NCBI GenBank assembly: GCA_029964075.1
Contig: CM057129.1
Span: 29,627,430 to 29,691,429, forward strand
Direction: 5' to 3'
Length of the DNA stretch: 64,000 nucleotides
From: Patiria pectinifera
Taxonomy: Eukaryota; Echinodermata; Asteroidea; Valvatida; Asterinidae
The position numbers were made by a program, and so were the translations under genes. Each line of letters begins with the position of its first letter. Position 1 is the stretch's first letter. The notes beneath the pieces were generated by a model. The model saw only the letters and a program-made list of their open reading frames with translations, was not told where the DNA came from and did no database searches. Shown one piece after another: positions 1 to 64,000 of this stretch.

Positions 1-49
1 GCGAATTACTCACAAAAACAAATCCATAATTTGACATAGTGACGAATAC

Positions 50-300
50 GGAATTTCGCTGGTAACTAGCTTATGTAAGGTGTGCGTTCAAAGTACCAAC
101 GAATGTTATTCGTCAGTTTGTCGGATTGGCGCGTGCGTGCACGCGCGATCCGACAATTACAAACTGACGAATAGCTACAAACAATTCGCTGGTAACCAGC
201 TAATGTAAATTGTGCGTTCAAAGTACCAACACAGTTTATTCGTCAGTTTGTCGGATTACGCGCGCGTGCACGCGCGATCCGACAAACTGACGAATAGCAT
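50..300. repeat. Tandem ~130-bp repeat with GC-rich palindrome
   Basis: About two units of a 130-bp tandem repeat are visible; the word TTCGCTGGTAAC recurs 130 bp apart, near 55 and 185. Each unit carries a ~57-bp inverted repeat (about 108-165 and 237-295). Its arms, TTCGTCAGTTTGTCGGAT and ATCCGACAAACTGACGAA, surround an alternating purine-pyrimidine core (CGCGCGTGCACGCGCG). A degenerate third trace lies near 340-365. This is probably part of a foldback element or minisatellite whose left part lies outside the window. Confidence 0.75.
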
Positions 301-1010
301 ACAAACAGTGTGAAGAACAACCGGCTACTTGGTGGGTAATGTAATTTGACAAACTGACGAATACGTTTACGATCAAATAAAATCATATCACACAACTTCT
401 TTGATAAAATAAGTGACCTGATGGATACTACGTTTCCTATTTCATGCCGAATATATACTAAAAGGGTTTTTAGGGTAAAATGAGGCGCCCAGAAAAAGTC
501 CAACTTCAAACGCGAATTACTCGAAACAAGGTTTTCGCTTATTCGTCGGTATGTCAGCTCTGCGACATACAGCTACAAAAAATGGTTTGCTAATAACTGG
601 ATTATTTACAATGTAGTTATGACCGTGAAATAAAGATCAACTTTGAACACTGCCGTTTCCTCCAGAATTAGAACATCTTTAGAACTCAAAGTCCTTGCAA
701 ATTTCGTGAATTTCACTTTCTGGAGTGGATGAAACCTTAGGTTTGTGTTGTAACGTAGTGTGTAATAGCTCAGGCCAAATGACTTTTTTTTTGCAGAAAC
801 TTGTTGAATGAAGCCTTGACTGCGACTCTGTGTCACGAAAGTTATATCAAAAAGTTATGGTAAAAAAAAACCCACAAAGCTTATAAACCAAAAAGTCGAC
901 CTTTTCACTTGATTCATGTTAATGTTCTTTTTTTAGTTTTTCCTACAATCAGAGGTGTCCTTGGTTGCGCTTTGTAACCTTTGGAAAAGGCGCGTTATAA
1001 AAGTTATTAA

Positions 1011-1041
<31 letters not shown>

Positions 1042-1355
1042 GTTAGACATCGTAATGCTGTTCATCGATTTTTTTTATTTCTGCAGTTAATGCATTGAAA
1101 AGTACAAAAATACAAAAATCTTACCACATTAAAGCGCCATTTAAATGAGAGGAGAAATTCGTATTGAACGATTTACTAAAGTTATATTAGCTATTAAATT
1201 CTCTGGAGACGCTTCACACGACACTGCTAAACGGGTTTTTTTGGGGGGGAGGTAGAAATCAGAGCGAATTTTCACATAAAGTAATATTATTACAAACAAG
1301 ATAGTTTCACACTGAATAGTTAAGTTTCCTTGGTCTCTCAAGATAACACAATGTC
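301..1355. other. 3' flank of gene A, no gene seen
   Basis: I see no coding region here. A pure (ATT)n run lies at about 1008-1041. It is preceded by a sequence resembling the tail of the tRNA-derived SINE type found elsewhere in the window ('GCGCGTTATAAA' then ATT repeats), so 955-1041 is probably a SINE tail fragment. The stretch next to 1355 should contain the 3' UTR of gene A on the minus strand, but I see no convincing AATAAA there. Confidence 0.5.
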
Positions 1356-4300
1356 TTAGTTTATACGAATTTCTTTATTCACGATTTGGTCACACAATTC
1401 CTTTCCAAGTGGGACGTAAGTTTGCAGCGAATCGTCCATGAAAAACAGCCTGTCCGTTGCGCAGGCTTTCGGGTCGAACGCCTCCCTGACAAGATCCAGC
1501 TTGCGATACTTGTAGGTCATGGTGGTCTGCATTTGACCTTTCACCCGGAAGAACTTGGGGCGTGCGTAAGGAGGCAGGTGATTCGTCACGTGAGCGTATA
1601 CCTCCTTCCAGTCTGGTGCCTGGGCGCCATCTAGGAGCACGATGGCCGCCATGCCTGTCCTTCCGTCGTAACCTATAGAGCAATTATCATTATTATCAGC
1701 GTTGATAGTTGCACGTTGAGTCCAAGTCAGTCTTTATTTTGATACATCTTCCAGGTTTGTCATTGGTGGGACTTATAGCCTTATCACGTCCAAATCTGAG
1801 ACGATGTGAAAGTTAAGACCATGCAGTTTTATGGTCCCGATCGAAAAAAACCACTAACATTTTAGGTGATGAGGAGATTACAATCATGTACGATCGATCA
1901 TTGGTATCTCACTTCATGATACAAACACAACATCTTACAGGCAAAATGATGTTACTATTTCGGCTATTACATGATATGCTAACTGTAAAAAAACTGTCAG
2001 TTGAATTTCCGGGGGGAAAAAAGGTTCTTTCCTTCAATGTCTTAAAAGAATTTATTTATAGTTTGAAAAACGTCCTCGGGTTTCGAGTTCGTCGAGTGGA
2101 GCCATTATTTAATCTACAAAGTGACAATAGATTCGATTCTGTATGTATGTAATAAACATGTACTTACCTGGTATCTTGACGCCATAAACAATGGCCTCGG
2201 CGATGGTCGGCAGATCGGTCAAAACGGCGGCGACTTCGGACGAAGCCACGTTCTCTCCCTTCCATCTAAATTTGATAGGAATAATAAGAGAGGTTTTCTT
2301 TTTGTTACAGTGACGTTTCAGTCTGTTGAGTTTGAGTCTGTAAACTTGAAATAAAATGAGGATATGGAACAGGGTGGTTTAGTAACACATTCGGATCAGT
2401 TATGGAATGTATATTCGTTCCAATTTCCACGTCACGGTAATATTTTTTCGCTTGGAAATTCACAGTTTCTTTAGAAAGCTATCTCGTCGATATTTTGTTT
2501 TCTAAATGAATTACTGAAAGTATACTGATGTCAATTCTTCGCACGATCCTGCCAATTCGTATGAATCTGGCTTTCACATTGTCACATTTGATACCTTTTA
2601 GTTCACAACCTAAATTACTGAGTTCATCACAAGTCGTCACAAGTCCACCATCAAGTATAGGGTCATACTTAACAGGAGGTTAACGACAAAGAAATAACTT
2701 TGTCAGTGATTTGTCCGATCTGTTGACTTGTGACTGACTCGTGACATGACTAGAACTCCGCTAAAACCTATTGCCAAAATCTAATTCAACACATTTCTTC
2801 CATTCTGTTCTCCACCTGAATGTATCTCCAAGTCTGTCCTTGAAGAAGACATAGTTCCTGCTGTCAATCATCATCAGATCCCCTGAGTTGAAGTACTTGT
2901 CCCCGGTCACCTTGACATTATGAAGAATCTTCTTCTCATTGGCTTCCGTGCCTCCAACGTACCCCTCAAAGACATTAGATTTGGTGATCTTGGAGACCAT
3001 CAGGCCCGTTTTGCCTGTTATTGTACAGGTCATAAAGAGTATCAGAATGTAGAAATCGAGGGATGGATGTCTTGGGTGGATGTATACTTGTATCACGAAT
3101 GATGGTATATAGTTTAACGAGACTGCTAAATTTCAATTTTTGTCCGATGGTTGCGGCCTTGTTTCAGCCCTCTCACCGCATGAAAAACACTGGAAAACAC
3201 TGGAAACGTTCATTTCATTTAGTTCTTCCATATATTCCAAAAATTTCCTCAAGACCAATTTTGCCATAATGACAAAAGAACAAACTTTAAGGTAGACTTG
3301 GAGAAGACATTTTTTTTTCCAAGTACATTGTTCAACCTCAAACAGATCTACGATAATCCATCGTGCAAAGCCTCACAGACCAAGACCTGTGCGGTATAAT
3401 GAACTTTCCACTTTTCCCTCCAATCCAATGTGAGCTTGTGTCGATGATGTACATACGAATGTAATATAAACGCTTATTAACCAATGCATGTTTGTTGATG
3501 ACTAGCTGTACCTTTCGGCAGAAGGATGCATTTGCCATCCGGTCCTCTGATTGGCTGAGCAGTATCCCAATCGCATTCGATGATCTCCACGTCATCCACC
3601 AGCCACTGGTCAACGCAATACAGAAACGCATTACTTCGTGCATATTCATGCAAAACACATGCCCGATTGGTCAGAACAGAGCGTGTGCGCGTAGTGAGTT
3701 CGATTTGACGGGCAAAGATACATGCACTACAAAGAAAACCATTTTTAAATTTTTTATGTGATGTCGCAATAAAGGCAGTCAATGAGAAGACACCATAGTG
3801 GTCAGAAATTGCCAGAGATCGCACCACAGAGCATCTAGAATCCAAAAAAAATTCGGGGACGTTAAGCGGGCCCCGAACCCCACGCCGTAATTTTTTGACC
3901 CACTTTTTGGGGGGACCAAGCGTGTGCGTATTGAGTTCGATTTGACGGGAAAAGATACATGCACTACAAACAACAAAAGAGGCGACGATCGAAAAATGCG
4001 ACAAAACCACGCTTTAAATTATACCAGGTGCCATGATTTTACAGGATGCTTTACACTGTCATTAACTAACAGTCCAGCAAGGTATTTCAAAATGATTTGG
4101 TAGTTTTATTTTTTGATGTTTGCAAATGTTGTATTTTCCCTTTAAACCAAAAAATGCGACTTACTCAGTATTTGAATTTCTAATGATAACTTGGGCTGAT
4201 CCATTTGAAAGTTCTACTATCTACAATGATAAAAAATGGTTATTTATTAACCCCCCAAAGCATACACACTTCAGTAGTAAATAATAGTTTTAATTCTAAA

Positions 4301-7300
4301 GACTGAAATGATATTCTATATCACTTATATACTGAAACTATATAGGGACAAGACCATGTACGGAATACTGTAATGTTTTTGCTAAGAGAAGTGAAGAAAA
4401 AAGAAATCAACGAGTGGATTACTATCTATTCGACTTACGACTGAACGTCTTGTACCTGGTTTAAGTTAGCAATACAGAATTCTTGCTCTTTGGAAATGAG
4501 ACAAAAGAGCAGAGCAAACTAGTTTTCCACGTACCTTGGTTATGGTTGAGTATGCGCCCACGGCTCCCACCGTGCCGTCGGTGTTCATGAACCCTCGGTT
4601 CCCCTCACTCGCTGCAAAGAACTCCCCAATCCGAGAGATGTTGAATCGGTCCTTGAATTCCGTCCAGATATCAAGGGACAGACCGTTACCGAAGGCCAAC
4701 CAAACGGAATGGCCGCGTTCCAGCTCAGAGTCGGTCTGTTTCATAACAGAAATTTAACTAAAGTCACTTGTTCTATTTAACTTGGGGGGGGGGGGGTCCG
4801 TGTGTTTGAGGCCCCCCAAGAGTTGTCATTTAATTGTTTTTTAGTCCCACGATTTGACCGTGGTGATATATATGTGGCATATTTTCGAGTAGTATAATAG
4901 GGGTGTAAGTGGCGCCATCAACATCAAAATAGTCCCCCCCCCCCCCGAAAAAAAACAAACAAAAAAACACACAGATTTTTTTCTCTGCGGCCAAACATTT
5001 TGGGCCGCATTTCTAAAAAACAATGAAGAAACAAAATTGTGAGCCCCCCAAGCCAAGTCCTTGGTGCGCCACTGACCTGTTCCCTCTGTCTTTTCTAAAT
5101 ACAGGAAGAGTCAAAAAGAAACTGACCTGGATTAACGAAGAGGTCTTTCGACACTCTGACGTCCTTTCGATCAGAAATGTGGACTAAGCTTGAGACACCG
5201 TAATGTATGCGGTCTGTATTTTTCTCAGATATAGAGTCAGGGAACGACTGGTCAGTGTACTGCGTACCACTGTTGTCCTGATGACATTCATATGGTCAAA
5301 TGTGAACAAATGTGAATAGCCTACATTCGAACAAATAACCACTTTATTCCGCCTGAATGGGAAAGTCGGTTTTCAGTGCAATGGGACATCCCGCATTACC
5401 AGTCTCAAGAACGCATCCTTCCTTACTTCGCAACAATCCCCACCCAGCTTTGGTTTAATTATGTACATCTTTTAAACAAGTTTAATCATTTATAAAAAAA
5501 AAAAATCATGAGATCCTTGGTCAGTACGCACTGTTTGGAGGAAGGGGCCAATTATCGTCATCGCATCAGCATTTTGAGAGAAATGTCTGATTTGAAACTG
5601 TGACCTAGCCCACATGGGTGCCCCACCTTGGACCTATAGTTGTGTCGCCGGTCAGGCCACTGAACAATAGCATTATACCTCATTTGCTATCTTAACCAGG
5701 GACCTTAGTGGAGGCCTTGATTTACCTTAGGCTGGGCCAGAAGATACCGGCATATCTCCCCGATGTACTGGACCACAGTCACATTGTATCGCCTCACGTC
5801 GTGCCAGAAATGGCTGGCGGAAAACTTGGTCCGCAAGGCCATGGTACAACCTGCCAGAAAATTCAGGATTTGTATCAATCTCCAACCTATAAGATTAGGT
5901 TGTCTTGATAATCAAAACCACCAAATTCTCAGTTTGAGTGGCAAATGGCCAAGTCATTTCAAATAAAAGGAATCTGTCAAACAGGGTATTTCCTCCCTAA
6001 TCAATCATGATAAACACCTTCATGTCTTCTGCGTGAATTTCTTAGAAATCTTAGTCCAAGAAGGTACTTCGCATTGTGTTATTCAAAAACTGTAATAATA
6101 ATCCTGCCGATTAGTTTTATTTTGGATACATGCAGGTACTGATATAACGCCCTCCTTTGTACCTGGAAATGCAATCACGTTTTAATATGCAGCAGCCATA
6201 TTAGAGGAGAGTGCCATTTTGTTCCTTTGGATATTATTGCTCATTCGAATAAATAACAGTATCGAATAAATAAAAGTAACTAAAGTGCCGTCTAAGATGG
6301 CTGCCTGCGTAGGGGTCATACCAATGATCCCTATGTGAGCTAATCTGGTTGGCCATTCCGAGCTGTACAAACAAGTGAAGCTACACGCTGGTTCCCGATC
6401 CTTCTATTCAAATGTGGGAAGGGAACCAGTCTCAACCATTCCCATCGTTCAAAACAAAAAAAAACTAAAATAGAATCGTTTTTAAGTATACGAAACATTT
6501 TTTTCTATATAGACAAAATAACATATTTAGCTGCCATTTTATTTCATTTTGTTTTTAATAAAAAATATAAAAATTTCGTTGAGTAAACAAAAAGTGTACA
6601 TGTCAGTTGAATGAGATATCTTTCTTTAATTATCTAATTCTTGTAGTAGTAATATGGCGCACAGTGACTTTACTTCCAACAGCCAATTCCAGATACCTGG
6701 AGATCAGTGGTGCATACTTGCCTGCCGATATGACATTGCCGACACCTAGGACCATGCCCGCACTATGAAACAGCGGCAGCGAGATGTACACTACATCAGA
6801 TGAACTCAGGCCGAACATCTTTAATAAACTCCCTCCAAGCATGAAACGCTTCTGCTGCATTCGGGCCGCCTTAGGCATTCCTGTCCAATCAAAAGGATTA
6901 ATTATATGATGGGTTCCCGTACTTGTTTCAAGTTTCACGTCGAAAAATAGATTTTTATTTTGCTATATGTACAAGTTGTTCACTTTTGAACGAGGCATCG
7001 AGCGAAAAAAAATCCACTGACGTTTAGTTATTGAATTATTTCTTCACAACATTTGAATTAATAGCCGCGGCCAGACACTTTTCAGAAAGCAATTTAGCTC
7101 TTGCAGGGCGGATTAATTTATGCGCAAATTAAGGCCTTTTTCCAGAGGGTTGCAGGCGCCAAAAATCGGGGAAAAGGTGTTTTCGTTAAAACAAAACATA
7201 TAAATTGAAAATACAATAGGACGAAACAAATACATGAATGTGTTATTTTTTAAGAGCACGGCGAACAGCATCTCTAATAAAAAGATATGCAAATGATAAA

Positions 7301-9993
7301 TATGTAACGATACCGTGACTGAGCAACATTTCTCATATTGCTTCAAATGTATTTAGCCATATCAACATTAAACACGAAACAACATATGATAATATGCTGC
7401 TTATATAGCGCTTTATACCAACGGTCTCAAAGCGCTTCACCATTATTTCCCCAATTCATCAGGCCATGCATATTTTTTGCAGCAGCTCGAGATCAGCGCA
7501 ATCACAGGTCCCCATTTATACTCCCGGGTCACGGTGGAGAGAGGCAATTGTACTAATAAAGTGTCTTGCCCAAGAACACCAGTGCCATGATGCCATGATC
7601 CAAATCAGGGCTCGAACTCACGTACCACGGCACATGAGTCAAACACCGTAACCATTTGACCAGGGTGCTATTATAAATTTATCAACCGTATCCGCTAAAG
7701 CAATTGGTCTCGCAATAAAAATAATACTAAGTAAAGTAACAGTTCTTCAAAAATTCATGCAGAGGGCTTTAATCAGAATCAAATTGATTACTGAGAAGCT
7801 GTCTTTTAGTAGAAACAAAATAGGAGCGAACTTAAATATACCGAGTTGACATTCTAGATGAAGTCTTTTTTAATATAGTTTAATAGATGTACAGTTTATG
7901 GGTAAAGAAAAATTAATGAAATAAAAACCGGGTTGGTGTTTTGAAACATTTTATTAATACTCACCAGTCGTTCCTGAAGTGTAGAAAAAGAAAGCAGCGT
8001 CTGAATACGAGCTGCCCTTGCGCACGTCACGCGGTACTGCTTCGGTCGAGGCGAGAAGCGAGGTCAGGTCAACCGGAAGGAATCCCTCTGGAACGGTCTC
8101 GGCTTCCGGGCTCTGGGTTATGAACACTTGGATGCCTTGGGCCTTGAGCGTCTCCATGATCGCCAGCATGGCTTCCACCAAATCGGGATCTTGGGAAGGG
8201 GGGGGGGGGGGGTCGAGCATTAATTCTATATATTATTATTGTCACGCAGAATGTTGTTGATGTATTTGGTGTATTGAGTGATAGTGTGTTCGATCAGAAT
8301 TTGAACCCGATCGTGCTGAATTCCGTTCCGGGAACTCTCGCCTTTATTTCACTGGGGTTCATTTAAGCACCTAAAATAATTGCTTGGCAAAACAAGGTTA
8401 CCAACCAAAGTGTCACACATTGTATGTTGTTTTAACTGGTTCTCAGCTGAGCTTTGCTAAGCATCATATTCTGCTAAGCGGTATTCTGCTAAGCGGCTCC
8501 ATGAAATGTTGGACCCTGCTTACGTTTTGTAACATGAAAAACAAAGATTCAGCAAGGTCCGTGTCGTTTAAAGAACGCCGGGGTGCGTTATCCAGCACCG
8601 TTTCATGTATACCAATCGATATCCGCTGCTATTTAAACCGGCCAAACAAATGTCTGCAGCAGAAAAATGTCTCCAGTAGTAAAGGAGTTAGTGCGTACCA
8701 CTATAGGTAAAGTCGGTAAAAGACTGTTGAAAATATACCAAGCTTTTCTTAAGAGAAGCTGTGTGGCTCCACTAACTCTAAAGAGAATAGAGTATGCTCT
8801 GACGGTCATAAGGAGAAGGCTTTTCTTACCTCGGCCACAGATGATCGTCTTCATTTTCCCGACCCGGATGCAATTGATGAGCGCGTCTGCCCTCAGACCG
8901 ATGTTAAGATTGGCCCCCGTCACTCCGAGCTTGAGAAGCGCAATCACCGTGAATATATAGGTCGGTTCGTTGTGCATGAAGATGCCCATAATGTCACCAA
9001 ACTGCAAAGGGAAAAGGGTTTTAAAGATCGAGGTCCCGAACATGGTGCGAAATCTTCATTTGGAGGAAACGCGCACTCGCTGCTGACAGCATGATACATG
9101 ACTTCCCTTTTCATGTTTTTTTTTCCTTCAAATTTGTCATTAATAAACTTCTGCCCAGCTGATTGAAACTACGAACAAAAAAATTAATGATATGGATAGT
9201 TGCATGAGGTGGAAACACATTGTTTATTAGCCATATTCAAGAACAGATTCCTGGCAATTCATTATACAAGACACAAAATAGCTAAACGTCAAAACCAAAC
9301 CATCGCAAAACAATATTGCATACTTGTACTTCCCTCATCGTCTGTAGCAACAGTTGCTGCGTTTTTAATGAGCCATACATTAACGAAGATAAAAAGTCCA
9401 GTTGCGTATCAACGTTTATTTGGAGTGAGAAACGTTTACAAAAATCCTTAAGGTGAACACTTACGTGTTTTTTGTTTAAAAAAAAACGTGAGGGGAATTC
9501 TCGTGTTATGAACCGTTACACTTTTACTTGGCGTAAGTTAAATTAGTACACAGTCATATAAACTGCATTTTTGGCCTTTTTTATTGGTACAATTTGTAAC
9601 GTCTAAGTCTTTGGCGAGGTGGTATTTAACTAGACCTTTCTACTGATTAATTCTATTCTCAAGATTCATTGTTGTACGCACCTGCACCGCCTTACTTTTC
9701 CTGAGGTAGTTAGCCACCTTGTTAGCGGCGCGGTCCACATCGGCGTAAGTGTGCCTCTCATCTTGGTACAATACGAATGGCTTGTCCGGCTGGCTTTTGG
9801 CATAGGACTCGAATACATCCACCTGAAACAACCCCTTGCGCATCAGCTTCTCCGATGGTCCCATCACCTTGCGAGCAATTAGTAGAAACTCGGAGAGGTC
9901 GTGGAAGAAAGCTGGGTAGGTCAGTCTGATGTATATGAACAGTGTCAGTAGGCCGGCTAGCACGGCGCCGATTATGAGCAACAGAAGTACCAT
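1356..9993 (-). CDS. SLC27A2-like: Gene A: SLC27A2/6-like very-long-chain acyl-CoA synthetase / fatty acid transport protein, 633 aa
   Basis: Coding exons, in order on the minus strand: 9993-9682, 9001-8830, 8189-7965, 6880-6722, 5850-5726, 4735-4535, 3605-3512, 3014-2816, 2265-2168, 1672-1356. They sum to 1902 nt with an open frame. The family activates long and very-long fatty acids to acyl-CoA (ATP to AMP + PPi), which drives uptake, at ER, peroxisome or plasma membrane. The start chosen is the ATG at 9993, followed by a strong N-terminal membrane helix ([20 protein letters not shown]). A ttttcacag acceptor just upstream suggests a 5' UTR exon boundary near 10033. The AMP-binding loop YTSGTTGMPKAA is near residue 230, FFAASEGN near 370, [13 protein letters not shown] near 491-501, and the C-terminal lysine in TMTYKYRK near 583. 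Compared with genes B-F it has an extra phase-0 intron after codon 104, the opposite orientation and more divergent motifs (LNIGL for LNYNL). The exon 4 donor is GC (CAG|GCAAGT). No disabling change is seen. Confidence 0.9.
3681..3970. repeat. Direct ~52-bp repeats flanking a MITE-derived piece
   Basis: Two ~52-bp direct repeats (3681-3733 and 3920-3970; core GAGTTCGATTTGACGGG then AAAGATACATGCACTACAAA) flank 3755-3913. That middle piece matches the interior of the hAT-like MITE at 50080-50374 (shared words ATAAAGGCAG, CACCACAGAGCATCT and TAATTTTTTGACCCACTTTT). It lies in the gene A intron between exons 6 and 7, just upstream of exon 7. The terminal inverted repeats of the MITE are missing, so this copy is partial. 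Confidence 0.65.
4780..5078. repeat. hAT-like MITE fragment in an intron of gene A
   Basis: A long G run opens this stretch, a C run lies inside it and it ends in GGTGCGCCACTG, a typical hAT-like terminus (CAGTGGCGCACC in reverse). The segment 4844-4935 (CCCACGATTTGACCGTGGTG ... GTGTAAGTGGCGCCATCAAC) reappears inverted at about 21168-21280 in intron 1 of gene B. It is therefore a dispersed repeat family. No clean target duplication was found. Confidence 0.55.
7390..7668 (-). mobile_element. tRNA-derived SINE copy in an intron of gene A
   Basis: Read on the minus strand, a polymerase III A-box-like word (TGGTCAAATGGTTACGG, 7662-7646) is followed about 30 bp later by a B-box-like word (GAGTTCGAGCC, 7619-7609). 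A non-tRNA body follows with TTCTTGGGCAAGACACTTTA and, near the end, GCGCTTTGAGACCG...AAGCGCTATATAAGC. This is the same family as the copy at 28098-28462. The head lacks a foldable tRNA acceptor stem, so it is a SINE, not a tRNA gene. Confidence 0.65.
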
Positions 9994-11645
9994 GCTGACT
10001 TGTGTGGTTTGCAGTATGAGCGACAACCTAAATCTGTGAAAAGACGATAGGACAGATTTAACCGTCAAACCCCATCACATTAAAGTTTCTGGAACAGAAA
10101 TGTCGAGGGCATGCAACAGCTTACTTTCAATTATTACAACTGCAAACTACATAATCTCTTATTAGTTGAAGACTGATTAAAGTAAAATTGTGTGAGGGAA
10201 AACCGAATGTTATAAAATTGCCTGTCAGTGTACACTTAAAATGACCTATGCCACGAACGACATCTATAATCACTCATACTCTCCTGTCCAATAGACCGTG
10301 TGTAGCAGCCATCTTAGAGGGCAGTGCCTTTGTTTTGCTGGGATATTCATGAATGAACCTTTTATGCATTTTGTTACTGAATTGAAATAACAAAAATGCC
10401 CTTTGAGATATATTGCCACTGTGCTATAAGGTCAATTCTACCACCAACCATCTGAACAAAGTTCATACAGTAAAAACAGTTGTGTCACTTTATTCTCGTC
10501 ATCTAGAATTACTGGGAATGGATGCCTTGTTTTCCTTGATGATATCGAAAATAATGTTCGCGGTATGGACATTTTGGATTAATGTGTTGACTTAATGTTG
10601 AGGGAGGGCCTTAGCCTGAGATATCTTTGCTGGCAGTTCCTGCACGTGTGACTGTCTCACTCTGTATCCGGTTCGTCAGTGTGCCGTCTTCTCAATTAAA
10701 CCATGCGTGCTTCACACGGTGTAGCCATAGCACTGATGGAACCGGAAGTTAACGCAACTCGAGCGTTTATCCAATGGGCGCTAGTAATCAGTGGTGCGCG
10801 CGCGCATGTACTAACGAACCAGATAACTACTTTCACTGTGGGCGCAATGGGCGGGGCCTGCTGGATTGGTATTGAGGTCGCCATCAACAAGATGAATTAA
10901 ACCCAGTCTTGGCAATATTGACAGCGCTACCCAGGAAATACCGAGCATACCTCACGCGCGCTGCATTTAAGCTAATGCATGGGTGTCGAGACGTTGTTGT
11001 ATATTGATACGCGCCAGCCGCCGAAAGATGGCGTTACCAAAACGAACCGCAGCAACCGCTGATCTCAGGTTGATGGGTGAATTAATATAATAGGCTTAAT
11101 AAGCCTGTTTCACCACATATCCTAGTCATTTGAAGCTGTTAGAGCTGAAAAATGCGACGCTGAAAAATGAAACGCGGATGTCACATATGGAACACCATAC
11201 TTTTGGCCAATACCCCATATGCCTCCCACGGGACCCATAAAAGTGCCACAGGGCCCGAGGCCAGAGCCGAGGTGATTCATAGTGCACAGGTACTTTCCAA
11301 GGTCTGTTTATAGGAAACCAACGCGTTGCCCCCTAGCCCCTCAGGTTTATGGGGCGTGTATACCACGTGACCATTACATTATCACACATTATAATTGAAT
11401 ACATTCATAAACACTGTCACAAATTGTTACAAACATCTTCAGGAATTGTTACTTTTATTGTCAACTATTTGATTTGCTTTTGGTACTTTCAGTTTTATGG
11501 GTGAGTTAATTCCGGGTTGGGTCAATTTTTGTGGGAAACCGACCAACAGAAACCAAAGTGGCTTGTAGAAGCTTAGCCCCATTAATGTGGCCTATTTACT
11601 GGACTGCCTCCGTAAACATAGGCCACACATCCACATGTACAAACA
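9994..11645. other. 5' flank of gene A, repeat-rich, no gene seen
   Basis: No coding region was found. The stretch 10296-10360 (GTGTAGCAGCCATCTTAGAGGGCAGTG) is a copy of a short dispersed repeat with relatives near 6185-6260 and 33750-33800. The word CAATGGGCGCTAGTAATCAG followed by TGGTGCGCGCGCATGTA at about 10773-10812 recurs at 33808-33843 in intron 3 of gene C. The promoter of gene A should lie just above 9993, but no TATA box or initiator stands out. Confidence 0.5.
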
Positions 11646-11965
11646 TCGTGTCGACTTTGCCAAATTTTGATTTCACATTTAGGCTTAGTTTGTAGGATTT
11701 TTTTGCTTTAGAAGCATACTCACCCTCTTTATAGGCTAGTCAGAAAGTGCTGCCTTTTTCAGATGTCTAATTTTTGTGAAATTTCATGTTGAAATTTTGA
11801 TACGCAAACGTGTAAAAATGAATCTGGAAATTTCACGAAAATTATACATCTGAAAAAGGCAGCACTTTCTGATTAGCCTATAAAGAGGGTGAGTATGCTT
11901 CTAAAGCAAAAAAACCTACAAACTAAGCCTAAATGTGAAAATCAAAATTTGGCAAAGTCGACACG
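11646..11965. mobile_element. Foldback (MITE-like) element, ~320 bp
   Basis: Two arms of about 140 bp form an imperfect but very long inverted repeat. CGTGTCGACTTTGCC at 11646 pairs with GGCAAAGTCGACACG ending at 11965, and AGCATACTCACCCTC pairs with GAGGGTGAGTATGCT. A short spacer lies around 11800. There is no coding potential. I could not define a target duplication, so superfamily and exact ends are open. Confidence 0.7.
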
Positions 11966-14346
11966 TAGTAGAAGCTCTGTTGCCAGAGCTTAAACTTCAA
12001 TCCAGTCTTGAACCAAGACTAGTTGGCAGCTTCAATCAATCAGTATTCATAGCTGGGGGAAAGGCTTTTTTTGGAGGAAATAATTACATATGATATTCAG
12101 TCCCTCATACACTTTCATGATGACCTTCAATATATGTATACCATCCTTACCTATGTATTGACATTTACATGGAAAATAAAGTGAAGTGAAGTGAAGTGCA
12201 AAAGTGAACTTACCGTTTACAGTGAAATGTCCTGTTGCTGCCAGTCGCACATATAGGGTATCAACATATATGACTCTGGTGTTCCAAATCAACGTAGCTC
12301 ATTCTCGCTTTTGGCCTTGACGGCATTCACTAGCATGCAAGTTAGGGCCTACGTACCATATGCACTCTACATCATGTCTAGTGTATTCCCCGCTCAGGGT
12401 ACTGGCATGACCTAAGTGCGTACTCTATTGAACACATAACACCATGGAGCTAGTTATAGCAATAGCTCCATGCCCTTGCAGAAATCCTTGGCTATTGTAT
12501 AATTGTATACCTACATATGTGCCTTTCTCTACTTGAAAGCGCCCCATACGGAACCCCGTTAACACGCATTCCGTATAGCTGTGAATAATCTGAATGGCCG
12601 GTTTTTTTGTCATTTGCATGTGAGCAAATCACAAACAGTCATGACAAGGACATTGTGTATTTTACTACGTATTTATGAGCACAATAAAATGAGCATGAGC
12701 GCATTTGTGATGCAGAAGAATAGATATAAAACTATAGAGACAAAACGGAACAACGGGTTGATTCGGCTTCCTTCCTTATGTGATGGTCATGCATAAGTTT
12801 AATACCCCCGTTTATTTTTGTTTAGCCTATACTTACCTGATTACATAACAGTTTCTTTATCTACCTGTATTTATTGTAACAATAAATGATTTTATTATGG
12901 TCCCAATTGCACCTTTAAACTATATAGAGAGCGCTTTGGCCACAGTAATCCATAGTGGCGATGTATAATTACACCTGTTCTCAAGTCAGATTAATGCCAC
13001 AAAACTATTTCAGAGTTTACTTTATTCAACTTGATCGAGTCTTAACCTACTTTAAACCACAATAGATATAGCATTTGGGTTGCAGTCAAACCACAGATGG
13101 AGCTCATAGGCTCAGGTGTGCAATTTAGTTCCATATTTTCTAAGTTCCTGTCATGTATGGCTGAAAGTGGAAGCCTAGTTTAGTTTAGCCTTCGTTTTTG
13201 TGCAAGACGCTGAGTTCTTGAATTTGCATCACCACCAGCATCATTACTTTACACCACAGGGTTCAGTGGGGACGTCTTGTGAGTATGTTCCAATTTTACC
13301 CCCCTTGCACCCAATGGTTTTTACATGGCCTTGTAGACTACGGTGTTTCATCGTAGTGGTCCCAATCTGATCTGCTCTGTCAGTGACTAGTCATTTAAAT
13401 TCCATTATACATATTTGCATGCTCTCCCCTGGTTATAATTATTTTGTAAGCGAAGAAGCGCTAATTAAATTCTCATTATTTCTATTTTCCGATATTGCAT
13501 ATACTTGTCCCTTTGTCTGTTATTTTGAGATCAACATCCATGTATGTTTCATTAATTAGTTAATCCTCCCAACTGACGGTCGGGCCCTTTGGGTCGCCGT
13601 TACAATAATATTTTAATTGGAGAGCGCCCTCTATGCTAGGTTTCGCGCGCTTCCTTCATACTGATTTTTGACTTAGCCTCAGCGGCGTTGTTTCGTCTTC
13701 GTCCCACAGGTAATAATCTTTTGCTGTAAATTCACTTTATTTGTTTGATGATCATTTTCTTAGCACTATAAACTATCATACATTACATTACTCATTCTTA
13801 TTTGCCGTTACGATGATTATTTCGTTGATTATAGATGTATTTATTTGACTTTATTTGGGTGAACAGAAAGAGTATCAACGCCAGACTATTCCCTGTTTCC
13901 GATTATCTAACTATTTCTTCTTAAGTTATTGCTTCTTTGAGTATTGAAGAGATCTGATAAATGTTTATATCTTTGGTATTTGCATTATTAGACCTAAGTT
14001 AGATTCATTAACGTTGATTTTGCTTATAACTAATGTATAATTCAAGATGGCGGCCGCTGCCGTAATTTTGGCGCGAACTGCAGAGTGTTAAATATTCTAT
14101 TTGTTTCATTTCTTTTATTTTACTTTTAACTTATTTACTTGATACTGATTTTAGACGTAGACTCACCGACATTGTTTCGTCTTCGTCCCAAACCAGCAAA
14201 ATTGAGATACATTGTTGTTGCCGACTGCCTCTATCTACTCGGCTCAAAATTACAGCAAGGGTCACACTTATATAGTCCTTCTGTCCCATAGCGTTACGGC
14301 CGTATAGGGGCTACGTATTTTGATGGTATTTGTCCCACAATTATTA
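11966..14346. other. Intergenic stretch, no gene seen
   Basis: No convincing ORF or RNA was found. Short features only: a GAAGT pentamer run near 12179-12200, and the word TTGTTTCGTCTTCGTCCCA at about 13687-13706, repeated near 14170-14190, which suggests a diverged duplicate of roughly 490 bp period. Confidence 0.4.
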
Positions 14347-15701
14347 GCTGTTTCGGTAACACACCGAAACAGCTCTTGTTTTCGTTAAGATTTTTTTCTT
14401 TTCTTTTTTTTTTCTTTTTTTTCTTCTCCTTTTTCAGACTTTTTCTCCATAGGTTTAACACACGTTTCTTCCACCAGTCCACTTTGCCACTTTTTAAAAT
14501 CCGATTGATTTCAGACTTGGTACATACTTAGACCACCACCCACAGATGGTCCTAGAAGAAATTTGTGATCATGACGTCATCAGGTGTCAGGTTACATCAC
14601 ATTAAAGATGTATTTTTGCCCATATGTTTTGTACACGTATTAAAACACTCCAGTTTGGCATCTTCGTAAATCCGATCAACTTTAAACTTAATTCATACTT
14701 AGACCACCACCCGAAGATGGTTCTAGACGAAATTCGTGATCGTGACGTCATCAAGTGTCAGGTTACGTCACATTAAAGATGCATTTTTCCCCATAGGGTT
14801 TGTACATGTATTAAAATGCTCCATTTCGGCACTTTCGTAAATCCGATTGACGTTACACTTGGTACACACTTAGACCATCACCCACAGATGGTCATTGAAG
14901 AAATTCGTGATTGTGACGTCATCAGGTGTCACGTTACTTTACATTAAAGATGCACATTTTCCCTATGTTTTGTACACGTTTTAAAACACTCCACCTTGGC
15001 ACCTTCATTAATGAGATCGACCTCAGACTTAATACATACTTAGACCACCACCTATAGATGGTCCTATAAGGTTTTCGTCATGTTGACGTCATCAGGTGTC
15101 ATGTGAAGGCGCCCTAACTTGGCATTTGTTGCAGCCCTGTAACTTTGCAAGTATGGGTCCGATTGCGTTGAAACTTTGCATGCCCTCACATTGGGGTGTG
15201 TTTCGTGTGGCAATAAAGGTGACATCATCGCGACGTCATTAGCTGTCATGTGAGGGCGCCCTAACTTTGCATAATTTCCATATCCCCACGAGTATGCATC
15301 CGATTTGGTTGAAGCTTTGCATTCACACAAACTTGAATCTGTTATACACCAGAATATAGGTTAAGTCAAGGTGACGTCATCGGTCGTCATGTGAGGGCGC
15401 CCTAACATAGCATCATTTGCAGCCCTATATCTTTGTAAGCATGGGTCCCATTGCGTTGAAACTTTGAATGCCCTCATATTGCGAAGTGTTAATGTGAAAA
15501 TATCGGTGGCGACAGTATCACTTCTGTGGTCGTCATGTGAGGGCGCCCTAACCTTGCATCTTTTAAAGCCCTTTATCTCCGCAACTATTCGTCCGATTCG
15601 GTTTAAACTTTGCATGCACTAATAGTCCTCATAATCTCATGTCCTTGTCAAATAATGTAACAGTCGAAACAGCTTGTGTTTGTCCACAAACACATTTCTA
15701 G
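14347..15701. mobile_element. Possible non-autonomous Helitron-like element carrying two tandem-repeat families
   Basis: The left part holds about four ~170-bp units (words CTTAGACCACCACC and TGACGTCATCAGGTGTCA recur near 14530, 14700, 14872 and 15042). The right part holds about four ~145-bp units (TCATGTGAGGGCGCCCTAAC near 15096, 15248, 15390 and 15534). The right end has a hairpin TGTGTTTG/CAAACACA (15675-15694) followed three bases later by CTAG (15698-15701) and then T, the arrangement expected of a Helitron 3' terminus. A perfect 12-bp stem (AGCTGTTTCGGT/ACCGAAACAGCT, 14347-14375) marks the left side, and part of it (CGAAACAGCT) recurs next to the right hairpin. The 5' TC end is not resolved, so the class is inferred. 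Confidence 0.5.
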
Positions 15702-16120
15702 TTTCATTTGTTTCGGTCTTCTGCCGTTAATCTCTCTTGCTTGCCGGTAGCCCTCCATTACCTCACGCACAACCAATTGGTAAGTGTTGTGGCTTGATGA
15801 ACTTAATTGGAGCAGTTTCCGCATAGGCGTTGATTCTCTTCTCCACCTCTGCTGTTATTGTCCGGATCTCACAACCATTACAAGAAGATGTTATCAGAGC
15901 CCGCAATAGCTGTATCCTTGATGCCATGTTCTTGTCACGCCAGATCGCGGTTTCGATTTGGCTAATGCTGAGGTGGCAGCAATCCTTATGATTTCAGCTA
16001 CAGATCTTGCGCATCCTCCGTGATTGCAAAGCCAAATAAGGTACTTAAACTGGGTGACACATTCCAGCTTCTCTCCATCTACTGAGACTTCGACTTCTTC
16101 TTCCGACCCCATCTTCCCTG
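15702..16120 (-). pseudogene. Non-LTR retrotransposon reverse-transcriptase remnant (3' part)
   Basis: Minus-strand translation gives a stretch like VDGEKLECVTQFKYL followed by GGCARSVAEIIRIAATSALAK. This matches the conserved region after the RT core of RTE/CR1-type LINEs ('..V..FKYLG....DGG....I..RI..A..A...'). Degenerate 'CEIRTITAEVEKRINAYAE' follows. Frame breaks and the missing YxDD core show that it is a dead fragment. It abuts the CTAG end of the putative Helitron. Confidence 0.6.
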
Positions 16121-17317
16121 ATAGGCAGTTATGAGTTAATAATGTATTTATGATACATGTACTAACAATGGAGTATCGTATCATGTGAATATTCCTGTGC
16201 AAATCAACACTACTAAAAACTCGAAAACTTGAAGAAAACTAATTAAGTGATGATAGTCTTGAGTTCATTATATTTTGCAACAACGCATGTTTTTATACCC
16301 CAAATAGTTTCATTATCTGTAAATAGTTAAAAGGTTTCAATTTAACACGGGCGTGACCATTTTGAATGGGGTGTGCCATCATGAAATTTGCCGACGGACC
16401 GTCACGCAAAAGAGTGTAATTAATTATTTCCATCCAAAATGATCCCTTGAACTCATTTCTAATTTTCTCCACAAATGTATAATTGGTTAATATTTATGTT
16501 GATTACTTTGAACGGGAATAATATTTCAGGATATAGGATAAGTAAATCGTCAAAATTGGGCCCTTTCATATTGAAAAGTTTTGGACAAGTTGCTCGTCGC
16601 AAAACTGCGTGTACGCGCTCAGTACGTGTGCGCATACCTTGTTCAGGCCCGTCCCCTGATCCCAGACTGGGGGAGGGGGAGGAGGAGGGGGAGGGAGACG
16701 GGGGGTTCTATAAATCGTAAAGTGGAACTTTATGCGAGCGCGGGGTGCGAAGACCTGAGGGTGCGGAGTCCGGGGCCCGCATATTGAAGGCCCTCGGGAA
16801 ATGTTTGGATTATATGCTTTGTGGTGCAATCTGAGGCATTTGCATGGCCACTTTCCCCTGACTTTTTGAATGAAATATGTACTCGTGCATATGGAGATGG
16901 GAGAGGGTCATCAAAGTTGATATATTACATCACAAGAATCACATCAAACTGTAGCTTTACTCTCTTCGAAAGTTGCTCTCTTTAGCTTGATCCATCAATT
17001 CGTAACCACCTGCGAGCGAGAACATGCTTGCACAGCTGTGGCCGTCAACCGCGTATTATGAAGCGACCTCGCGCGCTAGCTCGTGTTGACATGACATAAC
17101 GTACAATCTGTTGCCATGGGTTCAGAATGGATATTAGCTTCGCGGAGTTTTGAGCATAGCAGCGGTGTTTATTATTTACTTTCTCCATTTTCTTCTTCCC
17201 TCTTCCTTTCCCCATCCTTCTCCATTTTTCATTTTCTATTTTGCCGGCACCACTGCCTCAATCCTGCAGCATGTCATTTCAGGAAGCCATGCACGTGTTC
17301 AGTCTAGGGGTTTTCTG
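16121..17317. other. Intergenic stretch with a G-rich tract
   Basis: No gene was found. The stretch 16668-16706 is a dense G-run tract (GGGGGAGGGGGAGGAGGAGG) that could form a G-quadruplex. Around 17040-17080 the sequence is CpG-rich (CGCGCGCTAGCTCG). No ORF with family resemblance is seen. Confidence 0.4.
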
Positions 17318-17640
17318 TACAAATTGTGACCCCAAAATGTGTTCATTGAAAACATTTTCTGACAAAAGTTTGATCATTGGGCCTACTGCCATGTACTGAC
17401 ACAACGAATCACCAAAGAAAAGAAAATGTACAACAGCAAAATAGCCAAAATTCAAGGAACTTTTGGTGCTGAAATAGCCGTAACATTGAGGTTTCTGCCT
17501 GAAATGACATTCCACATTCCTTCATGAATATGGAAATTCGCATTAGCCAAGAAAAAAAAAGGAAAAGGCACCCGAAAAACTACCCTTGAAAATCGCAAAA
17601 CGAAAATTGAAAATCTGGTTAAAAGAAACACAATATCAGG
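17318..17640. repeat. Dispersed repeat, copy 1
   Basis: This segment is diverged but collinear with 21778-22060 in intron 1 of gene B. Shared words in the same order include CGAATCAC[CT]AAAGAAAAG, ACAGCAAAATA, ATATGGAAATTCGCATTAGC and ACCCTTG. It is non-coding, and the ends and class are unknown. Confidence 0.65.
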
Positions 17641-19646
17641 ACTGCATTAAAAACTACATTGTTTGGCCCTTTAAATAGATATAAGACGTCAAATCACCTT
17701 TAATGAGACGTCACGTAACGCAGTATGACGTCATCATGACGTCACCTCAGTTTTCACCTATAACAGTCCCTGTCTATGAAAATACTATGTATCAGCCAAA
17801 TGGGACCTGTATAGTTCTAGTTCTGTATGTATAGCCTATATGGCTTCAAAAATACACCTTTAATGTGATGTTTATGTATTCATGTTATACATACCAATTA
17901 TCAACCCAATTGGACATGCAGTTCTAAATTTAGATATAGGGCATTGATAAAAAAACACCTTTAATATGACGTAACGTGATACTTGATGAAGTCATCACTG
18001 ACGTCACGTCAATTTTCATCTATAACACGTCGATCGCTGTATATGTACAGTATCAACCTGGTTAATGCTTGAAACTGAAGGAAGCTTTGAAATTCACTGA
18101 AACAAAGTCAAAGGCCTGAGCGGAAACCGCTATAATAAGAACTCTCACGATACCAATGGCTAATTCCTTACACATATCGAGTCCAACTTGAGGCTTTTTC
18201 CGAATATCTTAAAAATTACGAGACAATTTTCAAAGAAGGACGAGTAATGTATTTGACATAATCCGAGTTGGTCTTTGCTGATGCCCATTTTCTAAATATT
18301 GCTCTATTCAGTGACCACACATAGTATGACAACGTGTGTGCATTGATGACTGGTTTTTGGTTGGAATCAGTGAAGCAATAGATTTGGGTTGAATAAAGCC
18401 GTATTTTTTGTCAGCAAAAAACAAAAAAGAAAATATGAAATATAATCAATTGATCTGAGATTTTTGTGCCAGGCGTTCTGTATTAAAGTTTCCGGAAACA
18501 ACGAACGGCTTCTGCTAGACTTCATGTCCGTGAGAAATTTCGGCTCAGTCGATATTTCTTGGCAATTAACGGTTTGTTTTTTTCCCTGACAAATTCCTTC
18601 ATACTACAGATATGGAGCAAAACGTTTGCCCCCTCTTAAAAACACACACACAAAAAACATCAGTTGAATTGAGGATTGCTAAAAATTAAATTAAAGATCT
18701 GGTTTAATGTTTGGAAGTTATCGCCCCAGATATCGGCTTCGATCAAGTCTTATCAATGGACACATTTTGGACTATGATCAGACTGTGTAGCAATTAGAGC
18801 ATGAACTAGCTAGTCGCTTAACACGAATGTCCCGCTCGGACTTGCAATTGTGAATTTGGAGGATTTTACATAGGAACATGCTCCTTTTTTAGCTCAGTTA
18901 TTACTGAAACCGTTGCTTTCAACAATTCAGAAAGTGGGCCGTGATTTGAGATGGGCTGCTTAAATGCAACTCACGGTTAGTTATCATGGGGACCCGATTA
19001 TTTTTTCTTTTTTTTCTTGGGGGGGGGGTATTTCCAAACAAAAAATGCTTAAACGGTGTCATTTCTCTTACAATTTCTGTAAACCCTCGATTCTGTATTA
19101 AGTCTAAATTTCGTTGTTTAAATTCTGCAAGAAAGGCAGAAAAATAAAAGTGTATATTTTTGGTAGTTAGGAATTCGCCGATCAAATTTGGTTAGTTCGT
19201 TGTATTTTCTAATAGAATATGGAACGATGCTCTTAAACTGTTCTGTGGTGGTAAATTGAAATATTGTGGCTATTTGTCTGTTTAAGAATAGGCCTGGGCC
19301 TGTCTCACATTGTTTCTTTTAGGATGTCGAAAAGATTATCAAATTCGGACGTTTCGTGCAAAGCAAAGAGCTTGGACAAGTCTAGCATCGTTTATGATAA
19401 TCTAGTAAACATCGTCCCATAGTCATAATCCTTGCTGTACATGTACTTACTGGGCCACAATGGCCACAATACGTTGTGTGCATTATCAACCGGATCGTTT
19501 GACCTTTGAATAGCAGTACCCATCGTGTTCTGAAGACCCATACGTCCGTGCATGGTCCGTGCCACGGTGCAGTGAACTGATAGGACTTTTGCCAATTTCT
19601 ATCATTCATTGTTTCACTGTACCCTGAGGTCTCTCTAAAAAGTAAA
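17641..19646. other. 5' flank of gene B
   Basis: At 17690-18020 there are diverged tandem pieces with repeated TGACGTCA/GACGTCATCA words like those at 14.5-15.6 kb. From 18020 to 19646 I see no gene. The 5' UTR and promoter of gene B should lie here; the bases before its ATG (AAGTAAAATG) have a purine at -3. No TATA box stands out. Confidence 0.4.
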
Positions 19647-22600
19647 ATGCCGGGTCCTCAAATCGACTACCGGCGTGTTGCTCGCGCGGCTGCCGCGACA
19701 GCGCTCGGCTTGCCCGTAGTAGGGGCGGCCTACCTCCGCCTGAAGTACGGGCCGACTCTAGCCGATGACATCGTGAAGTTGTACCATAGCTATCAGGTGC
19801 TGAAACGCCTAAAAAACATGCAGAAAAACAACTTCTTCATGGTTGATTTCTTCGAGTTGCGAGCGAAGGAGACACCGGATAAACCGTTCCTGCTATACCG
19901 TGACGACTCGTTCACATACGGGGACGTAGACGGGGAAGGCAACAAGCTGGCGCGGTTCATGATAAGTCAGGGTGGACTCGGTTGTAAGGACTCCGCAGCA
20001 ATCCTGATGCTGAATGACCCTGGATTCATCATTAGCTGGTTGGCCTTCAGCAAACTGGGAGTCAAGACGGCTTTCTTGAACTACAACCTGAAGGGTCGGG
20101 CCTTACTGCACTGCATCAAGGCTTGTAAGGTCAAAGCTATCATGTGTGGGAAAGGTGAGTTGTGGTGTAGGTCAGTCCGTGGGGGTCAGGGGTGGTAAAA
20201 CAACCCCCCCCCAAAAAAAAAAACCAGCTCCTTCTCTGACACCCCCCACAAATTATGATAATTATACTGTTAATAATATCCACCTGCGCACAGAATTTTG
20301 TCGGAGCCAACTGGGTATTACGTTTTTACGGGGTTATTTATGTAATATAGCGTTGATGATTTCGTCAGATTTGAACAGCGCCCCATTAAAAGTATGGTGG
20401 GACCCCCCCCCTCCACCCCCAACCACCTATTGATATTACGGAGGCCAAGTGTCCGGAGGAAAAATAGACCTGTCTACATTTCAGCATTTGTTGGCTGATG
20501 AACCCCCCTCCCATCTGCAAAAATGCCTGGATCCGCCCCTGAAAGCAGTGGTTAAACTGGGGGCGGGGGGGGGGGGGCACCTGGGGGTGCCACCAATAAT
20601 TCAAAGGGGGGCACTAGTAAAGGCAAATTATATATTATTTTTTGTTAAATTTTAAGATTTGAAATAGGGAGCACCCGGGGCACGTGCTCGTGAACCCACC
20701 CCCTACCCCTCCGCCCCCGTAGTTACGCCACTGTTAAACACAAATATATTCCTTGCACGGTGCGCCATGACAGTTTATCACACAGGACCAAAGACATGCC
20801 CACTGTCATGGGGCAAAATGCAGATGTTTTTATTTACCGTCTATTCAAATGAACTTTGACACGGCATTTTGTATTCATTGCTCACCCTAGCTCTGGTGTG
20901 ACTTGGCTTTTTTTTTGGTGGCGTGTGATATGACTTGAGATAGATGTGTAATATACTCCACTACATTCTGGTAGCAATCACTATAGATTTAATATCATTA
21001 TCTTGGTCCTCAGAGAATCGACCAGAGTGTCGAAACCAATACACCATTATCATATCGCGGCCATCTTGAGTTTTGCCATTCCAGTCAACGTAACCAAAGC
21101 GAGGCTGGAAGGAAAATAATCTGGTTCCTGTTTTTGCACAAAAAATGGGGATGGGGGCGGGGACTGGACTATTTTGACGTTGGTGGCGCCATTTACACCC
21201 CTATTATAGGATTATATTATTTTATGTACTCGAAAATAGGCAACATATCACCACGGTCAAATCGTGGAACCATAAACCCCCCCCCCCCCACCCCCTCACC
21301 CCCTTATGTGCGCCACTGGAAGTATCGGATTTTATGCCAATAATGAAATCGATACAGTACACCTTTGTTATTATTTAACACAGTGTTGGTATTCATTCTC
21401 GCTTGTCCAAATCTTTGCGGGATTTTTTCTGGATCCTTTAATAATCCCTGTTAAAATTCGAACCCAGATTACTTCAGTGCAGAAAATTGTCATTTTCATT
21501 ATAAAAACTATACCAAGGTTACTGGTATGTTCCTCACGTCACGTTAAGGGCCCATGGAGTGAATATTTCTTTGGAGCTTATTTTGTGCTACTTTCTAATC
21601 CTCTTAAGTGCATGAAAACTAATTGACATCCCATTTGGGGTTCATTTTGCTGGAAATTGCACTTTTCTCAACGTTTAAAGTTGTCCATGCTTTTCTAGAC
21701 AACTAAGGGCGTTGTTGCCGTGATATCATTTCTGTTAAATACTCTGTTCATATTTGTGTGTTCTCTATTGAAATGGTGAACCCAAAAATTTGCTTATTAA
21801 AAACATTTGCCAGAAAAGGTTGCTCACTGGCTAACTGCCATTAACTGACACACCAACGAATCACTAAAGAAAAGTTTACGACAGCAAAATATCCAAAATT
21901 CTGGCAACTCTTTGTGCATTGATATGATATCATGTTTTTGGTCATAAATATGGAAATTCGCATTAGCATAAAAACCAAAAAAAGGTACCCTTTTCAATAC
22001 CCTTGGAATGGCAAAAATGGAAATTGAAGATACGGTTGAATAGGACACAAAAGGTACATTTTCAAGAATAATTAAACAAAATTTACATTTCACGCACCCT
22101 TCAAATTGCATACCATGGGTACTACCTTAATAATACTTGGTCATAAATTTGCATTATGTTTTGACAGAACCACAGCTTCTGGAAGAATTGGAGACCATCA
22201 TGCCGGCCATTCTGGACCTCGGGATCAAGGTGTGGGTCCTAGGCGAGGTCAGCGAGCGCCCTCTGTCCTCGGGAATGATCCAGGTCCAGACATGGAACGA
22301 GCGGAGTGATCCGATTCCAAGGAGCGTTCGAGAGGGAATCACAGCCAACGATGTGTCAGTGTACATCTTTACCTCAGGGACAACAGGTAGTCTCTGCACT
22401 GCGGTGTTACATTTAACACCGTAGTACCACAGACTGTGTTACAATTTTACACCAGTCCTTTAAGTTATTACATGGGTTCAATTCACACTCTATTTTTTGC
22501 AGAGTGCCACATTTTGATACCTTTAGTTAACAAATTACACGTTGAACAGCTGACGTAGTGCTTTTTGTAATGGCGTCGTAACTACCTCTGCATCAAAGTG

Positions 22601-25600
22601 TCAACAATCAATAATACGCTGTTAGGAAATAGTTTGTAGAGTTCGTACACTCTAAAAAGGCTCGGGTCAGATTTTACCTAATACTTTCAATGATATACCG
22701 CACAATCGCCAGACCGAGATGTGGTTTTCATCTCGATAATAATTAATATGTATTATAATGATGACTAAATTTTGTAAGTAACGGCTACTGGTTTGACTTC
22801 CCTAGGTTTCCCGAAGCCAGCTAAGTTATCCCATTATCGGTCGTGTGGTGGCAGTGCAGTTATGTCGATGCAGGCCGAGCTGGAACCTTCGGATATCTTT
22901 TACGTCACCCTGCCGCTCTACCACAGCATGGCGTTCGGGATGGGGCTCATGACCACAATATTTACAGGTGAATAGATCCTTATGCGTAGCGACCATCTTA
23001 GCGGGCATCTTTTCTTATTTTAATAATGCAGTTACAATCATATGAAGCACGATATGAGACGCAGGGACCCCCCCCCCCTCCTTTGTGTTTGTTATTGTGT
23101 TACCAGAATCTCAGGAATTCTTTTGAGATATCTGGGGGGCGGGGTGTTAGGTCACAATAATCTAGGGTTTGCATATGGTATGGGGAGTTGGGGGTACCCC
23201 CTTTGTCTCAAATCATGCTGGGTATAGTTACAATGAATGCTCAATAGGCTCACTCATGCACATACCAGCAAAACAAAAGCATTGCATTGTCAGATGGCTA
23301 CTAAGCCAGGGGCAGATCAAGGAATTATTGCAAGGGGGGGGGGTGTTCATGCCTGTCAGTTTTTGTATGTTCGTTTTATTGCGGACAGGCGGACATATAA
23401 GTAATTATTATTATTACAATTGTAAAAAATACCAAACATTTTTTTGGTGTCAGAGTGGGGGGGGGGGATTGAGGGTTCAACCCCCCACTCTGGATTCGGT
23501 TATCCGCGCCTGTACACATGAGGTCTATAATGACCGTATTTTGAGCGAATTGGGACGTTGTGTTAAAGACGCCATAATTCTGGATAAACAGCAGAAATAA
23601 AGACGTTTATTGAAGCAAATTAGCGCTTCACTTTACTCTAAAAAGTCCTTGGTCAGCTCTATTTTGCCTGACAATGTCCAGAAAATGACCCGGAAATTGA
23701 GTCAAAGAAGTATCATTTTGACCTGGAAAAGTGTCACGCCCAATAGAACCGGTCACATCATACCGGGGATTTTGTTGAGTGAAAAATTAAGGATTGTGAA
23801 ATACTTTTTGAATTATAGCAATATGTACAACATGTAGCCTAGACCTGAGCTAGTTACGGTACGTCACCAGCCCAGGATTGACAAATGTTTGTACAACTGC
23901 ACCGTATCGTCATTTGCTCAACATTTACTGAGGAGTTCCCTTAGAAAATATACATGCACTTTTGTCAAGAGTAATAAAGAACTGAATGATTACAAGTATC
24001 ACAACAAAAGCACGTCATGAGAAGACGATCCACAGTACAAACAAATGTTACGTAATATTATTCGGTATCATTCTGCTTGCAATGGGAGGTTGTTTGATCT
24101 GATATCTCTATACACAATTTCGATCAACTAGACTTAAAGTTGACGAAATCCTATTTCTTTCAATCTCTCTGGTGCATAGTGGTTTCCTTCGTAACAAGAA
24201 TTTTCCCTTGGTTTTCTGAAACAGATGTGACTATTGCTTTTCCTTTTACTATTACCAAATGATAAAATGCATTGTTGTCCTTAACATTGGCCCATGCTTG
24301 TTTAACACTTATGAATGCCTTGGATCCGTGGCGCAATCATCACCATGAACAGCGCATGACAGGCTTCTCCCACAAGACGAAGTGTTTAGGATCTAGGAGA
24401 GGGCTGGAGTCGCGGAGGCACTTTCTCGAAACTCAGGGGACGTTACCATCTGCTTCATGCTGTCCTTCAATAGTCTCTTCAAACCATATTGTAGGAGAGA
24501 CTCAGGTCATGGAATTTGCTTTCAGACAGCCAAACATTTGTATAGGTTTACCATGAGTAGACCCTGAATTCGTTCACAACCACTGTAACACTGACAGGAG
24601 ATATTTCGTATAATTTAATTGCGAAATAATTTGGTTCGGCGCGACTCTGCAACGTCATTCTAAAATGTTTGATATCGTTACATACTGATCCTTTTTTTCT
24701 GATTTGTGTGCATCATATGTAGGCTGCACTATCGCACTGGGAACGTTCTCTCCCAAGACTTACTGGGATGAGGTCCGCAAGTATGGAGCCAATGTCATCC
24801 TGTACATCGGGGAGATCTGCCGCTACCTTCTCGCTCAACCACTGGTAAAAACAAAAACACTGGGTAAAGGCTTGATTTAGGCACTTAGCCTACTGTCTTG
24901 AAATGCATGGTTTTACCTCAAGGATAGACAATGCATTGTTTTTTTTCTATACACAAGGTTATTGATGGATAACCTAAATTCGATATAACTCATAGTTTCC
25001 CAAGGTGTTCAAAACATACATCAACTTACAGCTTGGTTTGTCACTTTTGTGGGGATAATAAATTCAACATCTCTCGTGTGATACGTCCTTCCAAATAACC
25101 ATCCTGAAAAGTATACCGAGGCCCACTGCCATTTTGAAAAATGATCTCTCGATCATATGTTATCGGCCTTATGCACGAGTTGGCCATTTTTGTCTAGTTC
25201 CTTGAATGTATTTCATTATTTGTTAACTGTTGAATGGAATGGAGCCAGACTATTTATGCAGGCATAATGCAGCTTTAATGTTCAGGGTTTTTTTTAATCT
25301 GGCTTTAAACATTAGGAAATGTTTAATTACAAATTTTAAATTATTCAGTGAAGCAGTATGGAATTATTTTCTTTCATTTCTCTTCGTAAGTTCCAAAAAT
25401 TAAGATTTTACCTCACTTTCAATTCAATATGGCCGACTCGTACATAAGGCTCATAGAGAAACTTTCAGGATCCATTTCCTTAATTGATCTAGTGCGAATT
25501 TAAAAGAACAGAATCAACGGATCGTGGACTATGGCCTTTTTTATTAGGGTACCATGAAAAACATTCCCCAAATCTGTTCTCGCCAATCTTGTGACATTGC

Positions 25601-28600
25601 TTTTCGTATTTCAATCTTTACCATGAAGCGACCTGACGATGGCAAGTATGAGCAAACGATCAAGGCGGCTATCGGCCTCGGGTTACGACCGGACATTTGG
25701 CGGGAGTTTGAGAAGCGTTTCAATGTTGAGCAGATCTATGAGATGTACGGAGCTACGGAATGCCCGTTCATGAGCGTGAATACTGAGGATAAAGTAGGCA
25801 GCGTTGGCAGGCATGGTGGTTTCTTGAAGGTTCGCATCTTGAGTTTTTCAACAATGATGTGTTTTTCAGAATGAGCTCTCTTGTTTTTTTGTTTGTTTTT
25901 GTTTTGGCCGTCATTTCCTTACATAATACCACTCATTTTTTTCTCATATTTCTTGGTGTACTATACACTATACGTAGTGGGTACAAAAGTAACCACCCAA
26001 ACAGAAATGCTCTTGGTTGTTTGGGTTGCAGTATATCTCAAGTATTAAAACACTGTCACTTAAGGTGTACGGCCTGTTACCGGTTCCATTGACATAATAA
26101 TTGATCATTCCTACTCTAGCTGCCCAGATCCAGGTCGTATACCTCATGGCATTGTTTGATTCTGTACATTTTCGCGCACGCTGATTGTCTGCCCTTTTAT
26201 TAATCGTGACCTTTGAACTCAGTCAACTTATAGACTCAATGGGGGCGTCCTAACATACTTACAGTAACATACATTTCTATTGTAGTTATTCATTCTATTA
26301 TTAATTCCAGGCGTTGAGTAACGTCCTCGAGATTGTCAAGTGTGACATCGAAACAGCTGAGCCGATCCGTGATGCTAACGGGAAGTGCATTCTCGCTGAC
26401 CCAGGTTAGTCATTGGTAGACTTCCCACGCATGGTGCGAGGCAGCTTCATGGCATTATATTCTCAAAATCGCATGAACAATTGGTCTGCGGTCATCGTGC
26501 TTTTCATAAGTTCCATATACGTTAAAACTTGTAATAATATGCCTACAGCTTCGCTAAGTTTATAATCTTACAATTTATCAAACTCGGCTTCTTCTCGGCT
26601 TCTGTTTTGGGTTACTAATGATTTTAGGTCCCTGCGGGCGCGTTTGCAGAATCAAGCACAGTTTGTCCATTCGAGAGCCCCACGTCGACCAGCATATAAA
26701 ACAAGGCCAACCCACGCTGTCCTTTCATTTGGTCCTGAGTTTCTACATTTTGGCCTGCCATGGAGTCGGATGTGAAACTCAGTCCAACCGGAAACGAGGC
26801 CCGAGTTTGAGAAATGGCCTTTACACGCTCAGCGTATAGACACACGTACTAGGATGTGTTTTCCATTAAAGCTATGGTTTACTGACATGCGCCCTCAATC
26901 TTCCCTTGTTATTAATCGATAACACCAGGTGAGACAGGTCTGTTGGTCACCAAGGTGGATGATCTATATCATTTCGACGGCTACATGGCAGACAAGAAGA
27001 CCAATGAGAAGAAACTGGTCCGTAATGTCAAGAAGGTTGGAGACGTGTACTTCAACAGCGGGGATCTGATGATGGCTGATAAGGAGGGATACCTGTATTT
27101 CAGGGACAGACTCGGCGATACTTTTAGGTAAAGCTGACTTTCAGTGTTTGCTATTAATGCGAATTGGCTTTAAATGACCTAACATTTCAGGGGCGCGTGA
27201 ACAGTAGTTTGCTACATAAAACGTTTACATCCATTAAACGTGCACCTATAAAAATATTTTAACTAAGGTTGACGTATATGCAGCCGATAAGAGCGACTCT
27301 ATGCGCAAGAAAGATCGCCCGTTGCTGTCTTTTGGAATGAATTGAGAGTCTAGCCAATTGAATGCATAAAGTTCGCCTGTCTCAAATAGAAATCTAATTC
27401 TGTCGACTCTTGAACACCAGTCCGGATTAGTGTTAGTAGTGGTTTAGCGATTGATTAAACTGCTCATGGTGGCCATTTTGGCAAACGAAATTTACAGTGT
27501 TTTTACACTCTCCGAAACGTTCATTACTAAAATTGGGTACAACGTTTTGTGTACGTTTTTGTTTCTTTTGATATGCGTTGTAATATTGTTTCTGAACTCC
27601 AGATGGAAAGGTGAGAATGTTGCAACGACAGAAGTCGCTGAAATGCTGAGCGCATTTCCCGCCATTGCAGAGTGCAATGTCTATGGCGTTCTTGTTCCAG
27701 GTATTTTGAATATTAGCGAGTATTACTAAGTGCGTCAATTCAGGAGTATTTCAGTTAAAAGAAGGAGAGAAAAATATTGAATTGAATATAGAATAATTAG
27801 AAATACGAACAATTTTGCAAAGCCATTATTAAGTTAAAAATGGTAAAATAACATTTGGTGATAGATCTTGAATTCGAGACGTTGCTTTCCAGCACATCTA
27901 TAGGCTATACATGTATTAAAGTTAGCCAAACAAAATGACTACGGGAGACAGTATTTTTGAAAGCTCATACGTCAGTGTAATCATAAAATGTAGAAATAAC
28001 ATCTATTTAAGTAGAATGTCCGTCTGTTTCGTAACATGCATGCATCAGAATAAACTTCATATTAATTAATATATGTGTAGAGACGACGCCGAAGGATTTC
28101 CAATAATAATAAAAGTGGGTATTTATAAAGCGTACGTATCCACCAGGACTGGTGCTCAAGGCGCTACATCATTATTATCCCTGCTCATTGGGCCCATGAA
28201 ACATTCCAAAACCATCTCAGCTCCCTGGGGAGTTTATAGCTCGATGCAGCCTGTTAGGGGCAAGGAAGCTTATTTAATCACAATAACCATCTCTGCCCTC
28301 ACAGGTACCCATGTACTTCTGGGTGGAAAGAAACAATGAGTGACAAAGTGCCTTGCCCAAGGGCACACGCACCACAGGCTGGACTCGAACCTGGTTGCCC
28401 ACAACCTGCAGTTTTACCCGCATACCACGAATCCAATGCCCTATAACCACGAGGCTACAGCAATCCACACTGTTTTCTACTAACTATTTCTAATTCTCTT
28501 TTATTTTTTCCCCTGTATTCAGGGCAAGAGGGCAGGGCAGGCATGGCGGCTTTGAAACTCAGCAAAGACCACAACTTCGACCCCAAGGATCTACACGACT

Positions 28601-28830
28601 ACATCACCAAAGTCCTGCCCCTTTACGCATGCCCGAAATTCCTACGCATCACCGAGGAGATCTCCACGACAACGACCTTTAAACACAAAAAGGTGGAGCT
28701 GGCCAAAGAAGGGTTTGACCTTAATGTCATCTCTGACCCACTGTTCTTTCTAGACGCGGACAAGAAGACCTACGTGCCTCTCAATAATGACGTCATGCGG
28801 CGGATTCTGATCGGCCAGGCCAGACTTTGA
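19647..28830 (+). CDS. SLC27A2-like: Gene B: SLC27A2/6-like very-long-chain acyl-CoA synthetase / fatty acid transport protein, 636 aa
   Basis: Nine coding exons: 19647-20154, 22168-22386, 22806-22967, 24723-24844, 25629-25829, 26311-26404, 26929-27127, 27603-27700, 28523-28830. They sum to 1911 nt with an open frame and GT-AG junctions throughout. The N-terminus has a moderately hydrophobic segment ([19 protein letters not shown]), in place of gene A's strong helix. Motifs: LNYNLKG near 155, the AMP-binding loop FTSGTTGFPKPAK near 236, [12 protein letters not shown] near 325, MYGATECPF near 376, [13 protein letters not shown] near 497-507 and TFKHKK near 585. The cysteine-proline after ATE is unusual; FATPs commonly have GN there. 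It is the first gene of the plus-strand array and the most divergent of the complete copies B-E; its exon 2 is 6 nt shorter than theirs. An ATTAAA at 29013 is a possible weak poly(A) signal. Confidence 0.92.
20190..20740. repeat. Cluster of hAT-like MITE fragments in intron 1 of gene B
   Basis: Long C and G runs are interleaved with typical hAT-like termini: CCTGGATCCGCCCCTG near 20528-20543 and CCGTAGTTACGCCACTG near 20717-20733. At least two overlapping or nested elements seem to be present. No target duplications were resolved. The small ORFs here are shadows of homopolymer runs. Confidence 0.45.
21130..21320. repeat. hAT-like MITE fragment, inverted copy of the 4.8-kb repeat
   Basis: The stretch 21168-21280 is the reverse complement of 4844-4935 in an intron of gene A (GGTGGCGCCATTTACACCCC ... 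CCACGGTCAAATCGTGG). It ends in ATGTGCGCCACTG, an hAT-like terminus. Confidence 0.55.
21778..22060. repeat. Dispersed repeat, copy 2
   Basis: This is the collinear partner of 17318-17640, lying just upstream of exon 2 of gene B. The shared word ATATGGAAATTCGCATTAGC is exact. It is non-coding. Confidence 0.65.
23308..23515. mobile_element. hAT-like MITE in intron 3 of gene B
   Basis: It begins CAGGGGCAGATCAAGG, ends GGATTCGGTTATCCGCGCCTG, and has G runs inside both ends. The outer bases are imperfect inverted repeats (CAGGGGCAGAT versus CAGGCGCGGAT). No 8-bp target duplication is evident, so the limits are tentative. Confidence 0.5.
28098..28462 (-). mobile_element. tRNA-derived SINE copy in intron 8 of gene B
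   Basis: On the minus strand the head is GTAGCCTCGTGGTTATAGGG (A-box-like, 28458-28439), then AGGTTCGAGTCC (B-box, 28392-28381). The body contains CCCTTGGGCAAGGCACTTTG and AGCGCCTTGAGCACCAGTCC, and the tail TTTATAAATACCCAC runs into an ATT repeat. The element is nearly full length, about 60 bp upstream of the last exon of gene B. Confidence 0.75.
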
Positions 28831-31237
28831 AAGACTAGTTGACTCAAGGGTATTCGAAACCACGGCTTCTTTTCCGGCTCTGACATCAAGCTAAATTTAA
28901 CCCCTTACCTGGTGAACTCCAGCTCATATGGATACATTTTTGCTGCAGAAATGGCGATTTTATCATGGAGGCAGTTTTGTTAAGGTTTTGAGTATTTCCA
29001 TTTTATTGTAACATTAAAGGTTTTTATTTGGGAGCAAGCGATGATGCCAAAGCTAGAGAAATGACCAGCGTTTAAAAAAATCATAGATTTATAAACGAAA
29101 TAGACATCCTATCATCAATCCAGCTTAATCATAATCGTAATCATAATCATAATCATCATTGCTCTTATGACTGTAATGTAATATCACCGAAATCTATCGG
29201 CGCTGCGAACGTAATTGAGGGCGCCATCTAATAGAAACACTCTTTCAATATTGTTATTTAATTTGTAAAAAAATGTGACGCACAAAAAAACCTTTATAAA
29301 TAGCTATAGCTCGCTATTAACGTATCGTTTATTTTATAATGATTTGCAATAATCAATTTACTCTTGTAGATGATCACAATGCGACAAAATGCGTACTCTA
29401 CCTGCTGCAGCTGATGCGATTGGGAGACCAGTTAATTAACGGGTTCCCTGGGTGCGCTACAAAAACAACGCAGTGCAACTTTCGAACTTTTGTATATATA
29501 TGTTGGTTATGGCTCCTTTAAAAAAAACACCTTAATACAGCATATAAAACACGAAAAAGATAGGGGTTTTGGTGTAGTTGAGGACGAATCACCCTGCGTA
29601 TTGTATATCGCTGAATTATTTCATGTCAAAATTGGGTATGGATTCAATACTAAATTGTCCATCAAATTAAAAAAGGACATAAAATATATAGTTAGCCTCT
29701 TTTATGCAACGGGTGTTTTTTCGGGTCAAGTACTTGAAACCCAATGACATTATCTGGTATCCGAAAATACAGCTGAGATCAGGATGGCCATGGGAGACCG
29801 TGATGTGTGGCGTGCTTTTGTTGCAGTCCGACGAGAGTCGACTTGATGATGAAAAATACAAAGTTAAGATAATGTCCCTGACATTTGAAAGATCGTTGAA
29901 TTTGTTTCATTGTGTTGAAATACTTCCGCATTGACCGATAAAAGTTGGAAGCCGGTGCACCGGCAGAAAGTACACCAGGTATGTTTCCGGTGATATATGA
30001 AACCGAAGCAGGAAACTAGAAGCCCACCACTTCCAATACAAACATTGACCAATAGAACTTCTGTCTGCCAAACGCACGAACGGTGCGAATGTGTTTTCAG
30101 ACATTATATCATGGGTTTAAATGTTATCGACGAGGATTCGAATTGAACTATGGAAATTACAGATTCCCTCATCCTAAAACCAGGAAATGAAAATTAATAT
30201 TTCATCTATCAAATCTATTCCATCATAATATCTTTAAAAGAAAAAAAAATATATGTATACAATGTATATATTCGAGTTTCACCTTTGACCCATTGCTATT
30301 CCACTGACTTCGTAATCAACGGATGGACTATGGACTGTCCACAAGAATTTTGGCTATTATACCTCAGTTTTCAATAAGTTTGATTTTTTATAACATTCAG
30401 CCAAAGAGAATAAACACTCTACACAGATTTGCAATACAATCGATCAGAAGAAAGCCAAAATCGCATTGCTTCATAAACTTATACCACTGAAAAGACTCCA
30501 CAAGAAAATACAGTCAACGGTATCATGAAAGTACATGAAAGAAGCGGTGCCGGATTTATGCACGTGTGGTTGGTGCTACATCACATACATGAATAGGCAA
30601 GCCTCATAAAGATGGTCCAGGCCAGTATGAGCCAAGTGACAGTCGGTTAGAGAGAATCAGTCAGTCAGGTACATGCAAAGAGGACAACTATAGGCTGCAG
30701 TCCCCTCTGGGTCCAGCAAAAACTCAACCCCCGAGGGCCACCCCCCCCCCCTGTCCCATGTGCCACTAATACAACAACCACTGCAGAGCAAGCAGTAAAG
30801 TTAGGTTAGTGATTGAAATTGTGGACATGCATTGCTGATCACGGTAAATACATTTGGTCGAGTTTGGGGGGAAACTACTGTACACAATAGAAACGACCTT
30901 CTGAAATTGTACAAAAGATCAAGTGCATGTTGAGCTCTGCACTTTTATTTATCTTTAACCGTGCCATGAAGTGTGTGCCTTCCTAAAGTGGATATCAAAC
31001 TCGAGGTTAATCATTAAAGCATCGTGACACAGCTACGGCAGTGTACTTGCACTTCAAACAGTATTGGAATAATATTGATCAGTCACTGATTGCATGATAA
31101 AAGTGCGTACGAGGGCAGGCCGCCGCAGTACTCCTTGACACAGGAACCGCACCACAGCACCACGCAGGATGTTGCCGTAACATTTCCGATTTTCGTTCCT
31201 GTATCTTTCAGTAGTCATCTTTATCCAATACTAAAAC
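28831..31237. other. Intergenic B-C spacer, no gene seen
   Basis: The 3' flank of B contains a short AATCAT run (about 29128-29160). The rest is AT-rich with short ORFs that show no family resemblance. A C run lies near 30740. The 5' flank of gene C ends in AAAACATGA, with A at -3. No promoter element is clear. Confidence 0.4.
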
Positions 31238-34200
31238 ATGACGAGTCTTATGAGCCGAAAAGTTGCCAGAATAGCGGCTGCGACTCTAGCGGGAATTCCA
31301 GTTGCAGCTGCTGGGTTTCTGCGCTTTAAGTACGGCCCAACGGTCTTCCAAGATCTGTTGAACATGCGACGGGCCTTGGCTCTATTTAGGGCTTTTAAGG
31401 ACTTGGAAGAGAGGAACGTTCAGCTCAGTGACTTTTTCGAAGAGCACGCAAGGAACACACCATACAAGGTTTTGGTGTTGTACAAGGGTGAGGAGCACAC
31501 CTACGGTGATCTTGACAGACAGGCCAATCAACTCGCTAACTTCGTCCAGCGAAGCGCAGTGGCAGCCCCCATGGACACGGTGGCAATATTCATGCTCAAC
31601 GAGCCCATGTTCGTCGTGTCCTGGCTGGCTTTTTCCAAACTTGGGCTGCGGATTGCGTTTTTGAACTACAATCTGAGAGGCAATGTTCTGCTTCATTGCA
31701 TCAAAGCCTGCAATGTCAAAGCGATCGCCTGTGGCAAAGGTATACATGTACTTGTGTTTTCACTGGTGAAAGGGCCAGCCTACCTCTTTGTACTTAGACT
31801 GGGACGAGATTTAGGCCTACTAGGCTTTCGTATGGTCTCATTTAAAAAAGGATTTCAATATGGCAATTTTTCAGTTTCATCAGTTTAAAGCGAAAAGCAA
31901 TGTCACCTTATTTACTCGTAAATTCTGAAATATATGAAAAGCATTTGCGAGGCTACATTTATGTGAAGCATATCCTGTCATGGCATATCTTAATCTAGGC
32001 CTATACCTTACCTACGTTCATTTCCTTTCAACCTACAGAACGTTACGTGTTTAGGTATTGTTGATTTGGTGATAGGAATAACTGTTGCAAAAGAAGGAAA
32101 TCGTGGGGCAACATTCGAAGAATTAATATCTCTCGTGCAATTTTGAAGTAATATTATAATTCACATAAGTGGAAAATAATTGTCATTTTCGTCGTTTATT
32201 GCTGACATTTAATAGAGTATCAGTTTCTTCCGTGGTAACGAGTTCATTTTCTTTAGCATTAAGCCAAGGTCTTCATTTCCAAAAAGAATTCCTTGTACAA
32301 AAAAAATCCCAATTACCTTTGAGCGACGTTCTTTTTGTTTCAGACCCTGACTTGTTGGGGGCTCTTGGGGCTATCAAACCGGAGCTAGACGCTCTCGGTA
32401 TCGTAGTCTGGGTTCTGGGAAGACCAGAGGTCCGGAATCCGACCCTGTCACATGGTCTGAACTTCGTGGACATTGGACATGAGTGTACTGATCCCGTACC
32501 GCAGTCATTACGCCGACATTTGGCCAGTCGTGACACGGCACTGTACATCTTTACCTCAGGGACCACAGGTAGGTGTATTAAATGTGCCCGACTATGTATG
32601 TCTTACCCCGTATCCCCACTCCCAGGTTTACACACACAGGTTAGTTTATGGTGTAAATCGAGGATTTGATATTGTTCCTCATCATCGATATTTGTTTATT
32701 TTGTACCATCTTGTTTGCAACAGCTCCCATTGGTTTTGTAAAACGTTTTGTAACCGAGTTCATCCTCAATTTGACTCCTGTCCTCAATAACTCGATGATG
32801 TTTCAAAATGTGTGTCCTCGATTTACACCGTGAACACGCACCAGCAGACACACATATAACTTGACACGAGGGGTCCATGGCCTGCCTATGCATTTTTGAT
32901 GCGGGGTACTAAATATATTTCCCACGACTTGTTGTTGGATCCCATTGTATTTATTATTGCTCTTTGCTCTTGTTCCCTATTACTCCTTATATGAATAAAT
33001 CCTACCAACTCCACCGTAAGCAGAACAAGGGTCCTGAATATTTAAAATTAGTATCTGTCACACCAAGCTGGAATTTAATTATCACCTCACCATGGAGTGA
33101 TGTGGATGTGAGGTATAGTGTGTCCGATTGATAAAAGCTCAAGTGTAAGATAACAAGTGAATCGCCAAATCTTTGCATAACAGTCTTCATATTCGGTGTG
33201 ACTGTTTCACTCCTAGGTGTCCCAAAGCCTGCCAGGATCACTCATTACCGAATGGTAGTCAGCTCTTACTCGAATGTACCCGCGTTGGCATTCGGGGCCG
33301 ATGACGTCATATACTGCACTTTACCACTGTACCACAGTTCAGCTTTCATTGTTGCATTTGCTGGTATGGTGAGAGTGGGTAAGTCATTTTGTCACTTTCA
33401 TGTAGTCCTTATTAGACTGTACACGTTTTCTCTTCTTTAATAAACCTGAAACCAGAATCGCCATTTCAGAGTTATTGTCATCATCGTCATCATTATGGTA
33501 GTCTCAAGTCTCTGAAAGAGCAAATTGGGGAGGGGGAGGGGGGAGGGTCGGTTGGCAAACCATTCCCATCTGCCTGACCGATATGAATTATTTACATCTC
33601 ACTGGAAAACACAAATCAGTCCACATTTCCTTGGTCCATTAATGACAAAAAAACCCAGAAAGACCCAGTTCCATGTAAAAGATCTTAATTTGTTTCTTTT
33701 GTTAGAGGTGGGAGGAAATCCCCCCCCCCCCCACCCCGCTATAGACCATGTGCACTGCAGCCATGTTTGAGGTGTGTGCTTTTGTTCAACAGGGATACGC
33801 ATGAGTCCAATGGGCGCTAGTAATCAGTGGTGCGCGCGCATGTATGACGTTTTTACTGAGCTGAACACCATATGCATTTAGCCATGAGGGGACTTGTGCT
33901 CGGACCAAGAAGTGGAAGGTGCACCAACCTCATATTCACCACCGTCACGCTCACTATCAATATCTTTCACCACCACTCCAACACCAAAAAACTATCCCGC
34001 TTACCAAAATGCAGAGCATCATTTTTTCATCAGCGACTCAAACAAAAAGCAACTTACATGATAATAATCTTATATGTTCCTCGGTGTTAATCTTCGATCT
34101 CACTTTCCAGGGGGTCGCATCGTTCTCAGCAACTTCTCCGCCCGGAGATTCTGGGACGACGTTCGCAAGTATCGAGCTACCATCATCCTGTACATCGGAG

Positions 34201-37200
34201 AACTGTGCCGCTACCTTCTGGCCCAACCACCGGTAACTAGGTTATTATTACTGCCGTTCCAGAGTCGCGCCAAAACAATACAGTAGGAGCTATTCAGGTC
34301 GACACAGATAGATTGTTTCTGTTTGACACATGCGACGTTGACGTATTAACTGGCCTTTGGCAGGACTGTGAATTATTCCGAACGATTCCAACAGTCCATT
34401 TGTATAGCCGCGCTTCTAACTGTTTCAGAACTCGACCCGATGTTCGGTATTCAAATCTTCCAGATAATTTCATTCGGCGCGACTTTGGTATCAAGATATC
34501 AACTGATTTGTAACTGCGCTGATCCACTATCTACATTCCAAAGCTTTCGCTGAACGATGTGTTTTTGAAACATTGTTCTGTTGAAAGAAATGGTTACCCA
34601 ATGAACAATAATGTGCAGCCAAAGAAAAATCTCAAAATTGGTTCGCCATATTTTGTGAATTTAAATATTTGGTGTTTTTGTATTTCTGAGCTATTTCAAT
34701 TTTTGGAACTTAATATCACAGCGTCATGATGATGGCAAGTACGCCCATAAGATTCGTTACGTCCTGGGCAACGGTATGGCACCCGACATTTGGGTGGACT
34801 TTCAGCGGCGATTCAACATCGAGAACATCTGTGAATTCTACGGATCAACCGAAGGGACATTCGCTTTCGTCAACTTGGACGGGACAGTGGGGAGCGTTGG
34901 TAGATACCCGCCACTTGTGGCGGTAAGATTGTACTGTCAGGCCTTGCGAGAATTGTTTTAAGAGCTAGTTGTGATCAATTCCACGAGTCAATCACACGTC
35001 ATCACAAAGCAATCTGTAATCACAATCACAAGTCAGCCTGCTTCAAGTCAAACGGCAAGCAATTTAAACTACTTGGGAGAATTAATGAATAATAAAAACT
35101 TAAATAAGTCTCTCTCGATCCAAAACTTATTAGGACGGCGCTTGCTACCTGAGAATATTTCCCCCTTAATAAGATGCCAGTCTATCACAGGTACAAGGTT
35201 ACCTCCCAGCCGATCTTGCTACCCATTAAACTCCTGGGTGGAGATATGCAAATTGAGGTGAAGTAGCCATCCCAATTAGGACACAACATCCCTGTTTGTT
35301 GGGATTTGACTTGTAATTGACTGGTAATCTCGGACTTTTTATTGGATTTTTTAATGGACTTGATTGTTATGAGGTGCATTGCCTTTCAATTGATCAGTAA
35401 TAAGCAAACTCAACTCTCCGAGGACTTACAGTACATACTCCTGTTTGAAACGATGAGTCCACCGCTTCTCGTTGGAGCTCAGCACATCCAGAAAACAGAT
35501 ACACGGTATGCAACCACATAAATCCTTTATCCACTGAATAAATTACCTATTAATCATTACTTATTTTTCTAGGCTCTAACGGACGTGCTTGTGTTGGTGC
35601 AGTGCGATCCAGAGACAACTCAACCGCTACGAGGTCAAGACGGACTTTGCCTTCTCACCCCAAAAGGTATCATCAACTCATTCCTCAACATAATACATAA
35701 TTATATTTTTGATAGTTGGTTAAAGCCTTACTTGGACGATGATACCGAACTAAATAAATGCGGTCAGATTCATGTTTTTCAAAGGCTTTTTTATGCATAT
35801 TTTACGAAGTTTTAAAAGAATGGAATCCAAGTCTTTTGCGTCGAGCAAAGACTCAGGTTATAGTGACTTCACTGCAAAAACTGTAGTGTTACTTAACACC
35901 ATTCGGTATCTATATAAGACAACACCAGTAAAATGTAACACCAGATGGTCCTATATAGATACCAATGGTGAAAATTTAACACTGCAGTTTTTGCAGTGTC
36001 GCATTTCTTGATGTTACCATTCTAGTGTATTGACGATGCCTGACAGAAGTGCACGACGATCTAGTAGACTCGAGATTTGACATTTTCTTATCTCAAAGAA
36101 GGAATAATAGGGTTGTTCGCTTGCTTTATTTTTGGTGGACGCAGGCCAGACTGGTTTGATGCTCTTTCGACTAAACGAGAGGATGAAATTTGACGGTTAC
36201 CAAGTTGACGAGAGCATCAACGAGAAGAAACTGGCGCGTAACGTCAAGAAACACGGCGACGTGTTCTTCAACACGGGAGACCTGATGCTCCTTGACAGGG
36301 ACAACCGTCTCTTTTTCAAAGATAGGTTGGGAGACACGTTCAGGTTGGTCTTTGGGACTCATCTCAAGATTCCTCTTCCAAATCCAATACTATAATATCA
36401 TATCCATGCAGGGTGATCATTGTAGTCAAGTCCCCAAGGTCCTCACAAGTCAATTATGTCATCTTCACTCTAATCGACATGTGACAAGTTATTAATGATC
36501 TGCGACAAAAGAATTTGTTTTTCATTGTCCATCCCTATTGTGATGGACTTGACTGTATGCCCACAACTATGATGAAAATAATTTGGAAACTGTAGTTTTT
36601 TAACTTTAGTTTTTGATCATAAATCATAAAGGACGTGATCTTCGGGTACTGATATTTTATTAAACTATAAATAATATACAGTTCAATTTATGTGCTGATA
36701 ACTGAAACCATTTTGATCCGTGATATTGTGTACTATTCTGCTTTCTTTTTTGTGTTGAGACATGTTAAAAACGCGGAGTGACCGATTTCCCCCAAATCCA
36801 GATTTAAAGGCGAGAACGTAGCAACCACCGAAGTGGCTCAAGTTGTCAATTCCTTCCCCGGCGTGCGAGAGACAAATGTCTACGGTGTGCAAGTACCCGG
36901 TAGGCCCAATTGCTAAAGTTTTGGTGCAAGGTTTGCATGTCCATTATAATATACCCTTAGTGTCCTTCATAATTATAGATCTGGATTTTTGTGTTCCTTT
37001 CAAATTTCATGTTTTTTTAGACCGTTGGAATTCTCAAATATATGGTGTTTTCCCTCTACCTCAAAAAAAGGAGCTGTTCCTGATATATCTTCAGGCTTTT
37101 TTTTTTACTAACTTTATTTCCAATTCCAAACAAGAAAATGAACAAAATATACAGAGAGTGTGGTTAACATTATACAGGATGCAGTGGGAAAAAAAATAAT

Positions 37201-38119
37201 TAGAAAGACAATAAAGTTTGGAAATGGAGGGGAACATAAGAAGCACAGCTTGTTGAGTATGGGCCCCTAAATTATGTTGATTGTAGATTGGGTACTTAAA
37301 AGAATGTAGGAGGGACCCAAGCTACATCCAACACAATAGGATAAATATAGACAGAACTAAATGTAACATATTCAAACAAACAATATACTAAAAATACAGA
37401 AATATGAATGCATAAACTTAGTATAATGGGAGAAACAATAAAGAAACAATATGAAACATAATGAAAAGGTATTAAACAATGAATTTCAAAACAGGTCTCA
37501 TATAATCAGGTAAGTGTGATGGGCAGGTAATCAAATTGAGGGCTAGGCTTGAGAGCAACCTTAGCGAAAACAAAAATCTCTTAAGGTTCCTTGTGCTTGC
37601 ATTATTAGAACTAAGTAATTATGTGTATGTTTGGAAAGCCACAGGTTTTTTTTCCAACTATTAAAAATCAAGAATGATAAGCAGGCAGACAGCAAACAAA
37701 ATCTTTCAAGGAAATAATGATCAATGTATTAAACAGTATTCCTTCATGAAAACCAAAGTTGTTATTCCAACTTGTATGTTAACTGACTAATCTTGCTTGG
37801 TGTTTTATAAGGACATGACGGAAAAGCTGGGATGGCTGCGATCAACCTTAAACACGAATATCAACTCGACCCGAAGAGTCTGTACGATCACGTGGTCAGG
37901 TCACTGCCGTTGTACGCATGCCCAAAGTTTCTGCGAATCATGAGTGAGATGCAGATCACGGGGACATTCAAGCACAAGAAGACTGACCTAGCCAGAGAGG
38001 GATTTGACCCCAACGTCATCTCAGACCTCCTGTTCTTTATGGATACAGACAAGAAGACTTACGCGCCCTTAGACAATGACGCCATGAAGAAAATTGTCAT
38101 TGGAAAAGCAAGGCTTTAG
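31238..38119 (+). CDS. SLC27A2-like: Gene C: SLC27A2/6-like very-long-chain acyl-CoA synthetase / fatty acid transport protein, 636 aa
   Basis: Nine coding exons: 31238-31739, 32344-32568, 33217-33378, 34111-34232, 34722-34922, 35573-35666, 36145-36343, 36802-36899, 37812-38119. They sum to 1911 nt, in frame, GT-AG throughout. The first ATG is used; a second in-frame ATG lies four codons later. Motifs: hydrophobic N-terminus ([19 protein letters not shown]), LNYNLRG near 155, FTSGTTGVPKPAR near 236, [12 protein letters not shown] near 325, FYGSTEGTF near 376, [13 protein letters not shown] near 497-507 and TFKHKKTD near 585. The FATP signature has F where the other copies, and most FATPs, have W (TFRF for TFRW). 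The last ~237 nt are nearly identical to genes D and E (probable conversion). Poly(A) signals AATAAA at 38242 and 38616. The reaction is inferred from family: ATP-dependent activation of long-chain fatty acids to acyl-CoA. Confidence 0.92.
32650..32829. repeat. Short inverted repeat pair in intron 2 of gene C
   Basis: GGTGTAAATCGAGGA (32650-32664) has a perfect inverted copy at 32815-32829. The pair could be the terminal repeats of a ~180-bp MITE. No target duplication is seen. Confidence 0.4.
33740..33850. repeat. Dispersed repeat shared with the gene A upstream region
   Basis: CTATAGACCATGTGCACTGC...TTTTGTTCAACAGGGATA, then CAATGGGCGCTAGTAATCAG and TGGTGCGCGCGCATGTA. The two halves match 10296-10360 and about 10773-10812 respectively, in the same order. 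It lies in intron 3 of gene C. Confidence 0.55.
35870..35998. mobile_element. Short foldback MITE (~129 bp) in intron 6 of gene C
   Basis: The termini CACTGCAAAAACTGTAGTGTT and AACACTGCAGTTTTTGCAGTG are inverted repeats of 21 bp with one mismatch. A second inner pair (GGTATCTATATA/TATATAGATACC) extends the palindrome. There is no coding capacity. The target duplication is not obvious and the superfamily is unresolved. Confidence 0.65.
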
Positions 38120-39719
38120 ACATAAATATTATACAAACAAAAAATGCAGAAAATGTGCTTCAAAGAATGCCTGACTCAGCTTGATGAAAAAAATATGACT
38201 GATGAGCTCTCCTGTAAAAAAACTACTAATTGAGTTAATTGAATAAATTCAGTAGGGTCTACTTGTTTTATCCTAGTAGTTCTTGTTTTATAATACTTGT
38301 TTTATGTTTTGTACGAACATATTCGTAATATGTGGAATACAGCGTCACTTAAACTCTGAGTAATAAGAAGCAATCGAGGGTTTCCTTGAGTTCTGATTAT
38401 CCCTACAACTTTAGTAAAAGTACATGTTATTATGATTATAATTCAACACGTTCTTGGTATTATTTCTGTTTGGTTGATCAAGTGAAAGTGTTAAATTTTG
38501 TTAATGTATATACATACTAACATTTAAGAACTCAGGTCTATCTGGAACTGAAAGTAGGAGAATGTTTATCGATGACTGCGCTATCTAGTTCAGTCAATTG
38601 AGCTGTGATGAATCGAATAAAAGACTTGATTTTCCTAATTGGTTGATGTTACGATTTTAAAGTTTTACGCTTTTTTCCCCCGGAAAACTATTTACATCAT
38701 TTATAGATCGAGATTAAAACATAAAAAAAAACATATGAAAACGCCTTTTCCCTTTAGACAGAAACCTTCATTATTATTCAAGTCATTTTCGTATTTCTTT
38801 TAATGTGGTATTTACTTTCAATGCGATTTCAATGTTATAGACACATGATGCCCTTTATCGATATTTTTAAAAATATAATTATTTGGTTCCCATACATTTC
38901 GCTCGTATCCCCTGCCCTGCAACCTGGACCCTGGGAAGGGCTGACGAATTCACGCTCTGATTGGATAGATTGTGCGTGACCTGTTACCTGCAATTCATCA
39001 CGACCACGACCCTGCAAGGATTCATTACTCTTTTATTCCAATTCCGATGTTTTTGTTTTCGTTGAAAACTTATCTGTGTTGTAACGATTCCCGTCACTTG
39101 CTCAGGCTCCGTTTTCGAATGATTCACGAAGGGTCAATGATTGCAATATGCGACACTCTCATTTTGTCCACATAGTCCGCAATACCCATTTTTATTGTTT
39201 AATTATTGTACAGCGCATTCGAATATATGTTACATAAAATGTGCGCTTCATAAATACTTTTATACGACTAAATGTACCATTAAGGAGAAACGGTATCTCA
39301 ATTTCTTCGAACGGTGGGAGACATCGGTCATTAAAGAAATATTTTCATGTCTCCCTATTGTCACAGCCGCCCTTTAGAGGCACAATTTTACCATCACAAT
39401 TGTGTTATATTTGTTGCTCGTGGTCTAATTAGTAAACACACCTAAATTCGTGGAAAAAGGACAAGGGAATATTAGGTTAGGGCACATTTAAGTTTGAAAA
39501 ATTGTGTACACAAGTCTATCGGGATGTCTCCCAAATGTATTATTACAATGAAAAAGAAATCACATCCGGTATGGAATGCGTGCATTTCTCTAGTTTTCGG
39601 ATAGCATTTGCGAGCATTGTCTAACTGCGGTCTTGAACAGCTTCAACCAGATGCTTTATATATAGGTCATAAACAAAGAGCTATTATACAAATACAGCAT
39701 GGTTTGAGGGGAAGTATTG
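38120..39719. other. 3' flank of gene C, no gene seen
   Basis: AATAAA motifs at 38242-38247 and 38616-38621 are the likely poly(A) signals of gene C. From there to 39719 only AT-rich DNA and short unconvincing ORFs are seen. Confidence 0.45.
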
Positions 39720-39826
39720 GGAATTACTGGTCCCTCGGTGTAGGTCAGCTTGACTACCCCCCCCCCCCCCGATGCGAAGCGGAGGGAGGTGGTCAAGCTG
39801 ACCTACACCGAGGGACCAGTAATTCC
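39720..39826. repeat. Perfect 35-bp inverted repeat (hairpin)
   Basis: The arm 39720-39754 (GGAATTACTGGTCCCTCGGT then GTAGGTCAGCTTGAC) has a perfect inverted copy at 39792-39826. The 37-bp loop contains a C run. The perfect arms suggest a young foldback element or recent inverted duplication. Confidence 0.8.
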
Positions 39827-40289
39827 AACTATTTTCCAGAAATAAACCATGCCGTATTTGTTTTACTACACCTCATAAATATTTAGTAGCCTCACTGCCT
39901 TGTCGATAACTAGATTTTACATATTTATTCAACACAATTCAAGTTCTTCGTCAAAGTATGAAATAGTCTGGTGCCAACAGAAAGTGTTTTTACTGCAGTT
40001 GTAAACAAGGATTACAACAACAGACTGGTTCCGTAAAGATTACATGTCATAGACTACATGTCTACGAGGCGGGTTCCAGAGGGAATTTTTGGTGCTACCA
40101 GAAAAAAAGTACCGCACGGCAGCGAGCTGGATACTCACCGGGATGACATCACCTAGTCTAGTCGGAAGATAGGGTTCCCATGCACCCCCTGGATATATTT
40201 TTTTTAACCTACATTTTTGGAATCCTTATGGCGTCTAGTGAATGAATTTTGAAGTTCCCAAGATCAAATATTGTCCCATGGGGTTCATT

Positions 40290-41660
40290 TTTTGATTGAT
40301 TGATTGATAAATGGTTTATTAAATCAGCTTTCTCGCCACCTGTAGCGGAATTGTGTGAAGCTGTAACAATATAAATTAAGAATGCATTAATTTAAAAAAT
40401 ACTAAAATGTAATCATTACAACTATACCATTACGAAATGATAAAGCAAAATTTAAGGACCCCAAAATTGATAAAATAGCAAATCAACAATTACATGATTA
40501 ACACATTAAGATGCAGTAAGAAATTGGGTGAGTGGTAGGGGGAAAGGACATTATGGTGGGTAGGGAAAGGCTACATTATTCGGGAAGGGAATGGGAATCC
40601 ACAATAAAGTTTGGAATATAATTTGGGATATTAGGATGAGGAAATTTAAAAATCCAAATTATTATTTAACATTTAAAAATCTCAGACACAGTGTACAATG
40701 CACAAATAAATAAAAATCTCAAAACATACAATGTAGTTCAGCTGCTGTCAAAATTACCTTATACCAATGCACAAATTAAGTCATGGAATTAATTAATCGG
40801 ATTAAGTACGGGATTGCACTATTTCTGAATCTATTTGTTTTTCATCTTGGTTCAGACACTAGTTTAAACCGGCGTAACACTTTACTCGTTTGATGTTGTT
40901 GGATAAGATGCGACATGTTCTCATTACACATCAAGTTTCTAGCAAATCCAAGGCCCAGTGATCTACGGCGGTCAGTCAGTGTTTCTAATTTAACTGAATC
41001 AAGTGCACTAATGTAATCATTGTATTCTGCACCTAGAGTTAATTTGAGGACACGCTTTTGTATTTTTTCCAGTTGGTTTTGTTGATGATTTGAAATTGCA
41101 CCATTCCAGACAGGAACTGCATATTCAAGTAGGGGGCGGAGGTACCCTTTATAGACAGTCATTAAATCCTCAATTGGCAGACCGTGACCTTTTAAGGCAC
41201 GCAACATGTGAAAACGGCCATTGGCGCGTTGAAGTGTTTGATTCATATGAGTGACCCTAGCAGTTTGACAGTTTGTGATTGTTCAAGGAAGTCATCATTG
41301 ATTTAAAGAAACAGGCGATGCTGGGGGCTCCTTCATGAAATTGATTTTCATAGTGGTGCATTTAGTAGGGTTGAGAGACATATTGCTGTTTTGTGACCAC
41401 TGAACCAGGGTATTAACGGTCTCCTGAAGACTAGGTTGTTCATGGGCGAGGCGAGTTTCAACCAAGCTCAAATCGTCCACGTATTTCCAGTGGTGTATTT
41501 GGTCACTGGAATTTTGACAGGCATCGTTGATGACAGCAGAGAACATAGGGCCTAGTCGTGTCCCCTGAGGAACTCCTGCATGCATGGATCTCCAATCAGA
41601 TGTGATACCCCTATAGCGCACACATTGTTTACGGTTTGTGAGAAAGTTTGCAATCCATCT
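40290..41660 (-). mobile_element. 5'-truncated LINE (CR1/L2-like) inserted in the left arm of the foldback element
   Basis: The minus-strand translation near the 5' cut reads RWIANFLTNRKQ, then GVPQGTRLGP, then KYVDDLSLVE (RT catalytic YxDD box), then SLNPTKCTTMKI. After a frame break and small deletion near 41245-41295 the ORF continues with RANGRFHMLRALKG, YLRPLLEYAVPVWN and RRRSLGLGFARN. These are the usual C-terminal blocks of non-LTR RTs. About 540 bp of 3' UTR follow, ending in a (TCAA)n-type tail (about 40292-40305 on the plus strand), as in CR1/L2-type elements. It is inactive because of 5' truncation and the frame break. Confidence 0.8.
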
Positions 41661-42109
41661 TGGCGGCCATCTTGGATTTCGACAAGAAATCAGTTATTGA
41701 CATAACTTTTGAGCCAGGCATCATAGGAAGACAAAAGAACATGTTTTTCGGGGTAATTAGGGTGTGAGGAATCGATTAAAGGTGTTATTTTTATTTTTTA
41801 TAATTTGGCGGCCATCTTCGCGGCCATCTTGGATTTTGTCGAAAATCGGTTATTTGACGTAACTTTTGAACTAGGCATCATGGGAAGGAAAACGAACACG
41901 CTTTGGGGGTATAATTTGGATGTGAGGAATCGATTGAAAGCATTATTTTCATAATTTTGCGGCCATCTTGGATTTCGACGAAAATCGGTTGTTTAATAAC
42001 TTTTGAACTGGGCATCAGTGGAAGACAAATTAAGGTGTAGGCTTAATCTTGTAGTATTAGCTGGAAATGGTGATAGTGAACTAACAATCATAGCATCGTT
42101 ATAGTGCGG

Positions 42110-42830
42110 TGGTGGATAATCATGCCAGTATGGTGATGCAGCCCATCCTTGAGCCACTCATTGACTTCGAAAAGCTGCACCGGAGGGTGAGGAAAATAAA
42201 CATCTAAGGACAGACACAAAAGTAGGTGTATACAGAGCAGTTATGCTGACTACCAGTTGTACGGGGCTGAATCATGGGTGTTGTACCGCCGCCATGTACG
42301 CCTTCTAGAACGATTCCATCAACACTATCTTCGTTCCATCCTCCTTGTCCACTGGAGTGATTTGGTCACCAATACTCAGATATTGCAGTCTGCAGGGATC
42401 ACCACCACCGAGGCTACACTTCTCCAGATTTAGTTGCGTTGTAGCCAGGATTGAGGATCAAGGACCATTGGCGAACTCTCCAACGGCAAGCATGATACAG
42501 GGGCACCAACATTGCGCTTTAAAGCCTCACTGAAAAAGTCATTAAAGGCCTGCAACATTGACCAACGTCAATGGGCAAAGCAGGCTGCAAACCGAACCGC
42601 CTGGTGGGGACAAGTGAGAGATGCAGTCTCTGCCTTCGAGACTAACATAAGGAAGATTGCTGTAGACAAGAGACCGTCGAAAGAGCCCCCAGGCCAAGCC
42701 CAATGACCAATCTTCTGTCTCTCCAGGATAGGTCTCCTGAGCCATCAGAGTGCCTGCATTCGACGTGGACAACCTTCATAATCTTCGTTCGCAAAGCCAA
42801 GCCATAGCATTGACTTACTGCAGAAAACTG
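42110..42830 (+). pseudogene. Degenerate non-LTR retrotransposon 3' fragment inside the foldback element
   Basis: Broken frames give ESWVLYRRHVRLLERFHQ, LVHWSDLVTNTQILQSAGI and then LKKSLKACNIDQRQWAKQA with AANRTAWWGQVRDAVSAFE. These are the conserved post-RT C-terminal blocks of a widespread invertebrate LINE type (RTE-like). Frameshifts and in-frame stops make it a pseudogene. It is on the opposite strand to the LINE at 40290-41660 and is a different lineage. Confidence 0.7.
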
Positions 42831-44205
42831 TTGAGAAAGAGGAGAATCAATAGTGGAAGAGCATCAATTAGGAGATCGATTATGATAAGGTTCTTGAAGA
42901 TGACGACTAGACGTTCAGTATGGCGATGAAATGTTATTAATTACCACTTCTCTAGCTTGTCATGTCGCTCAAGATGCGGTTGTATTAGAACAATTTCAGC
43001 TTCACTATTGCTTTGTGTACTCAAACATATATTTTGGCCCATTACAATTACTGACATTTTAGTCTATTTAGATTTTCCATTGGAATTTTACTACAACTAC
43101 CATTCGTCATGACTGACGATGGTGTAGCACACCAAGTCTGAGCTATCACGTCAGTAGATTGATCAATGTCTGTCGCACTTTCTAGTGTGACTGTAAAGAC
43201 CCACTCTTGAGTGGCAGTCTCCACCACAGCGAGTGCAGGCCAAGGATGAGGGCGCCTGAGTTGAACCTGCTCGCTTCTTTCGTCTGGCTGCCTTGTCAGT
43301 CTGCAGTGCGATTCTAATGAGTTCCACCTACCCGGAGCAACCTTGTAATAGTACCATGGACTCGCTGACACTATCTTTCATTCAGCAGAAACAGGTTTGG
43401 CACGAGAAGCCAGACAGTAGGATTTTGTTTAGAGAGGCTAATTTTTAAACGCTGTGCTATACAATGGGAAACTTCAATGGAAATAAAACAACTCTTTTCT
43501 CCATTCCACGCCAGCACATCTTTTTAACAAAAGAATAGTAATCAACAAATTTGAACCCGGACAAGCCAAGATCTAATACATGTAATACTTAACCCCTGGA
43601 ATATTATACTTTGGAATACATGTACATTAGTGTTTTGCAAGATTCTGAGTGTAAATTATAATTTAACGGTTTTTAACTTGTTTCAATCATTAAAAAAATA
43701 CATGTATATTCTGTCGATTTTTCGAAAAAGGTGTTCACTTGTCTTCCTGTGATGCCTATTTTAAAAGTTACGTCGAATAACCGATATTTGTCGGAATCAA
43801 GATGGCAGCCAAATGATTCTAATCGATTCCTCACACCCAAATTACCGCCGAAAAAAAATGTTCATTATTTTGTTTACACATGATGCCTAGTTCAAAAGTT
43901 ACGTCAAACAGCCGATTTTGATAAAAATCCAACATGGCCGCCAAGATGTCAGCCAAATTTTAAAAATAATACTTTCAATCGATTCCTCACACCCAAGTTA
44001 CCCCGAAAAACGAGTTCATTTCTCTTTCTATGATGTCTGCCTCAAAAGTTATGTGAATAACTGAATTTTGTCGAAATCCAAAATGGCCGCCGAGATGGCC
44101 GCCAAATGAACCCCAAGGGATCCTGGGAACATCAAAATTCGTTCACTTGACATCCTAAGGATTACAAAAAAAGTAGGTTAAAAATATATATCCAGGGGTA
44201 GCATA

Positions 44206-44650
44206 GACTAACCTGAGCGCCTATCATTTTTACTTCCTGGTCGCGCGACAGAATTGGCCAATGACGCGCTCTAATTTGATCATGAATATTTATGAGGTGA
44301 AATAAATTAAATTACTCTCCATGGTCATAGGTCACTTCCGTCACAAGATTCTGTGAAGCTCATCAGCCCTTCCCAAGTTCCCAACGCCATGTTAGGGTGG
44401 TTTGTACGAGCGAACGCATACATCCGCTCTTTCGGTTTATGAGGAAGACAAAACAATCGAGGGACTGGGAAGAAGTTTATGTGGAAATGTACAGACCTTA
44501 TCAGACAGTGTTAGCTGTATACATGTTCAATGTCAAGTGACTGACCTCTATTGAGATCAGTTTATTCCTGATAACATGGATAAAGGAAGCAAGCTTCGCC
44601 GCCATTTAACAATCTGCATGTAGCATAGCATTGCACCAACACATTCAACC
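44206..44650. other. 5' flank of gene D
   Basis: The palindrome ATTGGCCAAT (about 44251-44260) contains two opposed CCAAT boxes and lies next to CpG-containing sequence (GTCGCGCGAC, GACGCGCTC). It sits 0.39 kb before the ATG of gene D and could belong to its promoter. The start context is CAACCATGT. Confidence 0.4.
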
Positions 44651-47600
44651 ATGTCAGGCTTTCCCATCAATCGCCGATCACTCGGTGCAGCTGCTGTAAC
44701 TCTAGCGGGTCTTCCCGTCGCAGCTGCCGGGTTCCTGCGCCTTAAGTACGGCCCGACGGTCTTTGCAGACCTGGTGGCACGTCGACAACTATTTCGTCTG
44801 TTCAAACAACTCGAGGCATTGGAGAAAAAGAACTTTAAAATCATTGATTTCTTTGAGGCACACGCGAGGGAGACTCCGGGGAAAGAGTTTGTCCTGTACA
44901 AAGATGAAGTGCACACCTACGGTGATCTTGACCGACAGGCCAACCAGCTCGCTCACCTCGTCCAGCGAAGCGCTATGACAGCCCCCATGGACACAGTGGC
45001 AATATTCATGCTCAACGAGCCCATGTTCGTCGTGTCCTGGCTGGCTTTCAACAAGCTGGGTCTGAGAATTGCGCCATTGAACTACAACCTGAAAGGCAAT
45101 TCGCTTTTGCATTGCATCAAAGCCTGCAATGTCAAGTTGATCGCATGTGGAAAAGGTAGATTAGTTCAAGTCCCTCTTTCGTCATCAATCAATCCGACCT
45201 TACAATCTATCTCAAACCATATTCTAAATCATCAACGAAAAAAATGTTTTTATTGCAGATGAAAGTCTTCTGGAAGCCCTTGAGGGCCTGATGCCGGAGC
45301 TACAGGCTCTAGGTATCAAGGTCTGGGTCCTAGGGAGAAATATCACCCACAATCTTCCGTTTGGAATGATTCCCGTTGATGTGATGGCATTGGACGAACG
45401 GACTGATCCCATACCAAGAAGTGTGCGAGACCAACAACCTAACGGGGATGATGCATTGTACATCTTCACCTCAGGGACAACGGGTAGGTAGTACATTAGG
45501 CTTGACAATTATTGTCTTATATCCAAGGGCAACTTGTATGTATTTTTATTTCTTTCTGATAATGAAACCAAAGATTCCTCAAAAGTGCCCTAGGCACTTT
45601 TGAGGTTGTTGCCCGAAAGCCTGACGAAAGCCTGACGAAACCTGTAGAAAGAAGACAATGAGAAGAAATTACAGTTTTAGAGGCGGGATTTTAAGCGCAG
45701 AGGAATATTCGGTGGGAAACCCACGGAATCAGGAAGGGACTGAAAACCCAATCCACATATTGGCACAGGCGGGATTTGAACCCGGGTCACAGCGGTGGAT
45801 GGCGGGGAAAGTACTGCTACGCCAACCTGACTCCCCAACTGTATAAATGTGTGTCCGTGACAGTTTCGTCGAGTATAGCACTGTCGCCGATAGTTACTTT
45901 GCAGAACCCTAAGAAACGGAAACGCGCGAGCAGAATCAATGAAAGAGATTTTTCAAACTTGGAGTAGGCCTATACACAGTCCCTTCGAGCAAAACACCGA
46001 TCAGCAGCAAATTGTTTAGATTGATGGAAATAAACTTACTTCACGCAGCCACTCTACACTTTAATAAACAAAAAATGATCATACCCCTTGTTTGGAGAGC
46101 TATATTGTGCGTGCACTGTCTTCACTTTGATTCAAAATCATGGCAGCTTTTTTTATTGCTAATACTTGGTTGTTGCCTTCTTTTTTTATTCGTCCAGGTT
46201 TGCCCAAGCCAGCCAAATTCCCACATTACCGACAGGTTCGTTCAAGTTTCATGCAAATATCGCTCATGGGAAAGGACGACGTCCTGTATACTACCCTCCC
46301 TATGTATCACAGCGCAGGTCTCATCATAGGCTTCTTAAATATTCTGAGAGCAGGTGATTTGTCTTTCAAGATTTGATGGAGTGGGATGGGATGGGATGGG
46401 ATGGGATGGGATGGGATGGGATGAAATGGGATGGGATGGCATGGCATGGGATGGCATGGGATAGAATGGGATGGGATGGGATAGGATGGGATGGCATGGG
46501 ATGGCATGGCATGGGATGGGATGGGATGGGATGGCATGGGATGGGATGGGATGGGATGGGATGGGATGGGATGGGATGGGATGGGATGGGATGGGATGGG
46601 ATGGGATGGGATGGGATGGGATGGGATGGGATGGCATGGGATGGGATGGGATGGGATGGGATGGCATGGGATGGGATGGCATAAGATGGCATGGGATAGA
46701 ATGGGATGGGATGCATGGGATAGAATGGGATGGCATGGGATAGAATGGGATGGGATGGGATGGGATGACATGGGATGGGATGGGATGGGATGGGATGGAA
46801 TGGGATGGGATGGGATGGAGGGGATGGGATGGGATGGGATGGGAGGGGATGGGATGGCATGGGATGGGATGGCATGGCATGGGATGGCATGGGATGGGAT
46901 GGGATGGGATGGGATGGGATGGCATGGGATGGGATGGGATGGGATGGGATGGGATGGGATGGGATGGGATGGGATGGGATGGGATGGGATGGGATGGGAT
47001 GGGATGGGATGGGATGGGATGGGATGGGATGGGATGGGATGGGATGGGATGGGATGGGATGGGATGGGATGGGATGGGATGGGATGGGATGGGATGGGAT
47101 GGGATGGGATGGGATGGGATGGGATGGGATGACATGGGATGGGATGGGATGGGATGGGATGGGATGGGATGGGATGGGATGGGATGGGATGGAATGGGAT
47201 GGGATGAGTTGGTGGCATAGCGGGGAAGAGGGAACGGGACAGAGTATGAGCTGCTATTGAATGGGCTGGAATGGGATTATTTGGGATAATGTTAAATTGT
47301 ATGTGTGAAATGGGTTGGGGAGGGGTGAAATGGGCTTCAAAAAGATAGATTTCAGTTGCTATTATTTACCTTTCCTTTCCTGGTTTTCTGTCTTTCAAAG
47401 GAGGATCTATCGTTTTAAGTGACTTCTCAGCTCATAAATTTTGGGATGATGTCCGAAAATTTCGAGCCACGATCTTCCAGTACATCGGGGAAACCTGCCG
47501 CTACTTGATGGCTAAGCCACGGGTAAATGACTAGTCAACCATCACATCCCCATTATACGTATTGTTTATTTTCCATCAAACTCCCCACGCCAGATAATAA

Positions 47601-50600
47601 TTTGGTTACAATACTCGAAGACTCCACATGTGTAATTATTGAACCTGTGAAGTATCATTCTGACGGCACAGTTTCTCAAGTCAAATTTGTTTAAAGCAAT
47701 GAATGTGCTCTTCATACTGTACTTCATTCCCGTGTAAATGTAAACAGTTGGTTGTCACGTGACCACCACAAATTCATATCCTGTATAAATTCTTTGTTTA
47801 CTACTGTAAACAAACAGCGTATGGATGATGGCAAGTACAGTCACACAATCAACTACGCCATAGGCAACGGTCTGCGGCCTGATATTTGGGAAGCGTTCCA
47901 GAAGCGATTCAACATCGGGCGTATCATAGAATTCTACGGAGCCACCGAAGCGCCATTCGCTTCACTCAACATGGACGGCAAAGTTGGGAGCGTTGGCAGA
48001 TACCACGGTATTCAGAAGGTGAGAATCCATATGTGGTCAAATAAGATATATGGACAAAACTTAACAGACTAAAACGTCCGTCTTGTCTAACTGCTTACAT
48101 TTAAGGACTGAATGCTGACACATGGTGGGTTAGAAAACGAGCTTTGCAGCTGTAAAAACGGTGAAATGGAGCTAAACGTGCGGTTTGTAATGCTGTTTGT
48201 ATCTGAATCTTACTTAGTAATTTATTTGAATGATCGATTTTGCAGGCTTTAGATGACGTTGTAATCATTGTTCGGTGTGATGTCGAGACGGCTCAACCGC
48301 TCCGTGGTCCAGACGGCCTGTGTATCCTCACACCTCCAGGTATTCAAACTGTTCTTTGGTACATTCATTTACTCCCCTTCAGACAATCATGCGCCGATTA
48401 GTCGCATTGCCGTACTGAAGACCTCACATTTGAAATGTGAAATTAGGATTGTTAAGCGTTTACTTATGTTTCTTTATAAATGTGCCTTTAGATAATGAAT
48501 TTATTCCAGGCCCGGAACTGTTGAGGGGCAATTTTTCCAAAGGTATATTTTGATTCAATTTCCCAAAATACCCATTTTAAAAATATAAATACTTAATAAT
48601 CATAATATTAATCATAATAATAAAAAATAACGACCCAACTAACCCTTATATGTGTCTCAAAAAGCCGACGTCACACATTGGTGCATATATCCTTGACCTA
48701 ACTTATTAGTTACAAAATGATTTTTTGAATTTAGCATTTTGCGTTCGTGAAATATGGCGATAATCTTGAACATTTCAACAATCAATATTAAATCACCTGA
48801 TGACGTCATCATGACGTAACGTCTATTACGTAATCCTTTTAGTGTTTACAAAGTGGGTTAAGAACAATGCAATCTATTTTATATCTATTTTAATCGGAGA
48901 TGTATCTTTCATTCACGCAGGTGAGACGGGTCTCATGCTGTTTCGTCTCACCGATAAGTTAATCTTCCACGGTTACTTGGCGAAGAAAAGCGACCAGGAG
49001 AAGAAAATCGTACGAAATGTCAAGAAGAACGGCGATAGGTTCTTCAACACCGGAGATCTGATGATCCACGACAAAGATGGTTACCTGTATTTTTTGGACA
49101 GACTTGGAGATACGTTTAGGTAAGGCTGATTCTGTGTGTCTACGACTGCATTTTTAATGACTCTGTTTTTTTTTAATTTTTCACGACTTGAATTTTTAGC
49201 ATCCGAAAATTCTTAATTTTGCTTTTTTTCAGATGGAAAGGCGAGAATGTTGCAACTACAGATGTAGCGCATGTCTTGAACCTATACCCAGGCATACAGG
49301 AATCCAATGTGTATGGCGTCCAGGTACCAGGTAACTACTTATGAGTTATTATTGCTAAGTAGCAGTGATGTAGTGCCTTGATGCTGGGCCTTGGCCTTAA
49401 GGCTGCCTTAAGGCTGGATTTTAGGGCCTTGGCCTTGGCCTCGAGGCTTGAGGGCAAAAGCCTTGGCCTTGGCCTTGGCCTTGAGGGTTTAGGGCCTTGC
49501 AATTTTGAGTCGAGGCTCTTCAAGGCCCATAGATTTTTGCATTTTCCAGATAAATCTGTTCGAAATTTTGCTGTTACCATTTTAATCGTATTACCATGGA
49601 GGAGGGAAGCACCCTATAGATTTGTGTGTTGGGCACACTTCCACTTTTGTAGCATCACATTTTGTTACCATTGTAGTAGATTTGCTGCAAAAATATTCCG
49701 TACACTTGTGGGGCAAATGAGATGATCACTTTAATTGCATATAACTATGGAATAGATCTGATTGGTTGTATATGTCTCCCTGATAAGTGCTAAAGATTTG
49801 CATGTACTATCTGTTTTAGATAATGCTGATATTTCTGACCATGTTGGGCCAGCAAATAAAAATTTCCCAAATCAGTTTCTTGGATCCCCTTTTGTTACAC
49901 TTGGGAGAATTGTGTGTCAATATAGAAGTAAATCATTATTTTGTTTAGTTAAACCATATTGAAGACCTGAACTTATACTTTAATAGATACAGTGCAGTCA
50001 TAAAACGGTGTAGGCCTATGCGAGCATGTTGATTGCAATTAAAGAAATGTTGTTCTTCGTAACAAGCAATTCGTGATGATAAGGGCGGATCCATGGGGGC
50101 CAAAAGGGGCCATGCCCCCCCCCAAAAAAACATTTTTTTTTAAATATCATGTCGTAATAAAGGCAGGCAATGAGTACACCACCATCTTTTCCTCAAAAAA
50201 AATCGGTTAAAATGGTCAGAAATTGCACCACAGAGCATCTCGAATCCAAATTTTTTTCGGGGCCCTTAAGCGGGCCCCGAAGCCCAAGCCGTAATTTTTT
50301 GACCCACTTTTTTGGGGGGGACCAAAATTTCTTTGCCCCCCCCCCAAAAAAATTGTGTTCTGGATCCGCCCTTACGTGATGATGTGTCACTCATGTGACT
50401 ATAATTAGTTCTATATCAGTGGTCATTTCATAAAACAGGGCCTTGGCCTTGGCCTTGAGGGTTAAGCCTTGGCCTCGAGGCTTGAGGGTCAAAGCCTTAG
50501 CCTTGGCCTTGGCCTTGAGGGTCAAAGCCTTGGCCTTGGCCTTGAGGGTCAAAGCCTTTGCTCCAACACTGCTAAGTAGTTTTTAATTGTACGTTACGGT

Positions 50601-51188
50601 TAATCATTTGTGTCGCAAATTTCGTATTTACAGGCGTTTCAACATTTGTTAGCTTTATCTGTCCTCTGGAGGCTACATCTAGAAAATCTCGTAACGAAAT
50701 AATTATGGTATAATTATACACGTTTTTTGGGACTGTTTCTTTATATTGCAAATGGAAACTGTTGGCCTATCTGCTGGACATGGGCAATTACGAAAGGGTC
50801 ACTGGATATCACAAAATCAGGTAAATTAAAAAAAAAAATATGATAATTTTTAGAAATCTCTTTTATTTAACTCATTCTAGGTCAAGATGGCAGGGCAGGT
50901 ATGGCTGCCGTTGTCATCATAAAGGAGCGCCCCCTTGACCCGAAGGCCTTCTACGATCACGTGGTCAGGTCACTGCCGCTGTACGCATGCCCAAAGTTTC
51001 TGCGAATCATGAGCGAGATGCAGATCACGGGGACATTCAAGCACAAGAAGACTGACCTAGCCAGAGAGGGATTTGACCCCAACGTCATCTCAGACCCTCT
51101 GTTATTTATGGACACAGACAAGAAGACCTACGCGCCCTTAGACAATGACGCCATGAGGAAAATTGTCATCGGAAAAGCAAGGCTTTAG
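44651..51188 (+). CDS. SLC27A2-like: Gene D: SLC27A2/6-like very-long-chain acyl-CoA synthetase / fatty acid transport protein, 635 aa
   Basis: Nine coding exons: 44651-45155, 45259-45483, 46198-46353, 47401-47522, 47818-48018, 48246-48339, 48921-49119, 49233-49330, 50881-51188. They sum to 1908 nt, in frame, GT-AG throughout. Motifs: N-terminal [26 protein letters not shown] near 156, FTSGTTGLPKPAK near 237, [12 protein letters not shown] near 324, FYGATEAPF near 375, [13 protein letters not shown] near 496-506 and TFKHKKTD near 584. Exon 3 is two codons shorter than in B and C. It is the closest relative of gene E: exons 6 and 7 and their flanking introns still align. Intron 3 is almost filled by a GGGAT array and intron 8 by nested hAT-like elements, yet the splice sites are intact. 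The last exon shares a conversion-like tract with C and E. Function from family: fatty acyl-CoA ligation and uptake. Confidence 0.92.
45655..45848 (-). mobile_element. tRNA-derived SINE (second family) in intron 2 of gene D
   Basis: On the minus strand, TGGCGTAGCAGT (A-box, about 45824-45813) is followed by GGGTTCAAATCC (B-box, 45783-45772). The body holds CAGTCCCTTCCTGATTCCGT, then GGGTTTCCCACCGAATATTC. The head is tRNA-like but no acceptor stem can form. The body differs from the SINEs at 7.4 and 28.1 kb. Confidence 0.7.
46377..47207. repeat. (GGGAT)n pentanucleotide array, ~830 bp, in intron 3 of gene D
   Basis: Nearly pure GGGAT/ATGGG repeat with scattered GGCAT, AGAAT and GACAT variants, starting about 23 bp after the exon 3 donor (46354). 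Because five is not a multiple of three and the unit contains no stop, all six frames are open for long distances; these ORFs are artefacts. The long pure block (about 46925-47120) suggests recent expansion. Confidence 0.95.
49363..50571. mobile_element. hAT-like element with GGCCTT minisatellite, in intron 8 of gene D
   Basis: Starts CAGTGATGTAG and ends CTCCAACACTG (imperfect inverted termini: CAGTGATGTAG versus CAGTGTTGGAG). It is flanked by the perfect 8-bp direct repeat CTAAGTAG at 49355-49362 and 50572-50579, the duplication size typical of hAT insertions. GGCCTT-rich minisatellite blocks occupy 49382-49530 and 50439-50565. No transposase is seen. A second MITE sits inside at 50080-50374. 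Confidence 0.75.
50080..50374. mobile_element. hAT MITE, 295 bp, nested in the hAT-like element
   Basis: Perfect 14-bp terminal inverted repeats TAAGGGCGGATCCA (50080-50093) and TGGATCCGCCCTTA (50361-50374). They are flanked by the perfect 8-bp target duplication CGTGATGA (50072-50079 and 50375-50382). The interior has C and G runs and matches the partial copy at 3755-3913. It is non-autonomous, with no ORF of its own. Confidence 0.9.
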
Positions 51189-52914
51189 ACTTAAATGAAG
51201 TAGGAAAAAGTCAGGAAAAAAAAAAGCCTGCGTGTTGAACTGCAAGAGAAAATGAAATACAATTAAATGCCCATTGGGTTGTATCTGGCAGACACAGATG
51301 AAAAGACGCTAAAGCCAGGATAAAAGATTTTTAATATTTTTGGCTTTTCGGCCATCAGCGGGCGGAAAGCCGTAAGTTTTTCTTCTGATTATTTTCTTCT
51401 TTCGTATTGTTCAAACCCAAATGCCATAGACTTTGTACACGACCTTTCTAAATGGCACTTTCGACAGTTTCAATGTTCAGGTTTTGATCAAGCTTTACAA
51501 AATCAAGACCATACAGCAAAGAGGGTCCGCGAAGAATGGACTTCATGATGAAGTCTTATATCCCTTCAGAACTACAAGTCCCATTGGGTTGAAACTTTGT
51601 GTGTATATAGTAAGGGATGTGTTATAGATTAAAATTTAGGTTACGTCATGATGCCGTCATCATTTAATATTTGCATTGATTTCCTTTTTTCATCTCATCT
51701 GCATATCTCACGAACAAAACATGTATTCAATTTTCTTTTTGTATTAGGTTTTTAGGTCATAGATACATGCACACAATTTCGAAAAACATGTGCGACGTCA
51801 TCATGCCGTCATTACAAATGTGAATTTTTTTTTAAAAACAAATACATGTTCAAGGGAATGTTTGATCGCTATGAATCTTGTTGGCTGGAGTAGATATTGG
51901 CAATAGTATTCTAAATCTGAAATGTTTTTATTAATGTTTAAAATTTTAATATTTGTATTTTTGTTATTGTCAAAATTTGACTAAAGTGGAAACTTTAAAC
52001 TAGGCACAGACTAAGAACCTGAGGTATCGTTTCATCATGATGACGTCATCATGTGCCAAGTGGCGTCATCTTACATGTGCATAATTTAAAATTTTATATT
52101 TAGAGTTCTAGAGCGCTGGTTGGGTTAAAACTTAGTAAATACACAGTCACGTATGTGTTATATATGAAAATGAAACTGACTTGACGATGATGCCATCGAG
52201 TATTTTTTTTTATTGATTCTAATGTTTTCTTAATTTTTAAAGTTTTCGACTTTCGTCATGTTTTATTGCCAATTTCGGCATTATCTGAAATCCGATCAAC
52301 TACACACTTCAAATCAACTAAACCACAGCCGAGGTGTCCTAAAAAAAATGAGAATGTTCAGTCTTAAATAGACAAAATTACAACTTCCACTACATATAAA
52401 TCATGGGCTAGATATATAGAACCAAGCCTGTAGGCGGACCCTTGTGGTCAGACCTCTTAACCACTTGACCATGAACTTGGAATGCAGTACAATGGACAGT
52501 CCTACCCAGGGTTAAGTTATCAAACTAAAATGAAATGAATTGCATGTTCTTAACACATCGGCTAAGTTGATATAGATGACACTTGGTAATCCTTTTTTAC
52601 AAAATGCATCTCAAGATCCAAGTAAAAGAAGTAGTGAATTATCTTATTTCATTAATAAAAAAAAAACTTCACGGAGAAGCCGGTTGCATTGCCCATTGTA
52701 GACAATCAACACATATAGTTTTAATTTGCTGTTTAGGTAATACCTTGGCTATTTAATGTTGATTTTAAACATCAATTAAAAGGTATCAAATCAAGCCTCA
52801 CATCCTTTGCTATGATAAACCATGTTTGTGAAAAACCATGTGTAATTTAACAGTGATCGTATTGTGTAAAACAATATACACTTTTAATATACGTAATTTG
52901 CTAAGTTAACCGTC
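51189..52914. other. 3' flank of gene D, repeat-derived
   Basis: A possible ATTAAA poly(A) signal lies at 51262. From about 51560 to 52340, diverged tandem pieces recur with words such as GTCCCATTGGGTTGAAACTT, TGACGTCATCATGTGCCA and AAATCCGATCAACT. They resemble the two repeat families at 14.5-15.6 kb, so this is an old relative of that element. No gene was seen. Confidence 0.5.
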
Positions 52915-52949
52915 CGGCTCGGCTCGGCTCGGCTCGGCCCGGCCCGGCT
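52915..52949. repeat. (CGGCT)n simple repeat
   Basis: About seven units of the pentamer CGGCT, the later ones CGGCC, in an otherwise AT-rich spacer. Confidence 0.85.
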
Positions 52950-54242
52950 GGATTCGATTTGAATGACTTGAACCGCGTGATGCGTTCAACTTGATAAGTT
53001 CAAGTATGACTTAGAATAACTTTATAATTATGTTATTGCTCATAGGCTGAAGAAAGAAAAAAACCTATTTTGGAAACTGATGGATGATTACTTTTCAACC
53101 CATTTAGCTAAGTTTGGTGGGAATAAAGCAACCGTGTATATTTTGAAATCCAGTTTGGGGTCATTTCCCGTTACTGTTATTACGTTACAATATTGTAATT
53201 AAAACTAAGAGATTCGCGTTTGTTGTTACAAACGCAGAGGGTCGGGTAGACAACTATGTTATGAAACATGTCCAGTTAAGTTATGAATATTTTTATGTAA
53301 CAACAAAGTATCAGGAAATTTAATCCTTTCCAGGACAATCAATTAAATTTCAGTAAACATTCCATGTACACATACAAGTTATTTTAATTTTATTTTATTT
53401 ATTTTAAATCTTTAGACAGTTCATAAGTACAATCTAAAATGTAAGCAGGGGCTGTCACGGAATGAACAAAAGTATAAAAACTGTCATCAAATGATGTGCT
53501 CATCCATACCCCTGATTACAAATTAAGGTAAAATTACAAAGGTTCAGATAGAAATCGATAATGATAACCGAAATGAAAAAAACAAACCCCAAAACTGGAA
53601 AATATCAAGAAGACCCCCTCCACATCAAAAAGAAAAAACGCACCAAAACAATGGCCACCCCCAGAACTGTATAAACAGGACTAAAGACAATTGGAATTCC
53701 CATCCAAGTAAAAAAAATCCGATAAAGGGCTGAAAAAAAAAGAACTGTAAAAAGGGATGGGGGAAAAAAAAGGCTGATAAAAATGACAAAACCCTACAAA
53801 ACGGGCCACAAGGTGAAAGTAATTTGTCACTTTTTCAGATGAAATCACTTGTAATTTGACACCTGATGACGTAATCATGACGTCAGAGTAATATGCACCA
53901 CTTCGGATGAGGGTCGATATATATTGAAAGCTACAAGTTCATACCCGACCACTCAATAAACTCCGATCGGCAGGCGGGCGGAGTTGCATAAATTAACTTG
54001 CAAAACTCTCCGACAAACAAAGCTACTCTATGTGTACTCTGCTTAAAATAGTCATGCACTTTGAATCAAGGTGCAATTAACATGCAGCAATTGTGCAAAG
54101 TTCAACTGATACACAGTTAAGATGTGTAATAGCAACAACCTTCACAATATTCGTGTGAATGTACAAAGCTTCACCACGATATTGTTTTTTTATTATTGAG
54201 TGCAGCCACGATCTAAAAGGCTTACTCTGACACAGTATAATC
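52950..54242. other. 5' flank of gene E
   Basis: The stretch 53380-53700 is A-rich and looks like the 3' end of a retroelement in minus orientation (TTTATTTATTTTAAAT at one side); this is not certain. GATGACGTAATCATGACGTCA is at about 53862-53882. The CRE-like TGACGTCA there may be functional or repeat-derived. The start context of gene E is ATAATCATGT. Confidence 0.35.
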
Positions 54243-57200
54243 ATGTCAGGCAGCTCTTTCAATCGCCGAGTACTTGGTGCAACTGTTACAACTCTAGCGG
54301 GTCTTCCCGTCGCAGCTACCGGGATTTTGCGCCTCAAGTACGGCCCGACGGTCTTTCAAGATCTGGTGCAACTCCGGAAAAGTATTCAACTGGGAAAAGA
54401 GCTTGAAACCTTACTGAAGAACAAGTTCAAAGTTATCGATTTCTTCGAGGCACACGCGAAGGACACTCCGGAGAAAGAGTTTGTCCTGTACAAAGATGAA
54501 GTGCACACCTACGGTGATCTTGACCGACAGGCCAACCAGCTCGCTCACCTCGTCCAGCGAAGCGCCATGGCAGCCCCCATGGACACGGTGGCAATATTCA
54601 TGTTGAACGAGCCTAATTACATCGTGTCGTGGCTGGCTTTCAACAAGCTGGGTCTGAGAATTGCACTGCTGAATATCCACCTCAGAGGCGACGTTCTCCT
54701 TCACTGCATCAAAGCCTGTAATTTGAAGATGATTGCTTGTGGGAACGGTAAGCCGTTATCCTTAAACATTCAGATATGAGGCTGTGCACAATAAGACCTC
54801 AACAGATACCACGGGAGAGTTTGGGGAAATCTACTGAGCGGGACATTCGATCGAACGCATTTCTGACGACGCCCATGAAGTTTGTGCACGTTCAGAATAA
54901 AAGTAGTGTGCTAGTACTTCGTGCCACCATTTCAGTCATGCTTCCTGTATCCAATAACAGTACTGGATGATAATGTTTTTGTGCAAAAAGGAACCAGACT
55001 ATTTTCCCTTCCAGCCTCGCTTTGGTTACGTTGATTTGAATAGAAAAAAATCAAGATAGCTGCAACATGATAATGGTCTATTGGTCGCCAAGCGCAATCC
55101 ACATTTTGATGCACGGAGCTAGCGCATACGTCATTGCAAGTCGATCATAAATCATACAGTCTCATTTTAAGTTGCCAGCAGCTCAGATTTTATCTCTCGT
55201 TACTCGTTGCCAGATTGGTGAAAAAATATATGAATGTTGGCTTTTGTTTGAATTTTGATTTAATACAACTCTGCCGTATTATCTCCAGATAAACGCCTGA
55301 TGAAAGCTCTTGAGGACCTGATGCCTGATCTACAAGCCCTCGGTGTCAAGGTCTGGGTCCTCGGGAAGAATTTCGACCATGATCTTCCGTTTGGAATGCT
55401 ACACATTGATGTCAAGGCACTAAATGAACTCAGTGACCCCATACCTAGAAGTGTCCGAGACCAACAACCAATAGACGATGATGCGTTGTATGTGTTCACT
55501 TCAGGGACTACTGGTAGGCAATGCAATCTAACCTTTAGATACTTGTAATTGTCTTTCTGACGATACTGTAGTTTTTGACGAAGAAAAAAGTTGTTGTAGG
55601 GCAAATGCGGCGATCATAGATAAAAAGCTTGCGTTGCAAACAAGTAGCCGTATTTAGAGCGTGAAGTTAGCTCCCTAAGTTCAACCCACATTGAATATAT
55701 CACAGCTATCATCAATGCAATAAAATAAGAGAGATTATATACGTGGATATACAGCCTTTATTAACTCAGCCCATCTTGTGATAAGAGCCTCCTAGTAACT
55801 AGTAGTGTATACATTTGCTGTAAAAAGCAATTGACGAATGTTCCTTTCTTTCTTTATGGCCAGGTCTTCCTAAGCCAGCGAAAAATCCTCATTCCCGCCA
55901 GCTTGGTGCTTCATACATACAAGCGTCGTTTGGATTGGACAGTGAGGACGTGCTGTATACAACTTTGCCGATGTATCATAGCGCTGCTCTCGCCATAGGC
56001 TTCTTTAACGTCGTTAGAGTTGGTGAGTCATTTGGCCATATCTCCTTTAGAATGGGTAATAGGGAAATTGGGATGGGATGGGATGGGATTGGGATTGGGA
56101 TGGGATGGGATGAGATGGGATTTGGATTGCATGGGATGGGATTAGATGGGGAAAAGGATGGGATGGGATGGGATGAGTTGGGATGGGATGGGATGGGATG
56201 GGTACACCCAATTTGATGGATGGGATGGAATGGGATGAGTTGGGATGGGATGGGATGGGATGGGATGGGATGGGATGGGTTCACCCAATTTGATGGATGG
56301 GATGGAATGGAATCGAATGGGATTAGATGTGGGAATGGGGTGGGGGTGGTGTGTTTGATAGGATGAGTTCGGATGGGCTGGGTACACGCAAATGGATGGT
56401 TGGGATGGGATAGAATGAGGTGAGATGGGACTAGATGGGTTGTAAGGAGTTGGGAATTGATGAAATGGGATGAAATGGGTCCGGAATGAGATGAAATGGA
56501 TGGGATGGGATGGGATGGGAAGGGATGGGTTTAGATTGGAAAATGGGATGTAATGGGGTGAGATGGGACTAGATGGGTTGTAAGGAGTTGGGAATTGATG
56601 AAATGGGATGAAATGGGTCCGGAATGAGATGAAATGTATGGGATGGGATGGGAAGGAATGGGTTTAGATTATAAAATGGGATGTAATGAGGTGAGATGGG
56701 ATGGGGTGGATCAGGATGGGATTAGATTACAAATGGGATGGAATGAGGTGAGATGGGACTGGATGAGATGAGATGGGATGGGATGGATGGATGGGATTGA
56801 TAGGGTGGGGTGAAACGGAATAGGATTAGATAAGGAAATGGGAGGGAATGAGGTGAGATGGGACTAGACTGGAAGGGATGCGATAGATGGATAGGATGAA
56901 TAGGATGGGGTGGAACGGGATGGGATTATATTGGGAATGGGATGGATTGAGGTGAGATGGGACTGGATTGGATGAAATGGGATGGATTGGATGGGATCGA
57001 TGGGATGGATTGGATGGGATTGATGGGATGTGGTGGAACGGGATGGGATTATATTGGGAAATGGGATGGGATGAGGTGAGATGGGACAGGATGGGATGAG
57101 ATGGGATAAGATCCAGTGGGATGTGGGATCAGATGGATGAGATTGGAGCTTTTCTATTTACGAGATGGGATTGGAGAAGATTGGATGGAAAATGAATCAA

Positions 57201-59492
57201 TAGGGGGTTTCCGATTTCAAGCAAATTTCAGCACACTTGTTATGTTTGTGTATTAATTGTTGTTGAAGGAGGAACTATTGCCTTGAGTGACTTCTCAGCT
57301 CGTAGATTTTGGGATGACGTCCGCAGGTATCGAGCCACAGTGATTCAGTACATCGGAGAAACCTGCCGTTATTTGATGGCTCAGCCCCCGGTAAATATTC
57401 AATATACGGCAATGTTATCAAGTTGTTTGCATCCTTTTAGATGTCATTAGGTTTAGACAAGCAGCACTGCTCAGTTTTGACCATTTACAATATTTACATA
57501 AGTCAATCAGCCTTTTTCTTACAAACAGCGTATAGATGACGGCAAGTACAGTCACAAACTCCGCTATGCCATAGGCAACGGTCTGCGGCCTGATATCTGG
57601 GAAGCGTTCCAGAAGCGATTCAACATCGGTCATATCGCTGAATTCTACGGAGCAACCGAAGCGACATTCTCTACCTTCAACATGGACGGCAAAGTTGGGA
57701 GCGTTGGCAGATACCATGGCATTTTTCGGGTGAGAATCTATCGACATACCAAGACGATTTACGATGATAATCTTCTTTGATTACTTATTGGTCGTGTATT
57801 TCTTCAATAATCTGGCATCAGGAAGTCAAACATTTTATTAGGGCCAATCTCAATACATTGTTAATTCTCTTACAAACGTGTCCATTCGAAGACGTGTCCA
57901 GTCGAAGAAGTCTTCATTAAAAAAAGAATAGGACAAAGATTAAATTAAAACATCTTCGGACGAAAATATGAAAATGCATATATCTATTTGATCCTTACAA
58001 AAGATAAGGAACTTTGAGCAATTAAGGGGAGAAAAAGCTCTTCAAAGAGTCTTGCAATGAATATAGGTCTATAATATATACCCGACGACCAGGTTTATTG
58101 AATCTGTATAGTGTTTGTTTTAAACAATGGACAGGCTCTAACTGATATCGTAGTCATCGTTCAGTGTGATGTAGAGACGGCTCAACCGCTCTGTGGTCCA
58201 GACGGCCTGTGTATCCTTACACCTCCAGGTATTAAAACTTTTTTTGGTACATTCATCTACTCCTCTTCAAACAATCGTGTGCCGATTAGTCGCATTGCCG
58301 TACTGAAAACCTCCGTGTAATTAGGATTGTTAAGCGTGTATAATGTGTCTTTATTAATGTGCCTATAGATAATGAATTGAGTCCAGGACCCGAGCAGTGA
58401 AGGAAAATTTTTCCCAAAAGGATAGTTTGATACAATCCCCTATATAATTATGGTACCCAACAATTCTAACATCACCACTTTTTAGTGGGTTAAAATTTAT
58501 TTAAGAACAATCATACCATCTATTTTCATACTCGAGATGTATCTTTCATTCACGCAGGTGAGACGGGTCTCATGCTGTTTCGTCTTACCGATAAGTTAAT
58601 CTTCCACGGTTACTTGGCGAAGAAAAGCGACCAGGAGAAGAAAATCGTAAGAAATGTCAAGAAGAACGGCGATAGGTTCTTCAACACCGGAGATCTGATG
58701 ATCCACGACAAAGAAGGTTACCTGTACTTTATGGACAGACTTGGAGACACATTCAGGTACAGGCTTATCGCATCTATAAATTAGCATCCGAGTGTTTTAT
58801 AGTGCAATTATATAGTCTCTCTTTACGATATTTAATAATCAATTTAATTTATAATATAAATTTAAAACATACAGATGGAAAGGTGAGAATGTTGCAACGA
58901 CAGAAGTAGCGCATGTCTTGAACCTGTACCCGGGCATACAAGAAACCAATGTGTATGGCGTCGAGGTGCCAGGTAAGATTTATAATTTCATTATGTCAAC
59001 TGTGGCACTAATCTGGTTGGTGTGGATAACTAACATGAGCTACAGAGTTTTATAATTGATCATTTTGGTGTGATGTACCATGTTAATTTTTACAACAGTT
59101 GTTGCGAAATTAGACACGAGCGTCGAATGTACCGTCTGTTCTTCGAAGGTTATTTATGACGTATTTTCGTCCTTTTTAAAGGTCAAGATGGCAAAGCAGG
59201 TATGGCGTCAATTGTCTTCAAGACATCGGAGCGCCCTTTTGACCCGAATGCCTTCTACGATCACGTGGTCAGGTCACTACCGCTATACGCATGCCCAAAG
59301 TTTCTGCGAATCATGAGTGAGATGCAGATCACGGGGACATTCAAGCACAAGAAGACTGACCTAGCCAGAGAGGGATTTGACCCCAACGTTATCTCAGACC
59401 CTTTGTTCTTTATGGATACGGACAAGAAGACTTACGCGCCCTTAGACAATAACACCATGAAGAAATTTGTCATTGGACAGGCCAGGCTGTAG
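54243..59492 (+). CDS. SLC27A2-like: Gene E: SLC27A2/6-like very-long-chain acyl-CoA synthetase / fatty acid transport protein, 637 aa
   Basis: Nine coding exons: 54243-54747, 55289-55513, 55864-56022, 57269-57390, 57529-57729, 58135-58228, 58558-58756, 58875-58972, 59182-59492. They sum to 1914 nt, in frame, GT-AG throughout. Motifs: [19 protein letters not shown] at the N-terminus, FTSGTTGLPKPAK near 237, [12 protein letters not shown] near 325, FYGATEATF near 376, [13 protein letters not shown] near 497-507 and TFKHKKTD near 586. The usually invariant LNYNL is LNIHL here (Y to I, N to H), and the following motif is RGDVLLHC. Its closest relative is gene D; introns 6 and 7 still share long similar stretches. 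Intron 3 carries a decayed pentanucleotide array in the same place as in D. The last exon has one extra codon near its start, then the shared C/D/E tract. Same family function inferred, possibly with altered specificity. Confidence 0.92.
56070..57145. repeat. Decayed GGGAT-type array with higher-order repeats, intron 3 of gene E
   Basis: Pentamer units GGGAT are mixed with many variants, and blocks have been duplicated as units. A ~138-bp block (GACTAGATGGGTTGTAAGGA...) occurs near 56429 and again near 56567, and a block ending CACCCAATTTGATGGATGGG occurs near 56205 and 56283. The array begins about 50 bp after the exon 3 donor, the same intron as the array of gene D. Confidence 0.9.
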
Positions 59493-59889
59493 ACATTAAA
59501 ATAACATGCTCAATACTTCTTTTTTCAAAAGAATAATGAAGTTTGATGCCAAAAGTATACTAGGAACGAAGTGGTCAATGTTTATGTAATGAAAACGATT
59601 TGACGAAAACACTATCCGAATGTGTTCCTATATATTCTGTGGACATAGCCAAACAAAATGACCCGTTCCGTTTTCTTTTCTCGACATTTGAGGAAAGCAC
59701 ATAGTGTAAAGCAAATATGACTGTAATTTACTGAAACTGTCTTTGAAAAAAATGACAACAATTACCAGCTGAAGGGCCCGATTTCAAATAAATTGTTACC
59801 AGTTATACGCTTATACTTGTTTAAACTTCAATACCAGCTGTATCGCATTTTTCAAATAATGTCATTTATAGTATAGTGCCATATCTCTA
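59493..59889. other. 3' flank of gene E
   Basis: Presumed 3' UTR. An AATAAA lies at 59787-59792, about 300 nt after the stop. No gene seen. Confidence 0.4.
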
Positions 59890-61331
59890 CAGGGTGGTGC
59901 AAAAAGAAGGAAACCCTCTTTTGACAGAAATTTTAAAGCTGGAGTTCACCATTTGCAGCTTTCCAAAAAGTAACTGCCGTAATTCTTGTTGAAAAACATA
60001 CTTGGTTGAAAGATAGCAAGGGGACTAAACTCCCTGTGAAATTATTCTTTCTGGAAAGATGTCATTTTGAAGAAATCAACAAAAAAAAGGCCTTTCCAAC
60101 GGTGCTTCTTTAAGGCGCACCGTAGGAAATTCAAATTAGTAGTTCGTTTTGTTTTGCAGCGAAGCGCGCGCAAGCATTGGCACGACGCACACTGAATTCA
60201 GGCCCAATTGAAAACATGATTCAGCAACTTTTGATTTGAAATCAAGATCCTAGAATGCTGTTTATCTCGGAATATACAGCTGAAGCTGAGTTGAAACTTT
60301 GGTTGTTCAGTACATTTCTTTAGATTTTGAGCACGTTTGTTGCTTCAAACGAGCAAAATGCACAAATTCCAATGATGGACTATATACCTTTAACCTACCT
60401 ACGTAACTTATTTGAACTTTTATTTTATAATGTACAGGGTGAGTAAAAAAAAAAAAGAATCCCAAATGTTGGGACCATTGTTTTGGGGAAGTTCTGCATG
60501 TAGCATTTTCAAAATCTAAGATATGAAAGCCAAATTCATAAGCTTTCTTTTAGTACAAGAATCATTCAAATCAAATATGTACTTTTCAAATTATGGAATT
60601 TTAAACACAACCACCGTTTTAAGGTTCTGTCCAAGGATCACAAAAAAGTTCAGTGTTCTTTCAGCAAAACGAAAACAATTCACATCACATAGGGATGTGT
60701 GTGAATTGTTTTCGTTTTGCTGAAAAAACGCATACCTTTTCTGTGATCCGTGGACGGAACCTTAAAACGGTGGTTGTGTTTAAAATTCCGTAACTTAAAA
60801 AGTACATAAGTGATTTAAATGATTCTTGTATTAAAAATAAGCTTATGAACTGGGCTTTCATATCCAAGATTTTGAAAATGCTACAAGCAGAACTTCGCTA
60901 AAACAATGGTCCCAACATTTGGGTTCCGTTTTTTTTACTCACCCTGTAGTGTAGTATAGCTCTTCAACCATACATGGCGAAAAAAATCACAAGAATAGTG
61001 TTATTATGCTAATTCGAATCACCAAAATCACTGTTGTACATGTGAGTTGGTCTAGTATAGTGATTTTTGTCTTCAAATCAAGCTCCGGAGCTCAGTCAAG
61101 CGGACATAATTATATGGAAAAAAGCCGTCGGTGGACAAACAGGTTTGGCACATGAAATTTCTAAACTACCATATCTCAGAGACAAAACAAATTGCATTTG
61201 CAATCATTTTTTCGTCACCTATGTTTGAAGATCAATATTTTAAAACCATTAAATTGAAAGTTTGAGATATGCTGAAAAAGTAGTTGAAAATTGCTGTCAA
61301 AGGTGGATTTTCTTCTTTTTGCACCACCCTG
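59890..61331. mobile_element. Mariner-like non-autonomous element, ~1.44 kb including a nested insertion
   Basis: Termini CAGGGTGGTGCAAAAAGAAG and, at the right, CTTCTTTTTGCACCACCCTG are perfect inverted repeats of 20 bp. They are flanked by TA on both sides (59888-59889 and 61332-61333), the Tc1/mariner target. No transposase ORF is seen. A 512-bp foldback sits inside (60435-60946); without it the element is about 0.93 kb. Confidence 0.85.
60435..60946. mobile_element. 512-bp foldback MITE nested in the mariner-like element
   Basis: The whole element is one near-perfect palindrome with arms of ~245 bp and its centre near 60690. It begins CAGGGTGAGTAAAA, ends TTTTACTCACCCTG and is flanked by TA (60433-60434 and 60947-60948). 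The inner arms contain AGCAAAACGAAAACAATTCA and its complement. The two ~60-aa ORFs, one on each strand, are mirror images caused by the palindrome. Confidence 0.9.
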
Positions 61332-61333
61332 TA

Positions 61334-62481
61334 CAATAGAAGACATAACTTTGACAACTTTGTAATTGTAAAAGCTGTGAAACAAATTTATCGGTATTAA
61401 CGCTTTGAATTAACCGTCTGTGAAAGAAAATCGAGATATACTTGAAAATAAGTCGATTAGATGGTTCAAAAATATCTAGGGAAACAGGACATATGCTTCA
61501 TGTTATGCAATTGATAAAACTGCCAAAAATAATGCTATTTACTGTCTATTCAAATATTAATGTACACAGTTGTAGACATCTGCTTGACCTGAAACGAAAT
61601 ATAAAAACGTGATATATTGTGAGCAAACAAATGCAATGTTCCTCATTAAATTATTCGTAGAACATGAAGAAATTTATGAATCGTAATACATGAACACAAA
61701 AACAAACATAGTTGAATACAAAAAACAAAATGGTTCTAGAAAGACACATAAAAATCCCATTAAGCCTAACCATTGTTGTGTTTCGTGTTTGCCTCGGTGT
61801 TTTGAACTTTGATCGGTGTTTATCATGGTTAGTGTTGATTCAAGATAATGGTAAGTTAATATAAAAAAAATCTCGGTTTGAATAATAGCGTTTACCGTAA
61901 CAGCGCATCCAGTAAATTTCTGATTTGTTTGTCCACTCAACTCCTCCCCAGTAAGCCGATAGAGATTTGACTCGCACTGTTTACGGACAGCATGCTAAAC
62001 TTCCACATCCCTGTTATATTACAGTTGTAGAAGGAAGCAACCGCTATCATCAGCTAACTTGGTTATTATGCTGAAGCTCGTTAAATATAACATATCCGCG
62101 AGCAACAAGGCCGGATTCTCCACGTAATTATGGTGCCATGTGATCACTATACATCACCGTGTAAACAAACGTGGATTACGAGTATTAAAATAAAACAGCA
62201 ACTACGTGCATTTATACCACACCGACTCAGCCTCTTTGATCCAGACAGACCAGCAAAATACATGCCCTCGAGTTTTAGGGGAGAAACACTTGAGGGAATT
62301 GCACCAACCTATTGCTTTCTGACTGACCGACTGAGTGACTGACTCGAAGTCACTAACTGTCTGACTGAGTCACTGATTATTCTAAACTGCCACGTAAAGA
62401 CGTTCGGTTCGAGCTCGATTCGGCAAGCCTAGCTAGTCCTGTTGTTTCTAGTTTTGTCCGGGCATAGAAGCTCGCGAACTC
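61334..62481. other. 5' flank of gene F
   Basis: AT-rich with no gene. A CTGA-rich simple repeat lies at about 62318-62377. The ATG context of gene F is GAACTCATGC. No clear TATA box. Confidence 0.4.
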
Positions 62482-62986
62482 ATGCCTCTTCCCGTGGACA
62501 GCAAAGTGGCCGGGATAGCAGCGGCTTCAACCCTGGCAGGGCTCCCGGTCGCGACCGCGGCATTCCTGCGCCTAAAGTACGGTCCAACCGTATTCCAAGA
62601 CCTGGCCTACATGCACCAGCGATGGAACCTACAGAGAGCGTTGCAAACTCTGCGACAGAAGAACACCAAACTGGTCGATTTCTTCGAGGAACACGCGAAG
62701 CAGACACCGGAGAAGGTGTTCCTGCTCCACAGGGACGAGGTCCACACATACGGGGCGCTGGAAGGGGAGGCCAACAAGCTCGCCCGATTCGTCAAGTCCA
62801 CAGGTCTCGTGAGATGCTTGGACACCGTGGCTATATTCATGTTCAACGAGCCAAGTTTCGTCCTGTCCTGGCTAGCTTTCAACAAGCTGGGGCTGAGGAT
62901 GGCTTTTTTGAACTACAATCTCAAGGGCGATGCGCTCCTTCATTGCATCAAGGCTTGTAAGGTGAAAGCAATTGCATGTGGTGTAG
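62482..62986 (+). CDS. SLC27A2-like: Gene F (partial, first coding exon): SLC27A2/6-like very-long-chain acyl-CoA synthetase
   Basis: One 505-nt exon from ATG to a GTATGT donor at 62987, the same length and phase as exon 1 of genes D and E. It encodes 168 residues plus one base: hydrophobic N-terminus ([19 protein letters not shown]), then VDFFEEHAKQTPEK, HTYGALEGEANKLARF, LDTVAIFMFNEPSFVLSWLA and LNYNLKGDALLHC. All are homologous to the same exon of genes B-E. The AMP-binding loop would be encoded by exon 2, which does not appear before 64000, so the gene continues past the window with a first intron over 1 kb. It is GC-richer than its neighbours and lacks the patch shared by C-E around [10 protein letters not shown]. 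Confidence 0.88.
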
Positions 62987-64000
62987 GTATGTCGATCTCA
63001 TTAACTTTCAATTGGCTTGATCTCCCCAATGATGCAGGCAAAGTTGTTTGGGTGGCAATTCCTCAATTTCCAGCCCAAAAAAATGGGAAAGCTGATCCTC
63101 TTTTCTTTCTCACTGGCTAAAAAGTTGGAATTTGAATATATAGGGATATACAATTAATATATCGAATTTCCTCATGGGATTTATACCAATGAATATGCAG
63201 ATACATGTAAGTCTCAGTCCACTTTGTTAACTTTTTTAAACTTAATGTCTGCTGCATGGAACGTGGCCAATTTCTTCCAAAGAGAACACTGATTACACAT
63301 TGAAATATCCGTCGTGCAAAAAGTGTGATGCAGCATCACACTCGGACAGGCGTGAGAACTTTTACGCATCTCGAAATGCTTATAGGGTATAACACAATAA
63401 TTATTTATAACACAATAATTATAGGGGGATGCCATGCTTTGCGCGGCACCCGCTAACTGGGTGGAGTCGTAAAATTTGTGTTGTTTGCAAGTTGTCAGTG
63501 GAACAAAAATAAATAAATAAAGAGGTAAATAAACAACAAACATCTTGGCAAATCAGCTAGGAGGAGACTTCATACAATCATCAGCAGACAGACATTTCTT
63601 TCTCGTCTTCGTCCGATAAGTCCCACTAAATATCCGAATTATTCATTATCCCCCGAATTTGAAGTGAAAACTTGGCAGATTTATTATCACGTTGTAGAAG
63701 TGCGTATTTTTGAGAAAAGGGTTCATTTACGTATTTTTGAGAAAGGGTTCAGGCTAGGAAATGCATATTCATATCGTTCGATTGTGTACGATCGGCGATT
63801 AAAAGGTTATATACTGATGTATTAATTTGACCTCAATTTGCATGTTAACCCCAAGTGGGCATGTTAAACCTTGGCGAAGCAATTTGGCCACCTTTCTCAT
63901 CATGAACGTCATGTTTTTCATAATAGCGATTTAGATTTTCTTTTATAGAGATAATGTTATAATATTTAACTATTCAAAGTCTCAAAGAAACAAATCTGCC
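62987..64000 (+). other. Intron 1 of gene F (incomplete)
   Basis: From the GT donor to the window edge no exon resembling exon 2 of the paralogues (ending in FTSGTTG) is found. CTCGTCTTCGTCCGATAAGTCCCA near 63602 recalls the repeated TTTCGTCTTCGTCCCA word at 13.7 and 14.2 kb. GTATTTTTGAGAAA-GGGTTCA is duplicated in tandem near 63704-63750. Confidence 0.5.

What the first reader, a model, noticed from the sequence alone, without database searches (positions are those of the whole stretch)
37883..59492. Gene-conversion-like tract in the terminal exons of genes C, D and E
In the last exon the first ~75 nt differ strongly between C (37812-37882) and D (50881-50951). From TACGATCACGTGGTCAGG onward (37883-38119, 50952-51188, 59256-59492) the three copies differ at only about ten positions between C and D in 237 nt. 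An abrupt shift from low to very high identity inside one exon is the mark of conversion or unequal exchange. Gene B's equivalent exon does not share it.
Basis: seen in the sequence. Interest (0 to 1): 0.7.

Follow-up and report, generated by a model that had tools for sequence, protein, structure and literature searches.

The report
Gene conversion among fatty-acid enzyme genes
In a row of neighbouring animal genes for fatty-acid-activating enzymes, the end of one gene has probably been overwritten by a copy of its neighbour's; such copying between sister genes is well known, and the case is a clear but ordinary example.

Summary
In the last exon of gene C, 30 of the first 71 nt differ from D; in the next 237 nt only 9 differ (C-E 15, D-E 18). 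Silent sites show the same shift: C-D pS is 0.87 just before the tract, 0.11 in it and 0.62 over the rest of the coding sequence; gene B against C, D, E is 0.66-0.73 in the tract and 0.65-0.73 over the rest. Four-sequence scans reach their shuffle floor (P = 0.0005 and 0.0002).

Genes B-E (modelled) are tandem SLC27/FATP-type acyl-CoA synthetases with nine exons and open frames. Best explanation: short interlocus (ectopic) gene conversion, most likely with C as recipient of D/E-type sequence; D-E silent divergence has no step at the boundary. The flanks tested between C and D do not align, which argues against unequal crossing-over.

Two further stretches: exon 1 of C/D/E (D 44912-45046), and D/E intron 6-exon 7 (D 48897-49086, 190 nt with 3 mismatches, the first 24 nt being intron).

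Exon-limited conversion between paralogues with diverged introns is already described (GOT1 in Tigriopus, PMC3728101). Not settled: exact donor, age, species, population haplotypes.

The parts
37883..38119 (+). Conversion tract in gene C, last exon (codes residues 559-636 and stop); probable recipient
   Evidence: 9/237 mismatches to D, 15/237 to E; pS 0.11 and 0.19 against 0.62 and 0.68 in the rest of the CDS; four-sequence scans at their floor, 0.0005 and 0.0002
37812..37882 (+). First 71 nt of gene C last exon, not converted
   Evidence: 30/71 mismatches to D; C-D pS 0.87
50952..51188 (+). Same tract in gene D (probable donor lineage, inferred)
   Evidence: D-E pS 0.23 here, 0.25 just upstream
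59256..59492 (+). Same tract in gene E
31496..31630 (+). Second tract, gene C exon 1
   Evidence: C-D 126/135 identical, against 162/258 upstream and 84/108 downstream in the exon; C-D fragment columns 88-132, P = 0.0005 on all sites, columns 82-132 P = 0.0145 on silent sites (four sequences)
44912..45046 (+). Second tract, gene D exon 1; C = D at 42/42 in 45005-45046, where E differs at 8/42
54504..54638 (+). Second tract, gene E exon 1 (shares mainly the 5' two thirds)
   Evidence: D-E 124/135, C-E 120/135; F 93-95/135 to C, D, E
48897..49086 (+). Third tract, D with E: end of intron 6 and most of exon 7
   Evidence: 3/190 mismatches, 0/24 in the intron part (limits chosen after seeing the alignment); intron 7 alone no better than shuffles (P = 0.17); D-E fragment from exon 6 to exon 7, P = 0.0005 all sites, 0.008 silent sites (four sequences)
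58534..58723 (+). Third tract in gene E
31238..38119 (+). Gene C, 9 exons, 636 aa, FATP/SLC27-like acyl-CoA synthetase
   Evidence: gene model; Pfam PF00501 and PF13193
44651..51188 (+). Gene D, 9 exons, 635 aa
   Evidence: best PDB match Long-chain fatty acid transport protein 2, E = 2.6e-147
54243..59492 (+). Gene E, 9 exons, 637 aa
   Evidence: exon 5 start corrected by one base
19647..28830 (+). Gene B, 9 exons, 636 aa; outgroup/control, does not share the last-exon tract

Best explanation
Interlocus (ectopic) gene conversion within a tandem array of SLC27/FATP-type acyl-CoA synthetase genes. A stretch of about 237 nt of the last exon of gene C was overwritten by the D/E-type sequence, most likely from D after D and E separated (donor inferred, not shown). 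Similar short exchanges probably made the exon-1 tract (C, D, E) and the intron 6-exon 7 tract (D, E). Shown here: the step in silent divergence and the unalignable flanks. Indicated but not decisive: local loss of the D+E grouping. Inferred: the molecular mechanism, the direction and the timing.
For: Silent divergence C-D 6/53 in the tract against 249/405 outside (Fisher 1.3e-12), C-E 10/52 against 276/404 (1.6e-11); D-E 12/53 against 132/400 (0.16) and B-D 37/56 against 258/399 (0.88) do not change (counts rounded). The tract was chosen beforehand, so the moving scans are safer: P = 0.0005 and 0.0002, both at their floor. Topology: with the last-exon tract and 32 exon-1 codons (D 44912-45007) left out, D+E is supported (AU of the two alternatives 0.0045 and 0.015); leaving out the whole exon-1 tract and also exons 6-7, where D and E themselves probably exchanged, 0.031 and 0.045. 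In the tract D+E is the worst of three topologies (AU 0.096). Sites uniting D+E against C=B: 0 of 8 two-against-two sites in the tract, 95 of 155 outside (P = 0.0007, post hoc); without exons 6-7, 71 of 124 (P = 0.0016), without exons 5-8, 55 of 101 (P = 0.0027). Flanks: C-D 3' flank and intron 8 no better than shuffles. Direction: had C alone donated to D, D-E should be as far apart as C-E elsewhere (0.68); 12 of 53 or fewer then has P = 1.5e-11. B (last exon) and F (exon-1 tract as a whole) show no extra identity.
Against: The tract does not resolve which of D, E or their ancestor was the donor: all three topologies stay within the AU 95% set, and C-D against D-E silent differences (6 against 12 of 53) do not differ significantly (P = 0.20). 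With exons 5-8 left out the alternatives to D+E elsewhere are no longer rejected by AU (0.07 and 0.055). Without outgroup B the C-D scan is only P = 0.061 on all sites and not listed on silent sites. The all-sites scan also gives low P elsewhere for pairs with B (B-C exon 4-5 0.0025, B-E exon 7-8 0.0015, B-D exon 7-8 0.02), none of which reaches P < 0.05 on silent sites, so it responds to protein constraint; it also lists a D-E fragment inside the last-exon tract (columns 561-606, P = 0.0045, all sites). The exon-1 patch at D 45005-45046, where D matches C (42/42) but not E (34/42) between stretches where D matches E, hints at transfer from C into D there (P = 0.001, post hoc), so exchange may go both ways; but F is 36/42 to C and D there, so constraint may contribute. 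No second individual or species could be looked at.
Confidence: 0.88

Rival explanations
1. Unequal crossing-over inside the last exon, giving a hybrid C gene with a D-type 3' end.
For: Tandem array in the same orientation; same abrupt left edge.
Against: A crossover would carry D's 3' flank with it. C-D 3' flank of 400 nt scores no better than shuffles (P = 0.79), C-E likewise (0.62); the C-D blastn match ends 8 nt past the stop. At 11% silent divergence a shared flank should still align (inference).
Confidence: 0.04
2. Selection on silent sites (overlapping RNA element, splicing signals, codon use) slows change in this stretch.
For: Protein is also highly conserved here (pN 0.017-0.033 among C, D, E); GC3 in the tract is higher (0.65-0.68 against 0.54-0.59 in C, D, E).
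Against: B, with the same exon, is at pS 0.66-0.73 to C, D and E in the tract, as over the rest; B-C, B-D and B-E codon scans are P 0.25, 0.66 and 0.22. A constraint would have to be confined to C, D, E and start inside an exon.
Confidence: 0.03
3. Conversion with a spliced cDNA as template (retro-mediated), which would explain tracts limited to exons.
For: Of the D-E introns tested on their own (1, 4, 5, 6, 7, 8; 1 and 8 in part), only intron 6 aligns better than shuffles at P < 0.05, although D-E pS in exons 5-9 is 0.14-0.25; a reverse transcriptase fragment lies between C and D.
Against: The D-E tract at 48897-49086 includes 24 intron bases without mismatch, and D-E intron 6 is 86% identical over 217 aligned nt: DNA templates there. 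The four modelled genes B-E keep the same nine-exon structure. Not excluded for the last-exon tract itself.
Confidence: 0.05
4. Assembly artefact: reads of C and D last exons merged.
For: Not tested with reads.
Against: No N in the window; the three copies differ at 9-18 sites of the tract, and the tested flanks do not align.
Confidence: 0.02

Closest known systems
GOT1Sd/GOT1Sr paralogues of the copepod Tigriopus californicus (PMC3728101, passages seen)
   Same: Interlocus conversion largely restricted to exons while a large intron has become unalignable.
   Different: There several populations were sequenced; a different enzyme family; here three genes of an array and an edge inside an exon.
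Interlocus gene conversion in Caenorhabditis paralogues (PMC3966223, passages seen)
   Same: Conversion between adjacent paralogues at moderate divergence; the passage on fog-2 and ftr-1 gives a silent divergence of 28%.
   Different: The passages say that conversion there often encompasses introns.
Red/green opsin genes of primates, as reviewed in PMC3924837 (passages seen)
   Same: Uneven divergence along neighbouring paralogues through conversion.
   Different: There introns are homogenised and a selected exon escapes; here exon stretches are alike and the introns tested are mostly diverged.
Long-chain fatty acid transport protein 2 (PDB 9vzp; that this is SLC27A2 is recalled)
   Same: Gene D protein matches over residues 64-627, E = 2.6e-147; the tract matches chain residues 543-612.
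   Different: Similarity in sequence only; substrate and transport activity of C, D, E unknown.

Membership tests
Interlocus (ectopic) gene conversion | Abrupt local drop in silent divergence between paralogues, beyond chance | tested here: met
   (P 0.0005 and 0.0002 at the floor, four sequences); weaker without the outgroup (0.061 all sites, >= 0.2 silent)
Interlocus (ectopic) gene conversion | Genealogy in the tract conflicts with that of the rest | tested here: inconclusive
   D+E supported outside (AU 0.0045 and 0.015 for the alternatives; 0.031 and 0.045 without exons 6-7, 0.07 and 0.055 without exons 5-8), worst but not rejected inside (AU 0.096); 0/8 against 95/155 sites, P = 0.0007, post hoc
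Interlocus (ectopic) gene conversion | Patch bounded on both sides, flanks unaffected (non-reciprocal) | tested here: met
   left edge inside the exon, right edge about 8 nt past the stop; last 400 nt of intron 8 and 400 nt of 3' flank unalignable C-D
Interlocus (ectopic) gene conversion | Not explained by constraint common to the family | tested here: met
   B keeps normal divergence in the last-exon tract; F over the exon-1 tract as a whole
Interlocus (ectopic) gene conversion | Event seen directly: converted and unconverted haplotypes, or orthologues in sister species | not testable with these tools
   no population data or animal genomes on hand; search of the own genome did not complete
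Unequal crossing-over | 3' flank of C homologous to that of D (or E) | tested here: not met
   P = 0.79 (C-D) and 0.62 (C-E) against 200 shuffles, 400 nt
SLC27/FATP acyl-CoA synthetases | AMP-binding enzyme domain and its C-terminal domain, nearest to FATPs among solved proteins | tested here: met
   PF00501 and PF13193 in C and D, the two of the array's genes that were scanned; best two PDB sequences for D are FATP2, next match 2e-22
[quoted passage not shown]
   needs expression and assay

The most novel reading that the evidence does not exclude
Modular concerted evolution: recurrent conversion, kept by selection, holds the C-terminal end and one block of the AMP-binding domain common to C, D and E, while the rest of the protein, including much of the AMP-binding domain, is free to diverge between copies.
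Probability: 0.12. Interest if true: 0.5.

Novelty: new member of a known kind. Interest (0 to 1): 0.25.

Why it matters
It is a clear three-gene example of short, exon-centred conversion persisting after flanks and most tested introns have diverged beyond alignment, with outgroup paralogues as internal controls. In practice it means that trees or dates of these FATP genes made from the last exon or from exon 1 may be wrong, and that the array is probably a mosaic. It does not change what is known about conversion.

Tried and rejected
Unequal crossing-over: rejected on flanks. Silent-site constraint: rejected on gene B and, for the exon-1 tract as a whole, gene F; in the sub-stretch 45005-45046 F is 36/42 to C and D, so constraint is not excluded there. 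cDNA template: not supported, since the D-E tract carries intron bases, though open for the last-exon tract itself. GC-biased conversion: GC3 is raised in the tracts of C, D, E, but B is at 0.69 in the tract and 0.65 elsewhere without a tract, so no conclusion. Donor by ML topology: unresolved. Exon-1 stretch by ML topology: uninformative (AU 0.34, 0.33, 0.68). Species: not determined; a lancelet was a guess from memory and no call bears on it. Papers: seven searches, of which I saw only the capped listings (15 of 39, 12 of 16, 4 of 4, 15 of 16, 0 of 0, 10 of 744, 10 of 125); no listed title or abstract start was about conversion in SLC27/FATP genes. Of three papers I saw passages only.

Full report
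What is there. The window holds a tandem array of at least six related genes: A on the minus strand (about 1.3-10 kb), then B, C, D, E and the start of F on the plus strand. Splice-consistent models of B, C, D and E, the four I modelled, each have nine exons and an open reading frame of 635-637 residues. C and D match Pfam AMP-binding and AMP-binding_C; D's nearest solved sequences are Long-chain fatty acid transport protein 2 (E = 2.6e-147, against 2e-22 for the next). These are SLC27/FATP-type acyl-CoA synthetases; introns and family point to an animal (inference), and the species was not determined.

The observation. The 71 nt before, in the same exon, differ at 30 positions between C and D. 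The edge is sharp: 5 of the 6 bases of the last two codons before the tract differ, and the next 27 bases are identical.

Silent divergence. NG86 pS in the tract is 0.11 (C-D), 0.19 (C-E), 0.23 (D-E); in the rest of the coding sequence 0.62, 0.68, 0.33. D-E shows no silent step at the edge (0.25 before, on only 24 codon columns; 0.23 in the tract), though its replacement divergence falls (pN 0.170 to 0.033). B to C, D, E is 0.66-0.73 in the tract and 0.65-0.73 over the rest, so the stretch is not silent-constrained in the family. The likeliest reading is that C changed, taking on the D/E-type sequence.

Tests. A GENECONV-like fragment scan with 2000 shuffles gave P = 0.0005 (its floor, uncorrected for six pairs) for C-D and C-E at the tract on all sites of four sequences and on silent sites; the silent C-D fragment begins somewhat before the edge (D 50904). 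Leaving out B weakens it (C-D 0.061 on all sites; not listed, P >= 0.2, on silent sites) because sites shared by all three are then not counted. On all sites the same scan also flags short fragments of B with C (0.0025), E (0.0015) and D (0.02) elsewhere, none below 0.05 on silent sites: it reacts to protein constraint, so the silent version is the safer one. A moving-window scan of identical codons gave P = 0.0002 (floor) for C-D and C-E with the best window at this place, 0.0022 for D-E with its best window in exons 6-7, and 0.22-0.66 for the three pairs with B.

Topology. With the last-exon tract and 32 exon-1 codons left out, D+E is supported (AU 0.0045 and 0.015 for the alternatives). That set still held the D-E exon 6-7 tract; without exons 6-7 (and the whole exon-1 tract) the values are 0.031 and 0.045, without exons 5-8 0.07 and 0.055. 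In the tract D+E is the worst of three but not rejected (AU 0.096). Two-against-two sites polarised by B: 0 of 8 unite D and E in the tract, 95 of 155 outside (P = 0.0007, post hoc), 71 of 124 without exons 6-7 (0.0016), 55 of 101 without exons 5-8 (0.0027).

Conversion or crossing-over. The last 400 nt of intron 8 and the 400 nt of 3' flank do not align between C and D better than shuffles (P = 0.24 and 0.79). The C-D blastn match ends 8 nt after the stop. A crossover would have brought D's flank along. Hence a bounded, non-reciprocal patch.

Direction. A single transfer from C into D would leave D and E as far apart as C and E are elsewhere; the observed 12 of 53 excludes it (P = 1.5e-11). 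Transfer from D, E or their common ancestor into C needs one event. C is closest to D (9), but 6 against 12 silent differences is not significant (P = 0.20). D is therefore the likeliest, not the proven, donor. Repeated exchange among all three, or C into the common ancestor of D and E, cannot be excluded.

More tracts. In exon 1, C-D are 126/135 identical at D 44912-45046 against 162/258 before and 84/108 after; F is 93-95/135 to each of C, D, E there. At 45005-45046 C and D are identical (42/42) while E differs at 8, although D and E agree on both sides (3/93 and 0/26 mismatches): a patch that may have gone from C to D, though F is also rather close there (36/42 to C and D). Between D and E, 48897-49086 has 3 mismatches in 190, including 24 intron bases with none, while intron 7 next to it, taken alone, is no better than shuffles. 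That tract was copied from DNA, not from cDNA.

Meaning (inference). As the copies aged, flanks and most introns tested lost alignable homology, and exchange seems to have remained possible mainly in exons. This is the pattern reported for Tigriopus GOT1Sd/GOT1Sr, where inter-paralogue conversion is largely restricted to exons and an intron has become unalignable (PMC3728101, passages seen), and fits conversion at moderate divergence between adjacent Caenorhabditis paralogues (PMC3966223, passages seen). The tract codes for the C-terminal end of the enzyme, aligned to residues 543-612 of the FATP2 chain. Whether selection favours a shared C-terminal end is open.

Limits. One assembled sequence; near-saturated silent sites outside the tract for most pairs; an in-house scan; the genome search did not complete (ten identical requests), so gene F's last exon and any copies outside the window are unseen.

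Noticed in passing
48897-49086 and 58534-58723: D and E nearly identical (3/190) from the end of intron 6 into exon 7, with intron 7 alone not alignable: probably a more recent conversion tract that includes intron bases.
   Followed up: yes
44912-45046 (with 31496-31630 and 54504-54638): A second C/D/E tract in exon 1; within it 45005-45046 is identical in C and D but not in E.
   Followed up: yes
41295-41693 (-): Reverse transcriptase fragment (PF00078, E = 5.8e-12) between genes C and D; a neighbouring ORF 40842-41282 (-) has no Pfam match at E 0.001.
   Followed up: partly
41655-42028 and 43739-44107: Inverted pair of repeats, 78% identical, with internal direct sub-repeats: looks like the arms of a foldback-type element between C and D.
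   Followed up: no
46382-47206 and 56069-57107: Long TGGGA-type repeat arrays in intron 3 of both D and E; in D they give long spurious ORFs on both strands.
   Followed up: no
14440-15624: Self-matches that look like blocks of longer tandem repeats between A and B.
   Followed up: no
10303-10380 (-) and 23226-23303 (+): A 26-residue stretch shared (62%) between an ORF upstream of gene A and one in gene B's intron 3, not part of the enzyme models; perhaps a mobile element remnant.
   Followed up: no
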